Assembly: GCF_008801925.2 (NCBI RefSeq)
Contig: NZ_CP062804.1
Coordinates: 2,294,001-2,358,000 of the forward strand
Direction of reading: 5' to 3'
Length of the DNA: 64,000 nt
Origin: Cupriavidus basilensis
GTDB lineage: Bacteria; Pseudomonadota; Gammaproteobacteria; Burkholderiales; Burkholderiaceae
A program made the position numbers and the translations under genes. Shown here in pieces: positions 1-64,000 of the stretch (position 1 is its first letter; each line of letters starts with the position of its first letter). The notes beneath the pieces are model-generated. The model was not told the origin of the DNA, ran no database searches, and worked only from the letters and a program-made list of their open reading frames with translations.

Positions 1-2
1 CC

Positions 3-623
3 ATCCTGTCGGAAACCCCCGAGATCCACGGCGTGGAATACATGCTCACGCGCCGCGCCGTCACGCCGGAAGTCGGCCAGAAACTGCTGGACCGCCTGGC
101 CTGGTGGGAGCGCTACACCGCCGGGCAGAACGCCCAGTTCAACGGCGTGGTCGGCCACGGCAACCAGCAAGGCGGCCTCGCCAACATCTTCGAAAAATCG
201 CTCGGCTCCGCCATGAAAGGCGGCACCACGCCGTTGCAGGCCGTCTATGAATACGCCGAGCCCATCGAGCAATCCGGCTTCGTCTTCATGGACTCCCCCG
301 GCTACGACCCCGTCGCCGCCACCGGCCAGATCGCCAGCGGCGCCAACCTGATCTGCTTCACCACCGGGCGCGGATCGATGTTCGGCTCCAAGCCAGCGCC
401 GACCATCAAGCTTGCGAGCAATACGCCGATGTACACGCGGCTCGAAGGCGATATGGACATCAACTGCGGGCTGGTGCTGGACGGCGAATTGACTGTGGAC
501 GAGATGGGCCAGCGGATTTTTGAACACATCCTGGAAGCGGCCTCCGGACGACCAACCAAGAGCGAAGCACTCGGGCTGGGCGACAACGAGTTTGTGCCTT
601 GGCACTTGGGGATTGTCAGTTAG
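3..623 (+). CDS. UxaA/GarD-type sugar-acid dehydratase, C-terminal part
   Basis: The reading frame is already open at the left edge, so only the C-terminal ~206 residues are present. The sequence (GNQQGGLANIFEKSLGS, FMDSPGYDPVAATGQIASGA, FTTGRGSMFGSKPAPTIK) is that of the catalytic C-terminal domain of altronate/galactarate dehydratases, which remove water from a C6 sugar acid to give a 2-keto-3-deoxy acid in the cytoplasm. The downstream aldehyde dehydrogenase and HpcH/HpaI aldolase are what such a pathway needs. Whether the substrate is altronate, galactarate or another acid cannot be told from this fragment. Confidence 0.85.
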   Translation: MLSETPEIHGVEYMLTRRAVTPEVGQKLLDRLAWWERYTAGQNAQFNGVVGHGNQQGGLANIFEKSLGSAMKGGTTPLQAVYEYAEPIEQSGFVFMDSPGYDPVAATGQIASGANLICFTTGRGSMFGSKPAPTIKLASNTPMYTRLEGDMDINCGLVLDGELTVDEMGQRIFEHILEAASGRPTKSEALGLGDNEFVPWHLGIVS

Positions 624-820
624 AAAGTAGAAAGCCTCGCAGCCTGGAACCATCACGAAATTGCGATCGCCCGCCCTCTCCCCCGTCCCTCTCCCGCAGG
701 CGGGAGAGGGGAGCAAACCAGCGCAAGATCAACCAACTGTGGTAGCCGGGATTCCCGCCCGAAGGGGCGGGAATCCCCCTCGGCGATGCGAAGCGAGCCG
801 TGGAGGTGTGCCAAGGCCGT

Positions 821-948
821 ATGGGGCGCCTCGTGATCCGGCGAAAAGAGCGGAAAAGAGGGACCCATGTCTGAGTATCGCCTTAAGGCGATGCGAGTTT
901 GGGTCCCGGCCGCTCTTTTCGTTGGATCACGAGGGGTAGTCGCCCCAT
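821..948. repeat. Nested imperfect palindrome, about 128 bp
   Basis: The arm at 821-853 (ATGGGGCG, TCGTGATCC, CGAAAAGAGCGG) is matched in reverse complement at 909-948, with a 5-nt bulge. Inside it, GGGACCCA at 860-867 pairs with TGGGTCCC at 900-907, and at the centre lies the perfect 16-bp palindrome ATCGCCTTAAGGCGAT (877-892). The whole could fold into one long hairpin. It resembles the dispersed intergenic elements of Burkholderiales genomes; a non-autonomous mobile or REP-like element is possible. Confidence 0.75.
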
Positions 949-966
949 CCGGCGCGCCTTCTTTGC

Positions 967-994
967 CTACTTTCTTGGCAAGACAAGAAAGTAG
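967..994. repeat. Perfect 11-bp stem hairpin
   Basis: CTACTTTCTTG (967-977) and CAAGAAAGTAG (984-994) are exact reverse complements around a 6-nt loop. There is no T-run, so it is not a classical terminator. It directly follows the larger palindrome and may belong to the same element. Confidence 0.7.
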
Positions 995-1047
995 GTCGCC
1001 GCCCCGCAGGGGTGGTGAAACGGCAGTTGCAGTTGTCCTTGAATTCA

Positions 1048-1081
1048 AGCAGTTGCGGTTGCGGTTGCAGTTGCGGTTGCA
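1048..1081 (+). repeat. GTTGCG/GTTGCA hexamer tandem array
   Basis: About five consecutive copies of a hexamer, four GTTGCG-like units interrupted by GTTGCA, with further degenerate units from 1023. It ends about 60 bp before the aldehyde dehydrogenase coding similarity begins. Such arrays can change length by slippage. Confidence 0.7.
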
Positions 1082-1240
1082 CTCACCCCCATATCCAAAA
1101 ACCATGCCATCCACCCCACTCCCCTAACCCACCCAGCCCTGCTCCGCACCAGCAACCTGATCGGCCAAGCGTGGTCAGCCTCCCACACCGGCCACCACCT
1201 GGATGTCACCAACCCTGCCACCAACACCGTCTTCGCCTGC

Positions 1241-2587
1241 GTGCCCGACAGCGACGCCCAGGACGCCATCCAGGCAGCCGATGCCGCGGCAGCGGCATTC
1301 CCCACCTGGAGCCGTCGCACCGCCCGCGACCGCGCGCAGATCATCAAGCGCTGGCACGCCCTGATCCTCGAGCACCAGGAAGACCTGGCCCGGATCATCT
1401 CCACCGAACAAGGCAAGCCCATCAAGGAGGCCCGCGGCGAAGTGCTGTACGGCGCCTCCTACGTAGAGTGGTTCGCCGAGGAAGCCGCCCGCATCAGCGG
1501 CGAGATCGTCGCCGAGTCCGTCCCCGGCCGCAAGATGCTGGTGCTCAAGGAACCGGTGGGCGTGGTAGCCGCCATCACGCCGTGGAACTTCCCGCTCGCC
1601 ATGATCGCGCGCAAGATCGCGCCCGCGCTGGCCGCCGGCTGCACCGTGGTGGCCAAGCCCGCGGAAGACACCCCGCTGACCGCGCTGGCGCTGGTCTACC
1701 TGGCGCAGCAAGCCGGCCTGCCCGCCGGTGTGCTCAACATCGTCACCGCCTCGCGCGCCAATACCCCCGCCGTGGTCGACGCCTGGCTGGCCGACAGCCG
1801 CGTGCGCAAGATCACCTTCACCGGCTCCACCCCGGTGGGCAAGCACCTGGCCCGCGAATCCGCCGGCACGCTCAAGAAGCTGTCGCTGGAGCTCGGTGGC
1901 AATGCGCCGTTCATCGTGTTCGACGACGCGGACATCGAGGCCGCCGTCGATGGCCTGATGGCCTCCAAGTTCCGCAACGGGGGCCAGACCTGCGTCTGCC
2001 CGAACCGCGTCTATGTACAGGCTGGCGTGCACGACCATTTCGTCGCGCGCCTGTCGCTGCGGGTGGCCGCGCTGCAGGTCGGGCCTGCCACCGATGACGC
2101 GTCGCAGATCGGCCCCATGATCAACGCGCGCGCCGTGGAGAAAATCGCCCGCCATGTGGAAGATGCCGTCGCCAAGGGCGCCGTGGTGATGACCGGCGGC
2201 GAACGCGTGCGCCTGGCAGACGGACCGCACTACTACGCGCCCACCGTGCTCACCAACGCCACGCCGCAAATGGCGCTGTCGTGCGAAGAAACGTTTGGCC
2301 CGGTAGCCGCCGTGTTCCGCTTCACCGATGAAGCCGAAGTGATCCACGACGCCAACGACACGCCCTTCGGCCTGGCCGCCTACTTCTACTCCAATGACGT
2401 GCGCCGCATCTGGCGCGTAGCGCAGGCGCTGGAAACGGGCATTGTCGGCGTCAATGAAGGGGCTATCGCCTCGGAGGCCGCGCCCTTCGGCGGCGTCAAG
2501 GAATCCGGCTACGGGCGCGAGGGCTCGCGCCACGGGCTGGACGACTACATGCACACCAAATATATTTGCCAGGGCCTGCTCGGCTAA
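1241..2587 (+). CDS. NAD(P)-dependent aldehyde dehydrogenase, succinate-semialdehyde/ketoglutarate-semialdehyde type
   Basis: An aldehyde dehydrogenase superfamily enzyme oxidising an acid semialdehyde to a dicarboxylate. From the GTG used here, TPWNFP lies at 113-118, the general-base Glu in ELGG at 217-220, and the catalytic Cys at 251 in GGQTC. The C-terminus ([12 protein letters not shown]) is typical of GabD-like proteins. Recognisable N-terminal sequence ([26 protein letters not shown]) extends upstream to about 1139 in the same frame, but no ATG, GTG or TTG precedes it in frame; the ATG at 1104 is out of frame. The native start is therefore unclear or damaged. In this operon 2-ketoglutarate semialdehyde is a likely substrate (inference). 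Confidence 0.85.
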
Positions 2588-2633
2588 GCCCAGGCGGCAT
2601 CCCATCCACGCCCACGACATTCTTCGGAACACC

Positions 2634-3437
2634 ATGCCCGCACAAAACGCATTCAAGGCCGCGCTGGCGGCCAGCCAGCCCCAGATCGGACTGTGGCTCT
2701 CGATGGCATCGCCTTATCTCGCCGAAGTCTCGGCCACGGCCGGCTTCGACTGGCTGCTGATCGACGGCGAGCACGCGCCCAACGACCTGCGCGGCACGCT
2801 ACATGCGCTGCAGGCGATCGCCCCGTACCGCTCGCAACCGGTGGTGCGCTGCGTGGCCGGCGAAGTCCCGCTGATCAAGCAGTTGCTGGATATCGGCGCG
2901 AAGAACCTGCTGGTGCCGATGGTGGATACCGCCGAGCAAGCCGCCGCGCTGGTATCCGCCACCCGCTACCCGCCGCAGGGCATGCGCGGTGTGGGCAGCG
3001 CCGTGGGCCGTGCCTCGCAATGGAGCGCGCGCGCCGACTACCTGGATGTGGCCGACGATGAGATCTGCCTGCTGGTGCAGGCCGAAACCGTGAAGGCCCT
3101 GGCGAACCTGGATGCCATCTGCGCTGTCGACGGCGTCGACGGCGTCTTTATCGGCCCCGCCGACCTGGCCGCCTCCATGGGCCATCGCGGCAACCCGGGC
3201 CACCCCGAGGTGCAGGCCGCCATCGAAGGCGCCATGCGCACCATCGTCGCCAGCGGCAAGGCCGCGGGCACGCTGACCTCCGACCCCAAGCTGGCGCGCC
3301 GCTACCTGGACCTGGGCTGCACCTTCGTGGCCACAGGCGTGGATGTGCTGCTCTATGCCGGCGCGGCTCGCCGGCTGGCCGCGGACTTCATCGGCGCCGG
3401 CGCCGCGCCCGCGGCAGGGCCGTCTGCCGCATACTGA
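2634..3437 (+). CDS. HpcH/HpaI-family class II aldolase
   Basis: 267 residues, the usual size for 4-hydroxy-2-oxoheptanedioate / 2-dehydro-3-deoxyglucarate aldolases, which split a 2-keto-3-deoxy acid to pyruvate plus an aldehyde using a divalent metal. Family signatures are [13 protein letters not shown] near residue 40-52, [11 protein letters not shown] in the middle and [15 protein letters not shown] in the metal-binding region. The ATG at 2634 lies 46 bp after the dehydrogenase stop; a longer open frame upstream overlaps that gene and is spurious. It fits a sugar-acid pathway with the flanking dehydratase and dehydrogenase. The exact substrate is inferred. Confidence 0.88.
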
Positions 3438-4918
3438 TGCCCGCCACCGCAATCGCAGAACACAACATGCCGACTGATTCCCACACCGCCCCCGCCACCA
3501 GCGCCACCCTGGCCGCGATGCAAGCCATCGTCGGCGCCGGCGCCTGCCTGAGCGGCGACGCCGACACCGAGTCCTACGTCACGGACTACCGCCGCATCTA
3601 CCGCGGCAAAGCCCAGGTAGTGGTCATGCCCTCCACGACCGAACAGGTCAGCCAGGTCATGGCCTGGTGCCACGCGCGCGATGTGCCGGTGGTGCCGCAA
3701 GGCGGCAATACCTCGCTGATGGGCGGCGCGGTGCCCGATGACAGCGGCACCGCGGTGCTGCTCAGCCTGGGCCGCATGAACCGCGTGCTAGCCGTGGACA
3801 CCATCAACGACACCATGACGGTGCAGGCCGGCGTCACGCTCAACGCGGCCCGCACCGCCGCCGAGCAGGAGCAGCGCCTGTTCCCGCTGCGCATCGGCTC
3901 GGAAGGCTCCTGCCAGATTGGCGGCAACCTGGCCACCAACGCAGGCGGCACCGCCGTGCTGCGCTACGGCAATATGCGCGACCTGGTGCTGGGCATCGAG
4001 GCCGTGCTGCCCGATGGCCGCATCTACTCGTCGCTGCGCGGCCTGCGCAAGGACAACACCGGCTACGACCTCAAGCAACTCTTCGTCGGCTCGGAAGGCA
4101 CGCTCGGCATCATCACGGCGGCCGTGCTCAAGCTGATGCCGCAGCCGCGCGCCAATGCCGTGGCCTTCGTGGCCGTGCAAAGCCCCGAAGCCGCCGTGCG
4201 CCTGCTCGGCGTGGCCAAGCAGCATGGTGGCCAGGCCGTCACCGCGTTCGAGCTGATCTCGGCGCCCGCGCTGGAACTGGTGCTCGAATACCTGGGCGAC
4301 GTGGCCTCGCCGCTGCCCGAACGGCACGACTGGATGGTGCTGATCGAGCTGACCTCCGGTGGCAGCGACGAAAGCCTCAACGCCACGCTGATGGAAATCC
4401 TCGAAGCCGGGCTGGCACAAGAACTGGTGCTGGATGCAGCGGTGGCCGCCAGCCTGGCCGACGCCCAGCGCTTCTGGCGCATCCGCGAGGAAATCTCGGA
4501 CGCGCAGACCCGTACCGGCGGCAGCATCAAGTGCGACGTGTCGGTGCCGTTGTCGCGCATCGCCGCGTTTATCGGCGACGCCTCGGCCAAGGTGCTGGCA
4601 CTGGAGCCCGCCGCGCGCATGGTGATCTACGGCCATATGGGCGACGGCAACGTGCACTTCAACCCGCTGCGCCCCAAGGACCGCAGCGCCGCGGACTTCC
4701 TGGGCCAGTGGTACGCACCGATCTCCGAGGCGGTGGACACCCTGGCCCACGCGGAGAACGGCTCGATCTCCGCCGAGCACGGCATTGGCGTGGCCAAGCG
4801 CGACGACCTGAAGCGCTACAAATCGCCGGTGGAGCTGGAGCTGATGTGGCAGGTCAAGCGGGCGCTGGATCCGAAGAACCTGCTCAATCCCGCCAAGATG
4901 CTGCCAAGGCTGGACTGA
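3437..4918 (+). CDS. FAD-linked oxidase (GlcD / D-2-hydroxyacid dehydrogenase family)
   Basis: 493 residues with a PCMH-type FAD domain (VVPQGGNTSLMGG near 84-96, GSEGSCQIGGNLATNAGG, and GYDLKQLFVGSEGTLGI) and the C-terminal oxidase domain carrying HMGDGNVHFN around residue 400 and NGSISAEHGIG, the metal/substrate motif of D-lactate and D-2-hydroxyglutarate dehydrogenases. The start overlaps the aldolase stop (TGATG), indicating translational coupling; an alternative ATG at 3467 is possible. It probably oxidises a 2-hydroxy acid formed in the same pathway and passes electrons to the respiratory chain. Confidence 0.88.
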   Translation: MPATAIAEHNMPTDSHTAPATSATLAAMQAIVGAGACLSGDADTESYVTDYRRIYRGKAQVVVMPSTTEQVSQVMAWCHARDVPVVPQGGNTSLMGGAVPDDSGTAVLLSLGRMNRVLAVDTINDTMTVQAGVTLNAARTAAEQEQRLFPLRIGSEGSCQIGGNLATNAGGTAVLRYGNMRDLVLGIEAVLPDGRIYSSLRGLRKDNTGYDLKQLFVGSEGTLGIITAAVLKLMPQPRANAVAFVAVQSPEAAVRLLGVAKQHGGQAVTAFELISAPALELVLEYLGDVASPLPERHDWMVLIELTSGGSDESLNATLMEILEAGLAQELVLDAAVAASLADAQRFWRIREEISDAQTRTGGSIKCDVSVPLSRIAAFIGDASAKVLALEPAARMVIYGHMGDGNVHFNPLRPKDRSAADFLGQWYAPISEAVDTLAHAENGSISAEHGIGVAKRDDLKRYKSPVELELMWQVKRALDPKNLLNPAKMLPRLD

Positions 4919-4944
4919 CGGCAAGCGGGCTCCGGCGGCCTATC

Positions 4945-4970
4945 AATGCGAAACGTTCTCATTTATAATC
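4945..4970 (+). promoter_or_regulatory. Probable promoter with Fur-box-like sequence ahead of the sigma factor gene
   Basis: A consensus TATAAT (4964-4969) overlaps an AT-rich stretch containing TTCTCATTT, half of a typical Fur operator; the other half is degenerate (AATGCGAAAC). Position and content fit iron-repressed control of the FecI-like gene about 100 bp downstream. The Fur assignment is inference. Confidence 0.5.
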
Positions 4971-5070
4971 CGCGGGTTCCCGTCGCACACAGCGCAACAG
5001 ATCTAGCCGCCGCCACATCTCAGCCACCAGACGGGCAAGTTTTTCGTCCTCTTTCTGGCTGGGGTGCATC

Positions 5071-5631
5071 GTGCATGTGCGGTATTACGGCGAGCTGCTG
5101 CGTTTCTTCTTACGTGAAGTCAAAAACCTGGATGAGGCGCAAGACCTGGTCCAGGAAGCCTGCGAGCGCGGGCTGGCCATGGCCAGCGCTGGCGAACGCA
5201 TCGATGACCCGCGCGCGCTGCACTACAAGATCGCCCGCCACCTGCTGATCGACCGTCACCGTGCGCGGCAAGTGCGCAACCACGAGTCCGACGCCGTGCT
5301 GCAAGACATGGCGGGCCCGCTCTCCGACGACCCGGAAGCGGCCTATGCCGGGCGGCAGCGCGGTCGCCTGCTGGTCGCCACCATCGAACGCCTCCCGCCA
5401 CGCTGCCGCGAAGCCTTCGTGCTCCATAAGATCGATGGCCTGTCCCACGCCGAAGTGGCCGCCCGCATGGGGGTGGGCATCAACGCCGTGGAGCGGCACG
5501 TCATGCTGGCGGTGGCGGCCTGCCGCAAGGCGCTGGGCGACGACCCACGCAGGGCAAGAACGCAGCCGGCATCCGGACTGCCGTCCGGATTGCCATCCGA
5601 GCCGCCCGTCAGTTTGCCGCAAGGCGGCTGA
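5071..5631 (+). CDS. ECF RNA polymerase sigma factor, FecI-like
   Basis: 186 residues. Region 2 (LDEAQDLVQEACERG ... ALHYKIARHLLIDRHRARQ) and region 4 (LPPRCREAFVLHKIDGLSHAEVAARMGVGINAVERHV) are in the order of iron-starvation sigma factors. The start is a GTG. It is followed by a FecR-like regulator and a TonB receptor with an N-terminal signalling domain, the standard cell-surface signalling arrangement in which ligand binding at the outer membrane releases the sigma factor to transcribe the receptor gene. The C-terminal tail is Pro/Ser-rich and probably disordered. Confidence 0.88.
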   Translation: MHVRYYGELLRFFLREVKNLDEAQDLVQEACERGLAMASAGERIDDPRALHYKIARHLLIDRHRARQVRNHESDAVLQDMAGPLSDDPEAAYAGRQRGRLLVATIERLPPRCREAFVLHKIDGLSHAEVAARMGVGINAVERHVMLAVAACRKALGDDPRRARTQPASGLPSGLPSEPPVSLPQGG

Positions 5632-5743
5632 CTGCGGTTATTCTCAGCACGCACCCGCTCCCCTATCCGCCACCCGTTGCCCGGCATCAGGTTTTTGGCG
5701 CCTGATCCGTCATCATGAAAGACACCACAAGAGAAGCCATGCG

Positions 5744-6892
5744 ATGACCCAGCGCCCTGTACCGCCGAAGTCGCCCCCCTTACCCGCTACACCCGCCTCA
5801 CCCACGGCGCCCGGCGAGCCGATCGACGAATCGCTGCTGGACGACCTGTCCCCGCCAGCATTCGAGGCCCTGCGCTGGTCCGTGCGCATGGCCGACGGAC
5901 TGTCGCCCATGGCGCGCGCCGAGTTCCAGGCCTGGCTCGACGCCAAGCCTGAGCACCGCGCGGCCTTTGAGGACATGGCCGGCGTCTGGGACGCTATCGA
6001 TGACCTCCCACCGGCGGGCACGGCTCGCCTGCGGACCACGGTCGCCATCGAAAAAGCCTCCGAATCGTCAGCGCTCGACGCCACCGGCGACGTGCGTCCC
6101 CCGGTGCCGGCACCGGCAGCCAAACGCGCCCGCGCTAACCGACCGCTACTGCCCCATGCCCTCATCGCGACCTTGGCGGCCGGCTTGCTGGGTGCCGGCT
6201 GGTTCGGCTGGAACACCTGGCAGAACCAGCCCATTTTCAACCGCCACTACGCCACACAACGGGGCCAGAGCCTGGACACCGCGCTGCCCGACGGCAGCCA
6301 GCTCGTGTTCGACACCGCCACCCAGGCCGACGTGACGCTCTACCGCAACCGCCGCGAGGTCAGATTGCCCGAGGGCCAGGCCGTCTTCAAGGTCCAGGCC
6401 GACAAGTCCCGGCCCTTCCACGTCATTGCCGGTGCGACACGCATTACGGTGGTCGGCACGAAATTCTCCGTGCGCTATACCCCTTCCATCGGCAGCAAGG
6501 CCGTGCAAGTTGCCGTGATAGAAGGCAAGGTGCGCGTGACCGGCGCCAGTGGCGAAGGGCACGGGCAAACCGTGGTACTGATGCCAGGACAAGCCGTGGA
6601 TGTCGACGACCAGGGGCGGCCCGGCCGTGTCGACGCCGTGCCGACCGACGCCATGGCACCGTGGCGAGGCCGGCGCCTGAGCTTTGACAACACGCCTCTG
6701 GCAAACGTCCTGGCCGAACTCGGCCGCTACGGCGAATCCGGCCTGCGCGTCAGCGATCCCGTCATCGGCGGCCTGCCCGTCACGGCCAGCGTGGATCTCG
6801 ACCATATCGACGGCTTCACCCGCAGCTTGCCGCTGGTGCTACCCGTGCGCCTGCGCCAGCGCGATGGCGTCACGGACATCGTCGCGCGTTGA
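5744..6892 (+). CDS. FecR-like anti-sigma / transmembrane signalling protein
   Basis: 382 residues from the ATG at 5744; the frame is open further upstream but overlaps the sigma gene. The N-terminal cytoplasmic DUF4880 segment (FEALRWSVRMADGLSPMARAEFQAWLDAKPEHRAAFE) binds the sigma factor. A single membrane helix lies near residues 137-155, followed by the periplasmic FecR domain and a C-terminal STN-like region (LSFDNTPLANVLAELGRYGE). It would relay the signal from the TonB receptor at 7022 to the sigma factor at 5071. Confidence 0.88.
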   Translation: MTQRPVPPKSPPLPATPASPTAPGEPIDESLLDDLSPPAFEALRWSVRMADGLSPMARAEFQAWLDAKPEHRAAFEDMAGVWDAIDDLPPAGTARLRTTVAIEKASESSALDATGDVRPPVPAPAAKRARANRPLLPHALIATLAAGLLGAGWFGWNTWQNQPIFNRHYATQRGQSLDTALPDGSQLVFDTATQADVTLYRNRREVRLPEGQAVFKVQADKSRPFHVIAGATRITVVGTKFSVRYTPSIGSKAVQVAVIEGKVRVTGASGEGHGQTVVLMPGQAVDVDDQGRPGRVDAVPTDAMAPWRGRRLSFDNTPLANVLAELGRYGESGLRVSDPVIGGLPVTASVDLDHIDGFTRSLPLVLPVRLRQRDGVTDIVAR

Positions 6893-7021
6893 CGGAAACG
6901 GGAGGCTCGTTCTCAACGGCATCTTTTTTCAAGGGGGACATCAGGGTTTGTGTTCGTGATTCGTCATCTGTAGAGAGGGCGTCGTCTTCATGACGCCATA
7001 TGCATACAGAAGAAGGATCGA

Positions 7022-9463
7022 ATGCAGATGTCTGCTACCCCGTTCGCCTTGGCGCCGCTGGCCCTGGCGGCTTTCCTGGCGCTCGGCGCGCCGTACGCCG
7101 CGCACGCGCAATCTACAGGCAGCGCCGGTACGCCGGTGGAAATATCCATCACCGCGCAGCCTTTGGCGCAGGCCCTGACCGAGCTGGCGCGGCAAGCCCG
7201 CATCACGCTCGTCGCCACGCCAGCGTTGCTGGCCGGCAAGACGGCGCCAGCCGTCACCGGCCGGCTGACCACGCGGCAAGCGCTGGAGCGGCTGCTGGCT
7301 GGCAGCGGGCTGAGCGCGGACATCGACGGCACGGCCGTGACGATCCAGCGGACTGCGCAGCCGGCATCCGACGGCCATGCCACGCTGCCCGCCGTCACAG
7401 TAAGCGCACAGGTCGAGCGCAGCGCGATGACCGAGCTCACTGGCTCGTACACCAGCCCGGCGCTGACCATCGGCAAGATGACGCAGTCAATCCGCGAAAC
7501 GCCGCAGTCCGTCAGCGTGGTGACGCGCCAGCAGATGGACGACAAGAACCTCACCAGCCTCGACCAGGTCCTGGCACAGTCCACCGGCGTCACCCGCTCG
7601 CAGAGAAACTTTGGGGACCACAAGTTCACCATCCGGGGCTTCGCGGTGGACAACGACAACTACATGATCGACGGCGTCTCGGGCACGCTGTATTCCTCCA
7701 CCGGCTGGCTGCCCCTGGACACCGCCATCCTTGACCGGGTCGAGGTGCTGCGTGGCGCGGGCGGGCTGATCGTGGGGGCCAGCGACCCGAGCGGCGCGGT
7801 GAACCTGGTGCGCAAGCGCCCGCGCACGGAGCGGCATTTCGACGTGACGGCCAGCGTGGGCTCATGGAGCAACTACCGCACCGAGATCGATACCGGCGGC
7901 CCACTCAACGCCGAGGGCACCATCCGCGCTCGCATGGTCGCCGCCTATGAAGACCGCAAGTACTTCTACGACGTCACGCATTCCCGCCAGCCGCTGTTCT
8001 ATGGCGTCATCGACGCCGACCTGGGCCGCGACACCACGCTGACCCTGGGCGTGCGCCACCAGCAGAAGACCGCCGACGGATTCTGGCTGTTCGGCCTGCC
8101 CCGCTACAACGATGGCGGCGCGCTGGACGTGTCCCGCTCGACCTCGCTGGTGCAAGACTGGAACCGTCAGAGGGCAACGGTCAACGAAGCATTCGCCGAG
8201 GTCGAGCATCGCTTTGACGGCGACTGGAGGGCCAAGGTTTCCTACAACCACACCGAGGGCGAGCTCGACCAGAAGGTGGCGATTCCACGCGGGGCCGTGG
8301 ACCGTGCCACGGGCACCGGAACCCGCTTCTATAGCCTCTACTTCAAGGACCTGAAGGTTGTCAGCGATGGGATCGATGCCAACGTCACCGGCAGCTTCGC
8401 GGCATTCGGCGGCACGCACCAGATCCTGGTAGGCGCCAACGCATCGAGACAGCGCGTGAAGAACAATAGCGCATCGCTCGACGACGGCACCGCCATCAAC
8501 GTGTTCAACCCGAATCACGGCGCCATTCCGGACCCCATGCGCCCGGGATGGAGCAGCGAGGAGGATTCCCGGGACCGGCGCTACGGCATCTACGCCAGCG
8601 CGCGCCTGCAACTGGCCGAGCCCTTGCACATGCTGCTTGGCGCACGGCTGAGCTGGCTGGACTACCGCGCGTCGGAGCGCCTGAGCGCAAGCCAGCTGCG
8701 CGACGACAAGGTGGATCATCAGCTCACGCCCTACGCGGGGGTGGTGTATGACCTGAACAAGCAATGGTCGCTGTACGCCAGCTATGCAGACACCTTCCAG
8801 CCGCAGAGCCAGTACCGGAGCGTCTCCGGCGATACGTTGAAGCCGGCGATCGGCGCCAACTACGAGGCGGGTGTGAAAGGCGAACTGTACAACGGTCGCC
8901 TCAACGTTTCGGCAGCGGTGTTCAGCGTCAGGAAGAACAACATTGCCGTGTCCGACGCGGCCAACTATGGCAACTGCCCTGGCACCTCCGCCGACGCAGA
9001 GTGCTTCCGCAATGGCAGCACGCTGCGCAGCAAGGGCTTCGAGGCCGAGGCCAGCGGCGAGATCCTTCCCGGCTGGCAGGTGGCCGCAGGCTACACCTAT
9101 GTGACCAGCCGCAACGACGAAGGCGGCAGCATCAACGCCGAGACCCCCCGCCATCTGCTGCGCGCCTCCACCACCTATCGCCTGCCGGGGCCGTGGAATG
9201 CCTGGACCATCGGCGGCGGCGTATCGGCGCAGACCGGCTACTCGTACTTCGCGGGCGATGACCCCGAGGTGCGTATGGGCGAAGGCGCGCGCGCGGTGTG
9301 GGACCTGCGTGCCGCTTATCGCATCAACCGCCACTGGACAGCCGCGCTGAACGTGGCCAACCTGTTCGACAAGCGCTATTACGCCATGCTGGGCGAGCTG
9401 CGGCGTGGCAACTACTACGGCGAGCCGCGCAACGTGACACTGACCTTGCGCGGGTCGTTCTGA
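7022..9463 (+). CDS. TonB-dependent siderophore receptor with STN signalling domain
   Basis: 813 residues. A signal peptide ends near AAHAQS (residue ~30). The STN domain follows (~43-110, EISITAQPLAQALTELARQA), then the plug (MTQSIRETPQSVSVVTRQQMDDKNLTSLDQVL; FTIRGFAVDNDNYMIDG) and a 22-strand barrel ending in the expected aromatic residue (LTLRGSF). The STN domain and the upstream fecI/fecR-like pair make this a transducing ferric-siderophore receptor of the FpvA/FoxA kind. The siderophore is unknown; the plug motifs suggest hydroxamate- or citrate-type ligands only by family resemblance. Confidence 0.9.
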   Translation: MQMSATPFALAPLALAAFLALGAPYAAHAQSTGSAGTPVEISITAQPLAQALTELARQARITLVATPALLAGKTAPAVTGRLTTRQALERLLAGSGLSADIDGTAVTIQRTAQPASDGHATLPAVTVSAQVERSAMTELTGSYTSPALTIGKMTQSIRETPQSVSVVTRQQMDDKNLTSLDQVLAQSTGVTRSQRNFGDHKFTIRGFAVDNDNYMIDGVSGTLYSSTGWLPLDTAILDRVEVLRGAGGLIVGASDPSGAVNLVRKRPRTERHFDVTASVGSWSNYRTEIDTGGPLNAEGTIRARMVAAYEDRKYFYDVTHSRQPLFYGVIDADLGRDTTLTLGVRHQQKTADGFWLFGLPRYNDGGALDVSRSTSLVQDWNRQRATVNEAFAEVEHRFDGDWRAKVSYNHTEGELDQKVAIPRGAVDRATGTGTRFYSLYFKDLKVVSDGIDANVTGSFAAFGGTHQILVGANASRQRVKNNSASLDDGTAINVFNPNHGAIPDPMRPGWSSEEDSRDRRYGIYASARLQLAEPLHMLLGARLSWLDYRASERLSASQLRDDKVDHQLTPYAGVVYDLNKQWSLYASYADTFQPQSQYRSVSGDTLKPAIGANYEAGVKGELYNGRLNVSAAVFSVRKNNIAVSDAANYGNCPGTSADAECFRNGSTLRSKGFEAEASGEILPGWQVAAGYTYVTSRNDEGGSINAETPRHLLRASTTYRLPGPWNAWTIGGGVSAQTGYSYFAGDDPEVRMGEGARAVWDLRAAYRINRHWTAALNVANLFDKRYYAMLGELRRGNYYGEPRNVTLTLRGSF

Positions 9464-9493
9464 TCTTGCCCGCCGATCCTGCATGCTCGTGAC

Positions 9494-11092
9494 ATGAAAG
9501 ACAGTTTTCGCCAGCGCATGGCATGGCTTCATACCTGGTGCGGCCTGGCCTGCGGCTGGCTGCTCTGCGCCATTTTCCTGACCGGCACGCTGAGTGTGTT
9601 TCGCGAACCGATTACGCGCTGGATGCAGGCGCAGCCGGCATTGCCCGCCAGCACGGAGGCGATCGTGCTCACGCAAGCCGAGGTGCTCCAGCGCGCGGCG
9701 CGCTACCTTGCCGCGACCGCGCCGGATGCCAGCCTCTGGGGCATGGATATGCCCCGGCACGAAGGCGACGCGATCCATCTGTGGCAAGCCGGGAGCAGAT
9801 CGCCCGCCATTCGGCAAGCCGCGATGGACCCGCGCACCGGCACGCTGCTGCCGGTGCCCTGGGGCCGGCACACGGAAGGCGGCCGGCATTTCATGGCTTT
9901 CCACTATTCGCTGGAAGCCGGCCTGGCGGGCTTCTGGGTGGTCGGGGCGATGGCAATGGGCATGCTGGTGGCGCTCGTATCCGGCGTTGTCGTGCACAAG
10001 CGCATCTTCCAGGACTTCTTTACCTTCCGTCCCGGCAAGGGGCAGCGCTCCTGGCTCGATGCGCACAACGCCACGGCCGTGCTGGCGCTGCCCTTCCTGT
10101 TCATGATCGTCTACACCGGCCTCGCCATCTTCTATACGAGCTATGTGCCATTGCCGCTGCATGCAGCCTACGGATGGGATGACAATGCGTTCAGCCAATT
10201 CCAGGGCGAGTTATCGCCCAAAACGCCGTTGCTGCGCCCCCGCACGGGAAAGGCAGCCGCAATGCACGACCTTGCACCTTTGCTGCGGCAGGCGCGGGCA
10301 CTAACGGGCAGCCCAGCGAGCCGCCTCATCGTCGAACGCCCCGCAGACACCAGCATGGTAATCAAGATCCTGGGGCGCACGCCCGACACCGGAACCTCCC
10401 GCCGCATTCTCAACGAGGCCGGCAGCGTCACCTTTGATGGCGTCACCGGCGCCGTGCTCGACGTAAAGCGGTCCGATCCAGCCGATGCGCACTCGGCGAA
10501 GGACATTCACCGCGTCATGGAGCAGTTGCACCTGGTGGGCTTCGGTGGATGGACGATGAAGTGGCTGTATTTCTTCAGTGGCCTGTCTGGTACGGCCATG
10601 ATGGCCACCGGCACCCTCCTCTTCACCATCAAGAGACGCAAGAAGAGCGAGCATGAGTTCGGCACCTTCACCGCACGCGTCTATCGCTGCATCGAGGCAT
10701 TGAACGTCGCGGCCATCGCCGGCCTCTGCATTGCCTGCATCGCCTACCTGTACGGCAACCGGTTGATCCCCGCCGACCTGCCCGACCGCGCCACGTGGGA
10801 GATCCGCATCTTCTTTTACGCCTGGCTGGCAACGCTGCTGCACGCCACGGTCCGGCCGCCAGTCCGGGCCTGGATGGCGCAATTGTCGGCAGGCGCGCTG
10901 CTCTGCCTCGGCTTGCCATTACTCAACGCGCTGAGCACCGCGGAGCAGGCCTGGACCTACGCCTCGCGGGCGGACTGGGAGCGTGCGGGCGTGGAACTGA
11001 CGGTGATCGGCTTCGGCCTTGCGCTCGCATTTTCGGCCTGGCAAGTCCGGCGCGGCTGGTCGGGGCGGGCAACGCCGGCGGTGAAGACATGA
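9494..11092 (+). CDS. PepSY-associated membrane protein, probable periplasmic ferri-siderophore reductase
   Basis: 532 residues with an N-terminal membrane helix (TWCGLACGWLLCAIFLTGTL), a PepSY periplasmic segment, and further helices near 145-165, 195-215, 350-375 and four toward the C-terminus. The arrangement resembles PiuB/FoxB proteins, which are encoded next to TonB receptors and reduce iron released from siderophores in the periplasm. It starts 30 bp after the receptor stop and its own stop overlaps the next start (ATGA), so it is part of the same operon. Confidence 0.82.
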   Translation: MKDSFRQRMAWLHTWCGLACGWLLCAIFLTGTLSVFREPITRWMQAQPALPASTEAIVLTQAEVLQRAARYLAATAPDASLWGMDMPRHEGDAIHLWQAGSRSPAIRQAAMDPRTGTLLPVPWGRHTEGGRHFMAFHYSLEAGLAGFWVVGAMAMGMLVALVSGVVVHKRIFQDFFTFRPGKGQRSWLDAHNATAVLALPFLFMIVYTGLAIFYTSYVPLPLHAAYGWDDNAFSQFQGELSPKTPLLRPRTGKAAAMHDLAPLLRQARALTGSPASRLIVERPADTSMVIKILGRTPDTGTSRRILNEAGSVTFDGVTGAVLDVKRSDPADAHSAKDIHRVMEQLHLVGFGGWTMKWLYFFSGLSGTAMMATGTLLFTIKRRKKSEHEFGTFTARVYRCIEALNVAAIAGLCIACIAYLYGNRLIPADLPDRATWEIRIFFYAWLATLLHATVRPPVRAWMAQLSAGALLCLGLPLLNALSTAEQAWTYASRADWERAGVELTVIGFGLALAFSAWQVRRGWSGRATPAVKT

Positions 11093-11403
11093 GCAGCAAG
11101 CCCACCCAGGCCGTATCGGCGCGCTACCGCTGGATGGTCGCCTGCCAGGTGCTGGCAGCGACGCTCGGCGGCTACGCGCTGGCCTCGTTGTTCGCGGCTA
11201 TGCTGGCGCTGGCGCTGCCGGTCGTCGCCGGCGTTTCACGCGCGGCCAGCGTGCTCGTGGCCACGCTGCTTGCCTTTGCGTTTTACACGGCGGTGGCGAT
11301 CTGGGTGTTCAGCACGCGCAGCGCCATGCGAGCGTGGGCCGGGCTGGTCATCGGCGCTGCCGTGTTCGGCGTAGTGTTCATCGCCTTGCGGGGCGCAGCA
11401 TGA
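11089..11403 (+). CDS. DUF3649-type small membrane protein of iron uptake operon
   Basis: 104 residues with about three hydrophobic helices (VLAATLGGYALASLFAAMLALALP, VLVATLLAFAFYTAVAIWVF, GLVIGAAVFGVVFIAL). It overlaps the PepSY gene by four bases (ATGA), which is how DUF3649 proteins usually occur with PepSY iron transport genes. It is probably an accessory subunit of that membrane protein; no catalytic motif is visible. Confidence 0.75.
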   Translation: MSSKPTQAVSARYRWMVACQVLAATLGGYALASLFAAMLALALPVVAGVSRAASVLVATLLAFAFYTAVAIWVFSTRSAMRAWAGLVIGAAVFGVVFIALRGAA

Positions 11404-11614
11404 CCGCGCGGTTCGTGGCGCAAGCCCGCACGCGCAGTTGCGAAACTACATCTACGGCAAGTCATCCTGACACTCTCGCTGTTTTCACCTATATTCAGGG
11501 ACACAGTCCGACGTCTGAAGCCGGAACGTTAGGTGCCGACGTTTCATGCCCCGCGCGATGCCGCGAGGATTTCCGCACGAGGAACCATGTTCCCGGATCC
11601 GTAAAGGAATCACG

Positions 11615-12094
11615 ATGAATCGCCGCAACGTTCTGGTTCTCGCCGCAACATCGGTCGCCGGTCTGCACGCTGCGGGCGCAAGCGCACAGCAGTCCTCCGG
11701 CATTGAAGCGATCAAGGCCGCCAACCAGGCTTTCTATGCCGCCCTCTCCGCGAGGGACACCAAGGCAATGGTGGCCCTGTGGGCTAACAAACCCTATGTT
11801 GTCAATATCGGGCCCCGAAGCAAGACCGTAGCCGTCGGATACGCAGATGCCGTGTCCGGGTACTGGCCAGCCGCCTTTGATGCCTTCTCCGAGATGGCGG
11901 TGTCGCCTGCATCGATCGATCAAGTCCAGACCGACGGAAAACTGGCCTGGGTCATCGGCACCGAGAGCGCCGTGCTCCAACCCAGGGCCGGCGGCGAAGC
12001 GCTGAAGTTCGAGACTTTCTTTACGAATATCTTTGAGAAAAACGGTAGCCGGTGGTTGTTGGTTTCTCACCATGCGCAGGTGATTCCGAAATAA
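11615..12094 (+). CDS. Exported NTF2/SnoaL-like domain protein
   Basis: 159 residues from the ATG at 11615, which has AAAGGA just upstream. The N-terminus (MNRRNVLVLAATSVAGLHAAGASAQ) is a signal sequence with a twin arginine, possibly Tat or Sec. The mature part (IKAANQAFYAALSARDTKAMVALWA, followed by a beta-rich half ending WLLVSHHAQV) is an NTF2-like cone fold of the SgcJ/DUF4440 type. Such proteins bind small ligands or act as isomerases. No partner is evident: the iron operon ends 211 bp upstream and the following region is degenerate. Confidence 0.7.
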   Translation: MNRRNVLVLAATSVAGLHAAGASAQQSSGIEAIKAANQAFYAALSARDTKAMVALWANKPYVVNIGPRSKTVAVGYADAVSGYWPAAFDAFSEMAVSPASIDQVQTDGKLAWVIGTESAVLQPRAGGEALKFETFFTNIFEKNGSRWLLVSHHAQVIPK

Positions 12095-12237
12095 CGGGCT
12101 GCCGTTGGGAAACTGGACCAAGAAGCAGTTTCAAGATGAAGCGAAGCGGTTCTGGCCGGGCGCGCGGCCGCAGACATTACAACTGGTACGGCCGAGGCCG
12201 CGCAATGACGCCAGGATCTTTTTGAAATGACCTCTAG

Positions 12238-12575
12238 ATCGTCCGATATCTCCCGATAGACGAGCCCAGCACCATCGACAGCGCGAGCAAAACGGTCGCG
12301 ACACTGATTGTCAGTGGCGGCAGCCGGCACGCCCTGAGCGTCATTCTCGCAAGCCTTGTCACGCGGCGCGATCTGGTTGCCGTGTCATCCCTGACCTACC
12401 CCGGTTTCAAGCGCGCTGCAAAACTGCTGGGCATTCCCCTGGCCAGCGTTCCGATCGACGCCGACGGCATCATGCCGGACGCGCTCGACGCGGTTTGCCG
12501 CAAACACGCAGGCCGGGTGCGCATCGTCTACACCATGCCCACGGTTCACAGCCCCACCGGGAGCGTGATGCCGCT
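12238..12575 (+). pseudogene. Remnant of a MocR/aminotransferase class I gene
   Basis: In the frame passing through 12301, the translation reads IVSGGSRHALSVILASLV, VAVSSLTYPGFKRAAKLLGIPLASV, DGIMPDALDA and VYTMPTVHSPTGSVMP. This is the aminotransferase half of a MocR (GntR-type, PLP-binding) regulator, including the conserved TYPG and P-T-x-x-PTG segments. No winged-helix N-terminus precedes it (stop at 12223) and the family similarity ends abruptly near 12575, so only an internal ~110-residue piece survives. The 5' flank (12095-12237) shows nothing recognisable. Confidence 0.75.
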
Positions 12576-12643
12576 CGCATGGGGACGCCACAGTCTATAC
12601 TTGGCGTTTGGCAGCCAAGCTGCTTTCACGATGCTGCAGGGCC

Positions 12644-13177
12644 ATGAAGACAAAGATCATTCTGTTGCGCGGTGTAACGCCGACGGGAAAGAACAAGGTG
12701 CTCATGGCACCGCTGCGCGCTGCGCTGGAAGAAGCGGGGCTCGCCAACGTGAGAACCTACATCCAGAGTGGCAATGTCATTGCATCGACGAATCTGAACC
12801 AGTCCGCCATCGAGGACCTGGTTCACGATGTCATCAAGGAACGGTTTGGTGGCGATATCAAAGTCCTGGCAAGGTCGGCACCGTACTTCAACGAGGCGAT
12901 GGACAACAACCCGTTCAAGGGCGCCGATCCCGCAAAGCTCTATTTCACGCTGCTGTCAGCCGGGCCTGAAGATGCGTTGCTCGGCGCGTTCCATGCACTT
13001 GGACATGCGCCAGACCAGGTACAAGTGGTCGGCGACATGGCGTATGTGTTATGCGCCACGAAATACAGCGACCTGAAGGCCAACAACAATTTCATCGAGA
13101 GAAAGCTCAAGGTGGCCGCGACGACCCGTAATTTCAATACGATCTCGAAGCTCATTGCGCTCGGTGCTATCGGCTGA
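12644..13177 (+). CDS. DUF1697 domain-containing protein
   Basis: 177 residues matching the DUF1697 family from end to end: ILLRGVTPTGKNKVLMAPLRAALEEAGLANVRTYIQSGNVI at the N-terminus and FNTISKLIAL at the C-terminus. The family is small, cytoplasmic and of unknown biochemical role. The ATG at 12644 was chosen because the family starts directly with M-K-T-x-I-x-LLRGV. It stands alone next to a degraded gene; a TATACTT at about 12595 may be its -10 element. Confidence 0.82.
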   Translation: MKTKIILLRGVTPTGKNKVLMAPLRAALEEAGLANVRTYIQSGNVIASTNLNQSAIEDLVHDVIKERFGGDIKVLARSAPYFNEAMDNNPFKGADPAKLYFTLLSAGPEDALLGAFHALGHAPDQVQVVGDMAYVLCATKYSDLKANNNFIERKLKVAATTRNFNTISKLIALGAIG

Positions 13178-13215
13178 CGGCGTTCTTGCTGAATTTTCTT
13201 TGAAACGATCTCAAT

Positions 13216-13809
13216 ATGAAAAGAACACTACTGCTGCCGATCTGCGCAGCGCTCATCGTCCAGATTTATGGTTGCGGAGAGAAAGCCAAAGTCGAGGCAA
13301 ATCCCGCGCCTTCCAGCGTCGCCCAGCAGCCTGCTGCAACGCTGTCGATCGAGTCCGTGGCAAGTAACACGCACGGTTTCAATGCCGGCAATGTGCTCAG
13401 CGCCAGGAAGATCTATATCTTCTTTGATCCGCAGTGCCCCCATTGCGGTGAGCTCTGGAAGGCAGCGAAGCCACTGCTGTCGTCCGCGCACTTCATCTGG
13501 ATCCCGGTCGGACTGCTGACCCCGGAAAAATCCGCGCTGCAGAGCGCCTACCTGCTCGGTAGCCAGAACGCTGTCAGGGACATGGACAATCATGAAGCCT
13601 TGCTCGACGCGCGCAAGGGTGGGCTTGAGGTCTCCGCCGCACAGACCCCGGAAAATGCCGTGAGCCAGGTCAAGGCCAACACCGAGTACTTTCTACGCTT
13701 GAAGCTGGACAGCGTGCCATTTGCCGTTTATCAGGGCCCTGGGGGCGAGATGTTGACGTTCTCGGGAGCGCTGACTACCGAGGCACTCAAAGAGCGGCTC
13801 GGCATATAG
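13216..13809 (+). CDS. Thioredoxin-fold thiol oxidoreductase lipoprotein (DsbG/DsbC-like)
   Basis: 197 residues. A lipoprotein signal is likely (LIVQIYGC, Cys at about residue 20). A DsbC/G-type catalytic domain follows, with IFFDPQCPHCGELW and active-site C74-P-H-C77, and a cis-Pro loop near DSVPFAVY. It lacks the full N-terminal dimerisation domain of DsbG, so it is a short, membrane-anchored periplasmic variant. It probably reduces or isomerises disulphides, or reduces sulfenylated proteins; the substrate is unknown. Confidence 0.8.
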   Translation: MKRTLLLPICAALIVQIYGCGEKAKVEANPAPSSVAQQPAATLSIESVASNTHGFNAGNVLSARKIYIFFDPQCPHCGELWKAAKPLLSSAHFIWIPVGLLTPEKSALQSAYLLGSQNAVRDMDNHEALLDARKGGLEVSAAQTPENAVSQVKANTEYFLRLKLDSVPFAVYQGPGGEMLTFSGALTTEALKERLGI

Positions 13810-13902
13810 TCAGCCGTTGTTTCCCAGCCTGGCAAACTACCTGAACGTGATGGCGTGAGCGCTGCACGATTTCACCCAATGAACCTGAGAACGGACAAGA
13901 CC

Positions 13903-14688
13903 ATGTGGAAGCACCCCGTACGCCAAACCCTTGCCGCATTCGCGGCCACCCTGGCGTTACCCGCACTGGCCGGTATCGTGACGGGCACGGCGACCTATCG
14001 CGAGCGTATCGCGCTGCCTCCCGATGCCGTGTTCGAAGTCACGCTGCAAGATGTGTCGCGCGCGGGCGCGCCAGCCCTGGTTATCGACCGGTCCACGCTG
14101 GATCCGGCGGGGCAGCCGCCCTTCCATTTCGGGGTTGCCTACCAGGACCAGGCGATCGAGCCTGACCATCGCTATGCCGTGCGAGCGGTGATCCGGCAGC
14201 ATGGCCGGTTGCTGTTCACCACCGACACGCATGTCCCGGCGCTGGACGGCAACAACGCGCCGCTCCAGTTGCAACTGGTATCGGCTTCCAGGGGCGAGGA
14301 GAAGCCGTCAGAAAAGCCAGCTGCACAGGTGCCTGACAGCCCGTTGCGCGGGACCTACTGGAAGCTCACGCGGCTGGGCGATGCGCCGGTCAGCGTGGCG
14401 GAGCGCCAGCGCGAACCGCACCTGATCCTCGCCACGCACGAAGCGCGGCTGTCAGGCAATGGCGGCTGTAACAGCCTGATGGGCGGCTATGAAGCCGATG
14501 GCGACCGGCTTCGCTTCAAGGGCCTGGCAGGCACCATGATGGCCTGCGCGCAGGGCATGGCCCAGGAAACGCAGTTTCTGCACGCACTGGAAACGGTACG
14601 GCGCTATCGCATTGCGGGCCGCCAACTCGACCTGCTCGGCGCAGACAATGCCGTGGTGGCGAGCTTCGAGTCTGTAGCGCTGCGGTAG
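13903..14688 (+). CDS. YbaY-like / META (HslJ-like) two-domain exported protein
   Basis: 261 residues from the ATG at 13903, which gives a clean signal peptide (MWKHPVRQTLAAFAATLALPALA); in-frame starts at 13855 and 13879 would lengthen it. The first domain (GTATYRERIALPPDAVFEVTLQDVSRADAPA-like, FHFGVAYD-like) is a YbaY beta-sandwich. The second (LRGTYWKLTRLGDAPV ... NGGCNSLMGGYEADGDRLRFKGLAGTMMAC) is a META domain like HslJ. Both are envelope stress-associated folds of unclear function. This pairing is common in proteobacterial lipoproteins, but no lipobox Cys is seen here. Confidence 0.8.
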   Translation: MWKHPVRQTLAAFAATLALPALAGIVTGTATYRERIALPPDAVFEVTLQDVSRAGAPALVIDRSTLDPAGQPPFHFGVAYQDQAIEPDHRYAVRAVIRQHGRLLFTTDTHVPALDGNNAPLQLQLVSASRGEEKPSEKPAAQVPDSPLRGTYWKLTRLGDAPVSVAERQREPHLILATHEARLSGNGGCNSLMGGYEADGDRLRFKGLAGTMMACAQGMAQETQFLHALETVRRYRIAGRQLDLLGADNAVVASFESVALR

Positions 14689-14762
14689 AAGAGGCGGCCC
14701 ATCCAATCATCGAATCCGTAGGTCTCTCCGCAGTGTGTGCGAGCCTCCCCGTGCTTTGGTGC

Positions 14763-14900
14763 ATGACATCGAACTGGGCACACTCCGGCGGCTCGGATCT
14801 CGGCGACTTGTGGCCGGTGATTTTTCTGGGCATCTTCGTGCCGATGAGCGTGACGTCTGTCCTGACCGGCTGGTTTGTCCGGCGTGCGTCCCGGGGATAA
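14763..14900 (+). CDS. Possible small single-span membrane protein (45 residues)
   Basis: An ATG-initiated frame of 45 codons. After a short polar N-terminus it encodes one hydrophobic helix (LWPVIFLGIFVPMSVTSVL) and a positively charged tail (WFVRRASRG), consistent with a small inner-membrane protein obeying the positive-inside rule. No clear ribosome-binding site is visible and no family is recognised. It could equally be the end of a decayed membrane gene. Confidence 0.3.
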   Translation: MTSNWAHSGGSDLGDLWPVIFLGIFVPMSVTSVLTGWFVRRASRG

Positions 14901-15079
14901 GTCCCATGCTCTCGACATTTTCCGAGCGTTGCACCCCCTGGCGCTGCGCGATCAGCTGCTCGCTTGAGTGTTGCCATGCAGGACTCACGCTGCAGTCCAG
15001 GCCTGGCTTGCGCGCAGATGACTGCGGCCGCCTCGCAGCGGATACGGGCCTGACCGGAAGTCGTGATGCACGTCATTCC

Positions 15080-15126
15080 GCATCATACGATGCTAAAATT
15101 GATGCCGATCGACAACGGAGATTGGC
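15080..15126 (+). promoter_or_regulatory. Probable vapBC promoter/operator
   Basis: The palindrome GCAT-catacg-ATGC (15080-15093) abuts a -10-like TAAAAT (15094-15099) just before vapB. GATGCCGATC follows, repeating half of the palindrome. VapBC complexes normally autorepress at such sites; the assignment here is inference. Confidence 0.45.
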
Positions 15127-15324
15127 ATGCGCACCACACTTGCTTTGGATGACGACTTGCTGGCCAAAGCCCAAGCCCTGACCGGCCTGTCCGAGAAATC
15201 CTCCCTCGTCCGCGAAGCGCTGCGCGCGCTGATCGAGCGCGAAAGCGCACGCCGTCTGAGTCGCCTCGGCGGCACTGAACCTGCCTTGGAGCCGGCGGCA
15301 CGCCGCCGGTCGGAGCCCGTGTGA
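15127..15324 (+). CDS. vapB: VapB-type antitoxin
   Basis: 65 residues beginning MRTTLALDDDLLAKAQALTGLSEKS, the ribbon-helix-helix DNA-binding half of the VapB/DUF2191 antitoxin family. An Arg/Ala/Pro-rich tail follows that would wrap around the toxin. The stop overlaps the GTG start of the PIN-domain toxin, so the two are translationally coupled. It should neutralise VapC and repress the operon. Confidence 0.88.
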   Translation: MRTTLALDDDLLAKAQALTGLSEKSSLVREALRALIERESARRLSRLGGTEPALEPAARRRSEPV

Positions 15325-15692
15325 TCCTCGTCGACACCTCGGTCTGGATTGACCACCTGCGTGCCGGAGATGCGGCGCTAGCCGCCTTGCTCGATGCCAA
15401 TCGCGTCTTGGCCCATCCATTTGTGATAGGTGAGATCGCGCTGGGAAGCCTGCGACAGCGTGATCTGGTGCTGGGGGCACTGCGCGACCTGCCGCGCGCC
15501 GTGGTGGCGACGGACGATGAGGTCGACCGGATGATTGAAGACCAGGTTCTGTACGGACTGGGTATTGGCTATGTCGACGCGCATCTGTTGGCCGCCACGC
15601 GGCTGACGCCCGGGAGTGCCTTATGGACGCGCGACCGACGCCTGCTGGCGGTTGCGGATCGCCTGGGACTGGCCGCGCGGCCAGCGCACTAG
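15321..15692 (+). CDS. vapC: VapC-type PIN-domain ribonuclease toxin
   Basis: 123 residues. The PIN acidic residues are in place: Asp in VDTSVWIDH near residue 5, Glu in HPFVIGEIALGS, and Asp residues in DDEVDRMIE and GIGYVDAHLLAAT, which together bind Mg2+ for RNA cleavage. GTG start overlapping the vapB stop (GTGA). VapC toxins cut tRNA or rRNA and stop growth when freed from VapB. The toxin is full length and its catalytic residues are intact. Confidence 0.9.
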   Translation: MILVDTSVWIDHLRAGDAALAALLDANRVLAHPFVIGEIALGSLRQRDLVLGALRDLPRAVVATDDEVDRMIEDQVLYGLGIGYVDAHLLAATRLTPGSALWTRDRRLLAVADRLGLAARPAH

Positions 15693-15906
15693 CCACTGGT
15701 TGCCCCGCCGGGAACCATCAAGAAAGCGCCACTTTTTGCAGACAAGCCACACAGGTCGCGGGTAAAGTGCAGTTTTAGTCGCGTGTCTCCACACCACGTG
15801 CTGGGTCACATCACCCGTCAACCCGTCAATCCGAGCGACGGATTGTCGCCGTGGGCGGTAGCGCTCAGGCTTCACTCAAATCAGCGTTTCTGACCGACTT
15901 TCCGCG

Positions 15907-15928
15907 ACCTATTACCTATTTACCTATT
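15907..15928 (+). repeat. Three tandem ACCTATT repeats upstream of a hypothetical gene
   Basis: ACCTATT occurs at 15907-15913, 15914-15920 and 15922-15928, ending just before the ribosome-binding site (CGGAG) of the gene at 15945. It could be a slippage-prone tract or an unusual leader. The preceding 15693-15906 holds nothing recognised. Confidence 0.6.
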
Positions 15929-15944
15929 ACTCCGGAGCGTGACA

Positions 15945-16397
15945 ATGAATCCAGATTCCGATTCAATTTTTTCCAACCTCGACAAGGCGGCCGCAGAGGC
16001 CCGCGCACAGGGTGACAAATGGATTGTGATCGATCGCATCTACGAACACCTGGATGCGCTAGAAAGCCAAGACTATCAAGATGTCCTGGCACGCATACTG
16101 GCCCTGATCGAAAAGTATCCCGAGCTGGATTATGGTGGTCCTGGCCCCTTCGGGTCGCTGATTGAGCGCCAGCCCGTCGGCGCCTATGCAGCGCAGTTGC
16201 TGGCGTCACTAAAGCGGCAGCCGAGCACGCAGGTGGTGGGGTTCCTGGACCGCATGATGCGCATGGACGAAGCCGAGCGCGAGGAGCAAGGCGGCCCAAC
16301 CGTTGCGGCCTTCCTGGATGCGCTTGACGCGGTGCTGCGGCATCCCGCCGCGAACGACGATTGCAGAGAGTTTGCTCGGATGTGCCTGACGCCGTGA
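15945..16397 (+). CDS. Hypothetical cytoplasmic protein
   Basis: 150 residues, soluble and mostly helical (SNLDKAAAEARAQGDKWIVIDRIYEHLDAL ... IEKYPELDYGGPGPFGSLIER ... FLDRMMRMDEAEREEQGG). ATG at 15945 preceded by CGGAG at good spacing. The size, acidic character and solitary position recall immunity proteins of polymorphic toxin systems, but no toxin is adjacent and I do not recognise the family, so no function is given. Confidence 0.6.
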   Translation: MNPDSDSIFSNLDKAAAEARAQGDKWIVIDRIYEHLDALESQDYQDVLARILALIEKYPELDYGGPGPFGSLIERQPVGAYAAQLLASLKRQPSTQVVGFLDRMMRMDEAEREEQGGPTVAAFLDALDAVLRHPAANDDCREFARMCLTP

Positions 16398-16696
16398 GCG
16401 CCAGGACCTGGTGTTTGGAAGCCGCATATCTGCTACGCGAGCTCGCTGTAAAAATGCCTTATCAGACGTACCAACACAGCCTCCTTGCCGTTGATCGTCG
16501 GAATGACGCGGATACCCGGAGTGGCGCGGTTTCGGCTATCGCGCCACAATCGCGCCACTTCTGATGGGAATCGCGCCAATCTCCTGTGCCTTCGGCGCAT
16601 ATCCGGGTTGCGCCTGTGTCAAAATGACGCGCAGCCTGCCTGATCGCACTTTACCTTGGCTGGGGTAGACTGCGCCGCGCCCGCTCCCATATAACA
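16398..16696. promoter_or_regulatory. Upstream region of the DUF2946-TonB-PepSY operon with repeated ATCGCGCCA
   Basis: ATCGCGCCA occurs three times in direct orientation at 16538-16546, 16549-16557 and 16570-16578, spaced 11 and 21 bp, i.e. about one and two helical turns, with an inverted GTGGCGCGG at 16521-16529. The regular phasing suggests a protein-binding array upstream of the metal uptake genes. The rest of the stretch shows no gene. Confidence 0.45.
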
Positions 16697-17071
16697 ATGA
16701 CGCTTATCCGCCGCATCCGCTTGACCGCATGGCTTGGCCTGATCGCCATGTGGCTCATCGTGCTTGCGCCGGCAGTCAGCCAGTTTGTGGCTGCGGCCCA
16801 GGCCAGCGATCCCGCAGCCGTCATCTGCTCGGCCGCCCACCCGGGCGATGCACCGCATGACATGCCGGGCAGCTCGATGAACGCCTGCGGCTATTGCGAT
16901 CTGCTGGCGGACCATGTGCCGCTGCCTAACCTTGCGCCTGCGGCGCTGTCGGCGATCCCGCTGCTGGTGGTCGCCACGTCGCACGTGCTGGTCACCCGCT
17001 TCACGCCACTCGGGGCTTTTCCGTCAGGACGCCCCAGGGACCCTCCGGCCCTGCCTCAATCCAGTCTGTAA
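16697..17071 (+). CDS. DUF2946-family protein of a metal uptake operon
   Basis: 124 residues: an N-terminal membrane helix (LTAWLGLIAMWLIVLAPAVSQFV), then a segment with a His/Cys/Met-containing motif (CSAAHPGDAPHDMPGSSMNACGYCDLL), and a second hydrophobic stretch. This is the pattern of DUF2946 proteins, which usually sit beside TonB receptors and PepSY proteins and are often copper- or iron-linked. The Cys/Met/His cluster could bind a metal ion in the periplasm. The TonB receptor begins 84 bp downstream. Confidence 0.78.
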   Translation: MTLIRRIRLTAWLGLIAMWLIVLAPAVSQFVAAAQASDPAAVICSAAHPGDAPHDMPGSSMNACGYCDLLADHVPLPNLAPAALSAIPLLVVATSHVLVTRFTPLGAFPSGRPRDPPALPQSSL

Positions 17072-17155
17072 GCAACGCACGCCCTTTGGCGTGATCGTGG
17101 CGTCCGCGCGCACCTGCGCGCGGGCGCCGGACAACGATTTGAGGTAGACCCAATC

Positions 17156-19471
17156 ATGCGCACGCTGCTGCCCCTAGTCATCCTTGGCACCATCGGCACG
17201 CTGGCCGAGGCCGCCGACGAACAGAGCCTGCCGGCGGTCCAGGTGACCGAAACTCGCTCGTTTGCCGAGAAGAACCAGTTGCCGCAGACTACCGCGAGCA
17301 TCACCGGCGAACAAGCCGCGCAGGCCATCAACGTGATGGGCGCGGAAGATGCCCTGAAATACCTACCCGACGTGCTGGTGCGCAAGCGCTTTATCGGCGA
17401 CACCCAGTCCCCGATGGCGACCCGCACCACCGGCATCAATGCCAGCGCGCGCAGCCTGATCTATGCCGACGGGGTCTTGCTGTCGACCCTGATCAACAAC
17501 AACAACGGCAACGGCTCCCCGCAGTGGTTTATGGTGACGCCGCAATCGATCGACCGGGTCGACGTCATGTACGGCCCGTTCGCAGCCGCGTATCCGGGCA
17601 ACTCCTACGGTGCCGTGACCGAGATCACCACGCGGATGCCGAAGACGCTCGAGGGCAGCCTGGAAGTCACGGGCGCCATCCAGCAGTTCAGCAAGTACGG
17701 CACCGACCAGAACGAGCCGGCGCAGCAGGTCAGCGCCACGCTGGGCGACCGCACCGGAAAGTTCTCGTGGTGGTTCAGCGCGAACCACCTCAACAGCTTC
17801 AGCCAGCCGCTCACCTTCGCCACCGTCGGCCAGTCGACGACCGCCGCCGGCGCCAGCCTGCCGGTCATCACTGGCGCGTACGCCGACCGCAACCGGACCG
17901 GCGGCGCCATCCAGGTAATCGGCGCGGGCAATTTCATCCATACGCTGCAGGACAACGCCACCGTCAAGCTGGGCTACGATTTCACGCCGACGTTGAGCGC
18001 GGTCTACACGCTGGGCTATTGGCAGAACAGCTCGAAAGCGAGCGCGCAGACCTACCTGAGCACGGCATCCGGGTCGCCCTTCTATGGCGCGCCGGGCGGC
18101 AACGTCAATATCGGTGGGTTCGCGTACAGCGCCAGCACCATCGCGGGCCAGTTTTCCAGCAACAACGTCGATCAGGAACACCTGATGCAGAGCCTGAAGG
18201 TCGGGACCCGGACGCAAGGGCTGTTCGACTGGGAGGCCATTGTCAGCAACTTCTACTATCTGCAGGATTCGAGCCGCTTGTCCACCGGGCTCTATCCGGC
18301 GGCCCTGACGGGTGGGCCGGGCCGGACCACCGACATGAGCGGCTCCGGCTGGTCCACCTTCGACGTCAAGGGTATCTGGCGGCCGCAGGGCATCGACGGC
18401 GCGAACATCGTCAGCTTTGGCGCCCACTACGACCAGTTCAAGCTGAGCAGCCCGACCTACAGCACCACCAACTGGGTATCCGGCGGCAATGGCGCCCTGT
18501 TCAGCACCTCGCAAGGCAAGACGCAGACCGGCGCGCTCTGGCTGCAGGACGTCTGGCGCATGACACCGAGCCTGCAGGCAACGCTGGGCGGCCGCTATGA
18601 AATGTGGCGCGCCTATGACGGGTTCAACTACGCCATTGGCAGCAACGGCGTGGGGGTGCCGATCCAGCAGCCCAGCCTCGACAAATCCGGATTCTCCCCC
18701 AAGGCGTCGCTGACATGGGAGGCCAGCCAGCTATGGTCGGTGACCGGCTCGTTCGGCAAGGCGCTTCGCTTCCCGACGGTCGGCGAGCTCTACCAGAGCG
18801 TGCAGACCGGAACGACATTCACCCAGGCCAATCCGTTCCTGCAACCGGAGAGCGTCCTGTCGGGCGAACTTGCCATCGAGCGCCACACCAGCGAGGGAAA
18901 ACTGCGCGTTTCCGCCTTCAGCGAGTACGTCAAGAACGCGCTGATCTCCCAGACCTCGACAATTGCCGGGTTCGCCACGCCCGTCTCCTTTACGCAAAAC
19001 GTGGGCAAGACGCGGCAACTGGGGCTGGAGCTAGCCGGCCAGCAAGACAATGTGCTGATCAATGGCCTGACGCTCTCGGGTAACGTCACCTATGTCAACT
19101 CCCGGATTCTCTCGGATGACAGCTACGTGCCGACCACGCCTGGCGCGACGGCGGTCGGCAAGCGCGTGCCCTACGTGCCCACGTGGCGCGGCACGGTGGC
19201 GGCAACCTATCGGCCTGACAACAAATGGGCTTACACGCTGGCCGCGCGCTATAGCAGCCGCGTGTACGCGACGGTCGACAACACCGACATCAACCCTGCG
19301 ACCTACCAAGGCTTCGAGAGCTTCTTCGTGATGGATGCGCGCGTGCACTACCAACTGGACAAGCATTGGAGCGGTGCACTGGGCGTGGACAACCTGAACA
19401 ATCACAAGTACTTCCTGTTCCACCCCTTCCCGCAGCGCACGTTCTACCTGAGCCTGAAGTACACCCTTTGA
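17156..19471 (+). CDS. TonB-dependent outer membrane receptor (second metal uptake unit)
   Basis: 771 residues. A short signal peptide ends near AEA-ADE. There is no STN domain, so it is not a transducer. The plug contains VQVTETRSFAEKNQLPQTTASITGEQ and INASARSLIYADGVLLSTL; the barrel ends in YLSLKYTL. The plug resembles CirA/OprC-like receptors rather than classic siderophore receptors. With DUF2946 upstream and a PepSY protein 11 bp downstream, it most likely imports a metal complex; copper or a xenosiderophore are both possible. Confidence 0.85.
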   Translation: MRTLLPLVILGTIGTLAEAADEQSLPAVQVTETRSFAEKNQLPQTTASITGEQAAQAINVMGAEDALKYLPDVLVRKRFIGDTQSPMATRTTGINASARSLIYADGVLLSTLINNNNGNGSPQWFMVTPQSIDRVDVMYGPFAAAYPGNSYGAVTEITTRMPKTLEGSLEVTGAIQQFSKYGTDQNEPAQQVSATLGDRTGKFSWWFSANHLNSFSQPLTFATVGQSTTAAGASLPVITGAYADRNRTGGAIQVIGAGNFIHTLQDNATVKLGYDFTPTLSAVYTLGYWQNSSKASAQTYLSTASGSPFYGAPGGNVNIGGFAYSASTIAGQFSSNNVDQEHLMQSLKVGTRTQGLFDWEAIVSNFYYLQDSSRLSTGLYPAALTGGPGRTTDMSGSGWSTFDVKGIWRPQGIDGANIVSFGAHYDQFKLSSPTYSTTNWVSGGNGALFSTSQGKTQTGALWLQDVWRMTPSLQATLGGRYEMWRAYDGFNYAIGSNGVGVPIQQPSLDKSGFSPKASLTWEASQLWSVTGSFGKALRFPTVGELYQSVQTGTTFTQANPFLQPESVLSGELAIERHTSEGKLRVSAFSEYVKNALISQTSTIAGFATPVSFTQNVGKTRQLGLELAGQQDNVLINGLTLSGNVTYVNSRILSDDSYVPTTPGATAVGKRVPYVPTWRGTVAATYRPDNKWAYTLAARYSSRVYATVDNTDINPATYQGFESFFVMDARVHYQLDKHWSGALGVDNLNNHKYFLFHPFPQRTFYLSLKYTL

Positions 19472-19482
19472 CAGATCCCGCC

Positions 19483-20922
19483 ATGTCCCAGCCTCTCGAA
19501 CGGCCGCCCATGGGCGCGCAAGCCACCCAGCCCTCGCCGGCAGCAGCGGCGTCTTATCGCATGCTCTGGCGGTGGCACTTCTACGCCGGGCTCTTCGTCG
19601 CGCCCTTCCTGGTCGTCCTGGCGATCACCGGCACGATCTACTGCTTCCAGCCGCAGATCGAATCGCTGCTCTATCCGCAATTGCTGCGCGTGGAGCCCGT
19701 GGGCGCGAAGCTTCCCGCCCAGTCCTTGCTGGACTGGGCATGGGCCCAGGCGCCGGAAGGGGCCGTGGCGACGACGTACACCGTCGATTCGTCCCCGCGC
19801 GCCAGCGCCGAGTTTGTCTTTCGGCTGCCGTCGGGCAAGAGCGAAAGCCTGTACCTGGACCCGTACACCGGCAATTTTCTCGGCAGCCTGAGCGTGGAGG
19901 ACAGGCTGATGAAGCAGGTGCGCATGCTGCATCGCGCGCTGCTGCTGGGCAAGACCGGGGAGTTGCTGATGGAGCTGGCGGCATGCTGGTCGCTGGTGAT
20001 GATTGCCACGGGCGTCGCGATGTGGTGGCCGCGGCTGCGCGACAAAGGCGGCAAGGCCTTGGTGATCGGCAAGGCCGCCGGCGGGCGCGGGTGGTGGAAG
20101 GAAGTCCACCTGGTCATCGGTGCCTGGATGGCCATCGGCGCCGTGGCGTTCGTGTTGTCCGGCCTGCCCTGGACCGCATCCTGGGGCAAGCAATTCAAGG
20201 CGATCGCGACCGCGGCGCGGCTGGGCAATCCGGCCGGCGCATGGGGCGACGCAGGGGTCCGCTCGACGCCGGGCGCGGCCAGCATGGATGCGCTTCCGCT
20301 CGCGGCGGTCCCCTGGGCAGTCGGCATGGCCAAGGTTCCGTCCGGCACGCCACCGACAGTGGGCGCTGCCACAATCAGCCTGGACCGCGCCGTGGCGATC
20401 GTGGCCGAGAACGGTGTGTCGAGCGGCTACCAGCTCGTGCTGCCGAAGTCCGCCACCGGCGTGTTCACCGCCTCCTATTTCCCCGCGGATCCCAAGGTGG
20501 AACGCACGCTGCATATCGATCAATACACCGGCAAGGTGCTCAAGGACATTCGCTACGGCGATTACGGCGCGGTGGCACAGGCCATCTCCTATGGCACGTC
20601 CCTGCACATGGGCCGCTACTTCGGATTGGCCAACCAGATTGCGTGCACGGTGATCTCGCTGGGCCTGATGCTGCTCGCCGTGACAGGCCTCGTGATGTGG
20701 CTAAAGCGCCGGCCCGCGCGCGCCCTGGCCGCGCCGTCTTTCCCGCGCTCGCTCCCGCCCATGCGGGCGTGGGTGATCGGCCTGGGTCTGCTGGGCGCGG
20801 TGTTCCCCATGATGGGCGCCACGCTGGTGATGGTCTGGCTGCTGGATCGCTGGTTCGCACGGTCGGCCGCCGTGCGGCCGGACGCGCCAGGCGCCGCCAG
20901 CCCGCTCAGAAGCGGTAGTTGA
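19483..20922 (+). CDS. PepSY domain-containing membrane protein
   Basis: 479 residues from the ATG at 19483. The first helix (FYAGLFVAPFLVVLAITGTIYCF) is followed by a PepSY periplasmic loop (SLYLDPYTGNFLG), a second helix pair, a further PepSY repeat (TLHIDQYTGKVLKDIRYGDYG), and C-terminal helices. This is the PiuB/YcnJ-like arrangement found downstream of TonB receptors and thought to reduce or release the metal in the periplasm. It is immediately downstream of the receptor, hence one operon. Confidence 0.83.
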   Translation: MSQPLERPPMGAQATQPSPAAAASYRMLWRWHFYAGLFVAPFLVVLAITGTIYCFQPQIESLLYPQLLRVEPVGAKLPAQSLLDWAWAQAPEGAVATTYTVDSSPRASAEFVFRLPSGKSESLYLDPYTGNFLGSLSVEDRLMKQVRMLHRALLLGKTGELLMELAACWSLVMIATGVAMWWPRLRDKGGKALVIGKAAGGRGWWKEVHLVIGAWMAIGAVAFVLSGLPWTASWGKQFKAIATAARLGNPAGAWGDAGVRSTPGAASMDALPLAAVPWAVGMAKVPSGTPPTVGAATISLDRAVAIVAENGVSSGYQLVLPKSATGVFTASYFPADPKVERTLHIDQYTGKVLKDIRYGDYGAVAQAISYGTSLHMGRYFGLANQIACTVISLGLMLLAVTGLVMWLKRRPARALAAPSFPRSLPPMRAWVIGLGLLGAVFPMMGATLVMVWLLDRWFARSAAVRPDAPGAASPLRSGS

Positions 20923-21055
20923 CGCTCAGCTCGACCCGCCGGCCAGATCCTTGCAGCCATTGCGTGGCGTTGTAGTAGGCGGTGGTGACGTAGTGCTTGT
21001 CGAAGACATTGAACCCGCGCAGCGCGGCATTGGCATCCACGCGCCAGCCGGGCGG
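20909..21055 (-). pseudogene. C-terminal relic of a TonB-dependent receptor
   Basis: Read on the minus strand, the segment encodes NAALRGFNVFDKHYVTT and GSGRRVELSVNYRF followed by a stop: the last two barrel strands of a TonB receptor, including the C-terminal aromatic residue. Upstream on that strand (21056-21133) the frame stays open but loses resemblance. Only about 45 residues survive, overlapping the end of the PepSY gene by a few bases. Confidence 0.75.
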
Positions 21056-21157
21056 AATGCGGCAATGCGACGCATTGGGCGCAATGCGTGGTCGCGCCAT
21101 CCATGCAGCGACCATTTGCCACGGGCTTGCCAATGAATCGAAGCCCGGCGAGACCGG

Positions 21158-22351
21158 CTACATCCCCTCGCTCACCAACCGGTCCGCCTCCGCTTTCACC
21201 CTCCGCCCATGCTGGTCCAGCACCGGCGCCGCGAACGGTTCCGGCCCCGGCGTGCGCCCGAACTTGATGGCACGGGTAAAGCCGCGGTACTGGCCCACGG
21301 TGGGATGCTCGAACGTGGTCACCATGCCTTCCGAGCGCACCTGCGGGAAGTCGAACATGTCCTCCACGGAGCGCGCGGCAGCGCAGGGCACCGCTTCGCC
21401 GAAGTGCGCCTCCCATTCCAGCGCGGTGCGGGCTGCCAGCGCGCGGTGCAGCATGGGGACGATCTCGTCCTGATGCTGCGCGCGCTTGCGCACGCTGTCG
21501 TAGCGCTCGGTGGCGAGTTCCGCCAGGCCGGTTTTCTCGCAGAGCGCCGCCCAGAAATGCGGCGTGTTGGCGGAGATGTAGAGATAGCCTTCCTTGGTCG
21601 GATGGATGCCGGTGATGCCGCCGGAGCGCATGTCGCGGCCAACCTCCCTGGGTTCGTTGTCCGCCCAGACCATGCGGGCCGATTGCATGGTCAGCGCCGC
21701 GCGCAAGAGTGAGATGCCGACATACTGGCCTTCGCCGCTTTTCTCGCGCTCGTAGAGTGCGGACGCGACGCCGCCGGCAACCAGCGCCGAGCCGTAGTAG
21801 TCGACGACCGAGCCATAGAGAATCTCTGGCGCACCGCCCGGCTTGCCCTGCAGCGTGCACATGCCGGTCATGGTCTGCAGGACCTGGTCGTAGCCGGCCT
21901 TGTCCTTGAGCGGGCCGTCTTCCCCATAGCCGGTCACGGCGCAATAGATCAGGCGCGGGTTGACCAGCTTGAGCTGTTCGTAAGCGATGCCCAGCCTGGC
22001 CGGCACGGTGGGCCGGAAGTTGTGCACCAGCACGTCGGCGGTGCGCACCAGCGCCATCAGCCGCTGCAGGTCGTCGGCTTGCTTGAGGTCAAGCACCACG
22101 CCCAGCTTGCTGCGGTTCACGCCCAGGAAGGCGCGGCTCTCCGCCTCCAGCGAGGAAGGATACTTGCGCAGGTTGTCGCCGGCGGGCGGCTCGATCTTGA
22201 TGACCTCGGCACCCTGGTCGGCCAGCAGCGAGCAACCATAGGGGCCAGCTATGTAGGCGCTCAGGTCCAGCACGCGCAGGCCGGACAACGGGCCTGGCTT
22301 GCCGGTGCGCTCGCTCAGCGGCGCGGCGCGGTCATCAGAGGGGGAACGCAT
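21158..22351 (-). CDS. CaiB/BaiF family CoA-transferase
   Basis: 397 residues of the class III CoA-transferase family: GPLSGLRVLDLSAYIAGPYGCSLLADQGAEVIKIEPP at the N-terminus, FLGVNRSKLGVVLDLK, the catalytic-Asp region HNFRPTVPARLGI, and the GYGEDGPLKDKAGYD loop. It moves CoA between carboxylates in the cytoplasm. It is the last gene of a three-gene minus-strand unit with a CitE-like lyase and a Bug receptor. Together these suggest uptake, CoA activation and retro-aldol cleavage of a branched hydroxy-dicarboxylate such as citramalate (inference). Confidence 0.88.
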   Translation of the reverse strand: MRSPSDDRAAPLSERTGKPGPLSGLRVLDLSAYIAGPYGCSLLADQGAEVIKIEPPAGDNLRKYPSSLEAESRAFLGVNRSKLGVVLDLKQADDLQRLMALVRTADVLVHNFRPTVPARLGIAYEQLKLVNPRLIYCAVTGYGEDGPLKDKAGYDQVLQTMTGMCTLQGKPGGAPEILYGSVVDYYGSALVAGGVASALYEREKSGEGQYVGISLLRAALTMQSARMVWADNEPREVGRDMRSGGITGIHPTKEGYLYISANTPHFWAALCEKTGLAELATERYDSVRKRAQHQDEIVPMLHRALAARTALEWEAHFGEAVPCAAARSVEDMFDFPQVRSEGMVTTFEHPTVGQYRGFTRAIKFGRTPGPEPFAAPVLDQHGRRVKAEADRLVSEGM

Positions 22352-22403
22352 GGAGATCTCCGGAAACAGGCGGTAGAGGCAGTAGAGGCAAGGCGGGCTG
22401 GCA

Positions 22404-23417
22404 TCAGTCCACGACGATGTTCTGCCGCTTGGCGAGCGTCTTCCACCGTTCCACGTCCTGCCCGATGATGGCGGCGAACTGGGCCGGCGTGACGGGCCTG
22501 GCTTCGGCGCCCTCCTTCAGGAAGGCCGCTTTAATCTCGGGCTTGGACAAGATGGTATTGACGGCGGCGTTGAGCTGGCTGACGATCGCCGGCGGCGTGC
22601 CGGCCGGTGCCAGCAGGCCCCACCAGAGTTCGAACTCGTAGCCCGGCACCGCGCTGGACATGGGCGTGAGATCCGGCGCGATCGGGCTCGGCTTGAGGCT
22701 GGTGATGCCAACCGCGCGCACCTTGCCGGCGCGCACCATCGGCAGCAGCGAGGGGCCGCTGGAGATCAGCAGTTGTGTCTGGTCGCCGATCAGGTCGGTC
22801 ACGGCGGGCCCCATGCCGCGATACGGAATATGCGTGATGAACAGGTTCCCGGCCCTGGCCTTGAGCAGCTCGGTGCCAAACTGGTTGACGCTGCCCGGCC
22901 CGCTTGACGCGTAGTTGTACTTGCCCGGCCTGGCGCGGATCGCCGCGATCAGTTCCTGCGGCGTCCTGGCGGGAAACGCATTGTTGACCGCGACAATGAA
23001 CGGCCCTTGCGCAAACATCGCCACCGGCACAAAGCTCTTGACCGCATCGAACGGCAGCTTGGCCTGCACCGCGGCATTGGTCGTCATGCTGGACGACACG
23101 GCGACCAGCGTGTACCCGTCCGGCGCGGACTTGGCCACGATGCCAGTGCCGGTATTGCCGCTGGCGCCGGGACGGTTGTCGATGACCACGGCTTGCTTAA
23201 GCTCCTCGCCGATCTCCCTGGCAACGATGCGCGCGAAGATATCGTTGGAGCCGCCCGGCGGATAGGGTACGACGATGGTGATGGGCTTGCTTGGATAGCC
23301 GCCCTGCGCGAACGCCGCCCCGGATACCAGGCTGGCAATGGCCATGGCTGCCAAGGCCACGCTACGGGAAAAGGATACGAATGTGGTTACGGATACGGAT
23401 GCGGTTCGTGTAGTCAA
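22404..23417 (-). CDS. Bug-family tripartite tricarboxylate receptor protein
   Basis: 337 residues from a TTG start at 23417 that has AGAAGGAGA seven bases upstream; a longer open frame reads through without a better start. The signal peptide ends at GAAFAQ. The mature protein shows the Bug/TctC fold (YPSKPITIVVPYPPGGSNDIFARIV, GNTGTGIVAKSAPDGYTL, NYASSGPGSVNQFGTELL). Periplasmic Bug proteins bind carboxylates for TctAB-type or other transporters, or act as sensors. No tctAB genes are in the window. The operon context predicts a di- or tricarboxylate ligand. Confidence 0.85.
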   Translation of the reverse strand: MTTRTASVSVTTFVSFSRSVALAAMAIASLVSGAAFAQGGYPSKPITIVVPYPPGGSNDIFARIVAREIGEELKQAVVIDNRPGASGNTGTGIVAKSAPDGYTLVAVSSSMTTNAAVQAKLPFDAVKSFVPVAMFAQGPFIVAVNNAFPARTPQELIAAIRARPGKYNYASSGPGSVNQFGTELLKARAGNLFITHIPYRGMGPAVTDLIGDQTQLLISSGPSLLPMVRAGKVRAVGITSLKPSPIAPDLTPMSSAVPGYEFELWWGLLAPAGTPPAIVSQLNAAVNTILSKPEIKAAFLKEGAEARPVTPAQFAAIIGQDVERWKTLAKRQNIVVD

Positions 23418-23487
23418 GATGTCTCCTTCTGTTTTTTTGTTTTCCCCATGCGATGCAGCCTGACTCCGGCAGCGGATCCCGGTGGAG

Positions 23488-24369
23488 TCAGGCAGGCAGC
23501 AATCCAAGGCGCCTGGCGGTAGCCACGATGGCTTGCGCCCGCTTCACGAACGGCGGGTCGATCATCTTCCCGTCCACCACGTAGGCACCCACGCCCCTGG
23601 CCTCGGCATCGCGCGCGGCCTCTAGTACCCGCGCCGCATGGCCGATCTCCTCATCGCTCGGGCGGAAGGCCTGATTGGCCAGCGGGACCTGGCTGGGATG
23701 GATGCAGCTCTTGCCAAGAAAGCCCATGCGGCGCGACAGCTCAGCCTCGGCGCGGAAGCCGGCTTCATCCTTGATGTTGGCAAACACCGTGTCGTAGGCG
23801 AATACGCCGGCCTCGCCGGCGGCCATGCGTACCGCATACATGGCTTGCTGGATCGCCGCGCTTTCGCGCCTGGCGATGCCTAGCGGCTCGAACAGGTCGC
23901 CCAGGCCAAGCTGCAAGCCAGCCACGCGCGGGTGGGCCGCTGCCAGTTCGCCGGCCAGGCGCAGCGCCTTGGGCGTTTCAATGTTGAGCAGCAGGCGGAC
24001 CGGGCTGTCCACGCCATGCGCAAACCCGTTGGCACGTTCCGCCTGCTCGATAGTGGCGGCAGCGCGGCGCACGTCGTCGGCGCTCTCGGGCTTGGGCAGG
24101 TTGATCAGGTCCAGGCCGGGCTGCACCACTGCGGCCACGTCGGCCGCAAAGTGAGGGGTGTCCAGCGCGTTGACCCGGACGATCAGCGTCTTGCCGCCGG
24201 CGCGGGCCTGGCCCGAGCGCAGCAGCGCGCGCAGTGCCTCGCGCGCTTGCGGCTTGCGCTCCTGCGCCACCGCGTCCTCGAGGTCGAACGAGAGCCCGTC
24301 CGCGGCGCTGGCCAAGGCCTTGTCGAACAATTCCGGGCGGGAACCGGGGACGAACAGCTTGCTTCTCAT
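23488..24369 (-). CDS. HpcH/HpaI (CitE-like) CoA-ester lyase
   Basis: 293 residues from MRSKLFVPGSRPELFDKAL, the canonical start of CitE-like / citramalyl-CoA lyases. SFDLEDAVAQERKPQAREAL carries metal and phosphate contacts, followed by LLNIETPKALRLAGELA and GKSCIHPSQV. These enzymes cleave (S)-citramalyl-CoA or malyl-CoA to pyruvate or glyoxylate plus acyl-CoA. First gene of the unit with the Bug receptor and CoA-transferase; a LysR regulator is divergent from it. Confidence 0.85.
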   Translation of the reverse strand: MRSKLFVPGSRPELFDKALASAADGLSFDLEDAVAQERKPQAREALRALLRSGQARAGGKTLIVRVNALDTPHFAADVAAVVQPGLDLINLPKPESADDVRRAAATIEQAERANGFAHGVDSPVRLLLNIETPKALRLAGELAAAHPRVAGLQLGLGDLFEPLGIARRESAAIQQAMYAVRMAAGEAGVFAYDTVFANIKDEAGFRAEAELSRRMGFLGKSCIHPSQVPLANQAFRPSDEEIGHAARVLEAARDAEARGVGAYVVDGKMIDPPFVKRAQAIVATARRLGLLPA

Positions 24370-24419
24370 GGCAACGTGAACCGATGGCTTTGGAGTGCGC
24401 CAGTGTGAGTCACGCCATA

Positions 24420-24464
24420 ACAAAGATAAACTATCTATGTCTTTCTTTAATCGATAGAAAATGT
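24420..24464. promoter_or_regulatory. AT-rich LysR-type operator/promoter region
   Basis: Between the divergent CitE-like and LysR genes lies an AT-rich stretch with the inverted pair CTATC (24431-24435) and GATAG (24453-24457), matching the T-N11-A style of LysR sites. It probably serves both autoregulation and activation of the minus-strand operon. Confidence 0.45.
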
Positions 24465-25334
24465 ATGGAGACAGCCTACCTCAACGCGTTCCTGGTCGTC
24501 GTGGATACCGGCTCCCTCGCGCAGGCCGCCCGGCGGCTCAACGTGACGCCCGCCGCCATCGCGCAGCAGATCCACGTCCTGGAGCGGGAGCTGGGCACCA
24601 CCTTGCTGGGCCGGGCCGGCCGCACCGTGGCGCCGACCGAGTCAGGCGCACGGCTGGCCGAACGCGCCCGCACCCTGCTGCGGGACTTCGGCCAGTTGCG
24701 CGATTGGGTGAATGAGGCGCAGGCTCCGCGCGAGCTGCGCCTGGGCACGATCAACACCGCGCTGCACAGCCTGCTGCCGGAAACCCTAGCCGGGTTCGCC
24801 GCGGCGCATCCGGGTGTCTCCGTGTTTATCCAGTCGGACAAATCGGCGGCACTGTACGACGCCGTGAAAAACGCGGAACTGGATGCGGCCGTCTGCCTGC
24901 ACCCGCCCTTCGCGCTGCCCAAGACCATCGTCTGGGAACTGCTGCGTGAGGAACCCCTGGTTGTGCTGGCGCCTGCCGCGCTAGCCCGGCGCGATCCGCA
25001 CGACCTGCTGCGCACCGAGCCGCTGATCCGCTACGACCGCAGCGTGGGCGGCGGCAAGCAGGCCGACCGGTACCTGCGGCAGGCCGGCATCGCCGCGCAC
25101 GAGCGGTTCGAGCTCAGCTCGCTGGTGGCGATCGCCATGATGGTCGACCGGGGACTGGGTGTATCTCTCGTGCCCGACATCGCGTCGCCGCTGACGGCAG
25201 GCCTGCGCATCGCCAAGCTGACGCTGCCCGAGGCGACCGAGCCGCGCCGGTTCGGCATCTTGTGGCAACGCGCCTCACCCCGCACGCCGTTGATCCTCTC
25301 GTTGCTGCGGCACGCGCGGCAGGCAGCCGCCTGA
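24465..25334 (+). CDS. LysR-family transcriptional regulator
   Basis: 289 residues. The N-terminal winged helix is METAYLNAFLVVVDTGSLAQAARRLNVTPAAIAQQIHVLERELGTTLLGR, followed by a periplasmic-binding-protein-like effector domain. The ATG at 24465 is preferred over the overlapping ATG at 24461, which is out of frame. Transcribed divergently from the CitE-like/Bug/CaiB operon, which it probably controls in response to that pathway's carboxylate substrate. Confidence 0.88.
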   Translation: METAYLNAFLVVVDTGSLAQAARRLNVTPAAIAQQIHVLERELGTTLLGRAGRTVAPTESGARLAERARTLLRDFGQLRDWVNEAQAPRELRLGTINTALHSLLPETLAGFAAAHPGVSVFIQSDKSAALYDAVKNAELDAAVCLHPPFALPKTIVWELLREEPLVVLAPAALARRDPHDLLRTEPLIRYDRSVGGGKQADRYLRQAGIAAHERFELSSLVAIAMMVDRGLGVSLVPDIASPLTAGLRIAKLTLPEATEPRRFGILWQRASPRTPLILSLLRHARQAAA

Positions 25335-25383
25335 GCGCTTGCTGGCGCCAATCCGGCACCGATCTGGCGCCGACCGGACATGC

Positions 25384-26304
25384 TCAAACGGCATGATCCG
25401 CGCCACCCGGAAACACCCGTTCGCCCGGGAAGTCGATGAACACGCGCAACTTGGGCGACGGGTGCCGGCTGGCCGGCCACAGCACGCGGAAGGTGCCGCT
25501 ACGGTCCACGTAGTCGTCCAGCACGGTACGCAACCGGCCGTCGGCCAGCGCCTCGCGGATGGCGAAGTCCGGCAGGCAGGCGATGCCGAGGCCCTGCAGC
25601 GCAAAGCACACGCGGGTCTCGATGTTGTTGCAGATCATCGAGGTAGGCAGGGTCAATTCCGGATCAACGGCTGCGCGGCGCAGCGGCCAGGCTTCCAGCT
25701 TGCCGCTGTTCGGGAAGCGGTATTGCAGGCAGGCATGCCCGGCCAGGTCCGCGGGCTGCCGGGGCACCCCACGCTGCGCGAGATACGCCGGCGACGCCAC
25801 CAGCAGGATCCGGAATGCGCCAAGGCGCCGCGCCGATAGACGGGAGTCGCTTGGCTCGCCGGTGCGCACCACGGCATCGAACCCCTCTTCGATCACGTCC
25901 ACCATGCGGTCGGTGAAATCCAGGTCCAGCTCGATTTCCGGGTACTGCCGCATGAACTCGCCCAACACCGGCAGCACCAGCGAACTCACCAGCGGCAGGC
26001 TGACGCGCAAGCGCCCGCGCGGCGCTTGCGCGGCGCGCGACAACTCCTGCTCCGCCGCCTCGATCTCGGCCAGGATGCGGCGGCTGCGCTCCAGGAACAG
26101 CGCCCCTTCCGCGGTCAGCGTGATACTGCGCGTGCTGCGGTGAAACAGCCGCGTGCCGAGCTTTTCTTCCAGCCTTGCCACGCTCTTGCCCACGGCCGAC
26201 GCCGACACGCCCATCTGGCGGCCGGCGGCCACGAAGCTGCGGGTCTCGGCAACCTGCACAAACACCGTAAAGCCACTCAGGCTGTCCATTGGCTTTCCCG
26301 CCAT
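25384..26304 (-). CDS. LysR-family transcriptional regulator
   Basis: 306 residues; the HTH begins MDSLSGFTVFVQVAETRSFVAAGRQMGVSASAVGKSVARLEEKLGTRLFHR (a start at 26289 is equally likely). The effector domain follows the common CrgA/DmlR-type pattern (LRVSLPLVSSLVLPVLGEFMRQYPEIELDLDFTDR). It is divergent from the class C beta-lactamase-like gene at 26439, separated by an AT-rich 134 bp, and probably regulates it. Confidence 0.88.
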   Translation of the reverse strand: MAGKPMDSLSGFTVFVQVAETRSFVAAGRQMGVSASAVGKSVARLEEKLGTRLFHRSTRSITLTAEGALFLERSRRILAEIEAAEQELSRAAQAPRGRLRVSLPLVSSLVLPVLGEFMRQYPEIELDLDFTDRMVDVIEEGFDAVVRTGEPSDSRLSARRLGAFRILLVASPAYLAQRGVPRQPADLAGHACLQYRFPNSGKLEAWPLRRAAVDPELTLPTSMICNNIETRVCFALQGLGIACLPDFAIREALADGRLRTVLDDYVDRSGTFRVLWPASRHPSPKLRVFIDFPGERVFPGGADHAV

Positions 26305-26438
26305 TCCAGGCGCCTTGATCTTCGATTACGGACAAATCCGTCCGGATAACAAGGAACTCTAGCCTACTTTTTCCCGAGTCAAATGTTTCTTATCGTTTGC
26401 TTGATCCCATCCCTGTCTTGCGACGAAGGAAAACACGC

Positions 26439-27614
26439 ATGTTGTCACCCCTGTCCACCCAGTCCTCCCTGTCCGCCCGCGTCGATGCGGCGATTGAACA
26501 AGCCCTTGCCGAGCATCGCCTGGTCGGCGCCGTCGTGCTGGTTGCCCGCCACGGCGAAGTCATCCACCGCCGCGCCGCAGGCCTGGCCGACCGCGAGGCC
26601 GGCCGGCCCATGCGCGCCGATACCCTGTTCCGCCTGGCGTCGGTATCCAAGCCCATCGTGTCGAGCGCAGCGATGGTGCTGGTGGCGCAGGGCCGCCTGG
26701 GGCTCGACGAGGCCGTGACGCGCTGGCTGCCGGATTTCATGCCCCGACTGGCCGACGGCAGCCCCGCCATCATCACCGTGCGGCAGTTGATGACCCATAC
26801 CGCCGGGCTGGGCTACCGCTTCTTCGAAGCCGACGAGCACGGGCCCTATGCCCGCGCCGGCGTCTCGGACGGCATGGACCAGCCGGGCATCACCCTTGCG
26901 GAGAACCTGCGCCGCATCGCCAGCGTGCCCTTGCTCTACAAGCCAGGCAGCGCCTGGGGCTACTCGCTGGCAACCGACGTGCTTGGCGCCGTGATCGAAC
27001 GCGTTTGCGACGCGCCGCTGGCCGACGCGGTGCACGCGCTGGTCACGGGTCCGCTGGGCATGGGCGACACTGGCTTTGCCGCGGCCGATGCCGGGCGGCT
27101 AGCCACCGCCTACGTCAACGACACGCCGGTGCCGCGCCGCATGCGCGCGCACGACGTGGTCCCTGTCGTCGACGGCACGGCCGGCATCCACTACGCGCCG
27201 GCGCGCGCACTGGACACCGGCGCCTTCCCCTCCGGCGGCGCTGGCATGATTGGCAGCGCCGGCGATTTCCTTCGCTTGCTGGAAGCCCTGCGCCAGGGCG
27301 GCGAGCCATTGATGCCCGCTGCCTGGGTGGATGAAATGGGCCGCAACCAGACCGGCGCATGGGGCCCGCCGGATGCGCCAGGCACCGGCTTCGGCCTGGG
27401 CTTCTCGGTGCTGCACGATCCGGCTGCGGCCGGCTCGCCCGAGTCGGTTGGCACCTGGCGCTGGGGCGGCGCCTACGGACACTCGTGGTTCGTCGACCGC
27501 GCCCGGGGCCTGAGCGTGGCCGCGTTCACCAACACCCTGTATGAAGGCATGTCCGGCCGCTTCGTGACGGATTTGCGTGACGCCGTCTATGGGCACGAGC
27601 CGGCAACGCAATGA
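26439..27614 (+). CDS. Serine hydrolase, class C beta-lactamase / EstB-like esterase
   Basis: 391 residues. Active-site SxxK is Ser68-Val-Ser-Lys71 (LASVSKP); the second motif is Tyr175-Ser-Leu (WGYSLATD), characteristic of EstB-type esterases; the KTG position is replaced by GGAYGHSW near the C-terminus. No signal peptide is apparent after the ATG at 26439, which has GAAGGA eight bases upstream, arguing for a cytoplasmic esterase rather than a secreted antibiotic-resistance enzyme. Its partner is probably the divergent LysR. Confidence 0.85.
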   Translation: MLSPLSTQSSLSARVDAAIEQALAEHRLVGAVVLVARHGEVIHRRAAGLADREAGRPMRADTLFRLASVSKPIVSSAAMVLVAQGRLGLDEAVTRWLPDFMPRLADGSPAIITVRQLMTHTAGLGYRFFEADEHGPYARAGVSDGMDQPGITLAENLRRIASVPLLYKPGSAWGYSLATDVLGAVIERVCDAPLADAVHALVTGPLGMGDTGFAAADAGRLATAYVNDTPVPRRMRAHDVVPVVDGTAGIHYAPARALDTGAFPSGGAGMIGSAGDFLRLLEALRQGGEPLMPAAWVDEMGRNQTGAWGPPDAPGTGFGLGFSVLHDPAAAGSPESVGTWRWGGAYGHSWFVDRARGLSVAAFTNTLYEGMSGRFVTDLRDAVYGHEPATQ

Positions 27615-27673
27615 GCGATATGGCTGCGCGGCTTGCCCGCCATCCGGGCCACCCAGGGCACCCAGGCCACCGG

Positions 27674-28873
27674 CTAAAGCGCGGCGAGCAGCAGCATGTA
27701 GGCCTTGATCACGATGGCATTGGCCAGGTCGATGAAAAACGCGCCGACCATGGGCACCACCAGGAACGCCAGGTGCGACGGCCCGAAGCGATCGGTGATC
27801 GCCTGCATGTTGGCGATGGCCGTCGGCGTCGCGCCCAGGCCAAAGCCGCAATGCCCGGCGGCGAGCACCACGGCATCGTAGTTGCGTCCCATTACGCGGA
27901 AGGTGACGAACATGGCGTAGGCCGCCATGGCCGCTGCCTGGACCAGCAGGATCGCCAGCAAGGGCAGGGCCAGCGCGGACAGCTCCCACAGCCGCAGGCT
28001 CATCAGCGCCATCGCCAGGAACATCGACAGGCTGACGTTGCCCAGCACGGAGACCGAGCGGTCGAACACGCTGTACCAGCCGAGCACCGACAGGCCATTG
28101 CGCAGGATGACCCCGATGAACAAGACCCAGACGAAGCTTGGCAAGGCGAGCCAGCTATCGGCAAAGGCAGCGGCCAGCGCCTGTCCGGCGGTCAGGCAGA
28201 CCAGGATCAGGGCCAGCGTTTCAATCAGCGCGGACGCGGTGATCAGGCGCACCGCCGCCGGCTCCTCGAAATTGAGCGGATCGGGGTCGTGCGCGGCATT
28301 GCCTGGCGTCTTGATTTGCCGCAGCAGCACGCGTGCGACAGGGCCGCCCAGCAAACCGCCGAGCACGAGCCCGAACGTGGCGCAGGCAATGGCCAGTTCC
28401 GTGGCGGAGGCCACGCCGTACTGGCTGGCGAACGTGTGGCCCCAGGCCACGCCGGTGCCATGGCCGCCAGATAGCGTGATCGACCCCGCCAGCAGCCCGA
28501 CCACCGGTTTCAGCCCGAGAACGGTCGCCATGCCGACGCCGATCGCGTTCTGCATCACGAGCAACCCGATCACCACGAGCAGGAAGACAGCGATGCTCCT
28601 GCCGCCGCGGCGCAGGCTGGCCAGGTCGGCACTGAGCCCCAGCGTGGCGAAAAACGCGAGCATCAAGGGCGTCTGCATGGTGAGATCAAACCCCACCTGC
28701 ACCCCCGCGAACGCGCGCGCGGCAAAGAGGCCAAACGCCACCACCAGGCCGCCGACCACCGGCTCGGGGATGCTGTAGGTTTTCAGGAACGGCGTGACGG
28801 CGATCAGCTTGCGGCCGGCCAGCAGGACCAGCGAGGCCGCCACCAGGGTTTCATATGTGTTGAGCTGCAGCAT
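27674..28873 (-). CDS. gltS: Sodium/glutamate symporter GltS
   Basis: 399 residues, the usual GltS length, with about ten hydrophobic helices in two inverted halves. Family signatures include ETLVAASLVLLAGRKL, PEPVVGGLVVA, GSITLSGGHGTGVAWG and, in the second half, AAGHCGFGLGATPTAIANMQA. It imports glutamate with Na+ across the inner membrane. It is convergent with the esterase gene (59-bp gap) and appears monocistronic. Confidence 0.92.
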   Translation of the reverse strand: MLQLNTYETLVAASLVLLAGRKLIAVTPFLKTYSIPEPVVGGLVVAFGLFAARAFAGVQVGFDLTMQTPLMLAFFATLGLSADLASLRRGGRSIAVFLLVVIGLLVMQNAIGVGMATVLGLKPVVGLLAGSITLSGGHGTGVAWGHTFASQYGVASATELAIACATFGLVLGGLLGGPVARVLLRQIKTPGNAAHDPDPLNFEEPAAVRLITASALIETLALILVCLTAGQALAAAFADSWLALPSFVWVLFIGVILRNGLSVLGWYSVFDRSVSVLGNVSLSMFLAMALMSLRLWELSALALPLLAILLVQAAAMAAYAMFVTFRVMGRNYDAVVLAAGHCGFGLGATPTAIANMQAITDRFGPSHLAFLVVPMVGAFFIDLANAIVIKAYMLLLAAL

Positions 28874-29008
28874 CTCGCCTCCTCCGGGAAGCCATAGTCT
28901 GCACCGGAAGAACCCCGGCTGGATATTGAATGTTTTTTGAACGCTGCCCAGGCCGCCATGCTCCCCCCTACTCGGCGCCCCGACTCAACGCGCACTACTC
29001 AGCGCGCC

Positions 29009-29815
29009 CTACTCAGCCGTGTCTCCCACCCGCAGCATGTTCCACGTCAGGCCAAGCTGGGCATCGGTCTTCAGCGAGAGCAACTGGCGGGAGAGCCGGG
29101 CCAGATGCGCCTGTTCCGCCAGGTTCTTGCCGACCACGCCTTTTTCCTCGGCGGCGTTGGCAAGCACGCCCTCCAGGTCGCCGTAGCGCTGCAAGAGCTT
29201 GGCCGCGGTCTTCGCCCCGACCTTCTCGACACCGGGAATATCGTCCGTACTATCCCCCAGCAGGGCGAGATAGTCGGCAAGCTGGTGGCTGCCCACGCCG
29301 AACTTGTCCATGACATAGCGTTCATCGAACCAGGACGGCTCCCCGTTCTTCGCGGTAGCGAAGTGGTTGCGCACGATGGCCCCGTCGGCGATCAGCTGCA
29401 GCACGTCCTTGTCCGTGCTCACCGGAATCACCTGCCCCTCCTTGCTCGCGGTCCAGCGATAGAAGGCCGTGGCGATGATGTCGTCGGCCTCGTAGCCTTC
29501 GATCATGGCTGTCTGCAGCCCGAGCACCTCCGTCAGCGTCAGGCGGAAGTCAGGCAGAACCTCCGCCAGCTCCGGATCCATGGGCTTGCGGTGCTGGCGG
29601 TACTGGGGATACAGCGCGTGACGCCAGGTCTTGCCGCCGGTGTCGAACGCCGCCAGCGCGTGTGTCGGCTTGCATTCGGTCAGGGCGCGGCGAAACGAGG
29701 CCAGCGCCGAGAGTACGGCGCCTTCGACCTTGGCCGGAATGTCCTCGGCCGGGTTGGCTTCGTAGACCCGGCGCAGGATGTTCAGGCCGTCGATGAGCAG
29801 TAGCGTGTGCTTCAT
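29009..29815 (-). CDS. 5'-3' exonuclease / flap endonuclease, Xni (ExoIX)-like
   Basis: 268 residues starting MKHTLLLIDGLNILRRVYEA. The PIN-like nuclease acidic residues are seen in LLIDGLN, YEADDIIAT and PVSTDKDVLQL, and the H3TH DNA-binding motif in GDSTDDIPGVEKVGAKTAAKLLQRYGDL. It matches the free-standing flap-endonuclease family rather than the N-terminal domain of DNA polymerase I, which is longer. It would process branched DNA in replication or repair. Longer in-frame starts upstream lack family sequence. Confidence 0.88.
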   Translation of the reverse strand: MKHTLLLIDGLNILRRVYEANPAEDIPAKVEGAVLSALASFRRALTECKPTHALAAFDTGGKTWRHALYPQYRQHRKPMDPELAEVLPDFRLTLTEVLGLQTAMIEGYEADDIIATAFYRWTASKEGQVIPVSTDKDVLQLIADGAIVRNHFATAKNGEPSWFDERYVMDKFGVGSHQLADYLALLGDSTDDIPGVEKVGAKTAAKLLQRYGDLEGVLANAAEEKGVVGKNLAEQAHLARLSRQLLSLKTDAQLGLTWNMLRVGDTAE

Positions 29816-29943
29816 TGTTCTTGCGATTCTTTCGATGCGTGCGATCAGACCCTCTATTTTGACCTGCGAAGCCCGTCGCGCAACCCTTTCGGGCAGGCGG
29901 ATCAGCAAGAATGCGGGGTTGCGCCGGCGGTCCACCTCGTCTA

Positions 29944-29955
29944 GTCTGAGCAGAC
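29944..29955. promoter_or_regulatory. Short palindrome before the small HTH gene
   Basis: GTCTG-AG-CAGAC is a perfect inverted repeat 18 bp upstream of the ATG at 29973. A small HTH protein could bind such a site to control itself; this is inference. Confidence 0.35.
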
Positions 29956-29972
29956 TCAACCTACGCCCGGAA

Positions 29973-30212
29973 ATGAACAACAATCACGACACTCGCCAGG
30001 CAGTAATCGACGCCCTGCAAAAGACGGGCACCCCGATGGATGCATATCAGGTCGCAAAGGCCACGGGCGTCAGCCCGATCCAGGCAGCGCGCACGCTCAC
30101 GAAACTCGCCGCAAAAGGCGTCGTGCAGACCGACGCCCAGCTTGGCGCCGAGGCCGACTTGTCCGCGCAGTTCCGCCTGGCTCCGGCGCCGAAGGATGCC
30201 GCCGGAGGGTAA
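29973..30212 (+). CDS. Small winged-helix DNA-binding protein
   Basis: 79 residues. Residues 5-55 (DTRQAVIDALQKTGTPMDAYQVAKATGVSPIQAARTLTKLAAKGVV) form a compact winged helix-turn-helix like the replication initiator/MarR-type wings. A short polar tail follows. It is not part of an obvious operon: it is divergent from the nuclease gene and 270 bp before the tRNA. Likely a regulator of unknown target. Confidence 0.65.
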   Translation: MNNNHDTRQAVIDALQKTGTPMDAYQVAKATGVSPIQAARTLTKLAAKGVVQTDAQLGAEADLSAQFRLAPAPKDAAGG

Positions 30213-30481
30213 AAGCGGAGGTGGTTGCTGCCAGGCCGGTGCCAGGATCTGGGGCATGCGCACCGCCGATCTCGCGGGCAATCGTGTCCGCCGATGCCGC
30301 GTGTGCGGCGAATACGTGGCTTGACGACGTGATCGGCCACCGGGCGGATGCCCGACAAAGCGCGAATGCCGCGCTCATTCTTGCAGCAACTGCATTGATT
30401 CTTGCAATGCGCCGAGACCATTTCTGGAAATAATCCCAATCAGGACTATCCATGACGCGCCAACCCGCGTATATTTCGGCC

Positions 30482-30557
30482 CGCGGGGTGGAGCAGTTGG
30501 CAGCTCGTCGGGCTCATAACCCGAAGGTCGCAGGTTCAAGTCCTGCCCCCGCAACCA
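30482..30557 (+). tRNA. Initiator tRNA-fMet (CAT)
   Basis: A complete cloverleaf of 76 nt including encoded CCA. The anticodon loop GGGCTCATAACCC carries three G-C pairs in the stem and CAT. The first base is C (C1 x A72 mismatch), the hallmark of bacterial initiator tRNA. A -10-like TATATT lies at 30470-30475. Confidence 0.97.
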
Positions 30558-30564
30558 AATTCTG

Positions 30565-30599
30565 AAAAGCCCGTACGGTTCACGCCGCACGGGCTTTTT
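30565..30599 (+). terminator. Rho-independent terminator of tRNA-fMet
   Basis: AAAAGCCCGT...GCACGGGCTTTTT forms a GC-rich stem followed by a T-run immediately after the tRNA. Confidence 0.9.
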
Positions 30600-30751
30600 G
30601 CATTGCCGGCACAAAACGCTGTCTGGCTGGCAATATCCGGATGGCGCGCCGGATGCGCCGGCCATGCCTCTTGCCCGATCTTGCCCGATATCGCCCGATA
30701 GCGGGCCTAACCCGACAACGCGATAGCCGCGGTAGCCAAGGAGTGAAGCAC

Positions 30752-31378
30752 ATGCCCCCGTTCGAAACCCTTTTGCCATTTTTCGGCATCGCCGTGGTGC
30801 TTGGACTGACCCCGGGCCCGGACAATGTCTTCGTGCTGCTGCAATCCGCCATGCGGGGGCCCCGCGCGGGCATGGTCGTCGTGCTTGGCCTGTGCACCGG
30901 GCTGCTGGTGCATACGGCCGCGGTCGCGCTTGGCCTGGCCGCGCTGTTCGCCGCGTCCAAGCTCGCATTCATGCTGCTCAAGATCGCCGGCGCGCTATAC
31001 CTGGCCTATCTTGCCTGGCAGGCGTTCCGCGCCCCGGTGGGCGCGATGAGCCAGGGCAACGGCGACAAGGCTGGCGTGGGGCATATGTACCGGCGGGGCG
31101 TGGTGATGAACCTGACCAACCCCAAGGTGGTGATCTTTTTCCTCGCATTCCTGCCGCAATTCGTCGCGCCGGACCGTGGCCACATCGCACTGCAGATCAT
31201 GGTGCTCGGCGTGGTCTTTATCATCGCCACCCTGCTGGTCTTTTCCGTCATCGCCTACTGCTCGGCCATGTTCGGCGCCCTGCTGCTGCGCTCGGCACGC
31301 ACACAGCGTGCGCTGAACTGGTTTGCGGGGGTGGTGTTCCTGGGGCTGGCCGCGCGGCTGGCTACGTCGAGGATGTAG
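30752..31378 (+). CDS. LysE-family amino acid / metabolite exporter
   Basis: 208 residues with six hydrophobic helices. The N-terminal motif (FFGIAVVLGLTPGPDNVFVLLQSAMRGPRAGMVVVLG) and the central MNLTNPKVVIFFLAFLPQFV are the RhtB/LysE signatures. ATG at 30752 with AAGGAG eight bases upstream. Located in the inner membrane; exports an amino acid or derivative such as homoserine lactone or threonine, substrate unknown. Transcribed after the tRNA terminator as its own unit. Confidence 0.9.
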   Translation: MPPFETLLPFFGIAVVLGLTPGPDNVFVLLQSAMRGPRAGMVVVLGLCTGLLVHTAAVALGLAALFAASKLAFMLLKIAGALYLAYLAWQAFRAPVGAMSQGNGDKAGVGHMYRRGVVMNLTNPKVVIFFLAFLPQFVAPDRGHIALQIMVLGVVFIIATLLVFSVIAYCSAMFGALLLRSARTQRALNWFAGVVFLGLAARLATSRM

Positions 31379-31518
31379 GGGAGAGCTGGGGGTTCGGCGT
31401 TTTGATGTCCCGTTCCGTTGATTCGTACGCAAAATCTGTTGAGCTTGGAGCAGGAACAGTAGGTCGGGGGCGGTATGCGATGTGTGTTGCTTGTAGCCCG
31501 CTGACTCGGGAACGTCTC

Positions 31519-32258
31519 TTGTGGGTGGGGTTTTGATGCTTCTAGCTGCTGTCGCGGCTATACGGAGTTGGTCGTTTTAGAACGTGTGAGATGTCACTTC
31601 TCTTTACTCGTAAAAAGAAGTGACCAAGAGAAAGCGATCCTTGCAGGAGGCTGGACGACGTCATTGGGGACCCCAATGATTTCGTCGTCAGGCCCGGGGT
31701 TTTAATGGACTCGTGCCGTTACCAGTTTAGATCGTCACGACGCTGCCAATGCCCAGGGTTTCGTGGTGGCCCCCAACGGTAGCTACCGCCACGAATTTCA
31801 ATCCGTCTGTCGCTCGCTGTGCGAGCGGCCACGAAGTTGCAGGCGTCCCGTTTCCGTCGTGGGCGCGGTGGCACCGCTGGAACAGTTCTGAGAGATTCAC
31901 CACCGCGCCCACCTCACCACGAAACCATCACGGCGTGATATATCGTGGCGATTCGGACCGGTGCCGGCAGATATGTGAACGAGCAGGGATGCCGCTACCG
32001 AGCAGCCTCACCACGAAACCAGCGTCATTTGCTGGGTCGTGGTCCTTTAAACCGGTAACGGCACGAGTCCATTAAAACCCGGGGCCTGACGACGAATCCA
32101 CCGGGCTGCGAAACCCCGAAAAGCCAGCCTCCTGCAAGGATCGCTTTCTTTTGTTTACTTTTCTTTACGAGTAAAGAAAAGTGACATCTCACACGTTCTA
32201 AAACGCCAATACCGTACAGCCGCGACAGCAGCCAGAAGAAATAAAACCCCGCCCACAA
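31519..32258. repeat. Long imperfect palindrome, about 740 bp
   Basis: The sequence at 31519-31740 recurs in reverse complement at 32039-32258 with near identity over several blocks: TAGAACGTGTGAGATGTCAC, GAAAGCGATCCTTGCAGGAG and TTTTAATGGACTCGTGCCGT. Each arm holds an unrelated ~25-nt insert (about 31655-31680 and 32098-32124). Weaker complementarity continues inward (GGTTTCGTGGTG against CACCACGAAACC), and the centre is a 12-bp GC stem (31859-31870 with 31901-31912). The centre of symmetry is near 31886-31889. No transposase or plausible gene is inside. Confidence 0.85.
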
Positions 32259-32297
32259 CACACACACCGCGTAACCGGGCCACGCCAAACAGCCGTC

Positions 32298-32321
32298 TCA
32301 CCCTCTCCCACATCACCCCCA
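32298..32321 (+). repeat. Left copy of 24-bp direct repeat flanking the T6SS island
   Basis: Identical over 24 bp to 43857-43880, with weaker similarity for seven more bases on the left. It begins TCACCCTCTCCC and ends ATCACCCCCA. The right copy is coding sequence near the 3' end of the 2Fe-2S/CoxG gene; this left copy is not in a gene. Confidence 0.7.
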
Positions 32322-32757
32322 GCCTACGTGGTGATGAACCAGAACGCCTCCTTCTTCAGTTCGGCACTTGCGGCTGCCTCGCCGCCGCGCGCGCGTGCGT
32401 TCCCTCCTTCCCCTCCGCTTGCCCCGCTCGCCGGGGCGCCGCCGTCAACCTCCACCGCCCATCGGGCCGCCGCTTTGGCTGCGCGAGCTGTCAGCGGCGT
32501 TGTTTTCTGCCCACGCATTGTGAGAGAAATGTAATGAAACGAAAAAAATCCGCAAACCCGCATTCGACACGCCCGTCTTATCTGACGGGCTATCTCAGCG
32601 TGATTTCAATCCGCCCTCAATCTGAATTCAAGAACTCTAATTCGGAATTTTCCGCAAATTCTTAAGACCCGTCTGATTCCCCTAGCGACGTTGCCCAATT
32701 TACTATCCCCCTTCGGTCGTTGCGCCTTTGGCAAGTAGCGCAGCAATAGCCCCGCAA

Positions 32758-32778
32758 GACACCCACTCACTGGGTGTC
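32758..32778 (+). promoter_or_regulatory. Hairpin in the vgrG leader
   Basis: GACACCCA and TGGGTGTC form a perfect 8-bp stem around a 5-nt loop, 40 bp before the chosen vgrG start. It could influence mRNA stability or translation. No T-run follows, so it is not a standard terminator. Confidence 0.45.
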
Positions 32779-32818
32779 TGCGGTAGCAACCAATCCTATT
32801 GTTTCGGAGCGTGATTGC

Positions 32819-35269
32819 ATGGGTAGTCGATTGCCATTTTCCTCTCGTACCGTCACCGTTTCCGGTGCCGGCCTGCCGGAACTGCTGGGACAGCCGCTGC
32901 TGGTGTTTTCCAGGCTGTCCGGCACCGAGGGCATCAATGCCCTGTTCGAATACGAACTGGACCTGAAGACGCCCGACGACCGCAATGCGCTGTACGGCCC
33001 GGCGGGCGATTTCGACCTCGAAGCCATGCAGGGCCAGGAGTTGACCATCAGCATCGAGCTGGACGGCTCCGGCACCGGCATGGCGGGCGGCTTCGGCAAG
33101 GGCGTGCGTGAAATTACGGGCATCGTCACCGACGTGCGCGGTCCCTTCCATGAAAACGAGCGCATCCGCTACCGCCTGACGCTGCGCCCGTGGCTGTGGC
33201 TCGCCACGCTCACCAGCACCTTCAAGCGATACCAGAACATGACGGTGCTGGAAATCGTGGAAGCGGTGTTGAGCAAATACACCTTCCCGGTCGAGCGCCG
33301 GCTTTCACTCATCGCGTACCCAAAGCGCGAGTATCAGCTACAGGCCGGCGAAACGGACTACCAGTTCGTACGCCGCCTGCTCGCGGAATGGGGGATCAAT
33401 TTCCATTGGGAATTCTCCGAGGGCCACCATCGCATGGTGCTGACCGACGGCAACGGCGCCTTCCTGAATATCCCCAGCCCCGCCTATGAAACGATCAGCT
33501 GGTATCCCTCCTCGGACCGCGTAGACGAAGAACACCTCTATGAATTCGAGGTCCGCGACCGGCTCATCCCGGGAGAATGGGCGCACGGCGACTACGACTT
33601 CAACCACCCAGGCGCGAACCTGAACGTTTCGGCCGCTGACCCGCGCGACACCAGCCACGCGACTCAGCAGCTCTATTCCTGGCCGGGAGACTTTTCCGAG
33701 CCCGCGACCGGCAGCGATGCCCGCCAGGAGGGCGACATGCTGGCGCGCATCCGCATGGAAGCGATCCGGCAGCAAGCCTTCCGCGTGCGCGGCAAGGGCA
33801 ATGTGCGCGCGATGGCGCCAGGGCACACCTTCACGCTCGAGCGCTTCCTGCGTACGAAGGCGAACCGAGAGTACCTGATCTTTGCCACGTACCTCCTGAT
33901 CGAGGACGTAGGTGAGTTCGCCGGCAGCGGCCAGCAATGGCGCTGCGAAGTGGAATTCCAAGCGCAGCCGACCAGCGAGATCTTCCGGCCTGAAACCGTG
34001 GAAAAACCCAGGATCGGCGGCTATCACGTCGCCAGGGTTGTCGGCCCGGCCAATACGGAAATCTGGTGCGACAACTTTGGCCGCATCAGAATCGAGTTTC
34101 CCTGGGACCGCTACGGGAACAATGACGAAAACAGTTCCTGCTGGGTCCGCGTCGCGGATTTCGCCTCGGGCAACCGCTTCGGCAGCACGCACCTCCCGCG
34201 CATCGGCCAGGAAGTGATTGTTGACTACCTGGGCGGCGACCCGGACCGGCCGATCATCGTCGGGCGCGTCAACAACCAGCTGAACCTGCCGCCATGGGAC
34301 TTGCCGAACCAGTTCGCCTTGTCCGGCTACCAGAGCAAGGAACTGTTCGGCGATGGCCGTAACCACACGCTTTACGACGATACCGAAGGCCAGCAGCAGG
34401 TACAGGTGGCGTCGGACCACCAGAGCAGCTTGCTCGCGCTCGGCCACAACGTCCGGGTGAAGGATTTCGAGGGTCGCAAGGACAAGCGCGGCGAAGGGTT
34501 CGAGCTGCGCACCGATGCGCATGGCGCGCTGCGCGCCGCGCTCGGCATGCTCATCACCACCTCCTCTCGCCTGCATGCCGAAGGCAACGCGATGAACGTA
34601 CGCGATGTTGTTCAGTTACTCGAAAGCGCGCAGGACATTGCCGCCACCCTGGGGGAGAACGCGACCGAAGCCCATGCCCAGGACGGCGAGCAGCCGGAAG
34701 TTGCCAAGCGGCTGGAAGCGCAAACGGCGCAAATCAAGGGCGGAGGGGATCTCAAGGAATTCACCGCGCCCCACCTGGTATCGGCCAGCCCCGCCGGCAT
34801 CGTCTCCGCCGCTGCCGGTTCCACGCATATTGCCAGCGGCGGCGACACCGCGCTCACCACCGGGGAACACCTGTCGGTGACCACCGGCGGCGGCTTCTTT
34901 GCCAGCGTGCGCAAGGCGCTGCGCCTGTTCGCATATGAGGCCGGCATGAAACTGGTCGCCAACATGGGAGACATCGACCTGCAAGCCCTGAAGAACAACA
35001 TCAACCTGCTGGCAAAACTCAAGATCACGCTCACGGCCGACGAGATCCGCATCCAGGCCAAGGAAAAGCTGCTGCTGGCCGGGGGTGGGAGCTACCTGCG
35101 CCTGGACGGCAACATCGAGCACGGCACCAACGGCAGTTTCACCGTTCACGCCGCCAGCAAGCTCCTGACCGGGCCAAACAGCCTGCCGATGGAACTGAAC
35201 ACGAAACAGGTGTGCATCGAATGCCTGATCCGAGCCGCCGCGCGCAACACCGCCCTGATGCTGCGCTAA
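32819..35269 (+). CDS. vgrG: Type VI secretion VgrG (TssI) spike protein with DUF2345 extension
   Basis: 816 residues from the ATG at 32819 (CGGAG nine bases upstream; a GTG at 32774 would add 15 residues). The gp27-like base comes first (LFEYELDLKT, YRLTLRPWLWLATLTSTFKRYQNMTVLEIVEAVL), then the gp5 OB/needle region (ARVVGPANTEIWCDNFGRIRIEFPWDRYG, SCWVRVADFASG, HLPRIGQEVIVDYLGGDPDRPII) and a C-terminal DUF2345 region (~residues 590-770). It forms the trimeric puncturing tip and carries effectors through its C-terminus. The following DUF4123 gene is the standard adaptor. No enzymatic C-terminal domain is recognised. Confidence 0.95.
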   Translation: MGSRLPFSSRTVTVSGAGLPELLGQPLLVFSRLSGTEGINALFEYELDLKTPDDRNALYGPAGDFDLEAMQGQELTISIELDGSGTGMAGGFGKGVREITGIVTDVRGPFHENERIRYRLTLRPWLWLATLTSTFKRYQNMTVLEIVEAVLSKYTFPVERRLSLIAYPKREYQLQAGETDYQFVRRLLAEWGINFHWEFSEGHHRMVLTDGNGAFLNIPSPAYETISWYPSSDRVDEEHLYEFEVRDRLIPGEWAHGDYDFNHPGANLNVSAADPRDTSHATQQLYSWPGDFSEPATGSDARQEGDMLARIRMEAIRQQAFRVRGKGNVRAMAPGHTFTLERFLRTKANREYLIFATYLLIEDVGEFAGSGQQWRCEVEFQAQPTSEIFRPETVEKPRIGGYHVARVVGPANTEIWCDNFGRIRIEFPWDRYGNNDENSSCWVRVADFASGNRFGSTHLPRIGQEVIVDYLGGDPDRPIIVGRVNNQLNLPPWDLPNQFALSGYQSKELFGDGRNHTLYDDTEGQQQVQVASDHQSSLLALGHNVRVKDFEGRKDKRGEGFELRTDAHGALRAALGMLITTSSRLHAEGNAMNVRDVVQLLESAQDIAATLGENATEAHAQDGEQPEVAKRLEAQTAQIKGGGDLKEFTAPHLVSASPAGIVSAAAGSTHIASGGDTALTTGEHLSVTTGGGFFASVRKALRLFAYEAGMKLVANMGDIDLQALKNNINLLAKLKITLTADEIRIQAKEKLLLAGGGSYLRLDGNIEHGTNGSFTVHAASKLLTGPNSLPMELNTKQVCIECLIRAAARNTALMLR

Positions 35270-35282
35270 CCACCAGACTGCC

Positions 35283-36149
35283 ATGAGCCAAGCCAACCCC
35301 ATTTTTGTCTATGTTCTTGCCGACGGTGCGCAACACCACGCTCAGGTTGGCGACCTGGTCCGCCAGGCGTCGGCGCATCGCAACGTCTATGCCGGCCTGC
35401 CCGAAGAGAAAGCCGGCGATGCGTCCCTGTTTCTCGCGCATGTCGCCGACGCCGAGGAGCCTTGGCTCGCGAAGCTGGACGAACTCGACCTGCTCGCGCC
35501 CTGCATCTCGCTGATCTGGAGCCGCGCCGGGATTGACGCACTGGCCACGCATCTGCAGCAATTCCTGATCGCCGATATTGGCGACGGCATGGGCGTCATG
35601 CTGCGCTACTTCGATCCCCGCAACCTCAAGACCACCATGACGCTATGGGGCGAGGACACGACGCAAAAGCTGATGGCCCCCATCCTGCAATGGAAATATC
35701 GCGGGCATGAGCCGGAGTGGCAGCGCCTGGACGGCCCCATGAACGGGCATACGGTGCAGACCGCCCCGGTTGCCATCCGCTTCGACCAGCAGCAAGTCGA
35801 TGCCTTCATGGCGCACAGCGAGCCGGATCAGTTGCTGGGCACCCTCGTGGAAAACGGCACGGTGCCAGCGGATGGCCCCTATCTGCCCCGCTTCCGGGAC
35901 TTCCTGGCGCGCTATCGGCGCGTCACGCGGTGGCACCTCACCGAACCCGCGGACCGCTTGCGCTATTGCGAGCACTCGTATCAATACGGGCTGGAATTCG
36001 ATCTGTATCCGGAAGTATGCAGTGCGCTGAAGTCCCGTGCCGAAAGTGGCGAAGGGTTCGGCGACTGCATGGATCGCATCCCCGATTACGTGTGGAACAG
36101 CCTGCGCAGGAAGCTGGTCGCCACGTCAGAGACTGGAGAGACGAAGTGA
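35283..36149 (+). CDS. DUF4123 effector adaptor (Tap/TEC chaperone)
   Basis: 288 residues, starting 13 bp after vgrG. The DUF4123 core is recognisable (IFVYVLADGAQ, LFLAHVADAEEPWLAKL, FLIADIGDGMGVMLRYFDPRNLKTTMTLW). Such cytoplasmic chaperones load a specific effector onto the VgrG encoded next to them, here presumably the DUF2235 phospholipase downstream. The stop overlaps the GTG start of the first lipoprotein gene. The last eight residues (TSETGETK) are duplicated in the mini-ORF at 36754, marking the edge of a tandem duplication. Confidence 0.9.
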   Translation: MSQANPIFVYVLADGAQHHAQVGDLVRQASAHRNVYAGLPEEKAGDASLFLAHVADAEEPWLAKLDELDLLAPCISLIWSRAGIDALATHLQQFLIADIGDGMGVMLRYFDPRNLKTTMTLWGEDTTQKLMAPILQWKYRGHEPEWQRLDGPMNGHTVQTAPVAIRFDQQQVDAFMAHSEPDQLLGTLVENGTVPADGPYLPRFRDFLARYRRVTRWHLTEPADRLRYCEHSYQYGLEFDLYPEVCSALKSRAESGEGFGDCMDRIPDYVWNSLRRKLVATSETGETK

Positions 36150-36757
36150 GTCGAGCTAATACATGGGCGCATGGGCATGTGAAGCGCCGGCTTGCATTGA
36201 TGGTGCTGTTGGGTGCGTGCGTTTCGCTGTTCGCTTGCTCCGAGGAATGGCGTGCAGGCGAGCACAGCGCGACCAAAAAGGAAGAGAGATATGGCGGAGG
36301 CGTTAGCGGCCTGAACTACTCATCGGATGCCATCGAGGGCTTCAGCGTTACCGGGCCACGTGGCATGAACGGCGGGGGGCCGAACATCGGTCCGTCCAGA
36401 AAGGACGGCCCTTCCGGTGGCGGTGCAGAACGGTGCTGCATCGGGATTCCGAAGCACTGGCAGCCCGATACCAGGCTCGAAATCGAGTGGGTGCGCGATC
36501 GCTTTCCCTACAGCCATGAAAACAGAACTGGAGCGGTAGTAATGAAAGCGACCGTGACTGTGCCTCAGTACGGGCCGAAGACCTATGGATTCTGGGCCAT
36601 CTTCCTGCCGGGCGATCGCGTCAAGGTGGTAGTCATGGACGGCAACGCAAACGGCAATAACTCGGTATGGAAACGGCCCGCCGACAACGACCCCTTTGTT
36701 GCCCAAGGGGTACTCGATGAAGCCTTGACGAAGGAACTACAGGAGAGCTTCAAATGA
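36146..36757 (+). CDS. DUF3304-like lipoprotein, probable effector immunity protein (copy 1)
   Basis: 203 residues from GTG 36146 (GTGA overlap with the adaptor; GGAGAG upstream), or about 192 from GTG 36179. A lipobox ends at LFAC-S. The mature part contains SGLNYSSDAIEGFSVTGPRGMNGGG, RCCIGIPKHW, and FWAIFLPGDRVKVVVMDGNANGNN, the DUF3304 pattern. Sequence is less GC-rich than the flanking metabolic genes. Being a lipoprotein between adaptor and lipase effector, it is placed as a periplasmic immunity protein (inference). The stop overlaps the start of a truncated effector relic. Confidence 0.8.
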   Translation: MSRANTWAHGHVKRRLALMVLLGACVSLFACSEEWRAGEHSATKKEERYGGGVSGLNYSSDAIEGFSVTGPRGMNGGGPNIGPSRKDGPSGGGAERCCIGIPKHWQPDTRLEIEWVRDRFPYSHENRTGAVVMKATVTVPQYGPKTYGFWAIFLPGDRVKVVVMDGNANGNNSVWKRPADNDPFVAQGVLDEALTKELQESFK

Positions 36758-36849
36758 GCGTAAGGAGAGAAAGCCTACAACAACGGAGAAATTCCAAACC
36801 CGGATGGACGGCGCGCGCTGCCACCTCGGGGACTGGAGAGACAAAGTGA
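36754..36849 (+). pseudogene. Chimeric mini-ORF: effector start fused to adaptor end
   Basis: A 31-codon frame. It begins as the DUF2235 effector gene does (ATGAGCGTA, then the GGAGAGAAAGCCTACAACAA block found at 37522-37541) with roughly 60 bp missing between these blocks, and ends with the adaptor-like TSGTGETK and a stop overlapping the GTG of the second lipoprotein. It is the scar of a tandem duplication in which an effector copy was lost. Confidence 0.8.
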
Positions 36850-37466
36850 ATCGAGTTAATACATGGACGCATGCGCGCATGAAGTGCCAGCTTGCGATGA
36901 TGCTGCCGTTGGCTGCATGCTTGTCGCTGTCTGCCTGCTCCGAGGAACGGCCGATTGGCAAGCCGCCCAATCACGCCAGCGCGACCAAAAAGGAAGAGAG
37001 ATATGGCGGAGGCGTTAGCGGCCTGAACTACTCATCGGATGCCATCTATCGCTTCAGCGTCAGCGGGCCACGTGGCATGAACGGCGGGGGTGCCAACATG
37101 AGCCCGGCATATAAGGATGGGCCTGCCACTGCTGGGGAGATGTGCTGCATCGGGATTCCGAAGTACTGGCAGCCCAATACCAAACTCGAAATCGAGTGGG
37201 AGCGGGACCGCTTTCCCTACAACCATGAAAACAGAACCGGAGCAGTAGTAATGAAAGCGACCGTGACAGTGCCTCAGTATGCGCCGAAGACATCCGGTTT
37301 TTTTGCCATTTTCCTACCAGGAGATCGCGTGAAAGTCATGGTAGGAGACGGCAATGCCAATGGGAACAACGATGTCAATATCAGACCTCCCGATGACGAC
37401 CCGTTTATTGCCCAAGGGGTACTCGACGAAGCACTGACGAAAGAACTACAGGAGCGTTTCAAATGA
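36846..37466 (+). CDS. DUF3304-like lipoprotein, probable effector immunity protein (copy 2)
   Basis: 206 residues from GTG 36846 by analogy with copy 1 (alternative ATG at 36879). The lipobox ends LSAC-S. It is clearly paralogous to copy 1 along its length (ATKKEERYGGGVSGLNYSSD, HENRTGAVVMKATVTVPQY, AQGVLDEALTKELQ) but diverged at several internal sites. Its stop overlaps the ATG of the phospholipase (ATGA), the tight coupling expected of a cognate immunity-effector pair. Copy 1 would then be an orphan immunity gene. Confidence 0.82.
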   Translation: MNRVNTWTHARMKCQLAMMLPLAACLSLSACSEERPIGKPPNHASATKKEERYGGGVSGLNYSSDAIYRFSVSGPRGMNGGGANMSPAYKDGPATAGEMCCIGIPKYWQPNTKLEIEWERDRFPYNHENRTGAVVMKATVTVPQYAPKTSGFFAIFLPGDRVKVMVGDGNANGNNDVNIRPPDDDPFIAQGVLDEALTKELQERFK

Positions 37467-39688
37467 GCGTACTGCGCTGGCCTGCCGCGATGCCGGAAAC
37501 GAACAAAGGTCGCCTCCCGGAAGGAGAGAAAGCCTACAACAAGGGAAAAATGCGTGTAGTCGATCCGCTGGGCGACTGCGAGCAGACCATCCACATCTGC
37601 CTGTTCTTCGACGGCACCAACAACAATGATGACCCCAATAACAAATGGCGTGATTCCGTCCATGGGACGCACACCAATGTAGTCCGGCTGTTCAGAGCCA
37701 GCAAGAATAGGCCAGAACAAGGTCTATTCAGCTACTACATCGTTGGGGTGGGCACACCATTCCCCGAGATCGGAGAGGAGACGTACAGCAGCGCAGGCAA
37801 GGCACTAGCAGCGGGATTCGCCAAGCGCTGCGTGTGGGGCTATACGCGTGTGCTAAATGCGGTTTATAAGGCGATTACGGCAAAGCATGGTGACGATCTG
37901 ATTAAGGAGGATGATGCTGGCAAAATTTGTGCAACGCTCGACAGAGCTTTCTATTCCTTCAAGCTCGCAGAAAGAGAGAAGCACCTCGGCAGCATTCATG
38001 AGGCCGTGGTCCGCAGTTGCCAGCGCAACCGCTTGATCAAGAAGGCCTACATCAACGTCTTTGGCTTCTCGCGCGGCGCGGCGGGCGCCAGGGTCTTTGT
38101 CAGCAGGCTGATCAAGCGCTGGGCCAAGAACGGGAAACTGATCGACAGGATTCCCTATGAGGTGAATTTCATGGGGCTGTTCGATACGGTGGCATCGGTT
38201 GGGCCGCCGGACTCCACCCGTGCCGCCGTGGATTCCGATAAATTTGACGGGCACTTCAGCTGGTCCGGTGGTGGCGCGCTGAACATCCCGCCGCAAGTGC
38301 GGCGCTGCGTGCATTTCTTCTCGATTCACGAACAGCGCATGAGTTTTCCGCTGGACTCGATCCGGCAAGGCAAGCGCTATCCGGTGGATTTCGTCAGGCT
38401 GCTGGAAGTGGCCTATCCCGGTGTTCATTCGGACGTGGGCGGCAGCTATGCGCCTGGCGACCAGGGCAAGTCCACCAAGGGCGAGGGACACAGGCTGGGC
38501 AAGATCCCCTTGCATGACATGTACATCGAGGCTCTGAATGCCGGCGTTCCGCTACGTCTGGATAAGGACGGCGACGACGATCGCATGGACGACTCGCACC
38601 TGCAAGACTTCTCCATCGATCCCGCCGTCGCCAAAGCCTTCAACGACTGGCGCGCTAAGCTGCCCGCCATGGATAGCCTGGAGCAGGCACTGGAATTCGG
38701 GCTGCGGCAGAACCTGCAATGGCGTGCGCTGCGGGCACGCTACCACACGGGCCATTACCTCACCAATCAGCCTTTCTATCGGTTCTGCGCGGACAAGCGC
38801 GAAGACAGGAAGACCCCTCACGCGCTAAGGACGGAAGCCGACAGGAGGCGGAAGACCGACCCCGAAATTGAACGGTTAAAGAAGGAAAACGCCGAACTGG
38901 ACAGCAAGATGAAGCTGTTGAAGGCGCGTGCCAGTTCCCGGCGGGCGATCCCGCAGATCATGGCCGACATGAAGGAACTGGGGGACATCAAGGCCAGGAT
39001 CGCGGCCAACGAAGCCGCCATTCTGGCGCGCGAGGTGGCCATTCTTGCCGAGGTGGCCGGCAAGAAGCCGGAAGATTGCCGGCCCGGCGAAGGCGCGGAC
39101 GAACTGGTGACCAATGACCGCACGGACCTGCTCGAAGCGGCTGAGGAATTCCAGTTGCTACTGGGCTTTCTACACCCGGATCAGCAAGCCAGTCTCAATG
39201 TCAAGACGCAATCCGTCGAACGGTGGTTCTCGTTCGATGACTTTCGCAAGGGTGGCATCGGGCCGGGCGGCGCGATCGTTGGCACGTGGGAAAAATCCGG
39301 CATGCACCTGTGCGTGCCGCGTGCCGACCGCCCGATGACGGATTCGGCCAGTGTGGCGCTGGTAGCGCCGGATGCAATGGTATCCACGGCGGCTATCAGG
39401 AAGTACTACGCCGTTGACGACGTGCTGGTGGAGCCCGCCCGCGAAATGGTTGCCTACCTGAGAGCAACCACCGCCGCCAAGGCGGTGGATGAATTTGCCT
39501 TGCGCGAGAGAGCCGCCGTCGAGATGTTCGACAACTACATCCATGACAGCCGCGCCTGGTTCCGTGTGCCCCACTTCCATGAGTACGCGCCCGGCGGATA
39601 TGGATGGGCACGTACGGTCTTTGTCGGGGATGACGAGAAGATCCGGCACCTTGGCATGACTGGGGGCGCGCAAAGGCGCGCGGCATAG
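37463..39688 (+). CDS. DUF2235 phospholipase, Tle1-like T6SS effector
   Basis: 741 residues. The alpha/beta hydrolase core is that of Tle1 lipases: FFDGTNNN near residue 48, nucleophile elbow GFSRG with Ser203, Asp241 in MGLFDTVASVG, and His322 in YPGVHSDVGGSY, a plausible Ser-Asp-His triad. A Lys/Glu-rich coiled coil lies at about 455-490, followed by a C-terminal domain without recognised family. No signal peptide, as expected for a protein delivered by the T6SS into the target periplasm to cleave phospholipids. Coupled to the upstream lipoprotein and adaptor. Confidence 0.88.
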   Translation: MSVLRWPAAMPETNKGRLPEGEKAYNKGKMRVVDPLGDCEQTIHICLFFDGTNNNDDPNNKWRDSVHGTHTNVVRLFRASKNRPEQGLFSYYIVGVGTPFPEIGEETYSSAGKALAAGFAKRCVWGYTRVLNAVYKAITAKHGDDLIKEDDAGKICATLDRAFYSFKLAEREKHLGSIHEAVVRSCQRNRLIKKAYINVFGFSRGAAGARVFVSRLIKRWAKNGKLIDRIPYEVNFMGLFDTVASVGPPDSTRAAVDSDKFDGHFSWSGGGALNIPPQVRRCVHFFSIHEQRMSFPLDSIRQGKRYPVDFVRLLEVAYPGVHSDVGGSYAPGDQGKSTKGEGHRLGKIPLHDMYIEALNAGVPLRLDKDGDDDRMDDSHLQDFSIDPAVAKAFNDWRAKLPAMDSLEQALEFGLRQNLQWRALRARYHTGHYLTNQPFYRFCADKREDRKTPHALRTEADRRRKTDPEIERLKKENAELDSKMKLLKARASSRRAIPQIMADMKELGDIKARIAANEAAILAREVAILAEVAGKKPEDCRPGEGADELVTNDRTDLLEAAEEFQLLLGFLHPDQQASLNVKTQSVERWFSFDDFRKGGIGPGGAIVGTWEKSGMHLCVPRADRPMTDSASVALVAPDAMVSTAAIRKYYAVDDVLVEPAREMVAYLRATTAAKAVDEFALRERAAVEMFDNYIHDSRAWFRVPHFHEYAPGGYGWARTVFVGDDEKIRHLGMTGGAQRRAA

Positions 39689-39802
39689 CAGAAGGCCGTT
39701 CGCATTGCCACGGCAACCAGCGCATCGGCTAACGCATCGACCAGCACTTTAAACAGCACTTTAACCGGCGCGTCAACCCGCGCTTCAACCTGGGAAACAC
39801 GT

Positions 39803-40276
39803 ATGAACTACACCAACTCTCAACAACCTTCCTTCGCCTTTGTGGCCGCCTCCTGGGCTGCGCTTTTGGCGGGCTTTCTTGCCTTCCTGATCGGCCTGTT
39901 CAATGCCGACATGCAACTCAATGAAAAAGGCTATTACTTCACCGTCTTGGTGTATGGCCTGTTCGCCGCCGTCTCCGTGCAGAAGTCCGTCCGCGACAGG
40001 CTGGAGGGCATTCCTGTCACGGGGATTTACTATGGGCTGAGCTGGCTGTCCGTGCTGCTGGCAGTGCTCTTGCTGTGCGTCGGGCTGTTCAATGCCACGC
40101 TTGCCTTGAGCGAGAAGGGCTTTTATGCCATGTCGTTTGCGCTGGCCCTGTTTGGCGCAATTGCCGTGCAGAAGAACACCCGCGACACCCAGGCAGCAAG
40201 GCCGACGTCCATCAATGCCGATGCGGTCCGCATCATCAATGACGGTGCCGCCCCCGGCCAGGTGGACGAGGCATGA
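39803..40276 (+). CDS. YiaA/YiaB-type inner membrane protein
   Basis: 157 residues with four hydrophobic helices in two repeated halves ([49 protein letters not shown] and [50 protein letters not shown]), the yiaAB repeat. The polar C-terminal tail is short. It overlaps the TssL-like gene by four bases (ATGA), tying it to the T6SS island. Role unknown. The 114-bp leader contains a tandem CAGCACTTTAA repeat near 39742-39763. Confidence 0.85.
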
Positions 40277-41577
40277 CCGCGTGGCTGGACAAGGACGCCC
40301 CCCCGCCGCAGCGGGGGCAGCAGGCGCCCGGCGCCTCCGTGAAGCTGGCCGTGACAGGCCAGGAGAAGCAGGAGGCCGACCCGACGCCCCTGCCCGCGGG
40401 CAAGACCATCGAGGCCCGCGTCGCCGAGATTGACGGCACGCCCAATCCCCTGCTGGGAGCCGCCCGGCGGCTGCTGCGGGCGCTGGCCGACATGCCGCCC
40501 ATACTGGAGGAGCGCGCTACGGTGGAGCGGCTGCGCGCCCTGCTGGAGCAGGAACTGCGCACTTTCCAGGCTGTGTGCGACCGGCTGAACATCGACCGCG
40601 GGCACACCACCGGCGTGCATTACGCGCTGTGCACGGCGCTGGACGAGGCCGTGGCCCATACCGAATGGGGCGGCGGCAGCGCCGCCTCGCTCGGCGCGTG
40701 GCCGGGCAGCGCCTTGGCATCAACCTTTCACCAGGACTGCGAGGGTGGCGTCAAGGTCTTTCTCATCCTGGGCCGGCTGGTGGACTCGGTGGCCGAGAAC
40801 ATCGGCCCCATCGAGGTCTACTACCATATCCTGTCGCTGGGGTTCGAGGGGCGGTATCGCGGCGTGGCGGACGGCGAACGACAGCTGCGCCATATCCGGA
40901 GCCGCCTGCTGGAGGCAATCAACAAGCACCGTGACCCGGTGCCCGAGGCGCTGTCGCCGAACGTGCAGCCCGCACCGCCGGGGCGCTTCCAGCACCTGGG
41001 TGGCATCCCCATCTGGGTGACCTGGGTGCTTGGCCTGCTGGTTGTTTCGGGCATGGCCGGCTATTACAAGTACCAGCTGACGCTCCGGGAGCGCGACCTC
41101 GTGCAGCAGATTGTCGCGATCGGCAATATGAAGCCACCGCCGCCACCAAAGACGCTGCGCCTCGCCCAGTTGCTGAAGGATGAGATCGCGCGCGGCGTGG
41201 TCGCGGTCAAGGACGACGACCGCCGCAGCACCGTGACATTCCGGGGCGACGCTATGTTCGGCGCCGGAAAAGCCGAGATCAGCAAAACGCTGATGCCAAC
41301 GCTGGACAAGGTCGCATCCGAGATCAAGCAGGTGCAGGGCATGGTGCAGGTGACCGGCCACAGCGACAACCAGCCGATCAAGAGCGCGCGCTATGCATCG
41401 AACCAGGCCCTGTCCGAGGAGCGCGCCGCCGTGGTCAGTGAGTACCTGGCCCGCAAGGGCGTCGCCAAAGGGCGCCTTGAAGCCATCGGCAAGGGCGACA
41501 CCGAACCGCTGACGGACAACAAGACCCCTGCGGCCCGCGCGGCAAACCGGCGCGTGGAAGTGGTGGTGACTCAGTAA
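40273..41577 (+). CDS. tssL: DotU/TssL-type protein with C-terminal OmpA domain
   Basis: 434 residues. The N-terminal cytoplasmic DotU domain has [33 protein letters not shown] and [13 protein letters not shown]. One membrane helix near residues 253-272 ([18 protein letters not shown]) is followed by a periplasmic OmpA-like domain ([42 protein letters not shown]) that would bind peptidoglycan. TssL anchors the T6SS baseplate to the membrane complex. Here it stands without TssJ, TssM or TssK, so it is either an accessory/second TssL or a remnant of a larger locus. Confidence 0.9.
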
Positions 41578-41593
41578 CGCAGGAGCAATCGGA

Positions 41594-41878
41594 ATGCCAG
41601 GAACACTCATCAAGAAGGGCGACAAGACCAGCCATGACGGCGTGGTCATTACCGGGGCCGAGGACGACCTGCTCGACGGGCAGCCCATGGCGCGCCTTGG
41701 CGACCTCGTGGACTGCCCCGAACGCTACCCGGACGGGCGACCGCACGGGGTCAACAAGATCATCACTGCAACCTCTGGCCTGATGAGTGGCACCCGTCCC
41801 GTGGCCTGTGAGGGCGACCGCACCGAATGCGGCTGCGTGCTGATCGGCAGCTCAGACGCCATGGCAGGCCAGCTGTGA
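41594..41878 (+). CDS. PAAR-domain spike tip protein
   Basis: 94 residues spanning essentially a single PAAR domain: MPGTLIKKGDKTSHDGVVITGAEDDLLDGQPMARLGDLVDCP then HGVNKIITATSGLM and CEGDRTECGCVLIGSS, with the Zn-binding His/Cys residues. It caps the VgrG trimer and may recruit effectors. It has no C-terminal toxin extension. It starts 16 bp after the TssL-like gene. Confidence 0.92.
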   Translation: MPGTLIKKGDKTSHDGVVITGAEDDLLDGQPMARLGDLVDCPERYPDGRPHGVNKIITATSGLMSGTRPVACEGDRTECGCVLIGSSDAMAGQL

Positions 41879-41951
41879 AGCCGCGACACGTTGCCCCCAG
41901 CGGGGTCCGAATCACGCCGCCCATTCCAAATCCGTTCCTGCACAAGGCGAT

Positions 41952-42698
41952 ATGAACCCAAAAATCAACTGGCTGAAAACCATCCAGCATTCCTACGTCT
42001 CGGCATTCCAGGTCTTGACTGCACTTCCACGCCTCGTGGGCTTGACAGTTGCAGTCCTTAGCGCCGTTTCCTGCTGGATTTCCCGCCTCAGAGACGGCGG
42101 AATGTCGACCATGGATTTGCTGGTCCTGTTCACCGGCCTACAAACGATTGTTGCAGCTCCCTTGCAGTTGGGAGGCTATCGTCTTCTGTTGCTAGGGAAG
42201 ACAACGAAAAGCTGGTCAAGCAAGACAACCGAGTTCTTCCTGCTCACCGTAGCCGAGAGTACCGGCAACTTCCTCGCCATGCTATTTCTGACAGTATGGG
42301 TCTTGATATCCCCAACCTGGGGAGTTGTCGCTATTGCGCTGGTTCTGGCAATCAGCTCCTGCTTCTTGTACGCCCGCCTGACCCTGATGCTGCCCGCATT
42401 GGCCATCGATGCACGAAATGCGTCCTTTAGGCAGATATGGGACATGAGCCGCGGGCGCGTTTGGTCTGTCCTGGCAACAATCACTGTGACCACGTTTCCC
42501 GTGTACGTTGTTCTGCACTTTTTCCCGGTGAGCAACCCGACCGAAGCATTCCGCAATATCACGCTGCTTGACGCTGTGCTGTACTCCATGGTCTGCGTAT
42601 CGTCAAACCTGCTCAGTATCGGTGCGCTCGCGGCCCTTTACCGCTGGCTGGCACCAACGCCAGCAAATCAATGCGCCGACGCTGCGCAGCTACTATGA
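41952..42698 (+). CDS. Multi-span membrane protein of unknown function
   Basis: 248 residues with about six hydrophobic helices (LVGLTVAVLSAVSCWI, LVLFTGLQTIVAAPLQLGGYRLLLL, NFLAMLFLTVWVLISPTWGVVAIALVLAISSCFLYARLTL, VLATITVTTFPVYVVLHFF, SMVCVSSNLLSIGALAALYRW). The pattern recalls the membrane domain of glycerophosphodiesterase-like proteins, but no catalytic motif is present. Less GC-rich than neighbours, suggesting recent acquisition. Overlaps the next gene by ATGA. Its place after PAAR makes effector accessory or immunity roles possible. Confidence 0.7.
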   Translation: MNPKINWLKTIQHSYVSAFQVLTALPRLVGLTVAVLSAVSCWISRLRDGGMSTMDLLVLFTGLQTIVAAPLQLGGYRLLLLGKTTKSWSSKTTEFFLLTVAESTGNFLAMLFLTVWVLISPTWGVVAIALVLAISSCFLYARLTLMLPALAIDARNASFRQIWDMSRGRVWSVLATITVTTFPVYVVLHFFPVSNPTEAFRNITLLDAVLYSMVCVSSNLLSIGALAALYRWLAPTPANQCADAAQLL

Positions 42699-43523
42699 CT
42701 TTCTGGACCGCGAGAGCGGCAAGATGGCTAGGCCTGCGCCGCAGCCAGGAAGCCGCGCCATGGGTCAAACGCGCAGACGGTGCGCTTACACGGGAACTAC
42801 GCCCAGGCGTATCCTGCGTGGTCCATCCCGACGCGCGCGTCGAACTGAACCTGGAAACCTTTGCCGGGATCGAGATAGCCGAGCCGTGGGAAGTCCTCGG
42901 GCGAGAGCAAATCAGCATCGCGGGCATTGACTCGCACGACGTGCGGTTCCTGGACGGCGGGCGTGTGCAATATGCCATCAATTCGCGGGGCCAGTTGGTC
43001 GATTTCCGCGCCAAGGGCGTGACTGTTCGGGTGTCGCCCGACAATCGCGTGTTCCTGCTGACGACACGCCCCGACAGACAGACCGGTGTTGCGGCCTGGT
43101 GCGCGGCTCACCGGCAATCGGTGGTGGTCAGCGGTGGCCTGGCCCTCGCATTCGCACTCGGATGGCTGATGTCGTCGCTGCCGGCAATCTCCGGACCGTT
43201 CGCTGCCGGCTCGCTGATGATACTCGGCTTGATGGTGTCTGCTGCCGTCGTGGCCAGGAAGTATCCGTCCAGGGGACCCGTCGTTGCAGCCACCTGCTTT
43301 GCCATCCTCTGGCCTCTCACGTGGTGCCTGACACGGGAGATGGCCGATGCGATGGGCGTACCACCGGCTCCCAAAAACATGGTTGGACAGCCCATGGCTG
43401 CTGTTCGGTGTCGAGGCCGGCCTGCTCGCCCTGTTGATGATCCATGTACTCCGAATTCAGGACCAGACCACGGCCTATTCGGGCCTGCGCGAACTCGCTC
43501 CGCCCAGAAACCACACCTTGTGA
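42695..43523 (+). pseudogene. Membrane protein of unknown function, probable frameshift near 43375
   Basis: The start at 42695 overlaps the previous stop (ATGA). A soluble N-terminal part (~145 residues, VHPDARVELNLETFAGIEIAEPWEVLGREQISIAGID) is followed by hydrophobic helices. In the original frame the C-terminus after about residue 225 becomes Arg/Pro-rich and runs to 43570. The +1 frame instead gives WLDSPWLLFGVEAGLLALLM, a normal membrane helix, and stops at 43523. Removing one A from the A5 run at 43373-43377 would restore it. Either a real frameshift or a sequencing error. No family recognised. Confidence 0.65.
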
Positions 43524-43827
43524 TTCTCGGGAACAAGTCACATCTGACACGCACCGCAGACACCGTTTGAAAACAGGGCTATCCGATGCCTATCTCATCA
43601 AGTCGCTGCCGCATGCCGCATCTCCCTGGCTCTCACCGCTGCATATGCAAGCGCTGCCCCTCCCGGGCGATGTTCTCCTCCTTGCCCACAAGAAGCGCCG
43701 CAGCCGATTGCCGGCCGAGGACCGGATCACTCCGGAAGGACGCATCATCAATGCCGGGCTCAGGCGGCGCAAAGGCAGGGTTGCCACAAAGGGATGCGGC
43801 TGCCACCCTCCAGCCCTGCCCCGGGGC
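43524..43827. other. Gap between T6SS island and pic cluster
   Basis: About 300 bp with short open frames in several directions but no family resemblance. Possibly degraded sequence at the island's right edge; no attachment-site gene, tRNA or integrase is visible. Confidence 0.4.
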
Positions 43828-44997
43828 CTAATCCCGCCCACCTCCAAACACCCGTTTCACCCTCTCCCACATCACCCCCAACATCATCGACACCGGGTTC
43901 ATCTGCGTGGCCTGGCTGCGCTCGCTCTCCGACAACGACGGGTCCATCTTGCGGGCGACGTTCTTGCCGAAGTCCGCCATCATGCGCCGGACAAAATCGC
44001 GCACCAGCCCCGAGCGGGAGAACTGCGCGAGCGGGCCTTGCAGGGAGTACTGCAGGTCGATCAGCACTTCGGTCTCGCCCACCGATATCGCCTGCAGCAC
44101 ATAGGTGATGTCGCCGGCGGCCTTGGAGTTGCTCAGCGAATCCTGCCCCGCGCCCTTGAGCACGCCGCGCCGGTTCGCGTCGTCGCGCTCGAGCCGCGCC
44201 GCGCCGTTGAAGCGCGCCGCCATCGGCCCGAACTTGATCGCCACATGCCCCTTGACGCGATCGCCGTCCTGCTCGGTGAGCGCCGCGCCTGGCAGGCAGC
44301 TTGCCACCGCCGGCAGGTCCGCCATGAAGCGCCACACGTCGTCAGCCGGGAACGGCACCTTGAAGCTGCCGTCGATGCGCGACCAGCCCTTTTTGTCAGC
44401 GCTGCGCTCGGCGTCTTCCTTGGTGGCAGGCTCGGCGTGGGCCAGGACAGCGCTGTCGGCCGCAGGCGTGAAGCAGACGAATTCGCGCTTCACGGTCGCT
44501 GCTACGGCTTGCACCACGTTACCCGTTGCAGGCGGCTTGCGCTGCGCCAGCACGGAGCTGATCGCGGCCACGATCCCCATATAGCCTGTGCAGCGGCAGA
44601 GGTTGCCCGATAGCTCTTGGCGGATGGTTGCCTCGTCGGCATCCGGCAGCCGCAGCACGATGTCGCGCGCGGTGGCCAGCATGCCGGGCGTGCAGTAGCC
44701 GCATTGCAGCGCGTGGTGCTGGTTGAACGCGGCGCGCAGGTCGCGCATGACGGGGTCGTCGTCATAGCCTTCGATGGTCACCACCTTGCTGCCGGCGCAG
44801 GCGCTGGCAAAGGTGATGCACGAGCGCACGGGCTTGTCGTCGACCAGCACGGTACAGGCGCCGCAAACCCCGTGCTCGCAGCCCAGGTGGGTGCCGGTCA
44901 GGCCCTGTGCGTCGCGCAGGAAGTCGCCCAGGTGGGTGCGGTGCGCGCAGGCGCCGGACGCGGCGCGGCCATTGATCGTCAGTGCGATGGTTTCCAC
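43828..44997 (-). CDS. picA: Picolinate dehydrogenase 2Fe-2S subunit fused to a CoxG-like domain
   Basis: 389 residues from GTG 44997. Residues 1-155 are a complete two-cluster ferredoxin subunit of the xanthine dehydrogenase family: Cys40, 45, 48, 60 for the plant-type cluster and Cys99, 102, 134, 136 for the second. After a linker, residues ~215-370 are a CoxG/SRPBCC domain (GSFKVPFPADDVWRFMADLPAVASCLPGAAL), normally a separate membrane-anchoring/maturation protein. It passes electrons from the molybdenum site to FAD. Last gene of the minus-strand unit with the FAD and Mo subunits. Picolinate as substrate is inferred from the surrounding pic genes. Confidence 0.85.
   Translation of the reverse strand: METIALTINGRAASGACAHRTHLGDFLRDAQGLTGTHLGCEHGVCGACTVLVDDKPVRSCITFASACAGSKVVTIEGYDDDPVMRDLRAAFNQHHALQCGYCTPGMLATARDIVLRLPDADEATIRQELSGNLCRCTGYMGIVAAISSVLAQRKPPATGNVVQAVAATVKREFVCFTPAADSAVLAHAEPATKEDAERSADKKGWSRIDGSFKVPFPADDVWRFMADLPAVASCLPGAALTEQDGDRVKGHVAIKFGPMAARFNGAARLERDDANRRGVLKGAGQDSLSNSKAAGDITYVLQAISVGETEVLIDLQYSLQGPLAQFSRSGLVRDFVRRMMADFGKNVARKMDPSLSESERSQATQMNPVSMMLGVMWERVKRVFGGGRD
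43857..43880 (+). repeat. Right copy of 24-bp direct repeat flanking the T6SS island
   Basis: Identical to 32298-32321. It lies within the last 18 codons of the 2Fe-2S/CoxG gene (codons for VMWERV), so the island could have entered at, or duplicated part of, this gene end. Confidence 0.7.
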
Positions 44998-45005
44998 TGC
45001 GGCCC

Positions 45006-45833
45006 TCAGTTGAAAAGTTGTTCGATGCAGCGCGTGACGGCTGCGCAGCAGAGCTTGCGGTCGATCGCATCCTTGGCCGGCGTGGCTTGCGTCACGGCGG
45101 CCAGCACGGCCTGCGGCGTGAGCGCGGCGGGGCCTTGCGCGGCAATGTCGCTGGCGAGGCCGCGCAGCAGCGCCGGCGCGCCGTCGAGCGCGCCCAGCGC
45201 GATGCGGGCGAAGCGCGTGGACGGATCGAAGTACGCGGCGCAGCTGGCCTCGGCGAACTCGCCAGTCTTGCGGCACAGCTTGTGGTAGCCCCACCGTGCC
45301 GTATCGGGCTGGCTCGGCACATGGACGGCGCAGATCAGCTCGCCTTCGGTGAGCGCCGTGGTGTACGCACCCAGCATGAACTCCGTCATGGGGACGATGC
45401 GCGTGCCAGCCTTCGATGCAAGCTCGATCTGCGCGTCAATGGCGGTCAGCGCCACCACCCAGTCCGCTGCGGGATCGGCGTGCGCCAGGCTGCCGCCGAT
45501 GGTGCCGCGATTGCGGATGGCGCGGTAGGCGATGCCGCGCGCCACGGATTGCAGCATGCCGCCGCGCAGTGCCGGGAATTCGCCATCCTCGATCTGCGCA
45601 TGGGTGACCGCTGCGCCGATGCGCACGCGATCCTGCTGCGTGGTGACCGTGCGTAGCTCGGCCAGCTTCGACAGGTCGTAGATGGCATCGGGGCGCGTCA
45701 GGCGCAGGTTGAGCATCGGCCCCATGGACTGCCCGCCGCCCATGACCTTGGCGTTGTCGGTGCGGTCCGCCAGCTCGGCGCAGGTGGCGGCCAGCGTGGG
45801 GGCCGCGTGATAGGTGAATGCAGCTGCTTTCAT
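45006..45833 (-). CDS. picA: Picolinate dehydrogenase FAD-binding subunit (CoxM-like)
   Basis: 275 residues of the molybdopterin-dehydrogenase FAD family: AFTYHAAPTLAATCAELA, the FAD motif AKVMGGGQSMGPMLNLRL, and the second motif IRNRGTIGGSLAHADPAADW. It lies 6 bp after the Mo subunit gene and 8 bp before the 2Fe-2S/CoxG gene, so the three form one operon. It transfers electrons from the iron-sulphur centres to an external acceptor. Confidence 0.9.
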   Translation of the reverse strand: MKAAAFTYHAAPTLAATCAELADRTDNAKVMGGGQSMGPMLNLRLTRPDAIYDLSKLAELRTVTTQQDRVRIGAAVTHAQIEDGEFPALRGGMLQSVARGIAYRAIRNRGTIGGSLAHADPAADWVVALTAIDAQIELASKAGTRIVPMTEFMLGAYTTALTEGELICAVHVPSQPDTARWGYHKLCRKTGEFAEASCAAYFDPSTRFARIALGALDGAPALLRGLASDIAAQGPAALTPQAVLAAVTQATPAKDAIDRKLCCAAVTRCIEQLFN

Positions 45834-45839
45834 GATGGT

Positions 45840-48248
45840 TCAGGCCGCCTCTCTGGTTGGCGTGGTCTGCGGCTTCCGGGCTTGCTCGGCGCGGGCCAGC
45901 GCTTCAAGCACCTTGCGCGGCGTGAGCGGGGTCTCCAGCAACTCCACGCCGAACTGCCCCAGCGCGTCGTTGACCGCGTTGAAAATGGCCGCAGGGGGCG
46001 CGATGGCGCCGCCCTCGCCCATGCCCTTGGCGCCGAATTCCGTATGCGGCGACGGCGTCTCGAAATGGTGGATGCGGATCGAGGGGATTTCGGTCGGGCC
46101 AGGCAGCATGTAGTCGGCCAGCGTGGAGGCCAGCGGCTGGCCGTTGCCGTCGTAGCGCATCTCCTCGAACATGGCCGTGCCGATGCCTTGCGCCACACCG
46201 CCATACGTCTGCCCTTCCACCACCATGGGGTTGACCATGGTGCCGCAGTCTTCCACCACCACGTAGTCGAGGATCTCGACGTGGCCGGAATCGGTGTCCA
46301 CCTCCACCAGCGCGGCGTGGGTGGAATACGTGAAGCTGCCGGTATCCACGTTGGGCTTGTAGCCCATGGTGGTTTCCAGCCCGGTGGGATCCACATTGGC
46401 GGGCAGCCGCTGCGGGTTGATATACCAGGCGTTGGCGATCTCGCTGATCGGCACGGCGGCGTCGCCCGCCTTGACCGAACCACAAGCCAGCGTCGCCTCG
46501 TCCTCGGGACGCTGCAGCATATGCGCGCCGATCTTCAGCAGGCGCGGCACCAGCGCCTTGCATGCACGCGATACCGCGCCGCCCGACATCACCAGCGAGC
46601 GCGAAGCATAGGTGCCGGTGGAGAACGGCGTCACACCGGTGTCCCCATGCACGACCTTCACGCGCGCCACATCGATGCCGAGGATCTCGTGCGCGATCTG
46701 GGCAAAGGTAGTCTCCATGCCCTGGCCATGCGAGTGCACGCCCACGCGCACTTCCAGCCCGCCATCCGGCGTGATGCGCACGGTGGCGGAATCGAAGCCG
46801 GGAATCACCGGCGTGCCCCATGCAGCGAATACCGAGGTGCCGTGCGCCGATTGCTCGGTGTAGGTGCCAAAGCCCACGCCGAGATAGCGCGAGCCCGCCG
46901 AAGGATCGTTCAGCCTTTGACGCTGGCGCTCACGGATGCGCGCCAGCCCGATCATCTGCGCGGCCTTGCGCACGCTGGCCGGGTAGTCGCCGCCATCGAA
47001 GTGCTTGTTGGTGACGTTGACATAGGGCATGGATTCCGGCTGGACCAGGTTCTCGCAGCGGATCTCCCACGGCTCGCGCTTGACCTCGCGCGCCAGCGCA
47101 TCCATCAGCAGTTCCATGGCAAAGCACACGCCCGTGCGCGCCACGCCCCGGTACGGGACAAAGCCGGGCTTGTTGGTGGCCACGCATTCCGTGATGCAGC
47201 GGTAGCCGTCGAAGGCGTACGGCCCCGGCAGGTTGCCGATGGCCTGGCCGGGTTCAAGGCCGATGGTGAAGGGCCACACCGAATAGGCGCCGCCGTCGAT
47301 GGCGATCCTGGCGTCCAGCGCCAGCAGGCGCCCGCGCGCGTCGGCGTAGGCCGTGACCTCGTAATGGTGCTCGCGCGAGTTGGCGCCCGCGGTCAGGTGC
47401 TCGCGCCGGTCTTCGATAAAGCGGAACGGTTTGCGGTACGTCATGGCGAGCCAGGCGATGCACAGCTCCTCTTGCTGCAGCACGCACTTGTAGCCAAAGG
47501 CGCCGCCCACGTCGGGCGAGATCACGCGGACTTTTTCCTGCTCCAGGCCCAGGCAATGGCTGAGCACCGTGCGGATCATGTGCGGCACCTGGGTGGCGCT
47601 GTAGACGATCAGCTGGTCGAACTGGTGGTCCCAGTAGGCCAGCACGGCCTTGCCTTCCATCGGCACCATGCACTGGCGCGCCAGGTCGATCTTGCGGCTG
47701 ACCACCACCGCAGCGGTCTTGCTGAGCGTGTCGAAATTCTTGTCGGCGGTGAGTGTGAGGAAGTGATTGTCTTTCCAGTGCTCGTGCACGCGCGTGGTGC
47801 CGCTGGCCTGCCGTGCACCATCGACATCGGTGAGTGCCGGCAGCTCATCGAGCTCCGCGACGATGCGCTCGGCGATGTCCTCGGCCTGCGCGCGGGTCGG
47901 CGCGAAGGCCATGGCGATGGGCTCGCCGACAAAGCGGACCTTGCCGGCGGCCAGGGGCGGCTGCGCCGACGGCTGGTATGACGGGAAAGCCGATTCGGCC
48001 ACGATATCGAGCGCGCCATGCATATCGTCCCGCCCGATCACCGCATGCTCCAGCCCTACCGGCTTGTGCAGCGCCAGCAGCCGCGCATGCGCCATGGGGC
48101 TGCGCAGGAACGCAACCTCCTGCAGGCCGGGCATGGCGATGTCGGCGACGAAGCGGCCCTTGCCATGCAGGTGGCGCGCGTCCTCCTTGCGCGCCACGCG
48201 CGCGCCTACACCCCGCCCGCCTTGCTTCTCGATGTGGTCTTTGTCCAT
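45840..48248 (-). CDS. picA: Picolinate dehydrogenase molybdopterin-binding large subunit (CoxL-like)
   Basis: 802 residues from the ATG at 48248 (GGAGAAA upstream). The N-terminal a/b hammerhead (ARKEDARHLHGKGRFVADI) and Mo-cofactor domains (GGAFGYKC; PYRGVARTG; GEGGAIAPPAAIFNAVNDAL) are complete. Catalyses hydroxylation of an N-heterocycle with water-derived oxygen, here proposed 6-hydroxylation of picolinate, the first step. It lacks the CO-dehydrogenase AYRCSFR loop, so CO oxidation is unlikely. The promoter side carries a TCAGTGCACTGA operator. Confidence 0.88.
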   Translation of the reverse strand: MDKDHIEKQGGRGVGARVARKEDARHLHGKGRFVADIAMPGLQEVAFLRSPMAHARLLALHKPVGLEHAVIGRDDMHGALDIVAESAFPSYQPSAQPPLAAGKVRFVGEPIAMAFAPTRAQAEDIAERIVAELDELPALTDVDGARQASGTTRVHEHWKDNHFLTLTADKNFDTLSKTAAVVVSRKIDLARQCMVPMEGKAVLAYWDHQFDQLIVYSATQVPHMIRTVLSHCLGLEQEKVRVISPDVGGAFGYKCVLQQEELCIAWLAMTYRKPFRFIEDRREHLTAGANSREHHYEVTAYADARGRLLALDARIAIDGGAYSVWPFTIGLEPGQAIGNLPGPYAFDGYRCITECVATNKPGFVPYRGVARTGVCFAMELLMDALAREVKREPWEIRCENLVQPESMPYVNVTNKHFDGGDYPASVRKAAQMIGLARIRERQRQRLNDPSAGSRYLGVGFGTYTEQSAHGTSVFAAWGTPVIPGFDSATVRITPDGGLEVRVGVHSHGQGMETTFAQIAHEILGIDVARVKVVHGDTGVTPFSTGTYASRSLVMSGGAVSRACKALVPRLLKIGAHMLQRPEDEATLACGSVKAGDAAVPISEIANAWYINPQRLPANVDPTGLETTMGYKPNVDTGSFTYSTHAALVEVDTDSGHVEILDYVVVEDCGTMVNPMVVEGQTYGGVAQGIGTAMFEEMRYDGNGQPLASTLADYMLPGPTEIPSIRIHHFETPSPHTEFGAKGMGEGGAIAPPAAIFNAVNDALGQFGVELLETPLTPRKVLEALARAEQARKPQTTPTREAA

Positions 48249-48391
48249 ACATTTCTCCAGCCCGGGCTTGCGGCCGTCCGTGACTGCTTTGTGGGGTTCG
48301 TGGGGTTCGTGCGTGGCGGAAAGCCCGGTAACCAGCGGGTCTGCAAGCAAGTTCCGTGCACCTGCCTGATCGCACGTCCAGCGGCACATAT

Positions 48392-48403
48392 TCAGTGCAC
48401 TGA
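48392..48403. promoter_or_regulatory. PicR-type operator, picA promoter
   Basis: TCAGTGCACTGA, a perfect 12-bp palindrome of the family repeated through this cluster, located 144 bp before the picA large-subunit start and just downstream of the picF end. Confidence 0.65.
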
Positions 48404-48450
48404 GCTTATCGACACATTGGCGAAACGGGCGGCGCCCGTCAATTGGGGCT

Positions 48451-49101
48451 TCAGCCGATGCAGTGCCGGGCCAGCGCCGCCAGCGCCTGCTCACGCGGCA
48501 TCACGGCGGCGTACTTCTGCTCCATGTCGAACAAATTGGCCGCGTGTGGCTGGAGCGCGCGGTCGCCCACGCAGTCCGACACCACCAGCGGGCGGAACCC
48601 GTGCGACATGGCATCGACCACGCTGGCGCGCACGCAGCCGCTGGTGACCGCGCCGGCCACCACCAGCGTGCGCACGCCGCGCTGCGTCAGCCACGCCGCC
48701 AGCGACGTGCCGAAGAAGGCGGACGGCACGGTCTTGCGCACCACCAGCTCGCCATCGCGCGGGGCCAGCTGCGCAACGATCGCGCTGGCCGGCCCATGCT
48801 CCTTCAGCGTCAGCAGGCCGGGCACCTTCAGCGTGAAGATGTTGTGGTCGCCATCGTCATCGGCAAACACGATCCGGCTGTGCGCCACCGCCCAGCCCTG
48901 TTGCCGCGCGCTGTCCAGCAGCGGCACCGTGTTGGCGATGGCCTCGGCGATATTGCCGCCGCCGAACATCGCCGGATCGGCGAAGCCGTTGACGAAGTCG
49001 ACGATCAGCAGGCCGATGGGGCCCTGCAGCGGCAGTTGGGTGCCGAAGCCCTGGCGCTCGTAGGTAGGGAGTTCGCCATGTCTCGTCATTTGCTGCTCCA
49101 T
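48451..49101 (-). CDS. picF: Maleamate amidohydrolase (isochorismatase family)
   Basis: 216 residues with the cysteine-hydrolase triad Asp35 (LLIVDFVNGF), Lys123 (VVRKTVPSAFF) and Cys156 (VTSGCVRAS) and the adjacent cis-peptide AVTSGC. It matches NicF/PicF-type enzymes that hydrolyse maleamate to maleate and ammonia, rather than generic isochorismatases, and sits with the other four lower-pathway genes. The start overlaps the end of picD by 16 bp; an alternative start at 49089 is possible. Confidence 0.88.
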   Translation of the reverse strand: MEQQMTRHGELPTYERQGFGTQLPLQGPIGLLIVDFVNGFADPAMFGGGNIAEAIANTVPLLDSARQQGWAVAHSRIVFADDDGDHNIFTLKVPGLLTLKEHGPASAIVAQLAPRDGELVVRKTVPSAFFGTSLAAWLTQRGVRTLVVAGAVTSGCVRASVVDAMSHGFRPLVVSDCVGDRALQPHAANLFDMEQKYAAVMPREQALAALARHCIG

Positions 49102-50132
49102 CCGTCCAGTACCTTGCCTTGCCGGACCACGTCCTCGCCGTCCAGGCTCACGGTGCAGTTGCGCAACGGGATATCGATATGGCAGGCGGTGGTGCGGCTG
49201 CCGCCTGCCTCGTTGTTGGGGCCGAGCGAGAACAGGAAATTACCCTCGTAAGCCCGCGCGTCCATGCCGATCGAGGCCTCCCTGTCATACAGGCCCAGCG
49301 TGGACCACCGCGCGCGCGGCTGCAGGCCCCAGCCGATATGCGAGATGGCATAGGCCTCGCGGTCGTTGAACGAGGCCATGTAGTCGTTCAGCAGCTCGGC
49401 ATCCAGGCCACCTTCGATGCGCGTGGCAAAGCCCCCTTCCACGGTCAACTCGACCCGGTCCGCCACGTAGCCTTTTTGCGGCAGCAAGATGTCACCGCGG
49501 TCCAGCACGATGCGCCCGCTCGCGCCGCCCTCGTTCGGCCAGGTCAGCACGAAACCGCTGGGCCAGTGATCCCAGCGCCCCGGCTCGTCGACGAAGCCGT
49601 ACTCGCTGATGGCGGGAAACTCGCCGAGCGGGCAGCGCAGGTCGGTGCCCGCGTCAGATGTGACCGTCATCTCCTTCGCCCGCGACAAGCGCGCGTTGGC
49701 GGCGCTCACGCGCTCGCGGTCGGCGTCGCTGGGCACCATGCGCACCAGCACTTCGGGCGGCTCCACCGCCAGCAGGATCTTGGTGCCGGTCTTGAGGATA
49801 TCGTGCTGCTCGGGCGAGAACAGCAGCGTCATCAGGTCCAGCACCAGGTCGCTCTCCTTGAGCGCGGCAATGGCCGCGCGGTTGCCGGTGAGCGCCGTGG
49901 TGCCCAGGTAGGCCAGCGGATCGCGGCTCAAGGCCTTGTCCGCGTTGACGGGCGGCAGGTCCAGGCGATTGACGATGGCGCCCATCGCCTGGGTGGCAAC
50001 CAGTGCGCACGACAGCGTCTGCGGATGCGTGGCGGCGCTGGTGAGAATGGTGACGGTCTGCCCGGGCGCGAGCCGGGACAGCGTGAGGACCTGTTTCCAG
50101 GCCTGGATCAGGGCGTGGTCACTGACTGGCAT
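49086..50132 (-). CDS. picD: 2,5-Dihydroxypyridine 5,6-dioxygenase
   Basis: 348 residues, close to NicX (about 350) along its length: PEQHDILKTGTKILLAVEPPEVL, EYGFVDEPGRWDHWPSGF, ISHIGWGLQPRA, CHIDIPLRNC. The Fe(II) ligands expected for NicX, His265, His318 and Asp320, are all present at those numbers. It opens the 2,5-dihydroxypyridine ring with O2 to give N-formylmaleamate. Part of the operon picC-G-E-D-F read on the minus strand. Confidence 0.93.
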   Translation of the reverse strand: MPVSDHALIQAWKQVLTLSRLAPGQTVTILTSAATHPQTLSCALVATQAMGAIVNRLDLPPVNADKALSRDPLAYLGTTALTGNRAAIAALKESDLVLDLMTLLFSPEQHDILKTGTKILLAVEPPEVLVRMVPSDADRERVSAANARLSRAKEMTVTSDAGTDLRCPLGEFPAISEYGFVDEPGRWDHWPSGFVLTWPNEGGASGRIVLDRGDILLPQKGYVADRVELTVEGGFATRIEGGLDAELLNDYMASFNDREAYAISHIGWGLQPRARWSTLGLYDREASIGMDARAYEGNFLFSLGPNNEAGGSRTTACHIDIPLRNCTVSLDGEDVVRQGKVLDGWSSK

Positions 50133-50168
50133 GTTCTCTCCTGATGATCGTTTCGGTCGATCGGTAGT

Positions 50169-51014
50169 TCAGGCCGCGGCCTGTTGCCGGGGGACAATTT
50201 CGGCGCCGAGGAAGTCGCCCAGCGCGTTGTAGAAGCCGCCCTCGTCGTCCCAGGGAATCATGTGGCCGGCGCCCGGTACATGGCTGACTTCAAGCTGCGG
50301 CAGCAGCCCGCGAATCTCCTCGATATCCTCGGCGCGGACCACATCGCCACGGCCTGCCACCATCAACAAGGCGGGAATGCCAATGCCTGGCAAGTCGGCG
50401 TGCACATCGTCGGTGTGGAAGCCCTGGAAGCTGGCCAGCACTGCGCGCTCGTCGCAGGTGTGCAGCCATTCGGCGCGCAACGCCAGCTGCTCGTCGGTCC
50501 AGGTGGGACAGAAGCGCCGCATGGTCTCGATGTCCACGCCGTGGCGCGCCACCGCCATGGAGTCCACATACCAGGCGAGCTGCGCGGGATAGTCGCGCCG
50601 GCCCGGACCGGACACGGGCGGATCCACCATCACCAGCCGCGCCAGCCCGGCAGGCTGGCTGCGCGCGGCACGGATGCCGATGCGCGCGCCCATCGAATGG
50701 CCCACCACGCTGTAGGTGGGCAGGTTCATCGCCTGCGCGAACGCCAGCACGTCGGCGGCCTGGGCGTCCAGGCTGTAGTCCAGCGTGTCCGAAGCGGACG
50801 ACAGGCCGCGTCCGCGCACATCCAGCACATAGGTATCGAACTGCTCGCCAAGGCGCTCGCCTACGAAGCCCCAGGTGATAGCCGGGCTGGTGATGCCCGG
50901 CACCACGATCACCGGATCGCGCGTCACGCGCGCGCCGCTGTGGCCGCCATAGCGGAGATAGTGCTGGCGGATGCCGTTGGCGTGGACGTTGCCGCCGCAA
51001 ACAAAGGTACGCAT
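50169..51014 (-). CDS. picE: N-formylmaleamate deformylase (alpha/beta hydrolase)
   Basis: 281 residues, close to NicD: FVCGGNVHANGIRQHYLRYGG, VPGITSPAITWGFV, YVLDVRGRGLSS and PPVSGPGRRDYP. The triad is Ser107 (VVGHSMGAR), Asp131 (VMVDPPVSG) and His251 (GAGHMIPWDD). It removes formate from N-formylmaleamate to give maleamate in the cytoplasm. Starts one base from the isomerase stop, consistent with coupling. Confidence 0.93.
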   Translation of the reverse strand: MRTFVCGGNVHANGIRQHYLRYGGHSGARVTRDPVIVVPGITSPAITWGFVGERLGEQFDTYVLDVRGRGLSSASDTLDYSLDAQAADVLAFAQAMNLPTYSVVGHSMGARIGIRAARSQPAGLARLVMVDPPVSGPGRRDYPAQLAWYVDSMAVARHGVDIETMRRFCPTWTDEQLALRAEWLHTCDERAVLASFQGFHTDDVHADLPGIGIPALLMVAGRGDVVRAEDIEEIRGLLPQLEVSHVPGAGHMIPWDDEGGFYNALGDFLGAEIVPRQQAAA

Positions 51015-51015
51015 C

Positions 51016-51795
51016 TTAGTAAGCGCCCGAGAGCAAGGCGCCGGCGCCCGGCACCACGGGCTCGAGGTCGAGTTGCTTGAGGATGGCGTAGGTGGTGGCG
51101 ATGGCGGCCGTGATGACCGGCTTGCCGGTCATCGCCTCGACCTTGGCCACCGCCGGCAGGGACGGCATCTGCACACAGGCGGACAGCACGATGGCGTCCA
51201 CATCCTTGGTGTTCATCTGCGCGACGATGCCGGGCAGCCTGGCGGGGTCGTGGCGGCCCACTTCGAGGTTGTCGGGGATTTCCAGCGCGCGCCAGTCCAC
51301 CACTTCGTAGCCTTCGTTACGGATGTAGTCCACCACCAGCTCGGTCAGCGGCTTCATGTAGGGCGCAACCACGGCGATGCGCTTGGCGCCGATCACCTTG
51401 AGCGCATCGATCAGCGCACCGGCGCTGGTGACCACGGGCGCGTCGGCGCCGTTGGCGGCCGTATGGGCCTGCAGGCGCTTTTCAGAGACGCGGTGGTAGC
51501 CGTGGCCCATCGCCATGATGGCCACCAGGCAGGCATAGCCCAGCACGTCGACGCGGGCGTCACTCAGTTCCAGCGCGCAGCGGTCGGACTCGGCGTCCAT
51601 GGCCGCCAACTCTTCCTTGACCACCTTCTTCATGCGCATGCGGCTGGAGTGGAAGGTGAACCGCTCGGGCCGCACCTGCTGGCGCGCGAGCAGCATCGCG
51701 GGGATTTCGGTTTCCATCGTGGTGTTGGAACTCGGCACGATCTGGCCGATCCGGAAAGTCTTTTGCACGGGGCGCTCCGTTGTTTCGGGGTTCAA
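51016..51795 (-). CDS. picG: Maleate isomerase (Asp/Glu racemase superfamily)
   Basis: 259 residues highly similar to NicE: IGQIVPSSNTTMETEIPAML, RPERFTFHSSRMRMKKV, PVVPGAGALLSGAY at the C-terminus. The two catalytic cysteines are Cys89 (LGYACLVA) and Cys207 (VLSACVQM). Converts maleate to fumarate, delivering the pathway to the TCA cycle. The start overlaps the decarboxylase stop by four bases. Confidence 0.93.
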   Translation of the reverse strand: MNPETTERPVQKTFRIGQIVPSSNTTMETEIPAMLLARQQVRPERFTFHSSRMRMKKVVKEELAAMDAESDRCALELSDARVDVLGYACLVAIMAMGHGYHRVSEKRLQAHTAANGADAPVVTSAGALIDALKVIGAKRIAVVAPYMKPLTELVVDYIRNEGYEVVDWRALEIPDNLEVGRHDPARLPGIVAQMNTKDVDAIVLSACVQMPSLPAVAKVEAMTGKPVITAAIATTYAILKQLDLEPVVPGAGALLSGAY

Positions 51796-52754
51796 AGCTT
51801 GAGAATGCGTTCGGCATTGCCATGGCAGACAAGGCGGCGGGTGGCCTCATCCATCGGTGCCTGCTCGATAAAATCCGCCGCGATCGCCGTGGATTCGTAG
51901 GGATAGTCGACCGAGAACAGCACGGCCTCGGCGCCCATCTCGGCAATGGCGCCGTTCAGCGCTGCCGGCGAGCACACGCCCGACGTGGTGATCACGATAT
52001 TGCTGCCGATGTATTCCGACGGCTTCTTCGCCAGCTTGATGCCATGCGAGTACACCGCAAAGCGGCTGTCGAAGCGCCAGCGCTGGAACGGCAGCCCCTC
52101 GCCCATATGGCCAAGGATGAGCTTGAGCCGGGGGAAGCGGTCGAACACGCCGCCGAACACCAGACGCAGCGCGTGGCTGGCCGTCTCCACGCCCCAGCCC
52201 CAGGCCGCGCCGCTGATTTCGGGATGGCCCGAATACATATGCGGCGCGACAAAGGCATCGGTCGGATGCAGGTACATGGGCACATCCAGCGCTTGCATGC
52301 GCTCCCAGAACGCGTCATAGGAAGGATCGTCGTAATACACGCCCTGCGTGTGGCCGTTGACCAGCGAGCCCTTGAAGCCAAGCTGCTTCACGGCGCGCTC
52401 CAACTCGTCCGCGGCCGTGACGGGGTCATGCATCGGCAGCGCGGCAAAGCCAGCGAAGCGCGTGGGGTGGCGCGCCACCTGCGCCGCCAGGAAGTCGTTG
52501 TTCTCGCGGGCACGGCCAATGGCGGCAACGCGATCCGTCTCGCCCTGCACGCCCGGGCCGGTCTGCGACAGGATGGTGAGATCGATGCCGGCACGGTCCA
52601 TCTCGCCAATGCGGATGTCGTCGAAATCCGCCAGGCGCCTGGCGAGATCGGCCATGACCGCTGCGTCGATATGCTGGAGGTATCCCTTCGAATAGGCCTG
52701 GAAACCGGTGGCCATGAAGTGCTCTTCCAGGGCGATCTTCCGAATTCTCGTCAT
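51792..52754 (-). CDS. picC: 3,6-Dihydroxypicolinate decarboxylase (amidohydrolase-2 family)
   Basis: 320 residues of the gamma-resorcylate decarboxylase-like amidohydrolase family. Metal ligands are visible: Glu10-x-His12 (ALEEHF), His162 (MYLHPTDAF), His215 (LILGHMGEG) and Asp282 (SVDYPYES). In the described pic pathway the enzyme of this family (PicC) decarboxylates 3,6-dihydroxypicolinate to 2,5-dihydroxypyridine. First gene of the picC-G-E-D-F operon, with an operator 40 bp before the start. Confidence 0.87.
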   Translation of the reverse strand: MTRIRKIALEEHFMATGFQAYSKGYLQHIDAAVMADLARRLADFDDIRIGEMDRAGIDLTILSQTGPGVQGETDRVAAIGRARENNDFLAAQVARHPTRFAGFAALPMHDPVTAADELERAVKQLGFKGSLVNGHTQGVYYDDPSYDAFWERMQALDVPMYLHPTDAFVAPHMYSGHPEISGAAWGWGVETASHALRLVFGGVFDRFPRLKLILGHMGEGLPFQRWRFDSRFAVYSHGIKLAKKPSEYIGSNIVITTSGVCSPAALNGAIAEMGAEAVLFSVDYPYESTAIAADFIEQAPMDEATRRLVCHGNAERILKL

Positions 52755-52794
52755 GCTGTGGCGACTCCTGTTTGGGTGGGGGCTTGCTAATTGA

Positions 52795-52806
52795 TCAGTA
52801 TGCTGA
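52795..52806. promoter_or_regulatory. PicR-type operator, picC promoter
   Basis: TCAGTATGCTGA, one of the cluster's repeated palindromes, 41 bp upstream of the picC start on the minus strand. Confidence 0.7.
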
Positions 52807-52888
52807 GCATTTTTAATATAGCAACGAGGTTGGGGAATGTCTAGCCGGAGCCAAAAGGGTTAACCCCCATAACACTGACAAATTCTGC

Positions 52889-52922
52889 TCAGTACACTGA
52901 TTGAAATTACTCAGCATGCTGA
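52889..52922. promoter_or_regulatory. Tandem PicR-type operators, transporter promoter
   Basis: TCAGTACACTGA (52889-52900) and TCAGCATGCTGA (52911-52922), centre to centre 22 bp, i.e. two helical turns on the same DNA face. They precede the MFS gene and share the divergent region with picC. Confidence 0.75.
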
Positions 52923-52977
52923 CAGTGTGGAGAACACACACGGGCAGGCTGACCTGCCCCCCCGGAGAGAAACGACC

Positions 52978-54582
52978 ATGACGATCAGCCTGGCCAATGA
53001 CGGTGCCGCCGTGCGCAAGCAGGGCATGACAAGGGAAGAACGCAAGGTGATCCTCGCGTCGTCTTTCGGGGCGCTGATGGAGTGGTACGACTTTTATATC
53101 TACGCGGCGCTGGCGGTCTACTTTGGTGCATTGTTCTTCCCGCCCGGCAACGAGACCACGGCTTTCCTCGCCAGCCTTGCCACCTTCGGCGCGGGCTTCC
53201 TGGTGCGCCCGGTGGGGGCGTTGCTGTTCGGCCGGCTGGGCGACAAGATCGGCCGGAAGCACACCTTCCTGGTGACGATCCTGCTCATGGGGATCGCCAC
53301 GGTGGGCGTCGGATTGTTACCCACCTATGGCCAGATCGGCATCACCGCCACCATCCTGCTGGTGGTGCTGCGCCTGCTGCAGGGGCTGGCGCTGGGCGGT
53401 GAAGTGGGTGGCGCGGTGACCTACGTCGCCGAGCATTCTCCGGTGGAAAAACGCGGGCTATACACCAGCTCCCTGCAGACCACGGCCACGCTCGGCCTGC
53501 TCTCGTCGCTGCTGGTCGTATACCTGCTCAAGACATTGCTCACCGAGGCGCAGTTCCGCGAATGGGGCTGGCGCTTGCCGTTCCTGGTCTCGTTCCTGAT
53601 GCTGGTGGTGTCGGTCTACATCCGCGGCAAGCTGCATGAGTCGCCGATCTTCGCGCGCATGAAAGCCGGCAATGCCACGTCGAAATCCCCCATCCTGGAC
53701 AGCTTCACGAACTGGGCCAACCTGAAGTACGTGCTGCTGCTGTTCGTGGTGGCATCCGGGCTCGGCGCCATCTTCGGCACCGGTCATTTCTACACGATGT
53801 TCTTCGTCAACAAGACGCTGCACGTGCCGCTGGAGCTGGTTCACCTGCTGATCGGCATCGCGCTGGTGATCGCCACGCCCTGCTACCTGTTCTTCGGCTG
53901 GCTGTCGGACCGGATCGGGCGCAAGCACATCATGATGGCCGCCTGCCTGCTGGCGGCGCTGGCCACCCAGCCCATCTTCAGGGCGCTGACGCACTACGCC
54001 AACCCGGCGCTGGAGCAGTTCCAGCAGCGCAACACGGTGCAGCTGCGCGCCGGCGACTGCCACTTCCGCCTGTTTGCCGAGCCGGTGTCGGCGTGCGACA
54101 AGGTCAAGGGCTACCTGACGGATCTTGGCGTCGGCTACGAATTCACGCAGATCGATGCCAGCGCGCAACCCGATCTGCGCATCGGCGACACCACGCTGCA
54201 GGGCTTTGACAAAGCGGCGATCAAGCAGGCGCTGGTGGCCGCCGGCTGGCCGGAGCACGCGGACCCGGCCGCCATCAACCGCCCGATGCTGTTCCTGATG
54301 TTGCTGATCCCCATTCTCTTGCTCGCCATGGTGTACGGCCCGCTGGCGGCATTCATGGTCGAGCTGTTCCCGGCGCGCATCCGCTACACGTCGCTGTCCC
54401 TGCCCTTCCACCTGGGTGCGGGCTGGGTCGGCGGCATGCTGTCGTTCGTCGTGACGGCGATGAACGTGTCCAGCGGCAATGTGTACTTTGGCCTCTGGTA
54501 TCCGGTCTCGATCGCCGCCATCGCCTTTGTCGTCGGCATGGTGTTCGTGCCCGAGACCCGTGGCCGCAACCTTGACACCTGA
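52978..54582 (+). CDS. MHS-family MFS transporter, probable picolinate symporter
   Basis: 534 residues from the ATG at 52978 (GGAGAGAAA upstream). Metabolite:H+ symporter signatures are ASSFGALMEWYDFYIYAALA, VRPVGALLFGRLGDKIGRKHTF and LQGLALGGEVGGAVTYVAEHSP. A hydrophilic insert of about 95 residues (~345-440, with RNTVQLRAGDCHFRLFAEP) splits helices 9 and 10, making it longer than typical ProP/KgtP proteins. Its promoter carries the pic operators and it diverges from picC, so picolinate or a pathway intermediate is the likely substrate (inference). Confidence 0.85.
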   Translation: MTISLANDGAAVRKQGMTREERKVILASSFGALMEWYDFYIYAALAVYFGALFFPPGNETTAFLASLATFGAGFLVRPVGALLFGRLGDKIGRKHTFLVTILLMGIATVGVGLLPTYGQIGITATILLVVLRLLQGLALGGEVGGAVTYVAEHSPVEKRGLYTSSLQTTATLGLLSSLLVVYLLKTLLTEAQFREWGWRLPFLVSFLMLVVSVYIRGKLHESPIFARMKAGNATSKSPILDSFTNWANLKYVLLLFVVASGLGAIFGTGHFYTMFFVNKTLHVPLELVHLLIGIALVIATPCYLFFGWLSDRIGRKHIMMAACLLAALATQPIFRALTHYANPALEQFQQRNTVQLRAGDCHFRLFAEPVSACDKVKGYLTDLGVGYEFTQIDASAQPDLRIGDTTLQGFDKAAIKQALVAAGWPEHADPAAINRPMLFLMLLIPILLLAMVYGPLAAFMVELFPARIRYTSLSLPFHLGAGWVGGMLSFVVTAMNVSSGNVYFGLWYPVSIAAIAFVVGMVFVPETRGRNLDT

Positions 54583-54640
54583 TCCCGCCGTGCCCTCTGT
54601 AGCCCTGTAGCCCGGCTTCGTCCTCTGGCGCAAAATTTGC

Positions 54641-54673
54641 TCAGTACACTGCATTTAATATTCAGCATACTGA
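54641..54673. promoter_or_regulatory. Tandem PicR-type operators, ABC transporter promoter
   Basis: TCAGTACACTGC (54641-54652, one mismatch in the palindrome) and TCAGCATACTGA (54662-54673), start to start 21 bp, ahead of the substrate-binding protein gene. Confidence 0.72.
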
Positions 54674-54747
54674 TCGCTGCACCAAGACGAAGCCATCCTG
54701 TTCCCCCCCGGTTCCTGAACCCCATTCACCCTGTCTGGAGCGCCCCC

Positions 54748-55962
54748 ATGAAGTCTCTTCACAACGCACGCCGCACCTCGATTCCCGCCCTGATCGCCCT
54801 GTTATGCAGCACCGCCGCGCTGGCGGACGCCAACGGCGTCAAGGTTGGCGTGATTACCGATATGTCCGGCTCCTACGCCGATCTTTCGGGCCGCGGCTCG
54901 GTGCTCGCGGCGCAGATGGCCGTGGAAGAGTTCGGCGGCAAGGCGCTCGGCAAACCGGTCACGGTGCTCTCTGGCGACCACCAGAACAAAGCGGACATCG
55001 CCTCGTCGCTGGCGCGCCGCTGGTTCGACACCGATGGCGTGGACATGGTGATCGATTTCCCCAACTCCTCCACCGCGCTGGCGGTGCAGGAAATCGCCAG
55101 GCAAAAGCAGAAGATCAATATCGTCTCCACCGGCGGCGCCATGGCGCTGACCAACCAGAACTGCTCGCCCACCGGCTTTCACTGGGGCTGGGATACATAT
55201 TCGGTGTCGGCGCCGCTGGTCAAGCGGCTGATCGCCGACGGCAAGAACAGCTGGTACTACATCACCGTGGACTACGCGCTGGGCCAGTCGCTGGAATCGG
55301 ACTTCCGCAAGGAGGTGGAGGCCAGCGGCGGCAAGAACGTGGGCAGCACCAAGCATCCGCTTAACGCCAGCGACTTCAGCAGCCCCATCGTGGCTGCCTC
55401 TGTGTCCAAGGCCAAGGTGGTGGTGCTGGCCAACGCCGGCAACGACATGATCAACGGCGTCAAGGCCGCGGGCGAATTCGGCCTGATCAAGGGCGGACAG
55501 ACCGTGATCACGCCGTCGACCTTCATCACCGACCTGAAGAGCCTGGGCCCCAGCGTGGCGCAGGGGCTGACCTATGTGGACCCGTTCAAGCTCGACCTCG
55601 ACGCCAGGTCAAAGGCCTTCGTCGAGCGCTTCTACACCAAGCACAAGGCTTACCCGACGCACGGGCAGATCGGCGTGTATTCCGGTGTGCTGCACTACCT
55701 GAAGGCGGTTGAGGCGGCCAGGACGGTGGATGGCCCGGCGGTGGCGGAAAAGATGCGCGCCCTCGCGGTCAACGACGACTTCGTGCATGCCGGCAAGGTG
55801 CGCGTGGATGGCCGCATGGTGCATGACATGTACCTGGCGCAGGCCAAGACGCCGGCGGAGTCGAAGGGCCCGTGGGACCTGGTCAAGTACATCGGCACCA
55901 TCCCCGGCGACTCGGCATTCCGCCCGCTGTCCGCCAGCGAATGCGCACTGGTGAAGAAGTGA
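54748..55962 (+). CDS. Liv-type ABC transporter periplasmic substrate-binding protein
   Basis: 404 residues: Sec signal peptide ending at TAALA-DANG, then the type I periplasmic-binding fold of the branched-chain amino acid/urea/amide family (VGVITDMSGSYADLSGRGSVLAAQMAVEEFGG, VVLSGDHQNKADIASSLARRWFD-like). It is the first of five genes encoding a complete ABC importer, and carries its own pic operators. In this setting it probably binds picolinate or a related aromatic acid instead of leucine. Confidence 0.88.
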   Translation: MKSLHNARRTSIPALIALLCSTAALADANGVKVGVITDMSGSYADLSGRGSVLAAQMAVEEFGGKALGKPVTVLSGDHQNKADIASSLARRWFDTDGVDMVIDFPNSSTALAVQEIARQKQKINIVSTGGAMALTNQNCSPTGFHWGWDTYSVSAPLVKRLIADGKNSWYYITVDYALGQSLESDFRKEVEASGGKNVGSTKHPLNASDFSSPIVAASVSKAKVVVLANAGNDMINGVKAAGEFGLIKGGQTVITPSTFITDLKSLGPSVAQGLTYVDPFKLDLDARSKAFVERFYTKHKAYPTHGQIGVYSGVLHYLKAVEAARTVDGPAVAEKMRALAVNDDFVHAGKVRVDGRMVHDMYLAQAKTPAESKGPWDLVKYIGTIPGDSAFRPLSASECALVKK

Positions 55963-56008
55963 GCCGCGATGCAGAACCAACCTGCCAAGACCAAACAGCG
56001 GAGCACGC

Positions 56009-56785
56009 ATGAGCCAGGCTGACGTCATCCTTGAAACCCGGGGCCTCACCAAGGAGTTCAAGGGCTTCACCGCCGTCAGCAAGGTCGACCTGCGCGTTCG
56101 GCGCGGCGCCATCCACGCCCTGATCGGGCCCAACGGCGCCGGCAAGACCACGTGCTTCAACCTGCTGACGAAGTTCCATGCGCCCTCCGCCGGGACCATC
56201 CTGTTCAATGGCGAGGACATCACGCGGGAGCGCCCCGCCCAGATCGCCCGCAAGGGCGTGATCCGGTCCTTCCAGATCTCGGCGGTGTTCCCCCAGCTCA
56301 CCGTGATGGAGAACGTGCGGGTGGCGCTGCAGCGCAAGCTCGGCACCGCTTATCACTTCTGGAAGAGCAAGCGCTCGCTGGACGAACTCAACGACCGCGC
56401 GCTCGCGCTGCTCAAGGCCGTCGGCCTTGAGGGCTTTGCCGACCTGCCGACCGCCGAGCTGGCCTATGGCCGCAAGCGTGCGCTGGAGATCGCCACCACG
56501 CTGGCCATGGACCCCGAGCTGATGCTGCTCGACGAGCCCACGCAAGGCATGGGGCACGAGGATGTGGAGGTGGTGACCGCCCTGATCAAGCAGGTTTCCG
56601 CGGGACGCACCGTGCTGATGGTGGAACACAATATGAGCGTGGTGTCGTCCATCGCCGAGCGCATCACCGTGCTCCAGCGCGGCGCCATCCTGGCGGAGGG
56701 ACCATACGAGGAAATGACGCGCAACCCGCAAGTGATGGAAGCGTACATGGGCACGGCCGATGCCGCCCTGACGGAGGCCGCATGA
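56009..56785 (+). CDS. livG: ABC transporter ATP-binding protein LivG-like
   Basis: 258 residues. Walker A is GPNGAGKTT near residues 42-50, the signature is replaced by the LivG-typical LAYGRKRALEIA, Walker B is PELMLLDEPTQGM, and the H-loop follows in LMVEHNM. The C-terminus (AYMGTAD) is the BCA ATP-binding tail. It pairs with the LivF-like protein encoded next (ATGA-type overlap). Confidence 0.9.
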   Translation: MSQADVILETRGLTKEFKGFTAVSKVDLRVRRGAIHALIGPNGAGKTTCFNLLTKFHAPSAGTILFNGEDITRERPAQIARKGVIRSFQISAVFPQLTVMENVRVALQRKLGTAYHFWKSKRSLDELNDRALALLKAVGLEGFADLPTAELAYGRKRALEIATTLAMDPELMLLDEPTQGMGHEDVEVVTALIKQVSAGRTVLMVEHNMSVVSSIAERITVLQRGAILAEGPYEEMTRNPQVMEAYMGTADAALTEAA

Positions 56786-57516
56786 TGAGCCAGCCCACCC
56801 CCGCCCTGCAGATCCAGGACCTGCACGCCTGGTACGGCGAATCCCACATCCTTCACGGCGTGGACCTGAGCGTCAACCCGGGCGAGGTCGTCACCGTGCT
56901 GGGCCGCAACGGCGCGGGCCGCACCACCACCATGCGCGCCATCATGGGGCTGGTCGGCGCCCGCAAGGGCTCGATCCGCGTCAACGGCGCCGAGACCATC
57001 GGCATGAAGACGCACCGCATCGCGCCGCTGGGCCTGGGCTATTGCCCGGAGGAACGCGCGATCTTCTCCAGCCTGTCGTGCGAGGAAAACCTGATGCTGC
57101 CACCGGTGTTCAAGCCTGACGCTGCAACGTCAGGCCGCGAGCCGATGCCGCTGGACGAGATCTACGCGATGTTCCCCAACCTGTGGGAACGCCGCAAGAG
57201 CCAGGGCACGCGCATGTCGGGCGGCGAGCAGCAGATGCTGGCCGTCGCCCGCATCCTGCGCACCCGCGCGAGCGTGCTGCTGCTCGATGAAATCTCCGAA
57301 GGCCTGGCCCCCGTCATCGTCCAGACCCTCGCCAGAATGATCACCACGCTCAAGAAACGCGGCTACACCATCGTCATGGTGGAGCAGAACTTCCGCTTCG
57401 CCGCGCCACTCGCCGACCGCTTCTACGTGATGGAGCACGGCCGCATGGTGGAGTGCTTCGATGCCAGCGCGCTCGCGCGCAAGATGCCCACGCTGAACGC
57501 CCTGCTTGGCGTGTAA
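56782..57516 (+). CDS. livF: ABC transporter ATP-binding protein LivF-like, Arg in Walker A
   Basis: 244 residues matching LivF: LQIQDLHAWYGESHILHGVDL, signature MSGGEQQMLAVARIL, Walker B SVLLLDEISEGLAPVIV, H-loop MVEQNFRF. The Walker A motif reads GRNGAGRTTT: the catalytic Lys is Arg47 (codon CGC at 56920). The partner LivG-like protein has a normal Walker A. The ATPase may be asymmetric, or Arg may be tolerated in this subfamily. Overlaps livG by four bases. Confidence 0.9.
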   Translation: MMSQPTPALQIQDLHAWYGESHILHGVDLSVNPGEVVTVLGRNGAGRTTTMRAIMGLVGARKGSIRVNGAETIGMKTHRIAPLGLGYCPEERAIFSSLSCEENLMLPPVFKPDAATSGREPMPLDEIYAMFPNLWERRKSQGTRMSGGEQQMLAVARILRTRASVLLLDEISEGLAPVIVQTLARMITTLKKRGYTIVMVEQNFRFAAPLADRFYVMEHGRMVECFDASALARKMPTLNALLGV

Positions 57517-57528
57517 GGAACCATCGTC

Positions 57529-58413
57529 ATGGAATTTTTTGGCATACCCATGCCCGCCCTGCTGAGCCAGTTGCTGCTCGGACTCGTCAACGGCTCGTTC
57601 TACGCCATCCTGAGCCTGGGGCTGGCAGTCATCTTTGGCCTGCTCAATGTCATCAACTTTGCCCACGGCGCCCTGTTCATGCTGGGCGCCGTGCTGGCCT
57701 GGATGGGCCTGGCCTACCTGGGGCTGAGCTACTGGCTGATGCTGCTTCTCGCCCCGCTCGTCACCGGCGTGCTGGGCGTGGTGCTGGAGCGCACCATGCT
57801 GCGCCGGCTCTATCGCTTCGATCACCTCTATGGCCTGCTGCTGACGCTAGGCATCTGCCTGCTGATCGAGGGGCTGCTGCGCTCGGCGTATGGCGTCTCC
57901 GGCCTGTCCTACGCCACGCCCGAGGCGCTGACCGGCGCCACCAGCGTGGGCTTCATGGTGCTGCCCAACTACCGCGCCTGGGTGGTGGCGGCCTCGCTGG
58001 TGGTGTGCTTCGCCACCTGGTACGTGATCGAGAAGACGCGGCTTGGCGCCTACCTGCGCGCCGGCACGGAGAACCCGCGCATGGTGGAAGCATTCGGCAT
58101 CAACGTGCCGTTGCTGGTCACGCTGACCTACGCCTTCGGCGTGGGGCTGGCCGCCTTTGCCGGCGTGCTGGCCGCGCCCGTGATGCAGATCTCGCCCCTG
58201 ATGGGCCAGAACCTGATCATCACCGTGTTCGCCGTGGTGGTGATCGGCGGCATGGGCTCGATCCTCGGTTCCATCTTCACCGGGCTGGGCCTGGGCGTGT
58301 TCGAAGGCATGACCAAGGTGTTCTACCCGGAAGCCTCGGCAACCGTCGTCTTCGTGGCCATGGTGTGCGTGCTGATGGTGCGCCCCGCCGGCCTGTTCGG
58401 AAAGGAAAAATAA
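57529..58413 (+). CDS. livH: ABC transporter permease LivH-like
   Basis: 294 residues with about eight helices and LivH signatures: LLLGLVNGSFYAILSLGLAVIFGLLNVINFAHGALFMLGA near the N-terminus, LRAGTENPRMVEAFGINV in the coupling loop, and VIGGMGSILGSIFTGLGLG toward the C-terminus. 12 bp after livF; its stop overlaps the livM start (TAATG). Confidence 0.92.
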   Translation: MEFFGIPMPALLSQLLLGLVNGSFYAILSLGLAVIFGLLNVINFAHGALFMLGAVLAWMGLAYLGLSYWLMLLLAPLVTGVLGVVLERTMLRRLYRFDHLYGLLLTLGICLLIEGLLRSAYGVSGLSYATPEALTGATSVGFMVLPNYRAWVVAASLVVCFATWYVIEKTRLGAYLRAGTENPRMVEAFGINVPLLVTLTYAFGVGLAAFAGVLAAPVMQISPLMGQNLIITVFAVVVIGGMGSILGSIFTGLGLGVFEGMTKVFYPEASATVVFVAMVCVLMVRPAGLFGKEK

Positions 58414-59480
58414 TGACCTTTGACTCTCGCGCAAGACTGACTGGCGCCTTGCTGATGGCGGCCGTCGCGCTGGCGCCCTTCCTCGGCGCCTACCCGGTGC
58501 TGGCCATGAAGCTGATGTGCTTTGCCTTGTTTGCCTGCGCCTTCAACCTGCTGCTGGGCTTTACCGGGCTGCTGTCGTTCGGCCATGCCGCGTTCTTTGG
58601 CGGCGCGGCCTATGCCTGCGGCTACGTGATGAAATCCCTGCACGCCACGCCGGAGCTCGGCCTGCTGGCCGGCACGGCGTTCGGCGCGCTGCTCGGCCTG
58701 GCCTTTGGCGCGCTGGCGATCCGGCGCCAGGGCATCTACTTTGCGATGGTGACGCTGGCGCTGGCGCAGATGTTCTACTTCTTCTGCCTGCAGGCCCCGG
58801 TGACGGGCGGCGAGGACGGCTTGCAGGCGGTGCCGCGCGGCAGCCTGTTCGGGCTGCTCTCGCTGGAGGGCGACCTGACGATGTACTACGTGGTGTCCAT
58901 CGTGGTCGGCGCCGCACTGCTGCTGATCGCGCGGGTGGTGAACTCGCCTTTCGGTCAGGTGCTGCGGGCCATCAAGGAGAACGAGCCGCGCGCCATCTCG
59001 CTGGGCTACGACACGGACAGGTTCAAGCTGCTGGCCTTTGTGCTGTCGTCCGCGCTGGCGGGACTGGCAGGCGCCTTGAAGACGCTGGTGCTCGGCTTTG
59101 CCACGCTGACCGACGTGCACTGGGCCATGTCCGGATCCGTCATCCTGATGACGCTGGTGGGCGGCATGGGCACCTTGTCCGGGCCGATCCTGGGCGCGCT
59201 GGTGATCGTCGCGGTCGAGAACAAGCTCGGCGATGCCGGCAGCAGCCTGGCCGCGATGACGGGGGTGGACTGGTTCAATACGCTGGGCGAGTCGGTCAGC
59301 ATGGTCACAGGCCTGATCTTCGTGGTCTGCGTGCTCACCTTTCGCCGCGGCATCATGGGCGAGGTGCAAGCGCTGCTGGAGCGCCGGGCCGCGCTGGCGC
59401 GCCCTGCCCCGGCCAGCGCCGCCGCGCCCTTGCACGGCCACTGCGCCACTGCGGCCACCTCGGCGACGCTCAAGGGTTAA
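58413..59480 (+). CDS. livM: ABC transporter permease LivM-like
   Basis: 355 residues with about nine helices. LivM signatures are FNLLLGFTGLLSFGHAAFFGGAAYACG, IRRQGIYFAMVTLALAQMFYF, LRAIKENEPRAISLGYDTDRFKLLAFVLS and MTLVGGMGTLSGPILGALV. The Ala-rich C-terminal tail is cytoplasmic. Completes the binding protein-G-F-H-M set; the order differs from the classical livKHMGF. Confidence 0.92.
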   Translation: MTFDSRARLTGALLMAAVALAPFLGAYPVLAMKLMCFALFACAFNLLLGFTGLLSFGHAAFFGGAAYACGYVMKSLHATPELGLLAGTAFGALLGLAFGALAIRRQGIYFAMVTLALAQMFYFFCLQAPVTGGEDGLQAVPRGSLFGLLSLEGDLTMYYVVSIVVGAALLLIARVVNSPFGQVLRAIKENEPRAISLGYDTDRFKLLAFVLSSALAGLAGALKTLVLGFATLTDVHWAMSGSVILMTLVGGMGTLSGPILGALVIVAVENKLGDAGSSLAAMTGVDWFNTLGESVSMVTGLIFVVCVLTFRRGIMGEVQALLERRAALARPAPASAAAPLHGHCATAATSATLKG

Positions 59481-59504
59481 CGCTGATTCAGTCGGCAATT
59501 TAAA

Positions 59505-59538
59505 TCAGTACACTGATCATTAATACTCAGCATACTGA
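59505..59538. promoter_or_regulatory. Tandem PicR-type operators, picB promoter
   Basis: TCAGTACACTGA (59505-59516) and TCAGCATACTGA (59527-59538), start to start 22 bp. The second ends 16 bp before the ferredoxin ATG, overlapping the probable promoter and adjoining AAAAGGAG. Confidence 0.78.
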
Positions 59539-59554
59539 TAAAAGGAGATGCATC

Positions 59555-59872
59555 ATGGCTTGGACCAAGATCGCCACCACCGGCCAGCTTCAGGACGATG
59601 AAGTGATGCCGCTCACGCTTGGCGACGCGCAGCTGGCCTTGTACCGCAGCGAAGGGGAGTACTTCGTCACCGACAACGTCTGCACGCACCAGTACGCGCT
59701 GCTGTCCGACGGCTACCTGGAGGATGGCTGCATCGAATGCCCGCTGCACCAGGCGCGCTTCGATATCCGCACCGGGCAAGCCATGTGCGCGCCCGCCACC
59801 CAGGGCATCAAGGTCTACCCGGTCAAGATCGTGGACAGTGATGTCCTGGTCGATGTCATGGTCACAGCCTGA
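59555..59872 (+). CDS. picB: PicB component: Rieske-type ferredoxin
   Basis: 105 residues, a complete Rieske ferredoxin with cluster ligands Cys43-x-His45 (NVCTHQYALL) and Cys62-x2-His65 (IECPLHQARF). It carries electrons from the reductase to the terminal oxygenase. AAGGAG sits well upstream of the ATG. First gene of four encoding a multicomponent oxygenase proposed to 3-hydroxylate 6-hydroxypicolinate. Confidence 0.9.
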   Translation: MAWTKIATTGQLQDDEVMPLTLGDAQLALYRSEGEYFVTDNVCTHQYALLSDGYLEDGCIECPLHQARFDIRTGQAMCAPATQGIKVYPVKIVDSDVLVDVMVTA

Positions 59873-59881
59873 GCGCCGGCC

Positions 59882-61168
59882 ATGTCACAAGACGCTCCCA
59901 TCCTGATCATCGGCGCCGGCCAGGCTGGCGCCACGGCCGCCGCCGCGCTGCGCGCGCTGGGCCATGACGGCGGCATCGTCATGGTCGGCGGCGAGGCCCA
60001 TGCGCCGTATGAGCGCCCGCCGCTGTCCAAGGCCGTGCTGGCGGACGAGCAGCAAGACGAACGCATCGGCGTGCACGCGGCCGGCTTCTATGCCGAGCGA
60101 GACATCGACTTGCGCCTGGCCACCACCGTGGCCTCGCTCGATCCCGCCAGCGCCACGGCGCATTGCACCGATGGCCAGGTGATTTCCTTCAGCCGTTGCC
60201 TGCTGGCGACCGGTGGGCGTGCCCGCACCCTGGCCGCCCTGCCCGAGGGCCAGCCCCGGGTGCATTACCTGCGCTCGCTCGCCGATGCGCGCGGCTTGCG
60301 GGCCGCGCTGCGCCGCGAGCGCGCGGTGCTGGTGATCGGCGGCGGCTTCCTTGGACTGGAAACCGCTTCCACCGCCCGCGCCATGGGGCTGGCGGTGACG
60401 GTGGTCGAAGCCGCACCGCTGTTGCTGCAGCGCGCCGTGCCGAGCGTGTTCTCGGACTGGCTGGCGCAACGCGTGCGCGGCCTCGGCATCGACCTGCGCC
60501 TGGGCTGCGCGATCGCGTCGATCCCGCCGGCTGTGGACGAAGTTGCCATCACGCTGGCCGACGGCACTGCCCTGCGCGCGCCGCTGGTGGTGGTGGCCAT
60601 CGGGCTGCACCCCAATGTGGGCCTGGCCGAGGCAGCCGGGCTTGCGCTGCACCCGGGCAACGGCGGCATCCAGGTCGACGCGCACTGCCGCACCAGCGCG
60701 CCGGGTGTGTTTGCCGCCGGCGATTGCGCCAGCCAATACCAGCCGTTGTTTGGCCAGGAGATGCGCCTGGAGTCATGGCAGAACGCCAATGAGCAGGCCC
60801 GCATCGCCGCGGCCGCCATGCTCGGCGTGACGACGGCCCCGGCCGCCTTGCCCTGGTTCTGGACCGACCAGCTCGGCTGCAATATCCAGATGCTGGGCGC
60901 CATGGATCCCACCCTGCGCTACGCGCTGCGCGGCAGCACAGAAGCCCCCGACGCCGGCACGCCCCCCAGATTCCTGCTGCTTGGCATGGCCGGCGCGCAA
61001 CTGCGCCACGCCATTGCCGTCAACGCGGGCGGCGACCTGCGCCAGCTTCGCAACCTGATCGAACAAGGCACCGCCTGCGATATCGGCTTGCTGTGCGACA
61101 CCGCCCTGCCCTTGAAGCAGGCGGCGCGCGAAGCCGCCGCCGTGCGCGCGAGCGAAACCCAATCCTGA
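59882..61168 (+). CDS. picB: PicB component: NAD(P)H-ferredoxin reductase
   Basis: 428 residues of the FAD-dependent ferredoxin reductase family: FAD-binding IIGAGQAGATAAAALRALG, NAD-binding VIGGGFLGLETASTARAMG, FAD motif GVFAAGDCASQY, and a reductase C-terminal domain (WFWTDQLGCNIQMLG). It passes electrons from NAD(P)H to the adjacent Rieske ferredoxin. 9 bp after the ferredoxin gene. Confidence 0.9.
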   Translation: MSQDAPILIIGAGQAGATAAAALRALGHDGGIVMVGGEAHAPYERPPLSKAVLADEQQDERIGVHAAGFYAERDIDLRLATTVASLDPASATAHCTDGQVISFSRCLLATGGRARTLAALPEGQPRVHYLRSLADARGLRAALRRERAVLVIGGGFLGLETASTARAMGLAVTVVEAAPLLLQRAVPSVFSDWLAQRVRGLGIDLRLGCAIASIPPAVDEVAITLADGTALRAPLVVVAIGLHPNVGLAEAAGLALHPGNGGIQVDAHCRTSAPGVFAAGDCASQYQPLFGQEMRLESWQNANEQARIAAAAMLGVTTAPAALPWFWTDQLGCNIQMLGAMDPTLRYALRGSTEAPDAGTPPRFLLLGMAGAQLRHAIAVNAGGDLRQLRNLIEQGTACDIGLLCDTALPLKQAAREAAAVRASETQS

Positions 61169-61182
61169 ACGAGGAACGAAAC

Positions 61183-62472
61183 ATGTACCAGACCCATGCG
61201 GTCATCAACCGCACGCCGCGCGCCAAGGATGCCGAACTGGCCGCCTGCCAGTGGCCGGAAGACGCCCTGCATTTCATCCCTGACTGGGTGTACACCAGCA
61301 ATGCCGTGTACGACCTGGAACTGGAGAAGATCTTCCGCGGCCGCTCGTGGAATTTCGTCGCGCTGGAGGCCGAGATTCCCAACTCGGGCGACTTCAAGCG
61401 CTCTTACGTCGGGCCGACGCCCGTCGTCGTGGCGCGCGCTGAAGACGGCTCCGTCAATGTCTTCGAGAACCGCTGCGCGCACCGCGGCGCGGAGTTCTGC
61501 CGGCATGGCCAGGGCAACGCCAAGGAGTTCGTCTGCCCGTATCACCAGTGGTCCTACGACCTGAAGGGCAACCTGCAGGGCGTGCCGTTCAAGCGCGGCG
61601 TGAATCGTGCAGGCGGCATGCCCAAGGACTTCCGCAATGAAGACCATGGCCTGGTGAAGCTGAACGTGGCCACGCGCAACGGGGTGATCTTCGCCTCGTA
61701 CGCCAACGACATGGAACCGCTGGACGTGTATATGACGCCGGAAATCCTCAAGGATTTCGATGTGGTGTTCAACGGCAAGCCGCTCAAGGTCCTCGGGTAC
61801 TACAAGAACGAGTTGCCCTGCAACTGGAAGATGTACCACGAGAACCTGAAGGACCCGTACCACGCCACGCTGCTGCACTCCTTCCTGGTGGTGTTCGGCC
61901 TGCTGGTCGCCGGCAACGACTCCGCCATGATCGCCGACCCGGTGCACGGCCGCCACGGCACCATGGCCTCGGCCAAGAAAGAAGACAAGTACGCGGCGGT
62001 GAGCGACGAGAACAAGAAGGAGATGCGCTCCTACCACGAAGGCATGCGCCTGCAGGACGACCGCTTCCTGGAGTACATCAAGGAGTTCGATTCGCCGTGG
62101 TCCGTCACCATGCAGACCATCTGGCCGAACCTGATCGTGCAGCGCGAGATGAACACGCTGGGCGTGCGCCAGATCGTGCCCAACGGCCCGGACAGCATGC
62201 TGATGCAGTGGACCATGTTCGGCTATGAGGACGACACCGAGGAGATGACGCGCCACCGCCTGCGCCAGGGCAACCTGATGGGCCCGGCCGGCTTCCTTGG
62301 CCTGGAAGACAACGAGGCGATGAAGTTCGTGCAGGAAGGCGTGCGCCGCTCCAGCACCGACCGCAATGTGCTGAAGCTCGATCCCGGACACGTCGGCACC
62401 GCCAACTCGCTGATCTCGGAGTCCGCGATCCGCGCCATGTACCAGTACTACCGCAGCGTGATGGGGTTCTGA
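61183..62472 (+). CDS. picB: PicB component: Rieske non-heme iron oxygenase large subunit
   Basis: 429 residues from the ATG at 61183 (GAGGAACG upstream). The Rieske centre is Cys98-x-His100 and Cys118-x2-His121 (FVCPYHQWSYD). Mononuclear iron ligands are His227 and His232 in ENLKDPYHATLLHSF; the usual bridging Asp lies just before in KDPYH. It is the catalytic alpha subunit. In this cluster its proposed reaction is 3-hydroxylation of 6-hydroxypicolinate; a different pyridine carboxylate cannot be excluded. Confidence 0.9.
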   Translation: MYQTHAVINRTPRAKDAELAACQWPEDALHFIPDWVYTSNAVYDLELEKIFRGRSWNFVALEAEIPNSGDFKRSYVGPTPVVVARAEDGSVNVFENRCAHRGAEFCRHGQGNAKEFVCPYHQWSYDLKGNLQGVPFKRGVNRAGGMPKDFRNEDHGLVKLNVATRNGVIFASYANDMEPLDVYMTPEILKDFDVVFNGKPLKVLGYYKNELPCNWKMYHENLKDPYHATLLHSFLVVFGLLVAGNDSAMIADPVHGRHGTMASAKKEDKYAAVSDENKKEMRSYHEGMRLQDDRFLEYIKEFDSPWSVTMQTIWPNLIVQREMNTLGVRQIVPNGPDSMLMQWTMFGYEDDTEEMTRHRLRQGNLMGPAGFLGLEDNEAMKFVQEGVRRSSTDRNVLKLDPGHVGTANSLISESAIRAMYQYYRSVMGF

Positions 62473-62477
62473 ACAGC

Positions 62478-63026
62478 ATGACACCGACAATCACCCCAAC
62501 CATGACACCGATGGCGCATAGCCTCTTTCGCCCCTGCCAGCTGGCCCCCGCGCGCGCGCAAGCGCTGCGCATGGAGATCGACGCCTTCCACAGCGAATAC
62601 TGCGCCGTGCTCGATGCCGGCATGGTGGAAACGTGGCCCGAGTTCTTTACCGAGGATTGCATCTACCGCGTCACCGCGCGGGAGAACGTGGAACTCGGGT
62701 TGCCGGTGGGGCTCGTCTATGCAGAAGGCCGCGGCATGATGCACGACCGGGCGGTGGCGATTGCGCGCACCCAGATGTTCGCGCCGCGCTATATGCTGCA
62801 TCTCGTCACCAATACGCGCGTCACCGATGAAGGCGAATCTGGCGAGATCCAGGCCCAGGCCAGCTTCCTGCTGCTGCAAACGCTGGTCGAAGGCCCCACC
62901 ACCATCCACATGGCGGGCACGTATCACGACCGCTTCGCCCGCGTCGAGGGCAAGCTGCTGCTGGCCGAGCGCCAGGTCGTGTACGACACCACCATCATCG
63001 CCAACGACCTGGTGTATCCGGTCTGA
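62478..63026 (+). CDS. picB: PicB component: ring-hydroxylating oxygenase small subunit
   Basis: 182 residues from ATG 62478; starts at 62502 or 62511 are also possible. NTF2-like beta subunit of Rieske oxygenases: MEIDAFHSEYCAVLDAGMVETWPEFFTEDCIYRVTARENVE at the N-terminus and FARVEGKLLLAERQVVYDTTIIANDLVYPV at the end. It is structural, stabilising the alpha3beta3 hexamer. 5 bp after the alpha subunit gene; last gene of the picB unit. Confidence 0.9.
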   Translation: MTPTITPTMTPMAHSLFRPCQLAPARAQALRMEIDAFHSEYCAVLDAGMVETWPEFFTEDCIYRVTARENVELGLPVGLVYAEGRGMMHDRAVAIARTQMFAPRYMLHLVTNTRVTDEGESGEIQAQASFLLLQTLVEGPTTIHMAGTYHDRFARVEGKLLLAERQVVYDTTIIANDLVYPV

Positions 63027-63041
63027 GCGAGTGTAGTCCAG

Positions 63042-63062
63042 GCGCCGGCGCCATGCCGGCGC
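63042..63062. terminator. GC-rich hairpin between convergent picB and picR
   Basis: GCGCCGGC (63042-63049) and GCCGGCGC (63055-63062) form a perfect 8-bp stem with a 5-nt loop. There is no T-run on either side, so termination is only suggested by its position between two convergent genes. Confidence 0.4.
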
Positions 63063-63069
63063 GCTGTCG

Positions 63070-63600
63070 CTACATGATGCGCAACACGGTGCGGCTATAG
63101 TCGTTGTTAGCCTCGACCAGCGTGGACAGCAGGTCCATGAACACCTTGCGCTGCGCCGGGCGCAACGGCGCCAGCATGCGCTCCTGCGCGCGTTCCATGT
63201 CGGCGCGCAGCGACGCCACCACGGTCTGCCCTTCCTTGGTCAGGTGCACGTGGCGCGTGCGGCGGTCGGCCGGATTGTCCTTGCGCTCGACCAGGCCACG
63301 TTCTTCCAGGCGGCGCACCACGTCGGCGGTGGTGGTGCGGTCAAAGCCGACTTCCTGCCCCAGCGCGGTCTGGTCCAGCCCGGGCAACACGGACAATACC
63401 GTCAGGATGGCGTACTGCACCGGCGTGATGCTGGGAGACTTGCATTCCTCGAAAAACATGGCCACGTGGATCTGGTGCAGGCGACGCACCAGGAAACCGG
63501 GCCGCGCCCACAGAAGCGCCTTGGCCGGGTCCGCTTCGGACGGCGCCGGATCCTCGGCCGGAGGAGCGGAGCGCGTCGTTTGACGTTTTGCAGAGGACAT
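63070..63600 (-). CDS. picR: MarR-family regulator of the pic regulon
   Basis: 176 residues. The winged helix is recognisable: SITPVQYAILTVLSVLPGLDQTALGQEVGFDRTTTADVVRRLEERGLVERKDNPADRRTRHVHLT. A flexible N-terminal extension of ~35 residues precedes it. MarR proteins bind palindromes as dimers and leave DNA when an aromatic ligand binds. Its own promoter carries a palindrome of the same type as those before picA, picC, the transporters and picB, so it is the best candidate for the cluster repressor. Confidence 0.88.
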   Translation of the reverse strand: MSSAKRQTTRSAPPAEDPAPSEADPAKALLWARPGFLVRRLHQIHVAMFFEECKSPSITPVQYAILTVLSVLPGLDQTALGQEVGFDRTTTADVVRRLEERGLVERKDNPADRRTRHVHLTKEGQTVVASLRADMERAQERMLAPLRPAQRKVFMDLLSTLVEANNDYSRTVLRIM

Positions 63601-63612
63601 TCAACTCACCAA

Positions 63613-63634
63613 ACTTGTTAGCATGCTGACAAGT
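63613..63634. promoter_or_regulatory. PicR-type operator at its own promoter
   Basis: TTAGCATGCTGA (one mismatch to the family) inside a longer 22-bp inverted repeat, ACTTGT...ACAAGT, immediately upstream of picR. Suggests autorepression. Confidence 0.68.
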
Positions 63635-63674
63635 ATAGACGACTGTCCCCACCCTGGTGCCAAAACGCACCGTT

Positions 63675-64000
63675 TCAGGTCCGCTCCGAAGCGGCCTGCC
63701 CGCTTTGCGCGATGCGCGCCCGGTCCCGATGCCGCGCCGCCGTCACGCAGTCCCGGTACAACTGCACGGTTTCGCGCCCGAGCGAGGCCAGCGAGAAGTT
63801 CACCTCCACCCAGCCGCGCCCGCGCCACCCCATGCGGGCCGCGCGCCCGGGGTCCGCCGCCAGCTGGCACATGGCCTGCGCCAGGGCATGCGCGTTGCGC
63901 GGCGGCACCAGCACGCCGTGGGCACCATCGAGAAAGGTCTCGGGTATCCCGTCCAGCGCGGTGGCAATGACTGGCTTGCCGCAGCTCAGCGCCTCCAGTA
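63675..64000 (-). CDS. Glycosyltransferase family 1, C-terminal part
   Basis: The frame is open at the right window edge; about 108 C-terminal residues are seen. EALSCGKPVIATALDGIPET and GVLVPPRNAHALAQAMCQLAADP are the nucleotide-sugar binding C-terminal motif of GT-B (GT4/GT1-like) enzymes. It transfers a sugar from an activated donor; the acceptor is unknown. It belongs to whatever lies to the right of the pic cluster. Confidence 0.85.
   Translation of the reverse strand, partial: LEALSCGKPVIATALDGIPETFLDGAHGVLVPPRNAHALAQAMCQLAADPGRAARMGWRGRGWVEVNFSLASLGRETVQLYRDCVTAARHRDRARIAQSGQAASERT

Follow-up and report, generated by a model that had tools for sequence, protein, structure and literature searches.

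At positions 43828-63634 of the analyzed stretch of Cupriavidus basilensis DNA (64,000 nucleotides, hereafter the window), a group of genes for pyridine breakdown raises the question of whether the substrate is picolinic acid, nicotinate or a related compound. Analysis of open reading frames, along with domain and PDB sequence comparisons, delineates 19 intact genes in this region, which comprise the whole picolinate (pic) pathway, two transport systems and a MarR family regulator. Judging from these sequences, the bacterium is very probably able to use picolinic acid as food via this locus, and we estimate at about 0.92 the probability that it is an intact, co-regulated picolinate catabolic locus of the kind proposed below. 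The picolinate pathway itself is already known from related bacteria, so the Cupriavidus locus is largely ordinary. The literature matches listed name no paper devoted to a pic cluster of Cupriavidus, and one may exist.

Gene content and the proposed pathway

Read along the plus strand, the left arm of the locus has the order A3 A2 A1 F D E G C, with all genes on the minus strand, and the right arm has the order MFS, LivK, G, F, H, M, ferredoxin, reductase, alpha, beta, all on the plus strand, followed by the MarR gene on the minus strand. A tandem repeat search gave four short arrays. The locus qualifies as a pic cluster in that PicC with both histidines, a four-component PicB, a linked PicA and PicD, PicE, PicF and PicG are all present. 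The completeness of the route from picolinate to fumarate, claimed in the first-pass annotation, holds up: all of the named genes are there, with uninterrupted reading frames, and the Pfam and PDB comparisons agree. Likewise, the assignments of a Mo/FAD/2Fe-2S dehydrogenase, a four-component Rieske oxygenase and an amidohydrolase-type decarboxylase are backed by domains, PDB matches and motif residues.

The predicted 3,6-dihydroxypicolinate decarboxylase gene picC (51792-52754, minus strand, as are the four lower pathway genes) encodes an Amidohydro_2 domain in which H163 and H216 align with essential positions of the PicC of Bordetella RB50, where both corresponding histidines are essential (PMC10142695). 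The four lower enzymes match PDB entries across nearly their full length. These are the maleate isomerase PicG (51016-51795; 4fq7, E 2e-114; Cys89 and Cys207), the N-formylmaleamate deformylase PicE (50169-51014; 4l0c, E 3e-90; GHSMG motif), the NicX type 2,5-dihydroxypyridine 5,6-dioxygenase PicD (49086-50132; 7cn3, E 8e-126) and the maleamate amidohydrolase PicF (48451-49101; PF00857; 3ot4/3uao, E 3e-99, entries titled putative isochorismatase). PicD has no Pfam or NCBIfam match and contains the motif residues H265/H318/D320, which we take to be the iron ligands.

Under the mechanism that we propose, picolinate would enter the cell by the MFS symporter, the LivKGFHM importer or both, and PicA (Mo/FAD/2Fe-2S) would convert it to 6-hydroxypicolinate. 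The four-component PicB would then add a hydroxyl at C3, para to the 6-hydroxyl, giving 3,6-dihydroxypicolinate (an aza-gentisate), a step that would parallel the formation of gentisate by salicylate 5-hydroxylase, the nearest solved relative. Decarboxylation by PicC would yield 2,5-dihydroxypyridine, which PicD, PicE, PicF and PicG would turn into fumarate by way of N-formylmaleamate, maleamate and maleate. The MarR family protein PicR would repress the units via TCAG-N4-CTGA palindromes until a pathway compound releases it, and the CoxG domain that forms part of the Fe-S subunit would keep PicA at the membrane and pass electrons to quinone. The order of the reactions is that of the published picolinate pathway (PMC10142695).

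The PicB oxygenase and the choice of substrate

The picB operon, on the plus strand, encodes a Rieske ferredoxin (59555-59872; PF00355, AndAb-like but under the cut-off), a ferredoxin reductase (59882-61168; Pyr_redox_2 and Reductase_C), the oxygenase alpha subunit (61183-62472; best PDB match NagG, 7c8z, E 1e-123) and the beta subunit (62478-63026; Ring_hydroxyl_B). The alpha subunit, on the basis of the tree a probable 6-hydroxypicolinate 3-monooxygenase, contains the Rieske and iron motif residues C98/H100/C118/H121 and D224/H227/H232, with Arg329 at the place of R309 in TPADO. The Rieske and iron ligands and the matching Arg are common to the salicylate 5-hydroxylase NagG and the terephthalate and anthranilate oxygenases (PMC9060491), a group from which the PicB alpha subunits are set apart by a clade of their own and by 28 diagnostic positions that mark it. 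In a tree of 56 rows, obtained with a 'quick' method and containing long outgroup branches, the 46 picC-linked rows (this one and 45 others) form a single clade (SH-aLRT 100) that excludes the remaining 10 oxygenases; L005 (a faulty extraction of 23 aa) and L001 (alpha gene cut by the locus end) were left out. PicB alpha is present in 53 of the 54 genomes with a PicC at least 60% identical, in 45 of these within the fetched flank and in 8 of the remaining 9 by a whole-genome search at E 1e-80. The one genome in which the whole-genome search found no PicB is that of Pelagibacterium lacus (L044; PicC 63%), and none of the four genomes with PicC at 47-52% identity has PicB alpha.

An oxygenase for anthranilate (AndA) or salicylate (NagG) that merely adjoins a pyridine cluster would agree with the best NCBIfam matches of the components, namely AndAb for the ferredoxin, AndAc for alpha, AndAd for beta and, for the reductase, HcaD followed by AndAa, as well as with the NagG match of alpha in the PDB. 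However, none of the four components reaches the curated AndA cut-offs (118, 362, 433 and 126 bits against 150, 650, 750 and 230), and AndAc, NagG and the NagG-like paralogue from the same genome all fall outside the PicB alpha clade. The cut-offs and the tree lead us to reject this assignment; the picB operon moreover carries the palindrome pair common to the locus, and such a function appears highly improbable. A grouping with enzymes proven to act on different substrates, which the first-pass annotation had named as grounds for giving up picolinate, was not seen, a result that applies to the oxygenase alpha subunit only.

The degradation of nicotinate, or of a different pyridine whose route converges at 2,5-dihydroxypyridine (3-hydroxypyridine, for example), would account for the four lower genes, which are common to the nicotinate route, as had been noted before and as the genome's own nic copy, also with G-E-D-F, bears out; in addition, a CoxG homologue has been proposed as the anchor of a 3-hydroxypyridine dehydrogenase (PMC11962113). 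Such a pathway, however, gives no role to PicB and PicC, which co-occur in all but one of the 54 genomes. Furthermore, the genome has a separate, apparently complete nic cluster (L088, at ~G000:C2 199-211 kb) with its own G-E-D-F genes (proteins 96/75/82/77% identical to those of the pic locus), in which a Mo/cytochrome-c NicB, NicA and the flavin monooxygenase NicC replace PicA, PicB and PicC; the haem motifs of NicB were seen by reading the sequence, and NicC matches PDB 5eow (E 1e-163). We therefore reject the assignment of the pic locus as a nic cluster, and consider it very unlikely that any of these pyridines is its substrate. The reported absence of a NicC-like monooxygenase stands for the genes of the pic locus and falls for the genome as a whole. 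Least of all do we expect the locus to serve 3-hydroxypicolinate or dipicolinate, with PicA making 3,6-dihydroxypicolinate directly. A Mo hydroxylase could make the substrate of PicC from 3-hydroxypicolinate, and the sequence of PicA does not fix its substrate, but this scheme leaves the conserved four-component PicB without a role. Picolinate is the substrate that we infer, in agreement with the first-pass annotation, and it is supported over nicotinate by the tree, the gene neighborhood, the catalytic residues, the common palindromes and the separate nic cluster.

Regulatory sites, transporters and relatives of the locus

The palindrome TCAGYRYRCTGA (TCAG-N4-CTGA) precedes each gap-separated gene group, with one mismatch before picR, and all seven exact sites within the window are located in the gaps of the pic locus. 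A single site, TCAGTGCACTGA, lies 144 bp before A1 (48392-48403), and three (at 52795, 52889 and 52911, spanning 52795-52922, the last two 22 bp apart) lie between the divergent picC and MFS genes. Pairs precede livK (54641-54673; one mismatch at 54641, exact at 54662) and the picB genes (59505 and 59527, spanning 59505-59538, 22 bp apart), and a site with one mismatch (63618-63629) lies 18 bp before picR (63070-63600, minus strand; PF01047). Across picC loci, 142 exact sites were found in 44 of 58, compared to none for the reversed pattern and 0-3 for each of 12 other palindromes. The 14 loci lacking an exact site are four from Bradyrhizobium, three from Advenella (with a one-mismatch palindrome before picC), L022, L045, the short L048 and the four with distant PicC; a fifth Bradyrhizobium locus has one stray site. 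A pattern search detected no exact palindrome in the nic stretch of the genome. A published PicR site reportedly has the same form, and a literature search for the exact operator string matched no paper. PicR may be considered the candidate binder of these palindromes, acting by repression and effector release.

The transporters are the variable part of pic loci and differ between lineages. The 'two transporters' noticed earlier are indeed two systems, more precisely a predicted MFS metabolite:H+ symporter (52972-54582, plus strand) and a five-gene LivKGFHM ABC importer (54751-59480), either or both of which may carry picolinate. The MFS protein is related to TIGR00883 (343 bits, under the cut-off of 443) and is ~70% identical to an MFS protein of Bradyrhizobium pic loci. 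The importer, also on the plus strand, consists of a LivK-type periplasmic binding protein (54751-55962; Peripla_BP_6), the ATPases LivG (56009-56785; ABC_tran, BCA_ABC_TP_C) and LivF (56782-57516, assigned from its translation and conservation in Cupriavidus loci), and the permeases LivH (57529-58413) and LivM (58413-59480), both with BPD_transp_2.

The pic clusters of Alcaligenes faecalis JQ135 and Bordetella bronchiseptica RB50 share the enzyme set and the MarR regulator with Cupriavidus (PMC10142695). Bordetella loci, which stood in for the A. faecalis sequences, have the same palindrome and the order R, C G E D F, B, A, in agreement with the published description of RB50. In Cupriavidus, by contrast, picA is located on the outer side of picF, at the end of the locus opposite picB, and the MFS and LivKGFHM genes occupy the place of a TRAP-type DctP gene of Bordetella and Achromobacter. 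The position of picA had thus been described correctly, and the weight put on it was undue: the other Cupriavidus loci examined share this layout, so that we reject the notion of an unusual arrangement and, with only the transporters variable, assign the locus to a known kind.

PicA and its CoxG domain

PicA is encoded on the minus strand by genes for a molybdopterin subunit (A1-like, 45840-48248; 802 aa, MoCoBD_1/2, GMGEGG at 742), a FAD subunit (A2-like, 45006-45833; PF00941, adjoining A1 and A3 in relatives) and a 2Fe-2S subunit (A3-like, 43828-44997). Since the best PDB match of A1 is quinoline 2-oxidoreductase (1t3q, E 2e-143), the probable specificity of PicA for picolinate rests on linkage to picC. 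In loci L034, L035, L039 and L056, PicB and PicC are kept beside a divergent Mo enzyme (A1 ~34%).

The frame previously delimited as 43828-45294 does encode the 2Fe-2S subunit; its extent and content had to be revised, given that a CoxG domain is fused at the C-terminus and a GTG start at 44997 gives a protein of 389 aa (Fer2_2 and COXG in Pfam). The protein matches the small subunit of 1t3q and the CoxG of 8uds; the CoxG domain scores 61.5 bits against a cut-off of 22.2 for PF06240, and its predicted fold superimposes on 8uds with a TM of 0.91 on the target and an rmsd of 1.6. The model of the fused subunit has a mean pLDDT of 66.5, with a good CoxG domain and a poor Fe-S part, linker and tail, for which reason we make no claim on domain arrangement; the predicted tail helix has low confidence, with pLDDT under 50 across much of 365-389. 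The amphipathic tail is conserved among relatives. Mo-CO dehydrogenase with CoxG likewise combines 2Fe-2S, FAD and Mo subunits with a CoxG domain, whereas PicA carries CoxG as part of its Fe-S subunit and A1 has quinoline 2-oxidoreductase as its best PDB match. The two domains share one frame at the pic locus in 18 of the 25 genomes searched, including Eoetvoesiella caeni, whose frame is interrupted by a TAG codon; at the pic locus of Bradyrhizobium sp. C9, the Fe-S and CoxG parts are in different frames.

The fusion suggests that PicA is a membrane-attached, quinone-linked dehydrogenase. That the fused CoxG domain and the conserved amphipathic tail extract ubiquinone, making PicA a membrane-docked respiratory enzyme, is a proposal to which we give even odds; the CoxG of S. 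acidocaldarius anchored G3PDH yet was dispensable for quinone reduction (PMC11962113). Such docking would account for the recurrence of the fusion across beta-, gamma- and alphaproteobacterial pic loci and for the CoxG gene that also adjoins the divergent Mo enzyme of Pigmentiphaga.

The present analysis documents the pic pathway for Cupriavidus as a group, together with a legible series of candidate operator sites, and provides markers that separate picolinate loci from nicotinate and anthranilate loci, namely the 28 PicB positions, the palindromic sites and the PicC histidines. The CoxG fusion is the most useful addition, a testable lead on membrane attachment and electron transfer in picolinate dehydrogenase; if the proposal is correct, pyridine hydroxylation would feed the electron transport chain directly.

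Gene content and enzyme identities

The window (G000:C2:2294001-2358000, part of an 8.94-Mb genome) holds nineteen genes within 43828-63634. On the minus strand, from left to right, these encode a 2Fe-2S subunit fused to a CoxG domain, a FAD subunit, a molybdopterin subunit, PicF, PicD, PicE, PicG and PicC; the plus strand encodes an MFS symporter, LivK-G-F-H-M, a Rieske ferredoxin, a ferredoxin reductase and the oxygenase alpha and beta subunits, and a minus-strand MarR gene forms the end of the cluster. The complete picolinate gene set claimed by the first-pass annotation, comprising the Mo/FAD/2Fe-2S dehydrogenase (PicA), the four-component oxygenase (PicB), PicC and four lower-pathway genes, is borne out, and the locus is intact and probably functional. 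Pfam and NCBIfam domain searches agree with the assignments; picD had no match in either, and none of the pic-cluster proteins searched reached a curated NCBIfam equivalog cut-off.

The lower-pathway proteins align with PDB chains across nearly their full length: PicD with 2,5-dihydroxypyridine dioxygenase (7cn3), PicG with maleate isomerase (4fq7), PicE with a deformylase (4l0c) and PicF with 3ot4/3uao, titled putative isochorismatase, which we take to be maleamate amidohydrolase. The nearest PDB match of PicC is gamma-resorcylate decarboxylase (3s4t); among the named PicC proteins found, the one from Cupriavidus basilensis OR16 is most similar (97%). PicC carries histidines at 163 and 216; in a study of purified PicC from B. 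bronchiseptica RB50, replacing either histidine at these positions abolished activity (PMC10142695). PicB alpha retains the Rieske and iron ligands, and its R329 aligns with R309 of terephthalate dioxygenase. According to PMC9060491, R309 is the one residue in contact with the substrate that is reported to be conserved across the annotated members of that group, one of them a picolinate enzyme.

Two other identities were considered and rejected. An anthranilate- or salicylate-type oxygenase is disfavored because all four PicB components missed the curated AndA cut-offs in the NCBIfam profile search and because AndAc and NagG fall outside the pic branch. A 'quick' maximum-likelihood tree of 56 rows has a branch (SH-aLRT 100) that divides the window's alpha and 45 alphas from picC-bearing loci from ten other oxygenases. 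These ten comprise three annotated AndAc, an annotated NagG, a BphA1, four unnamed oxygenases and a NagG-like paralogue from the window's genome. Long branches were flagged for several members of the outgroup and for one pic row (L026), a situation in which quick trees are less sure. The clustering with enzymes of other substrates against which the first-pass annotation had warned was looked for in alpha, and the pic alphas are separate from AndAc, NagG and BphA1. At 28 positions the same residue recurs in 45 or more of the 46 pic rows and in none of the ten others. The NagG-like paralogue, about 45% identical to PicB alpha, is encoded with beta and ferredoxin genes at 5855-7911 of another stretch of this genome (L089; G000:C2 about 728 kb).

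Nicotinate as the substrate is opposed by a separate nic cluster with NicC in the same genome. A second NicX copy (82%) led to this stretch (L088, about 2750-11275; G000:C2 about 199-207 kb), which encodes a Mo/cytochrome-c NicB (haem motifs assigned by reading), a NicA-like Fe-S protein, NicC and its own G-E-D-F, and is apparently complete; the best PDB match of NicC is 6-hydroxynicotinate 3-monooxygenase (E 1e-163). The reported absence of a NicC-like monooxygenase therefore holds for the nineteen pic genes but not for the genome. At the DNA level, the maleate isomerase genes of the pic and nic copies are 93% identical, compared to 81% for the E-D stretch and 84% for F, which hints at gene conversion.

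Conservation and layout of pic loci

The PicC scan yielded 58 loci. PicC is at least 60% identical in 54, with PicB alpha in the fetched flank of 45; a whole-genome search (E 1e-80) of the other nine and of four genomes with PicC at 47-52% recovered alpha at 66-81% in eight of the nine, Pelagibacterium lacus being the exception, and in none of the four. In total, 53 of the 54 genomes have both PicB and PicC. The P. lacus locus (L044) has PicC at 63% and an upstream palindrome; another enzyme may perform the second hydroxylation there. Within the genus Cupriavidus, a search at E 1e-60 gave a PicC-like match in 25 of 60 genomes, overlapping with the named loci. Identity is at least 78% in 22 of the 25 (one of the 22 being a partial match); the MFS gene is divergent from picC in 20 of these 22 and is not seen in the pieces from the other two.

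The layout, described as distinctive, does differ from that of Bordetella, with picA at the far end from picB and embedded MFS/ABC genes, but is common to the Cupriavidus loci compared: eight (L001-L007, L053) share the order from PicB alpha to PicA, the MarR and mostly the beta gene lying beyond the fetched flank, as does, as far as readable, a cut locus of Burkholderiaceae bacterium 16 (L047). In contrast, Bordetella and Achromobacter loci are ordered R, C G E D F, B, A and carry a DctP-type gene in place of the MFS and ABC genes. Such a DctP (TRAP) solute-binding gene, placed between picB and picA, is present in loci of Bordetella, Achromobacter, Pusillimonas and Variovorax (L030 18146-19456, L009 18202-19416, L013 18053-19339, L008 3781-4899; Pfam-checked in L030, by reading in the others). 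Layouts differ again in Variovorax, Pigmentiphaga and Bradyrhizobium, and a plasmid of Variovorax boronicumulans carries, next to its pic genes, ABC and MFS genes of its own. The enzyme core recurs between lineages, and the transporters are swapped. Pigmentiphaga-type loci (L034, L035, L039, L056, at positions of about 1.9-6.5 kb; also L041, which has the usual PicA too) carry a divergent Mo enzyme beside picB (A1 about 34%, A3 about 51%, separate CoxG gene), possibly a PicA replacement or an enzyme for a different substrate.

Candidate PicR sites

A palindrome, TCAGYRYRCTGA, is repeated in gaps between pic genes. All seven exact sites in the window lie in these gaps; allowing one mismatch raises the count to 15 (2.3 expected), of which nine are in pic gaps and six are not. 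The distances (in bp) at which sites lie upstream of genes are 144 for picA1; 41, 135 and 157 for picC; 61, 83 and 177 for the MFS gene; 89 and 110 for livK; 28 and 50 for the ferredoxin gene; and 18 for picR. Three pairs are spaced 21-22 bp. The form TCAG-N4-CTGA is reportedly, in work attributed to Xu et al. 2022, the PicR site of A. faecalis; given the MarR gene in the same locus, these are candidate PicR sites judged by sequence.

The palindrome occurs in 44 of the 58 PicC loci (142 sites; reversed pattern 0, 12 other palindromes 7 in total), within 300 bp upstream of picC in 29 of 57 and otherwise mostly before other pic genes; it was not found in the L088 nic stretch. The whole genome has 25 sites versus 3 for the reversed pattern. 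In a split noticed post hoc, the four central bases contain CG in all 18 genome sites outside the cluster and in none of the seven inside; in Achromobacter and Pusillimonas, some of the pic sites do have CG.

The fused Fe-S/CoxG subunit

Pfam and PDB sequence comparison place a CoxG domain C-terminal to the Fe-S domain of the 389-aa picA3-like protein, and the predicted fold of this CoxG part matches M. smegmatis CoxG (8uds; TM 0.91 on target, 1.6 A). The fusion is in one frame at the pic locus in 18 of 25 genomes searched. It lies whole beside pic genes in 16 (58-91% identity; internal TAG in Eoetvoesiella caeni), at 43% in Saccharospirillum and as two matched pieces of one frame in Noviherbaspirillum galbum; in Pigmentiphaga litoralis the one-frame fusion lies on a different contig, in Bradyrhizobium sp. 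C9 the two parts at the pic locus are in separate frames and a fused relative (48%) is encoded elsewhere, and in an Alcanivorax MAG a 42% relative lies beyond the pic locus as fetched. The genome search gave no full-length match in Pigmentiphaga sp. NML030171, P. kullae and two distant-PicC genomes. Twenty loci have both parts within the fetched flank; in 19 of these (four of them Bradyrhizobium) a single stop-free frame spans the two, L027 being the exception. Both Pfam domains occur in all of the best 120 of 7999 database relatives, in a search whose length limits favour fusions; two relatives of 651-654 aa (P0008, P0009) additionally contain PF10604. Since further fusions occur away from pic loci (G009:C5:46400-47611, Pusillimonas caeni; G002:C11:134848-135987, Cupriavidus numazuensis; G014:C34:15599-16768, Bradyrhizobium sp. 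C9), the architecture is not exclusive to pic enzymes.

The tail has the consensus NPVAMFFSVLWxRIKRxFG, with W377, R379 and F384 invariant in 24 of 24 aligned sequences; the structure model is unsure over it. When all windows of a protein are ranked by hydrophobic moment, the tail comes between 1st and 41st, making it notable but not unique. CoxG anchors G3PDH in S. acidocaldarius and is dispensable there for quinone reduction in vitro (PMC11962113); the CoxG of Mo-CODH has been described as binding quinone (PMC13240472). In PicA, CoxG may have a quinone role. The locus belongs to an already known picolinate type with a layout that other Cupriavidus loci have too, and is useful for the clear markers it offers and for a testable idea of electron transfer.
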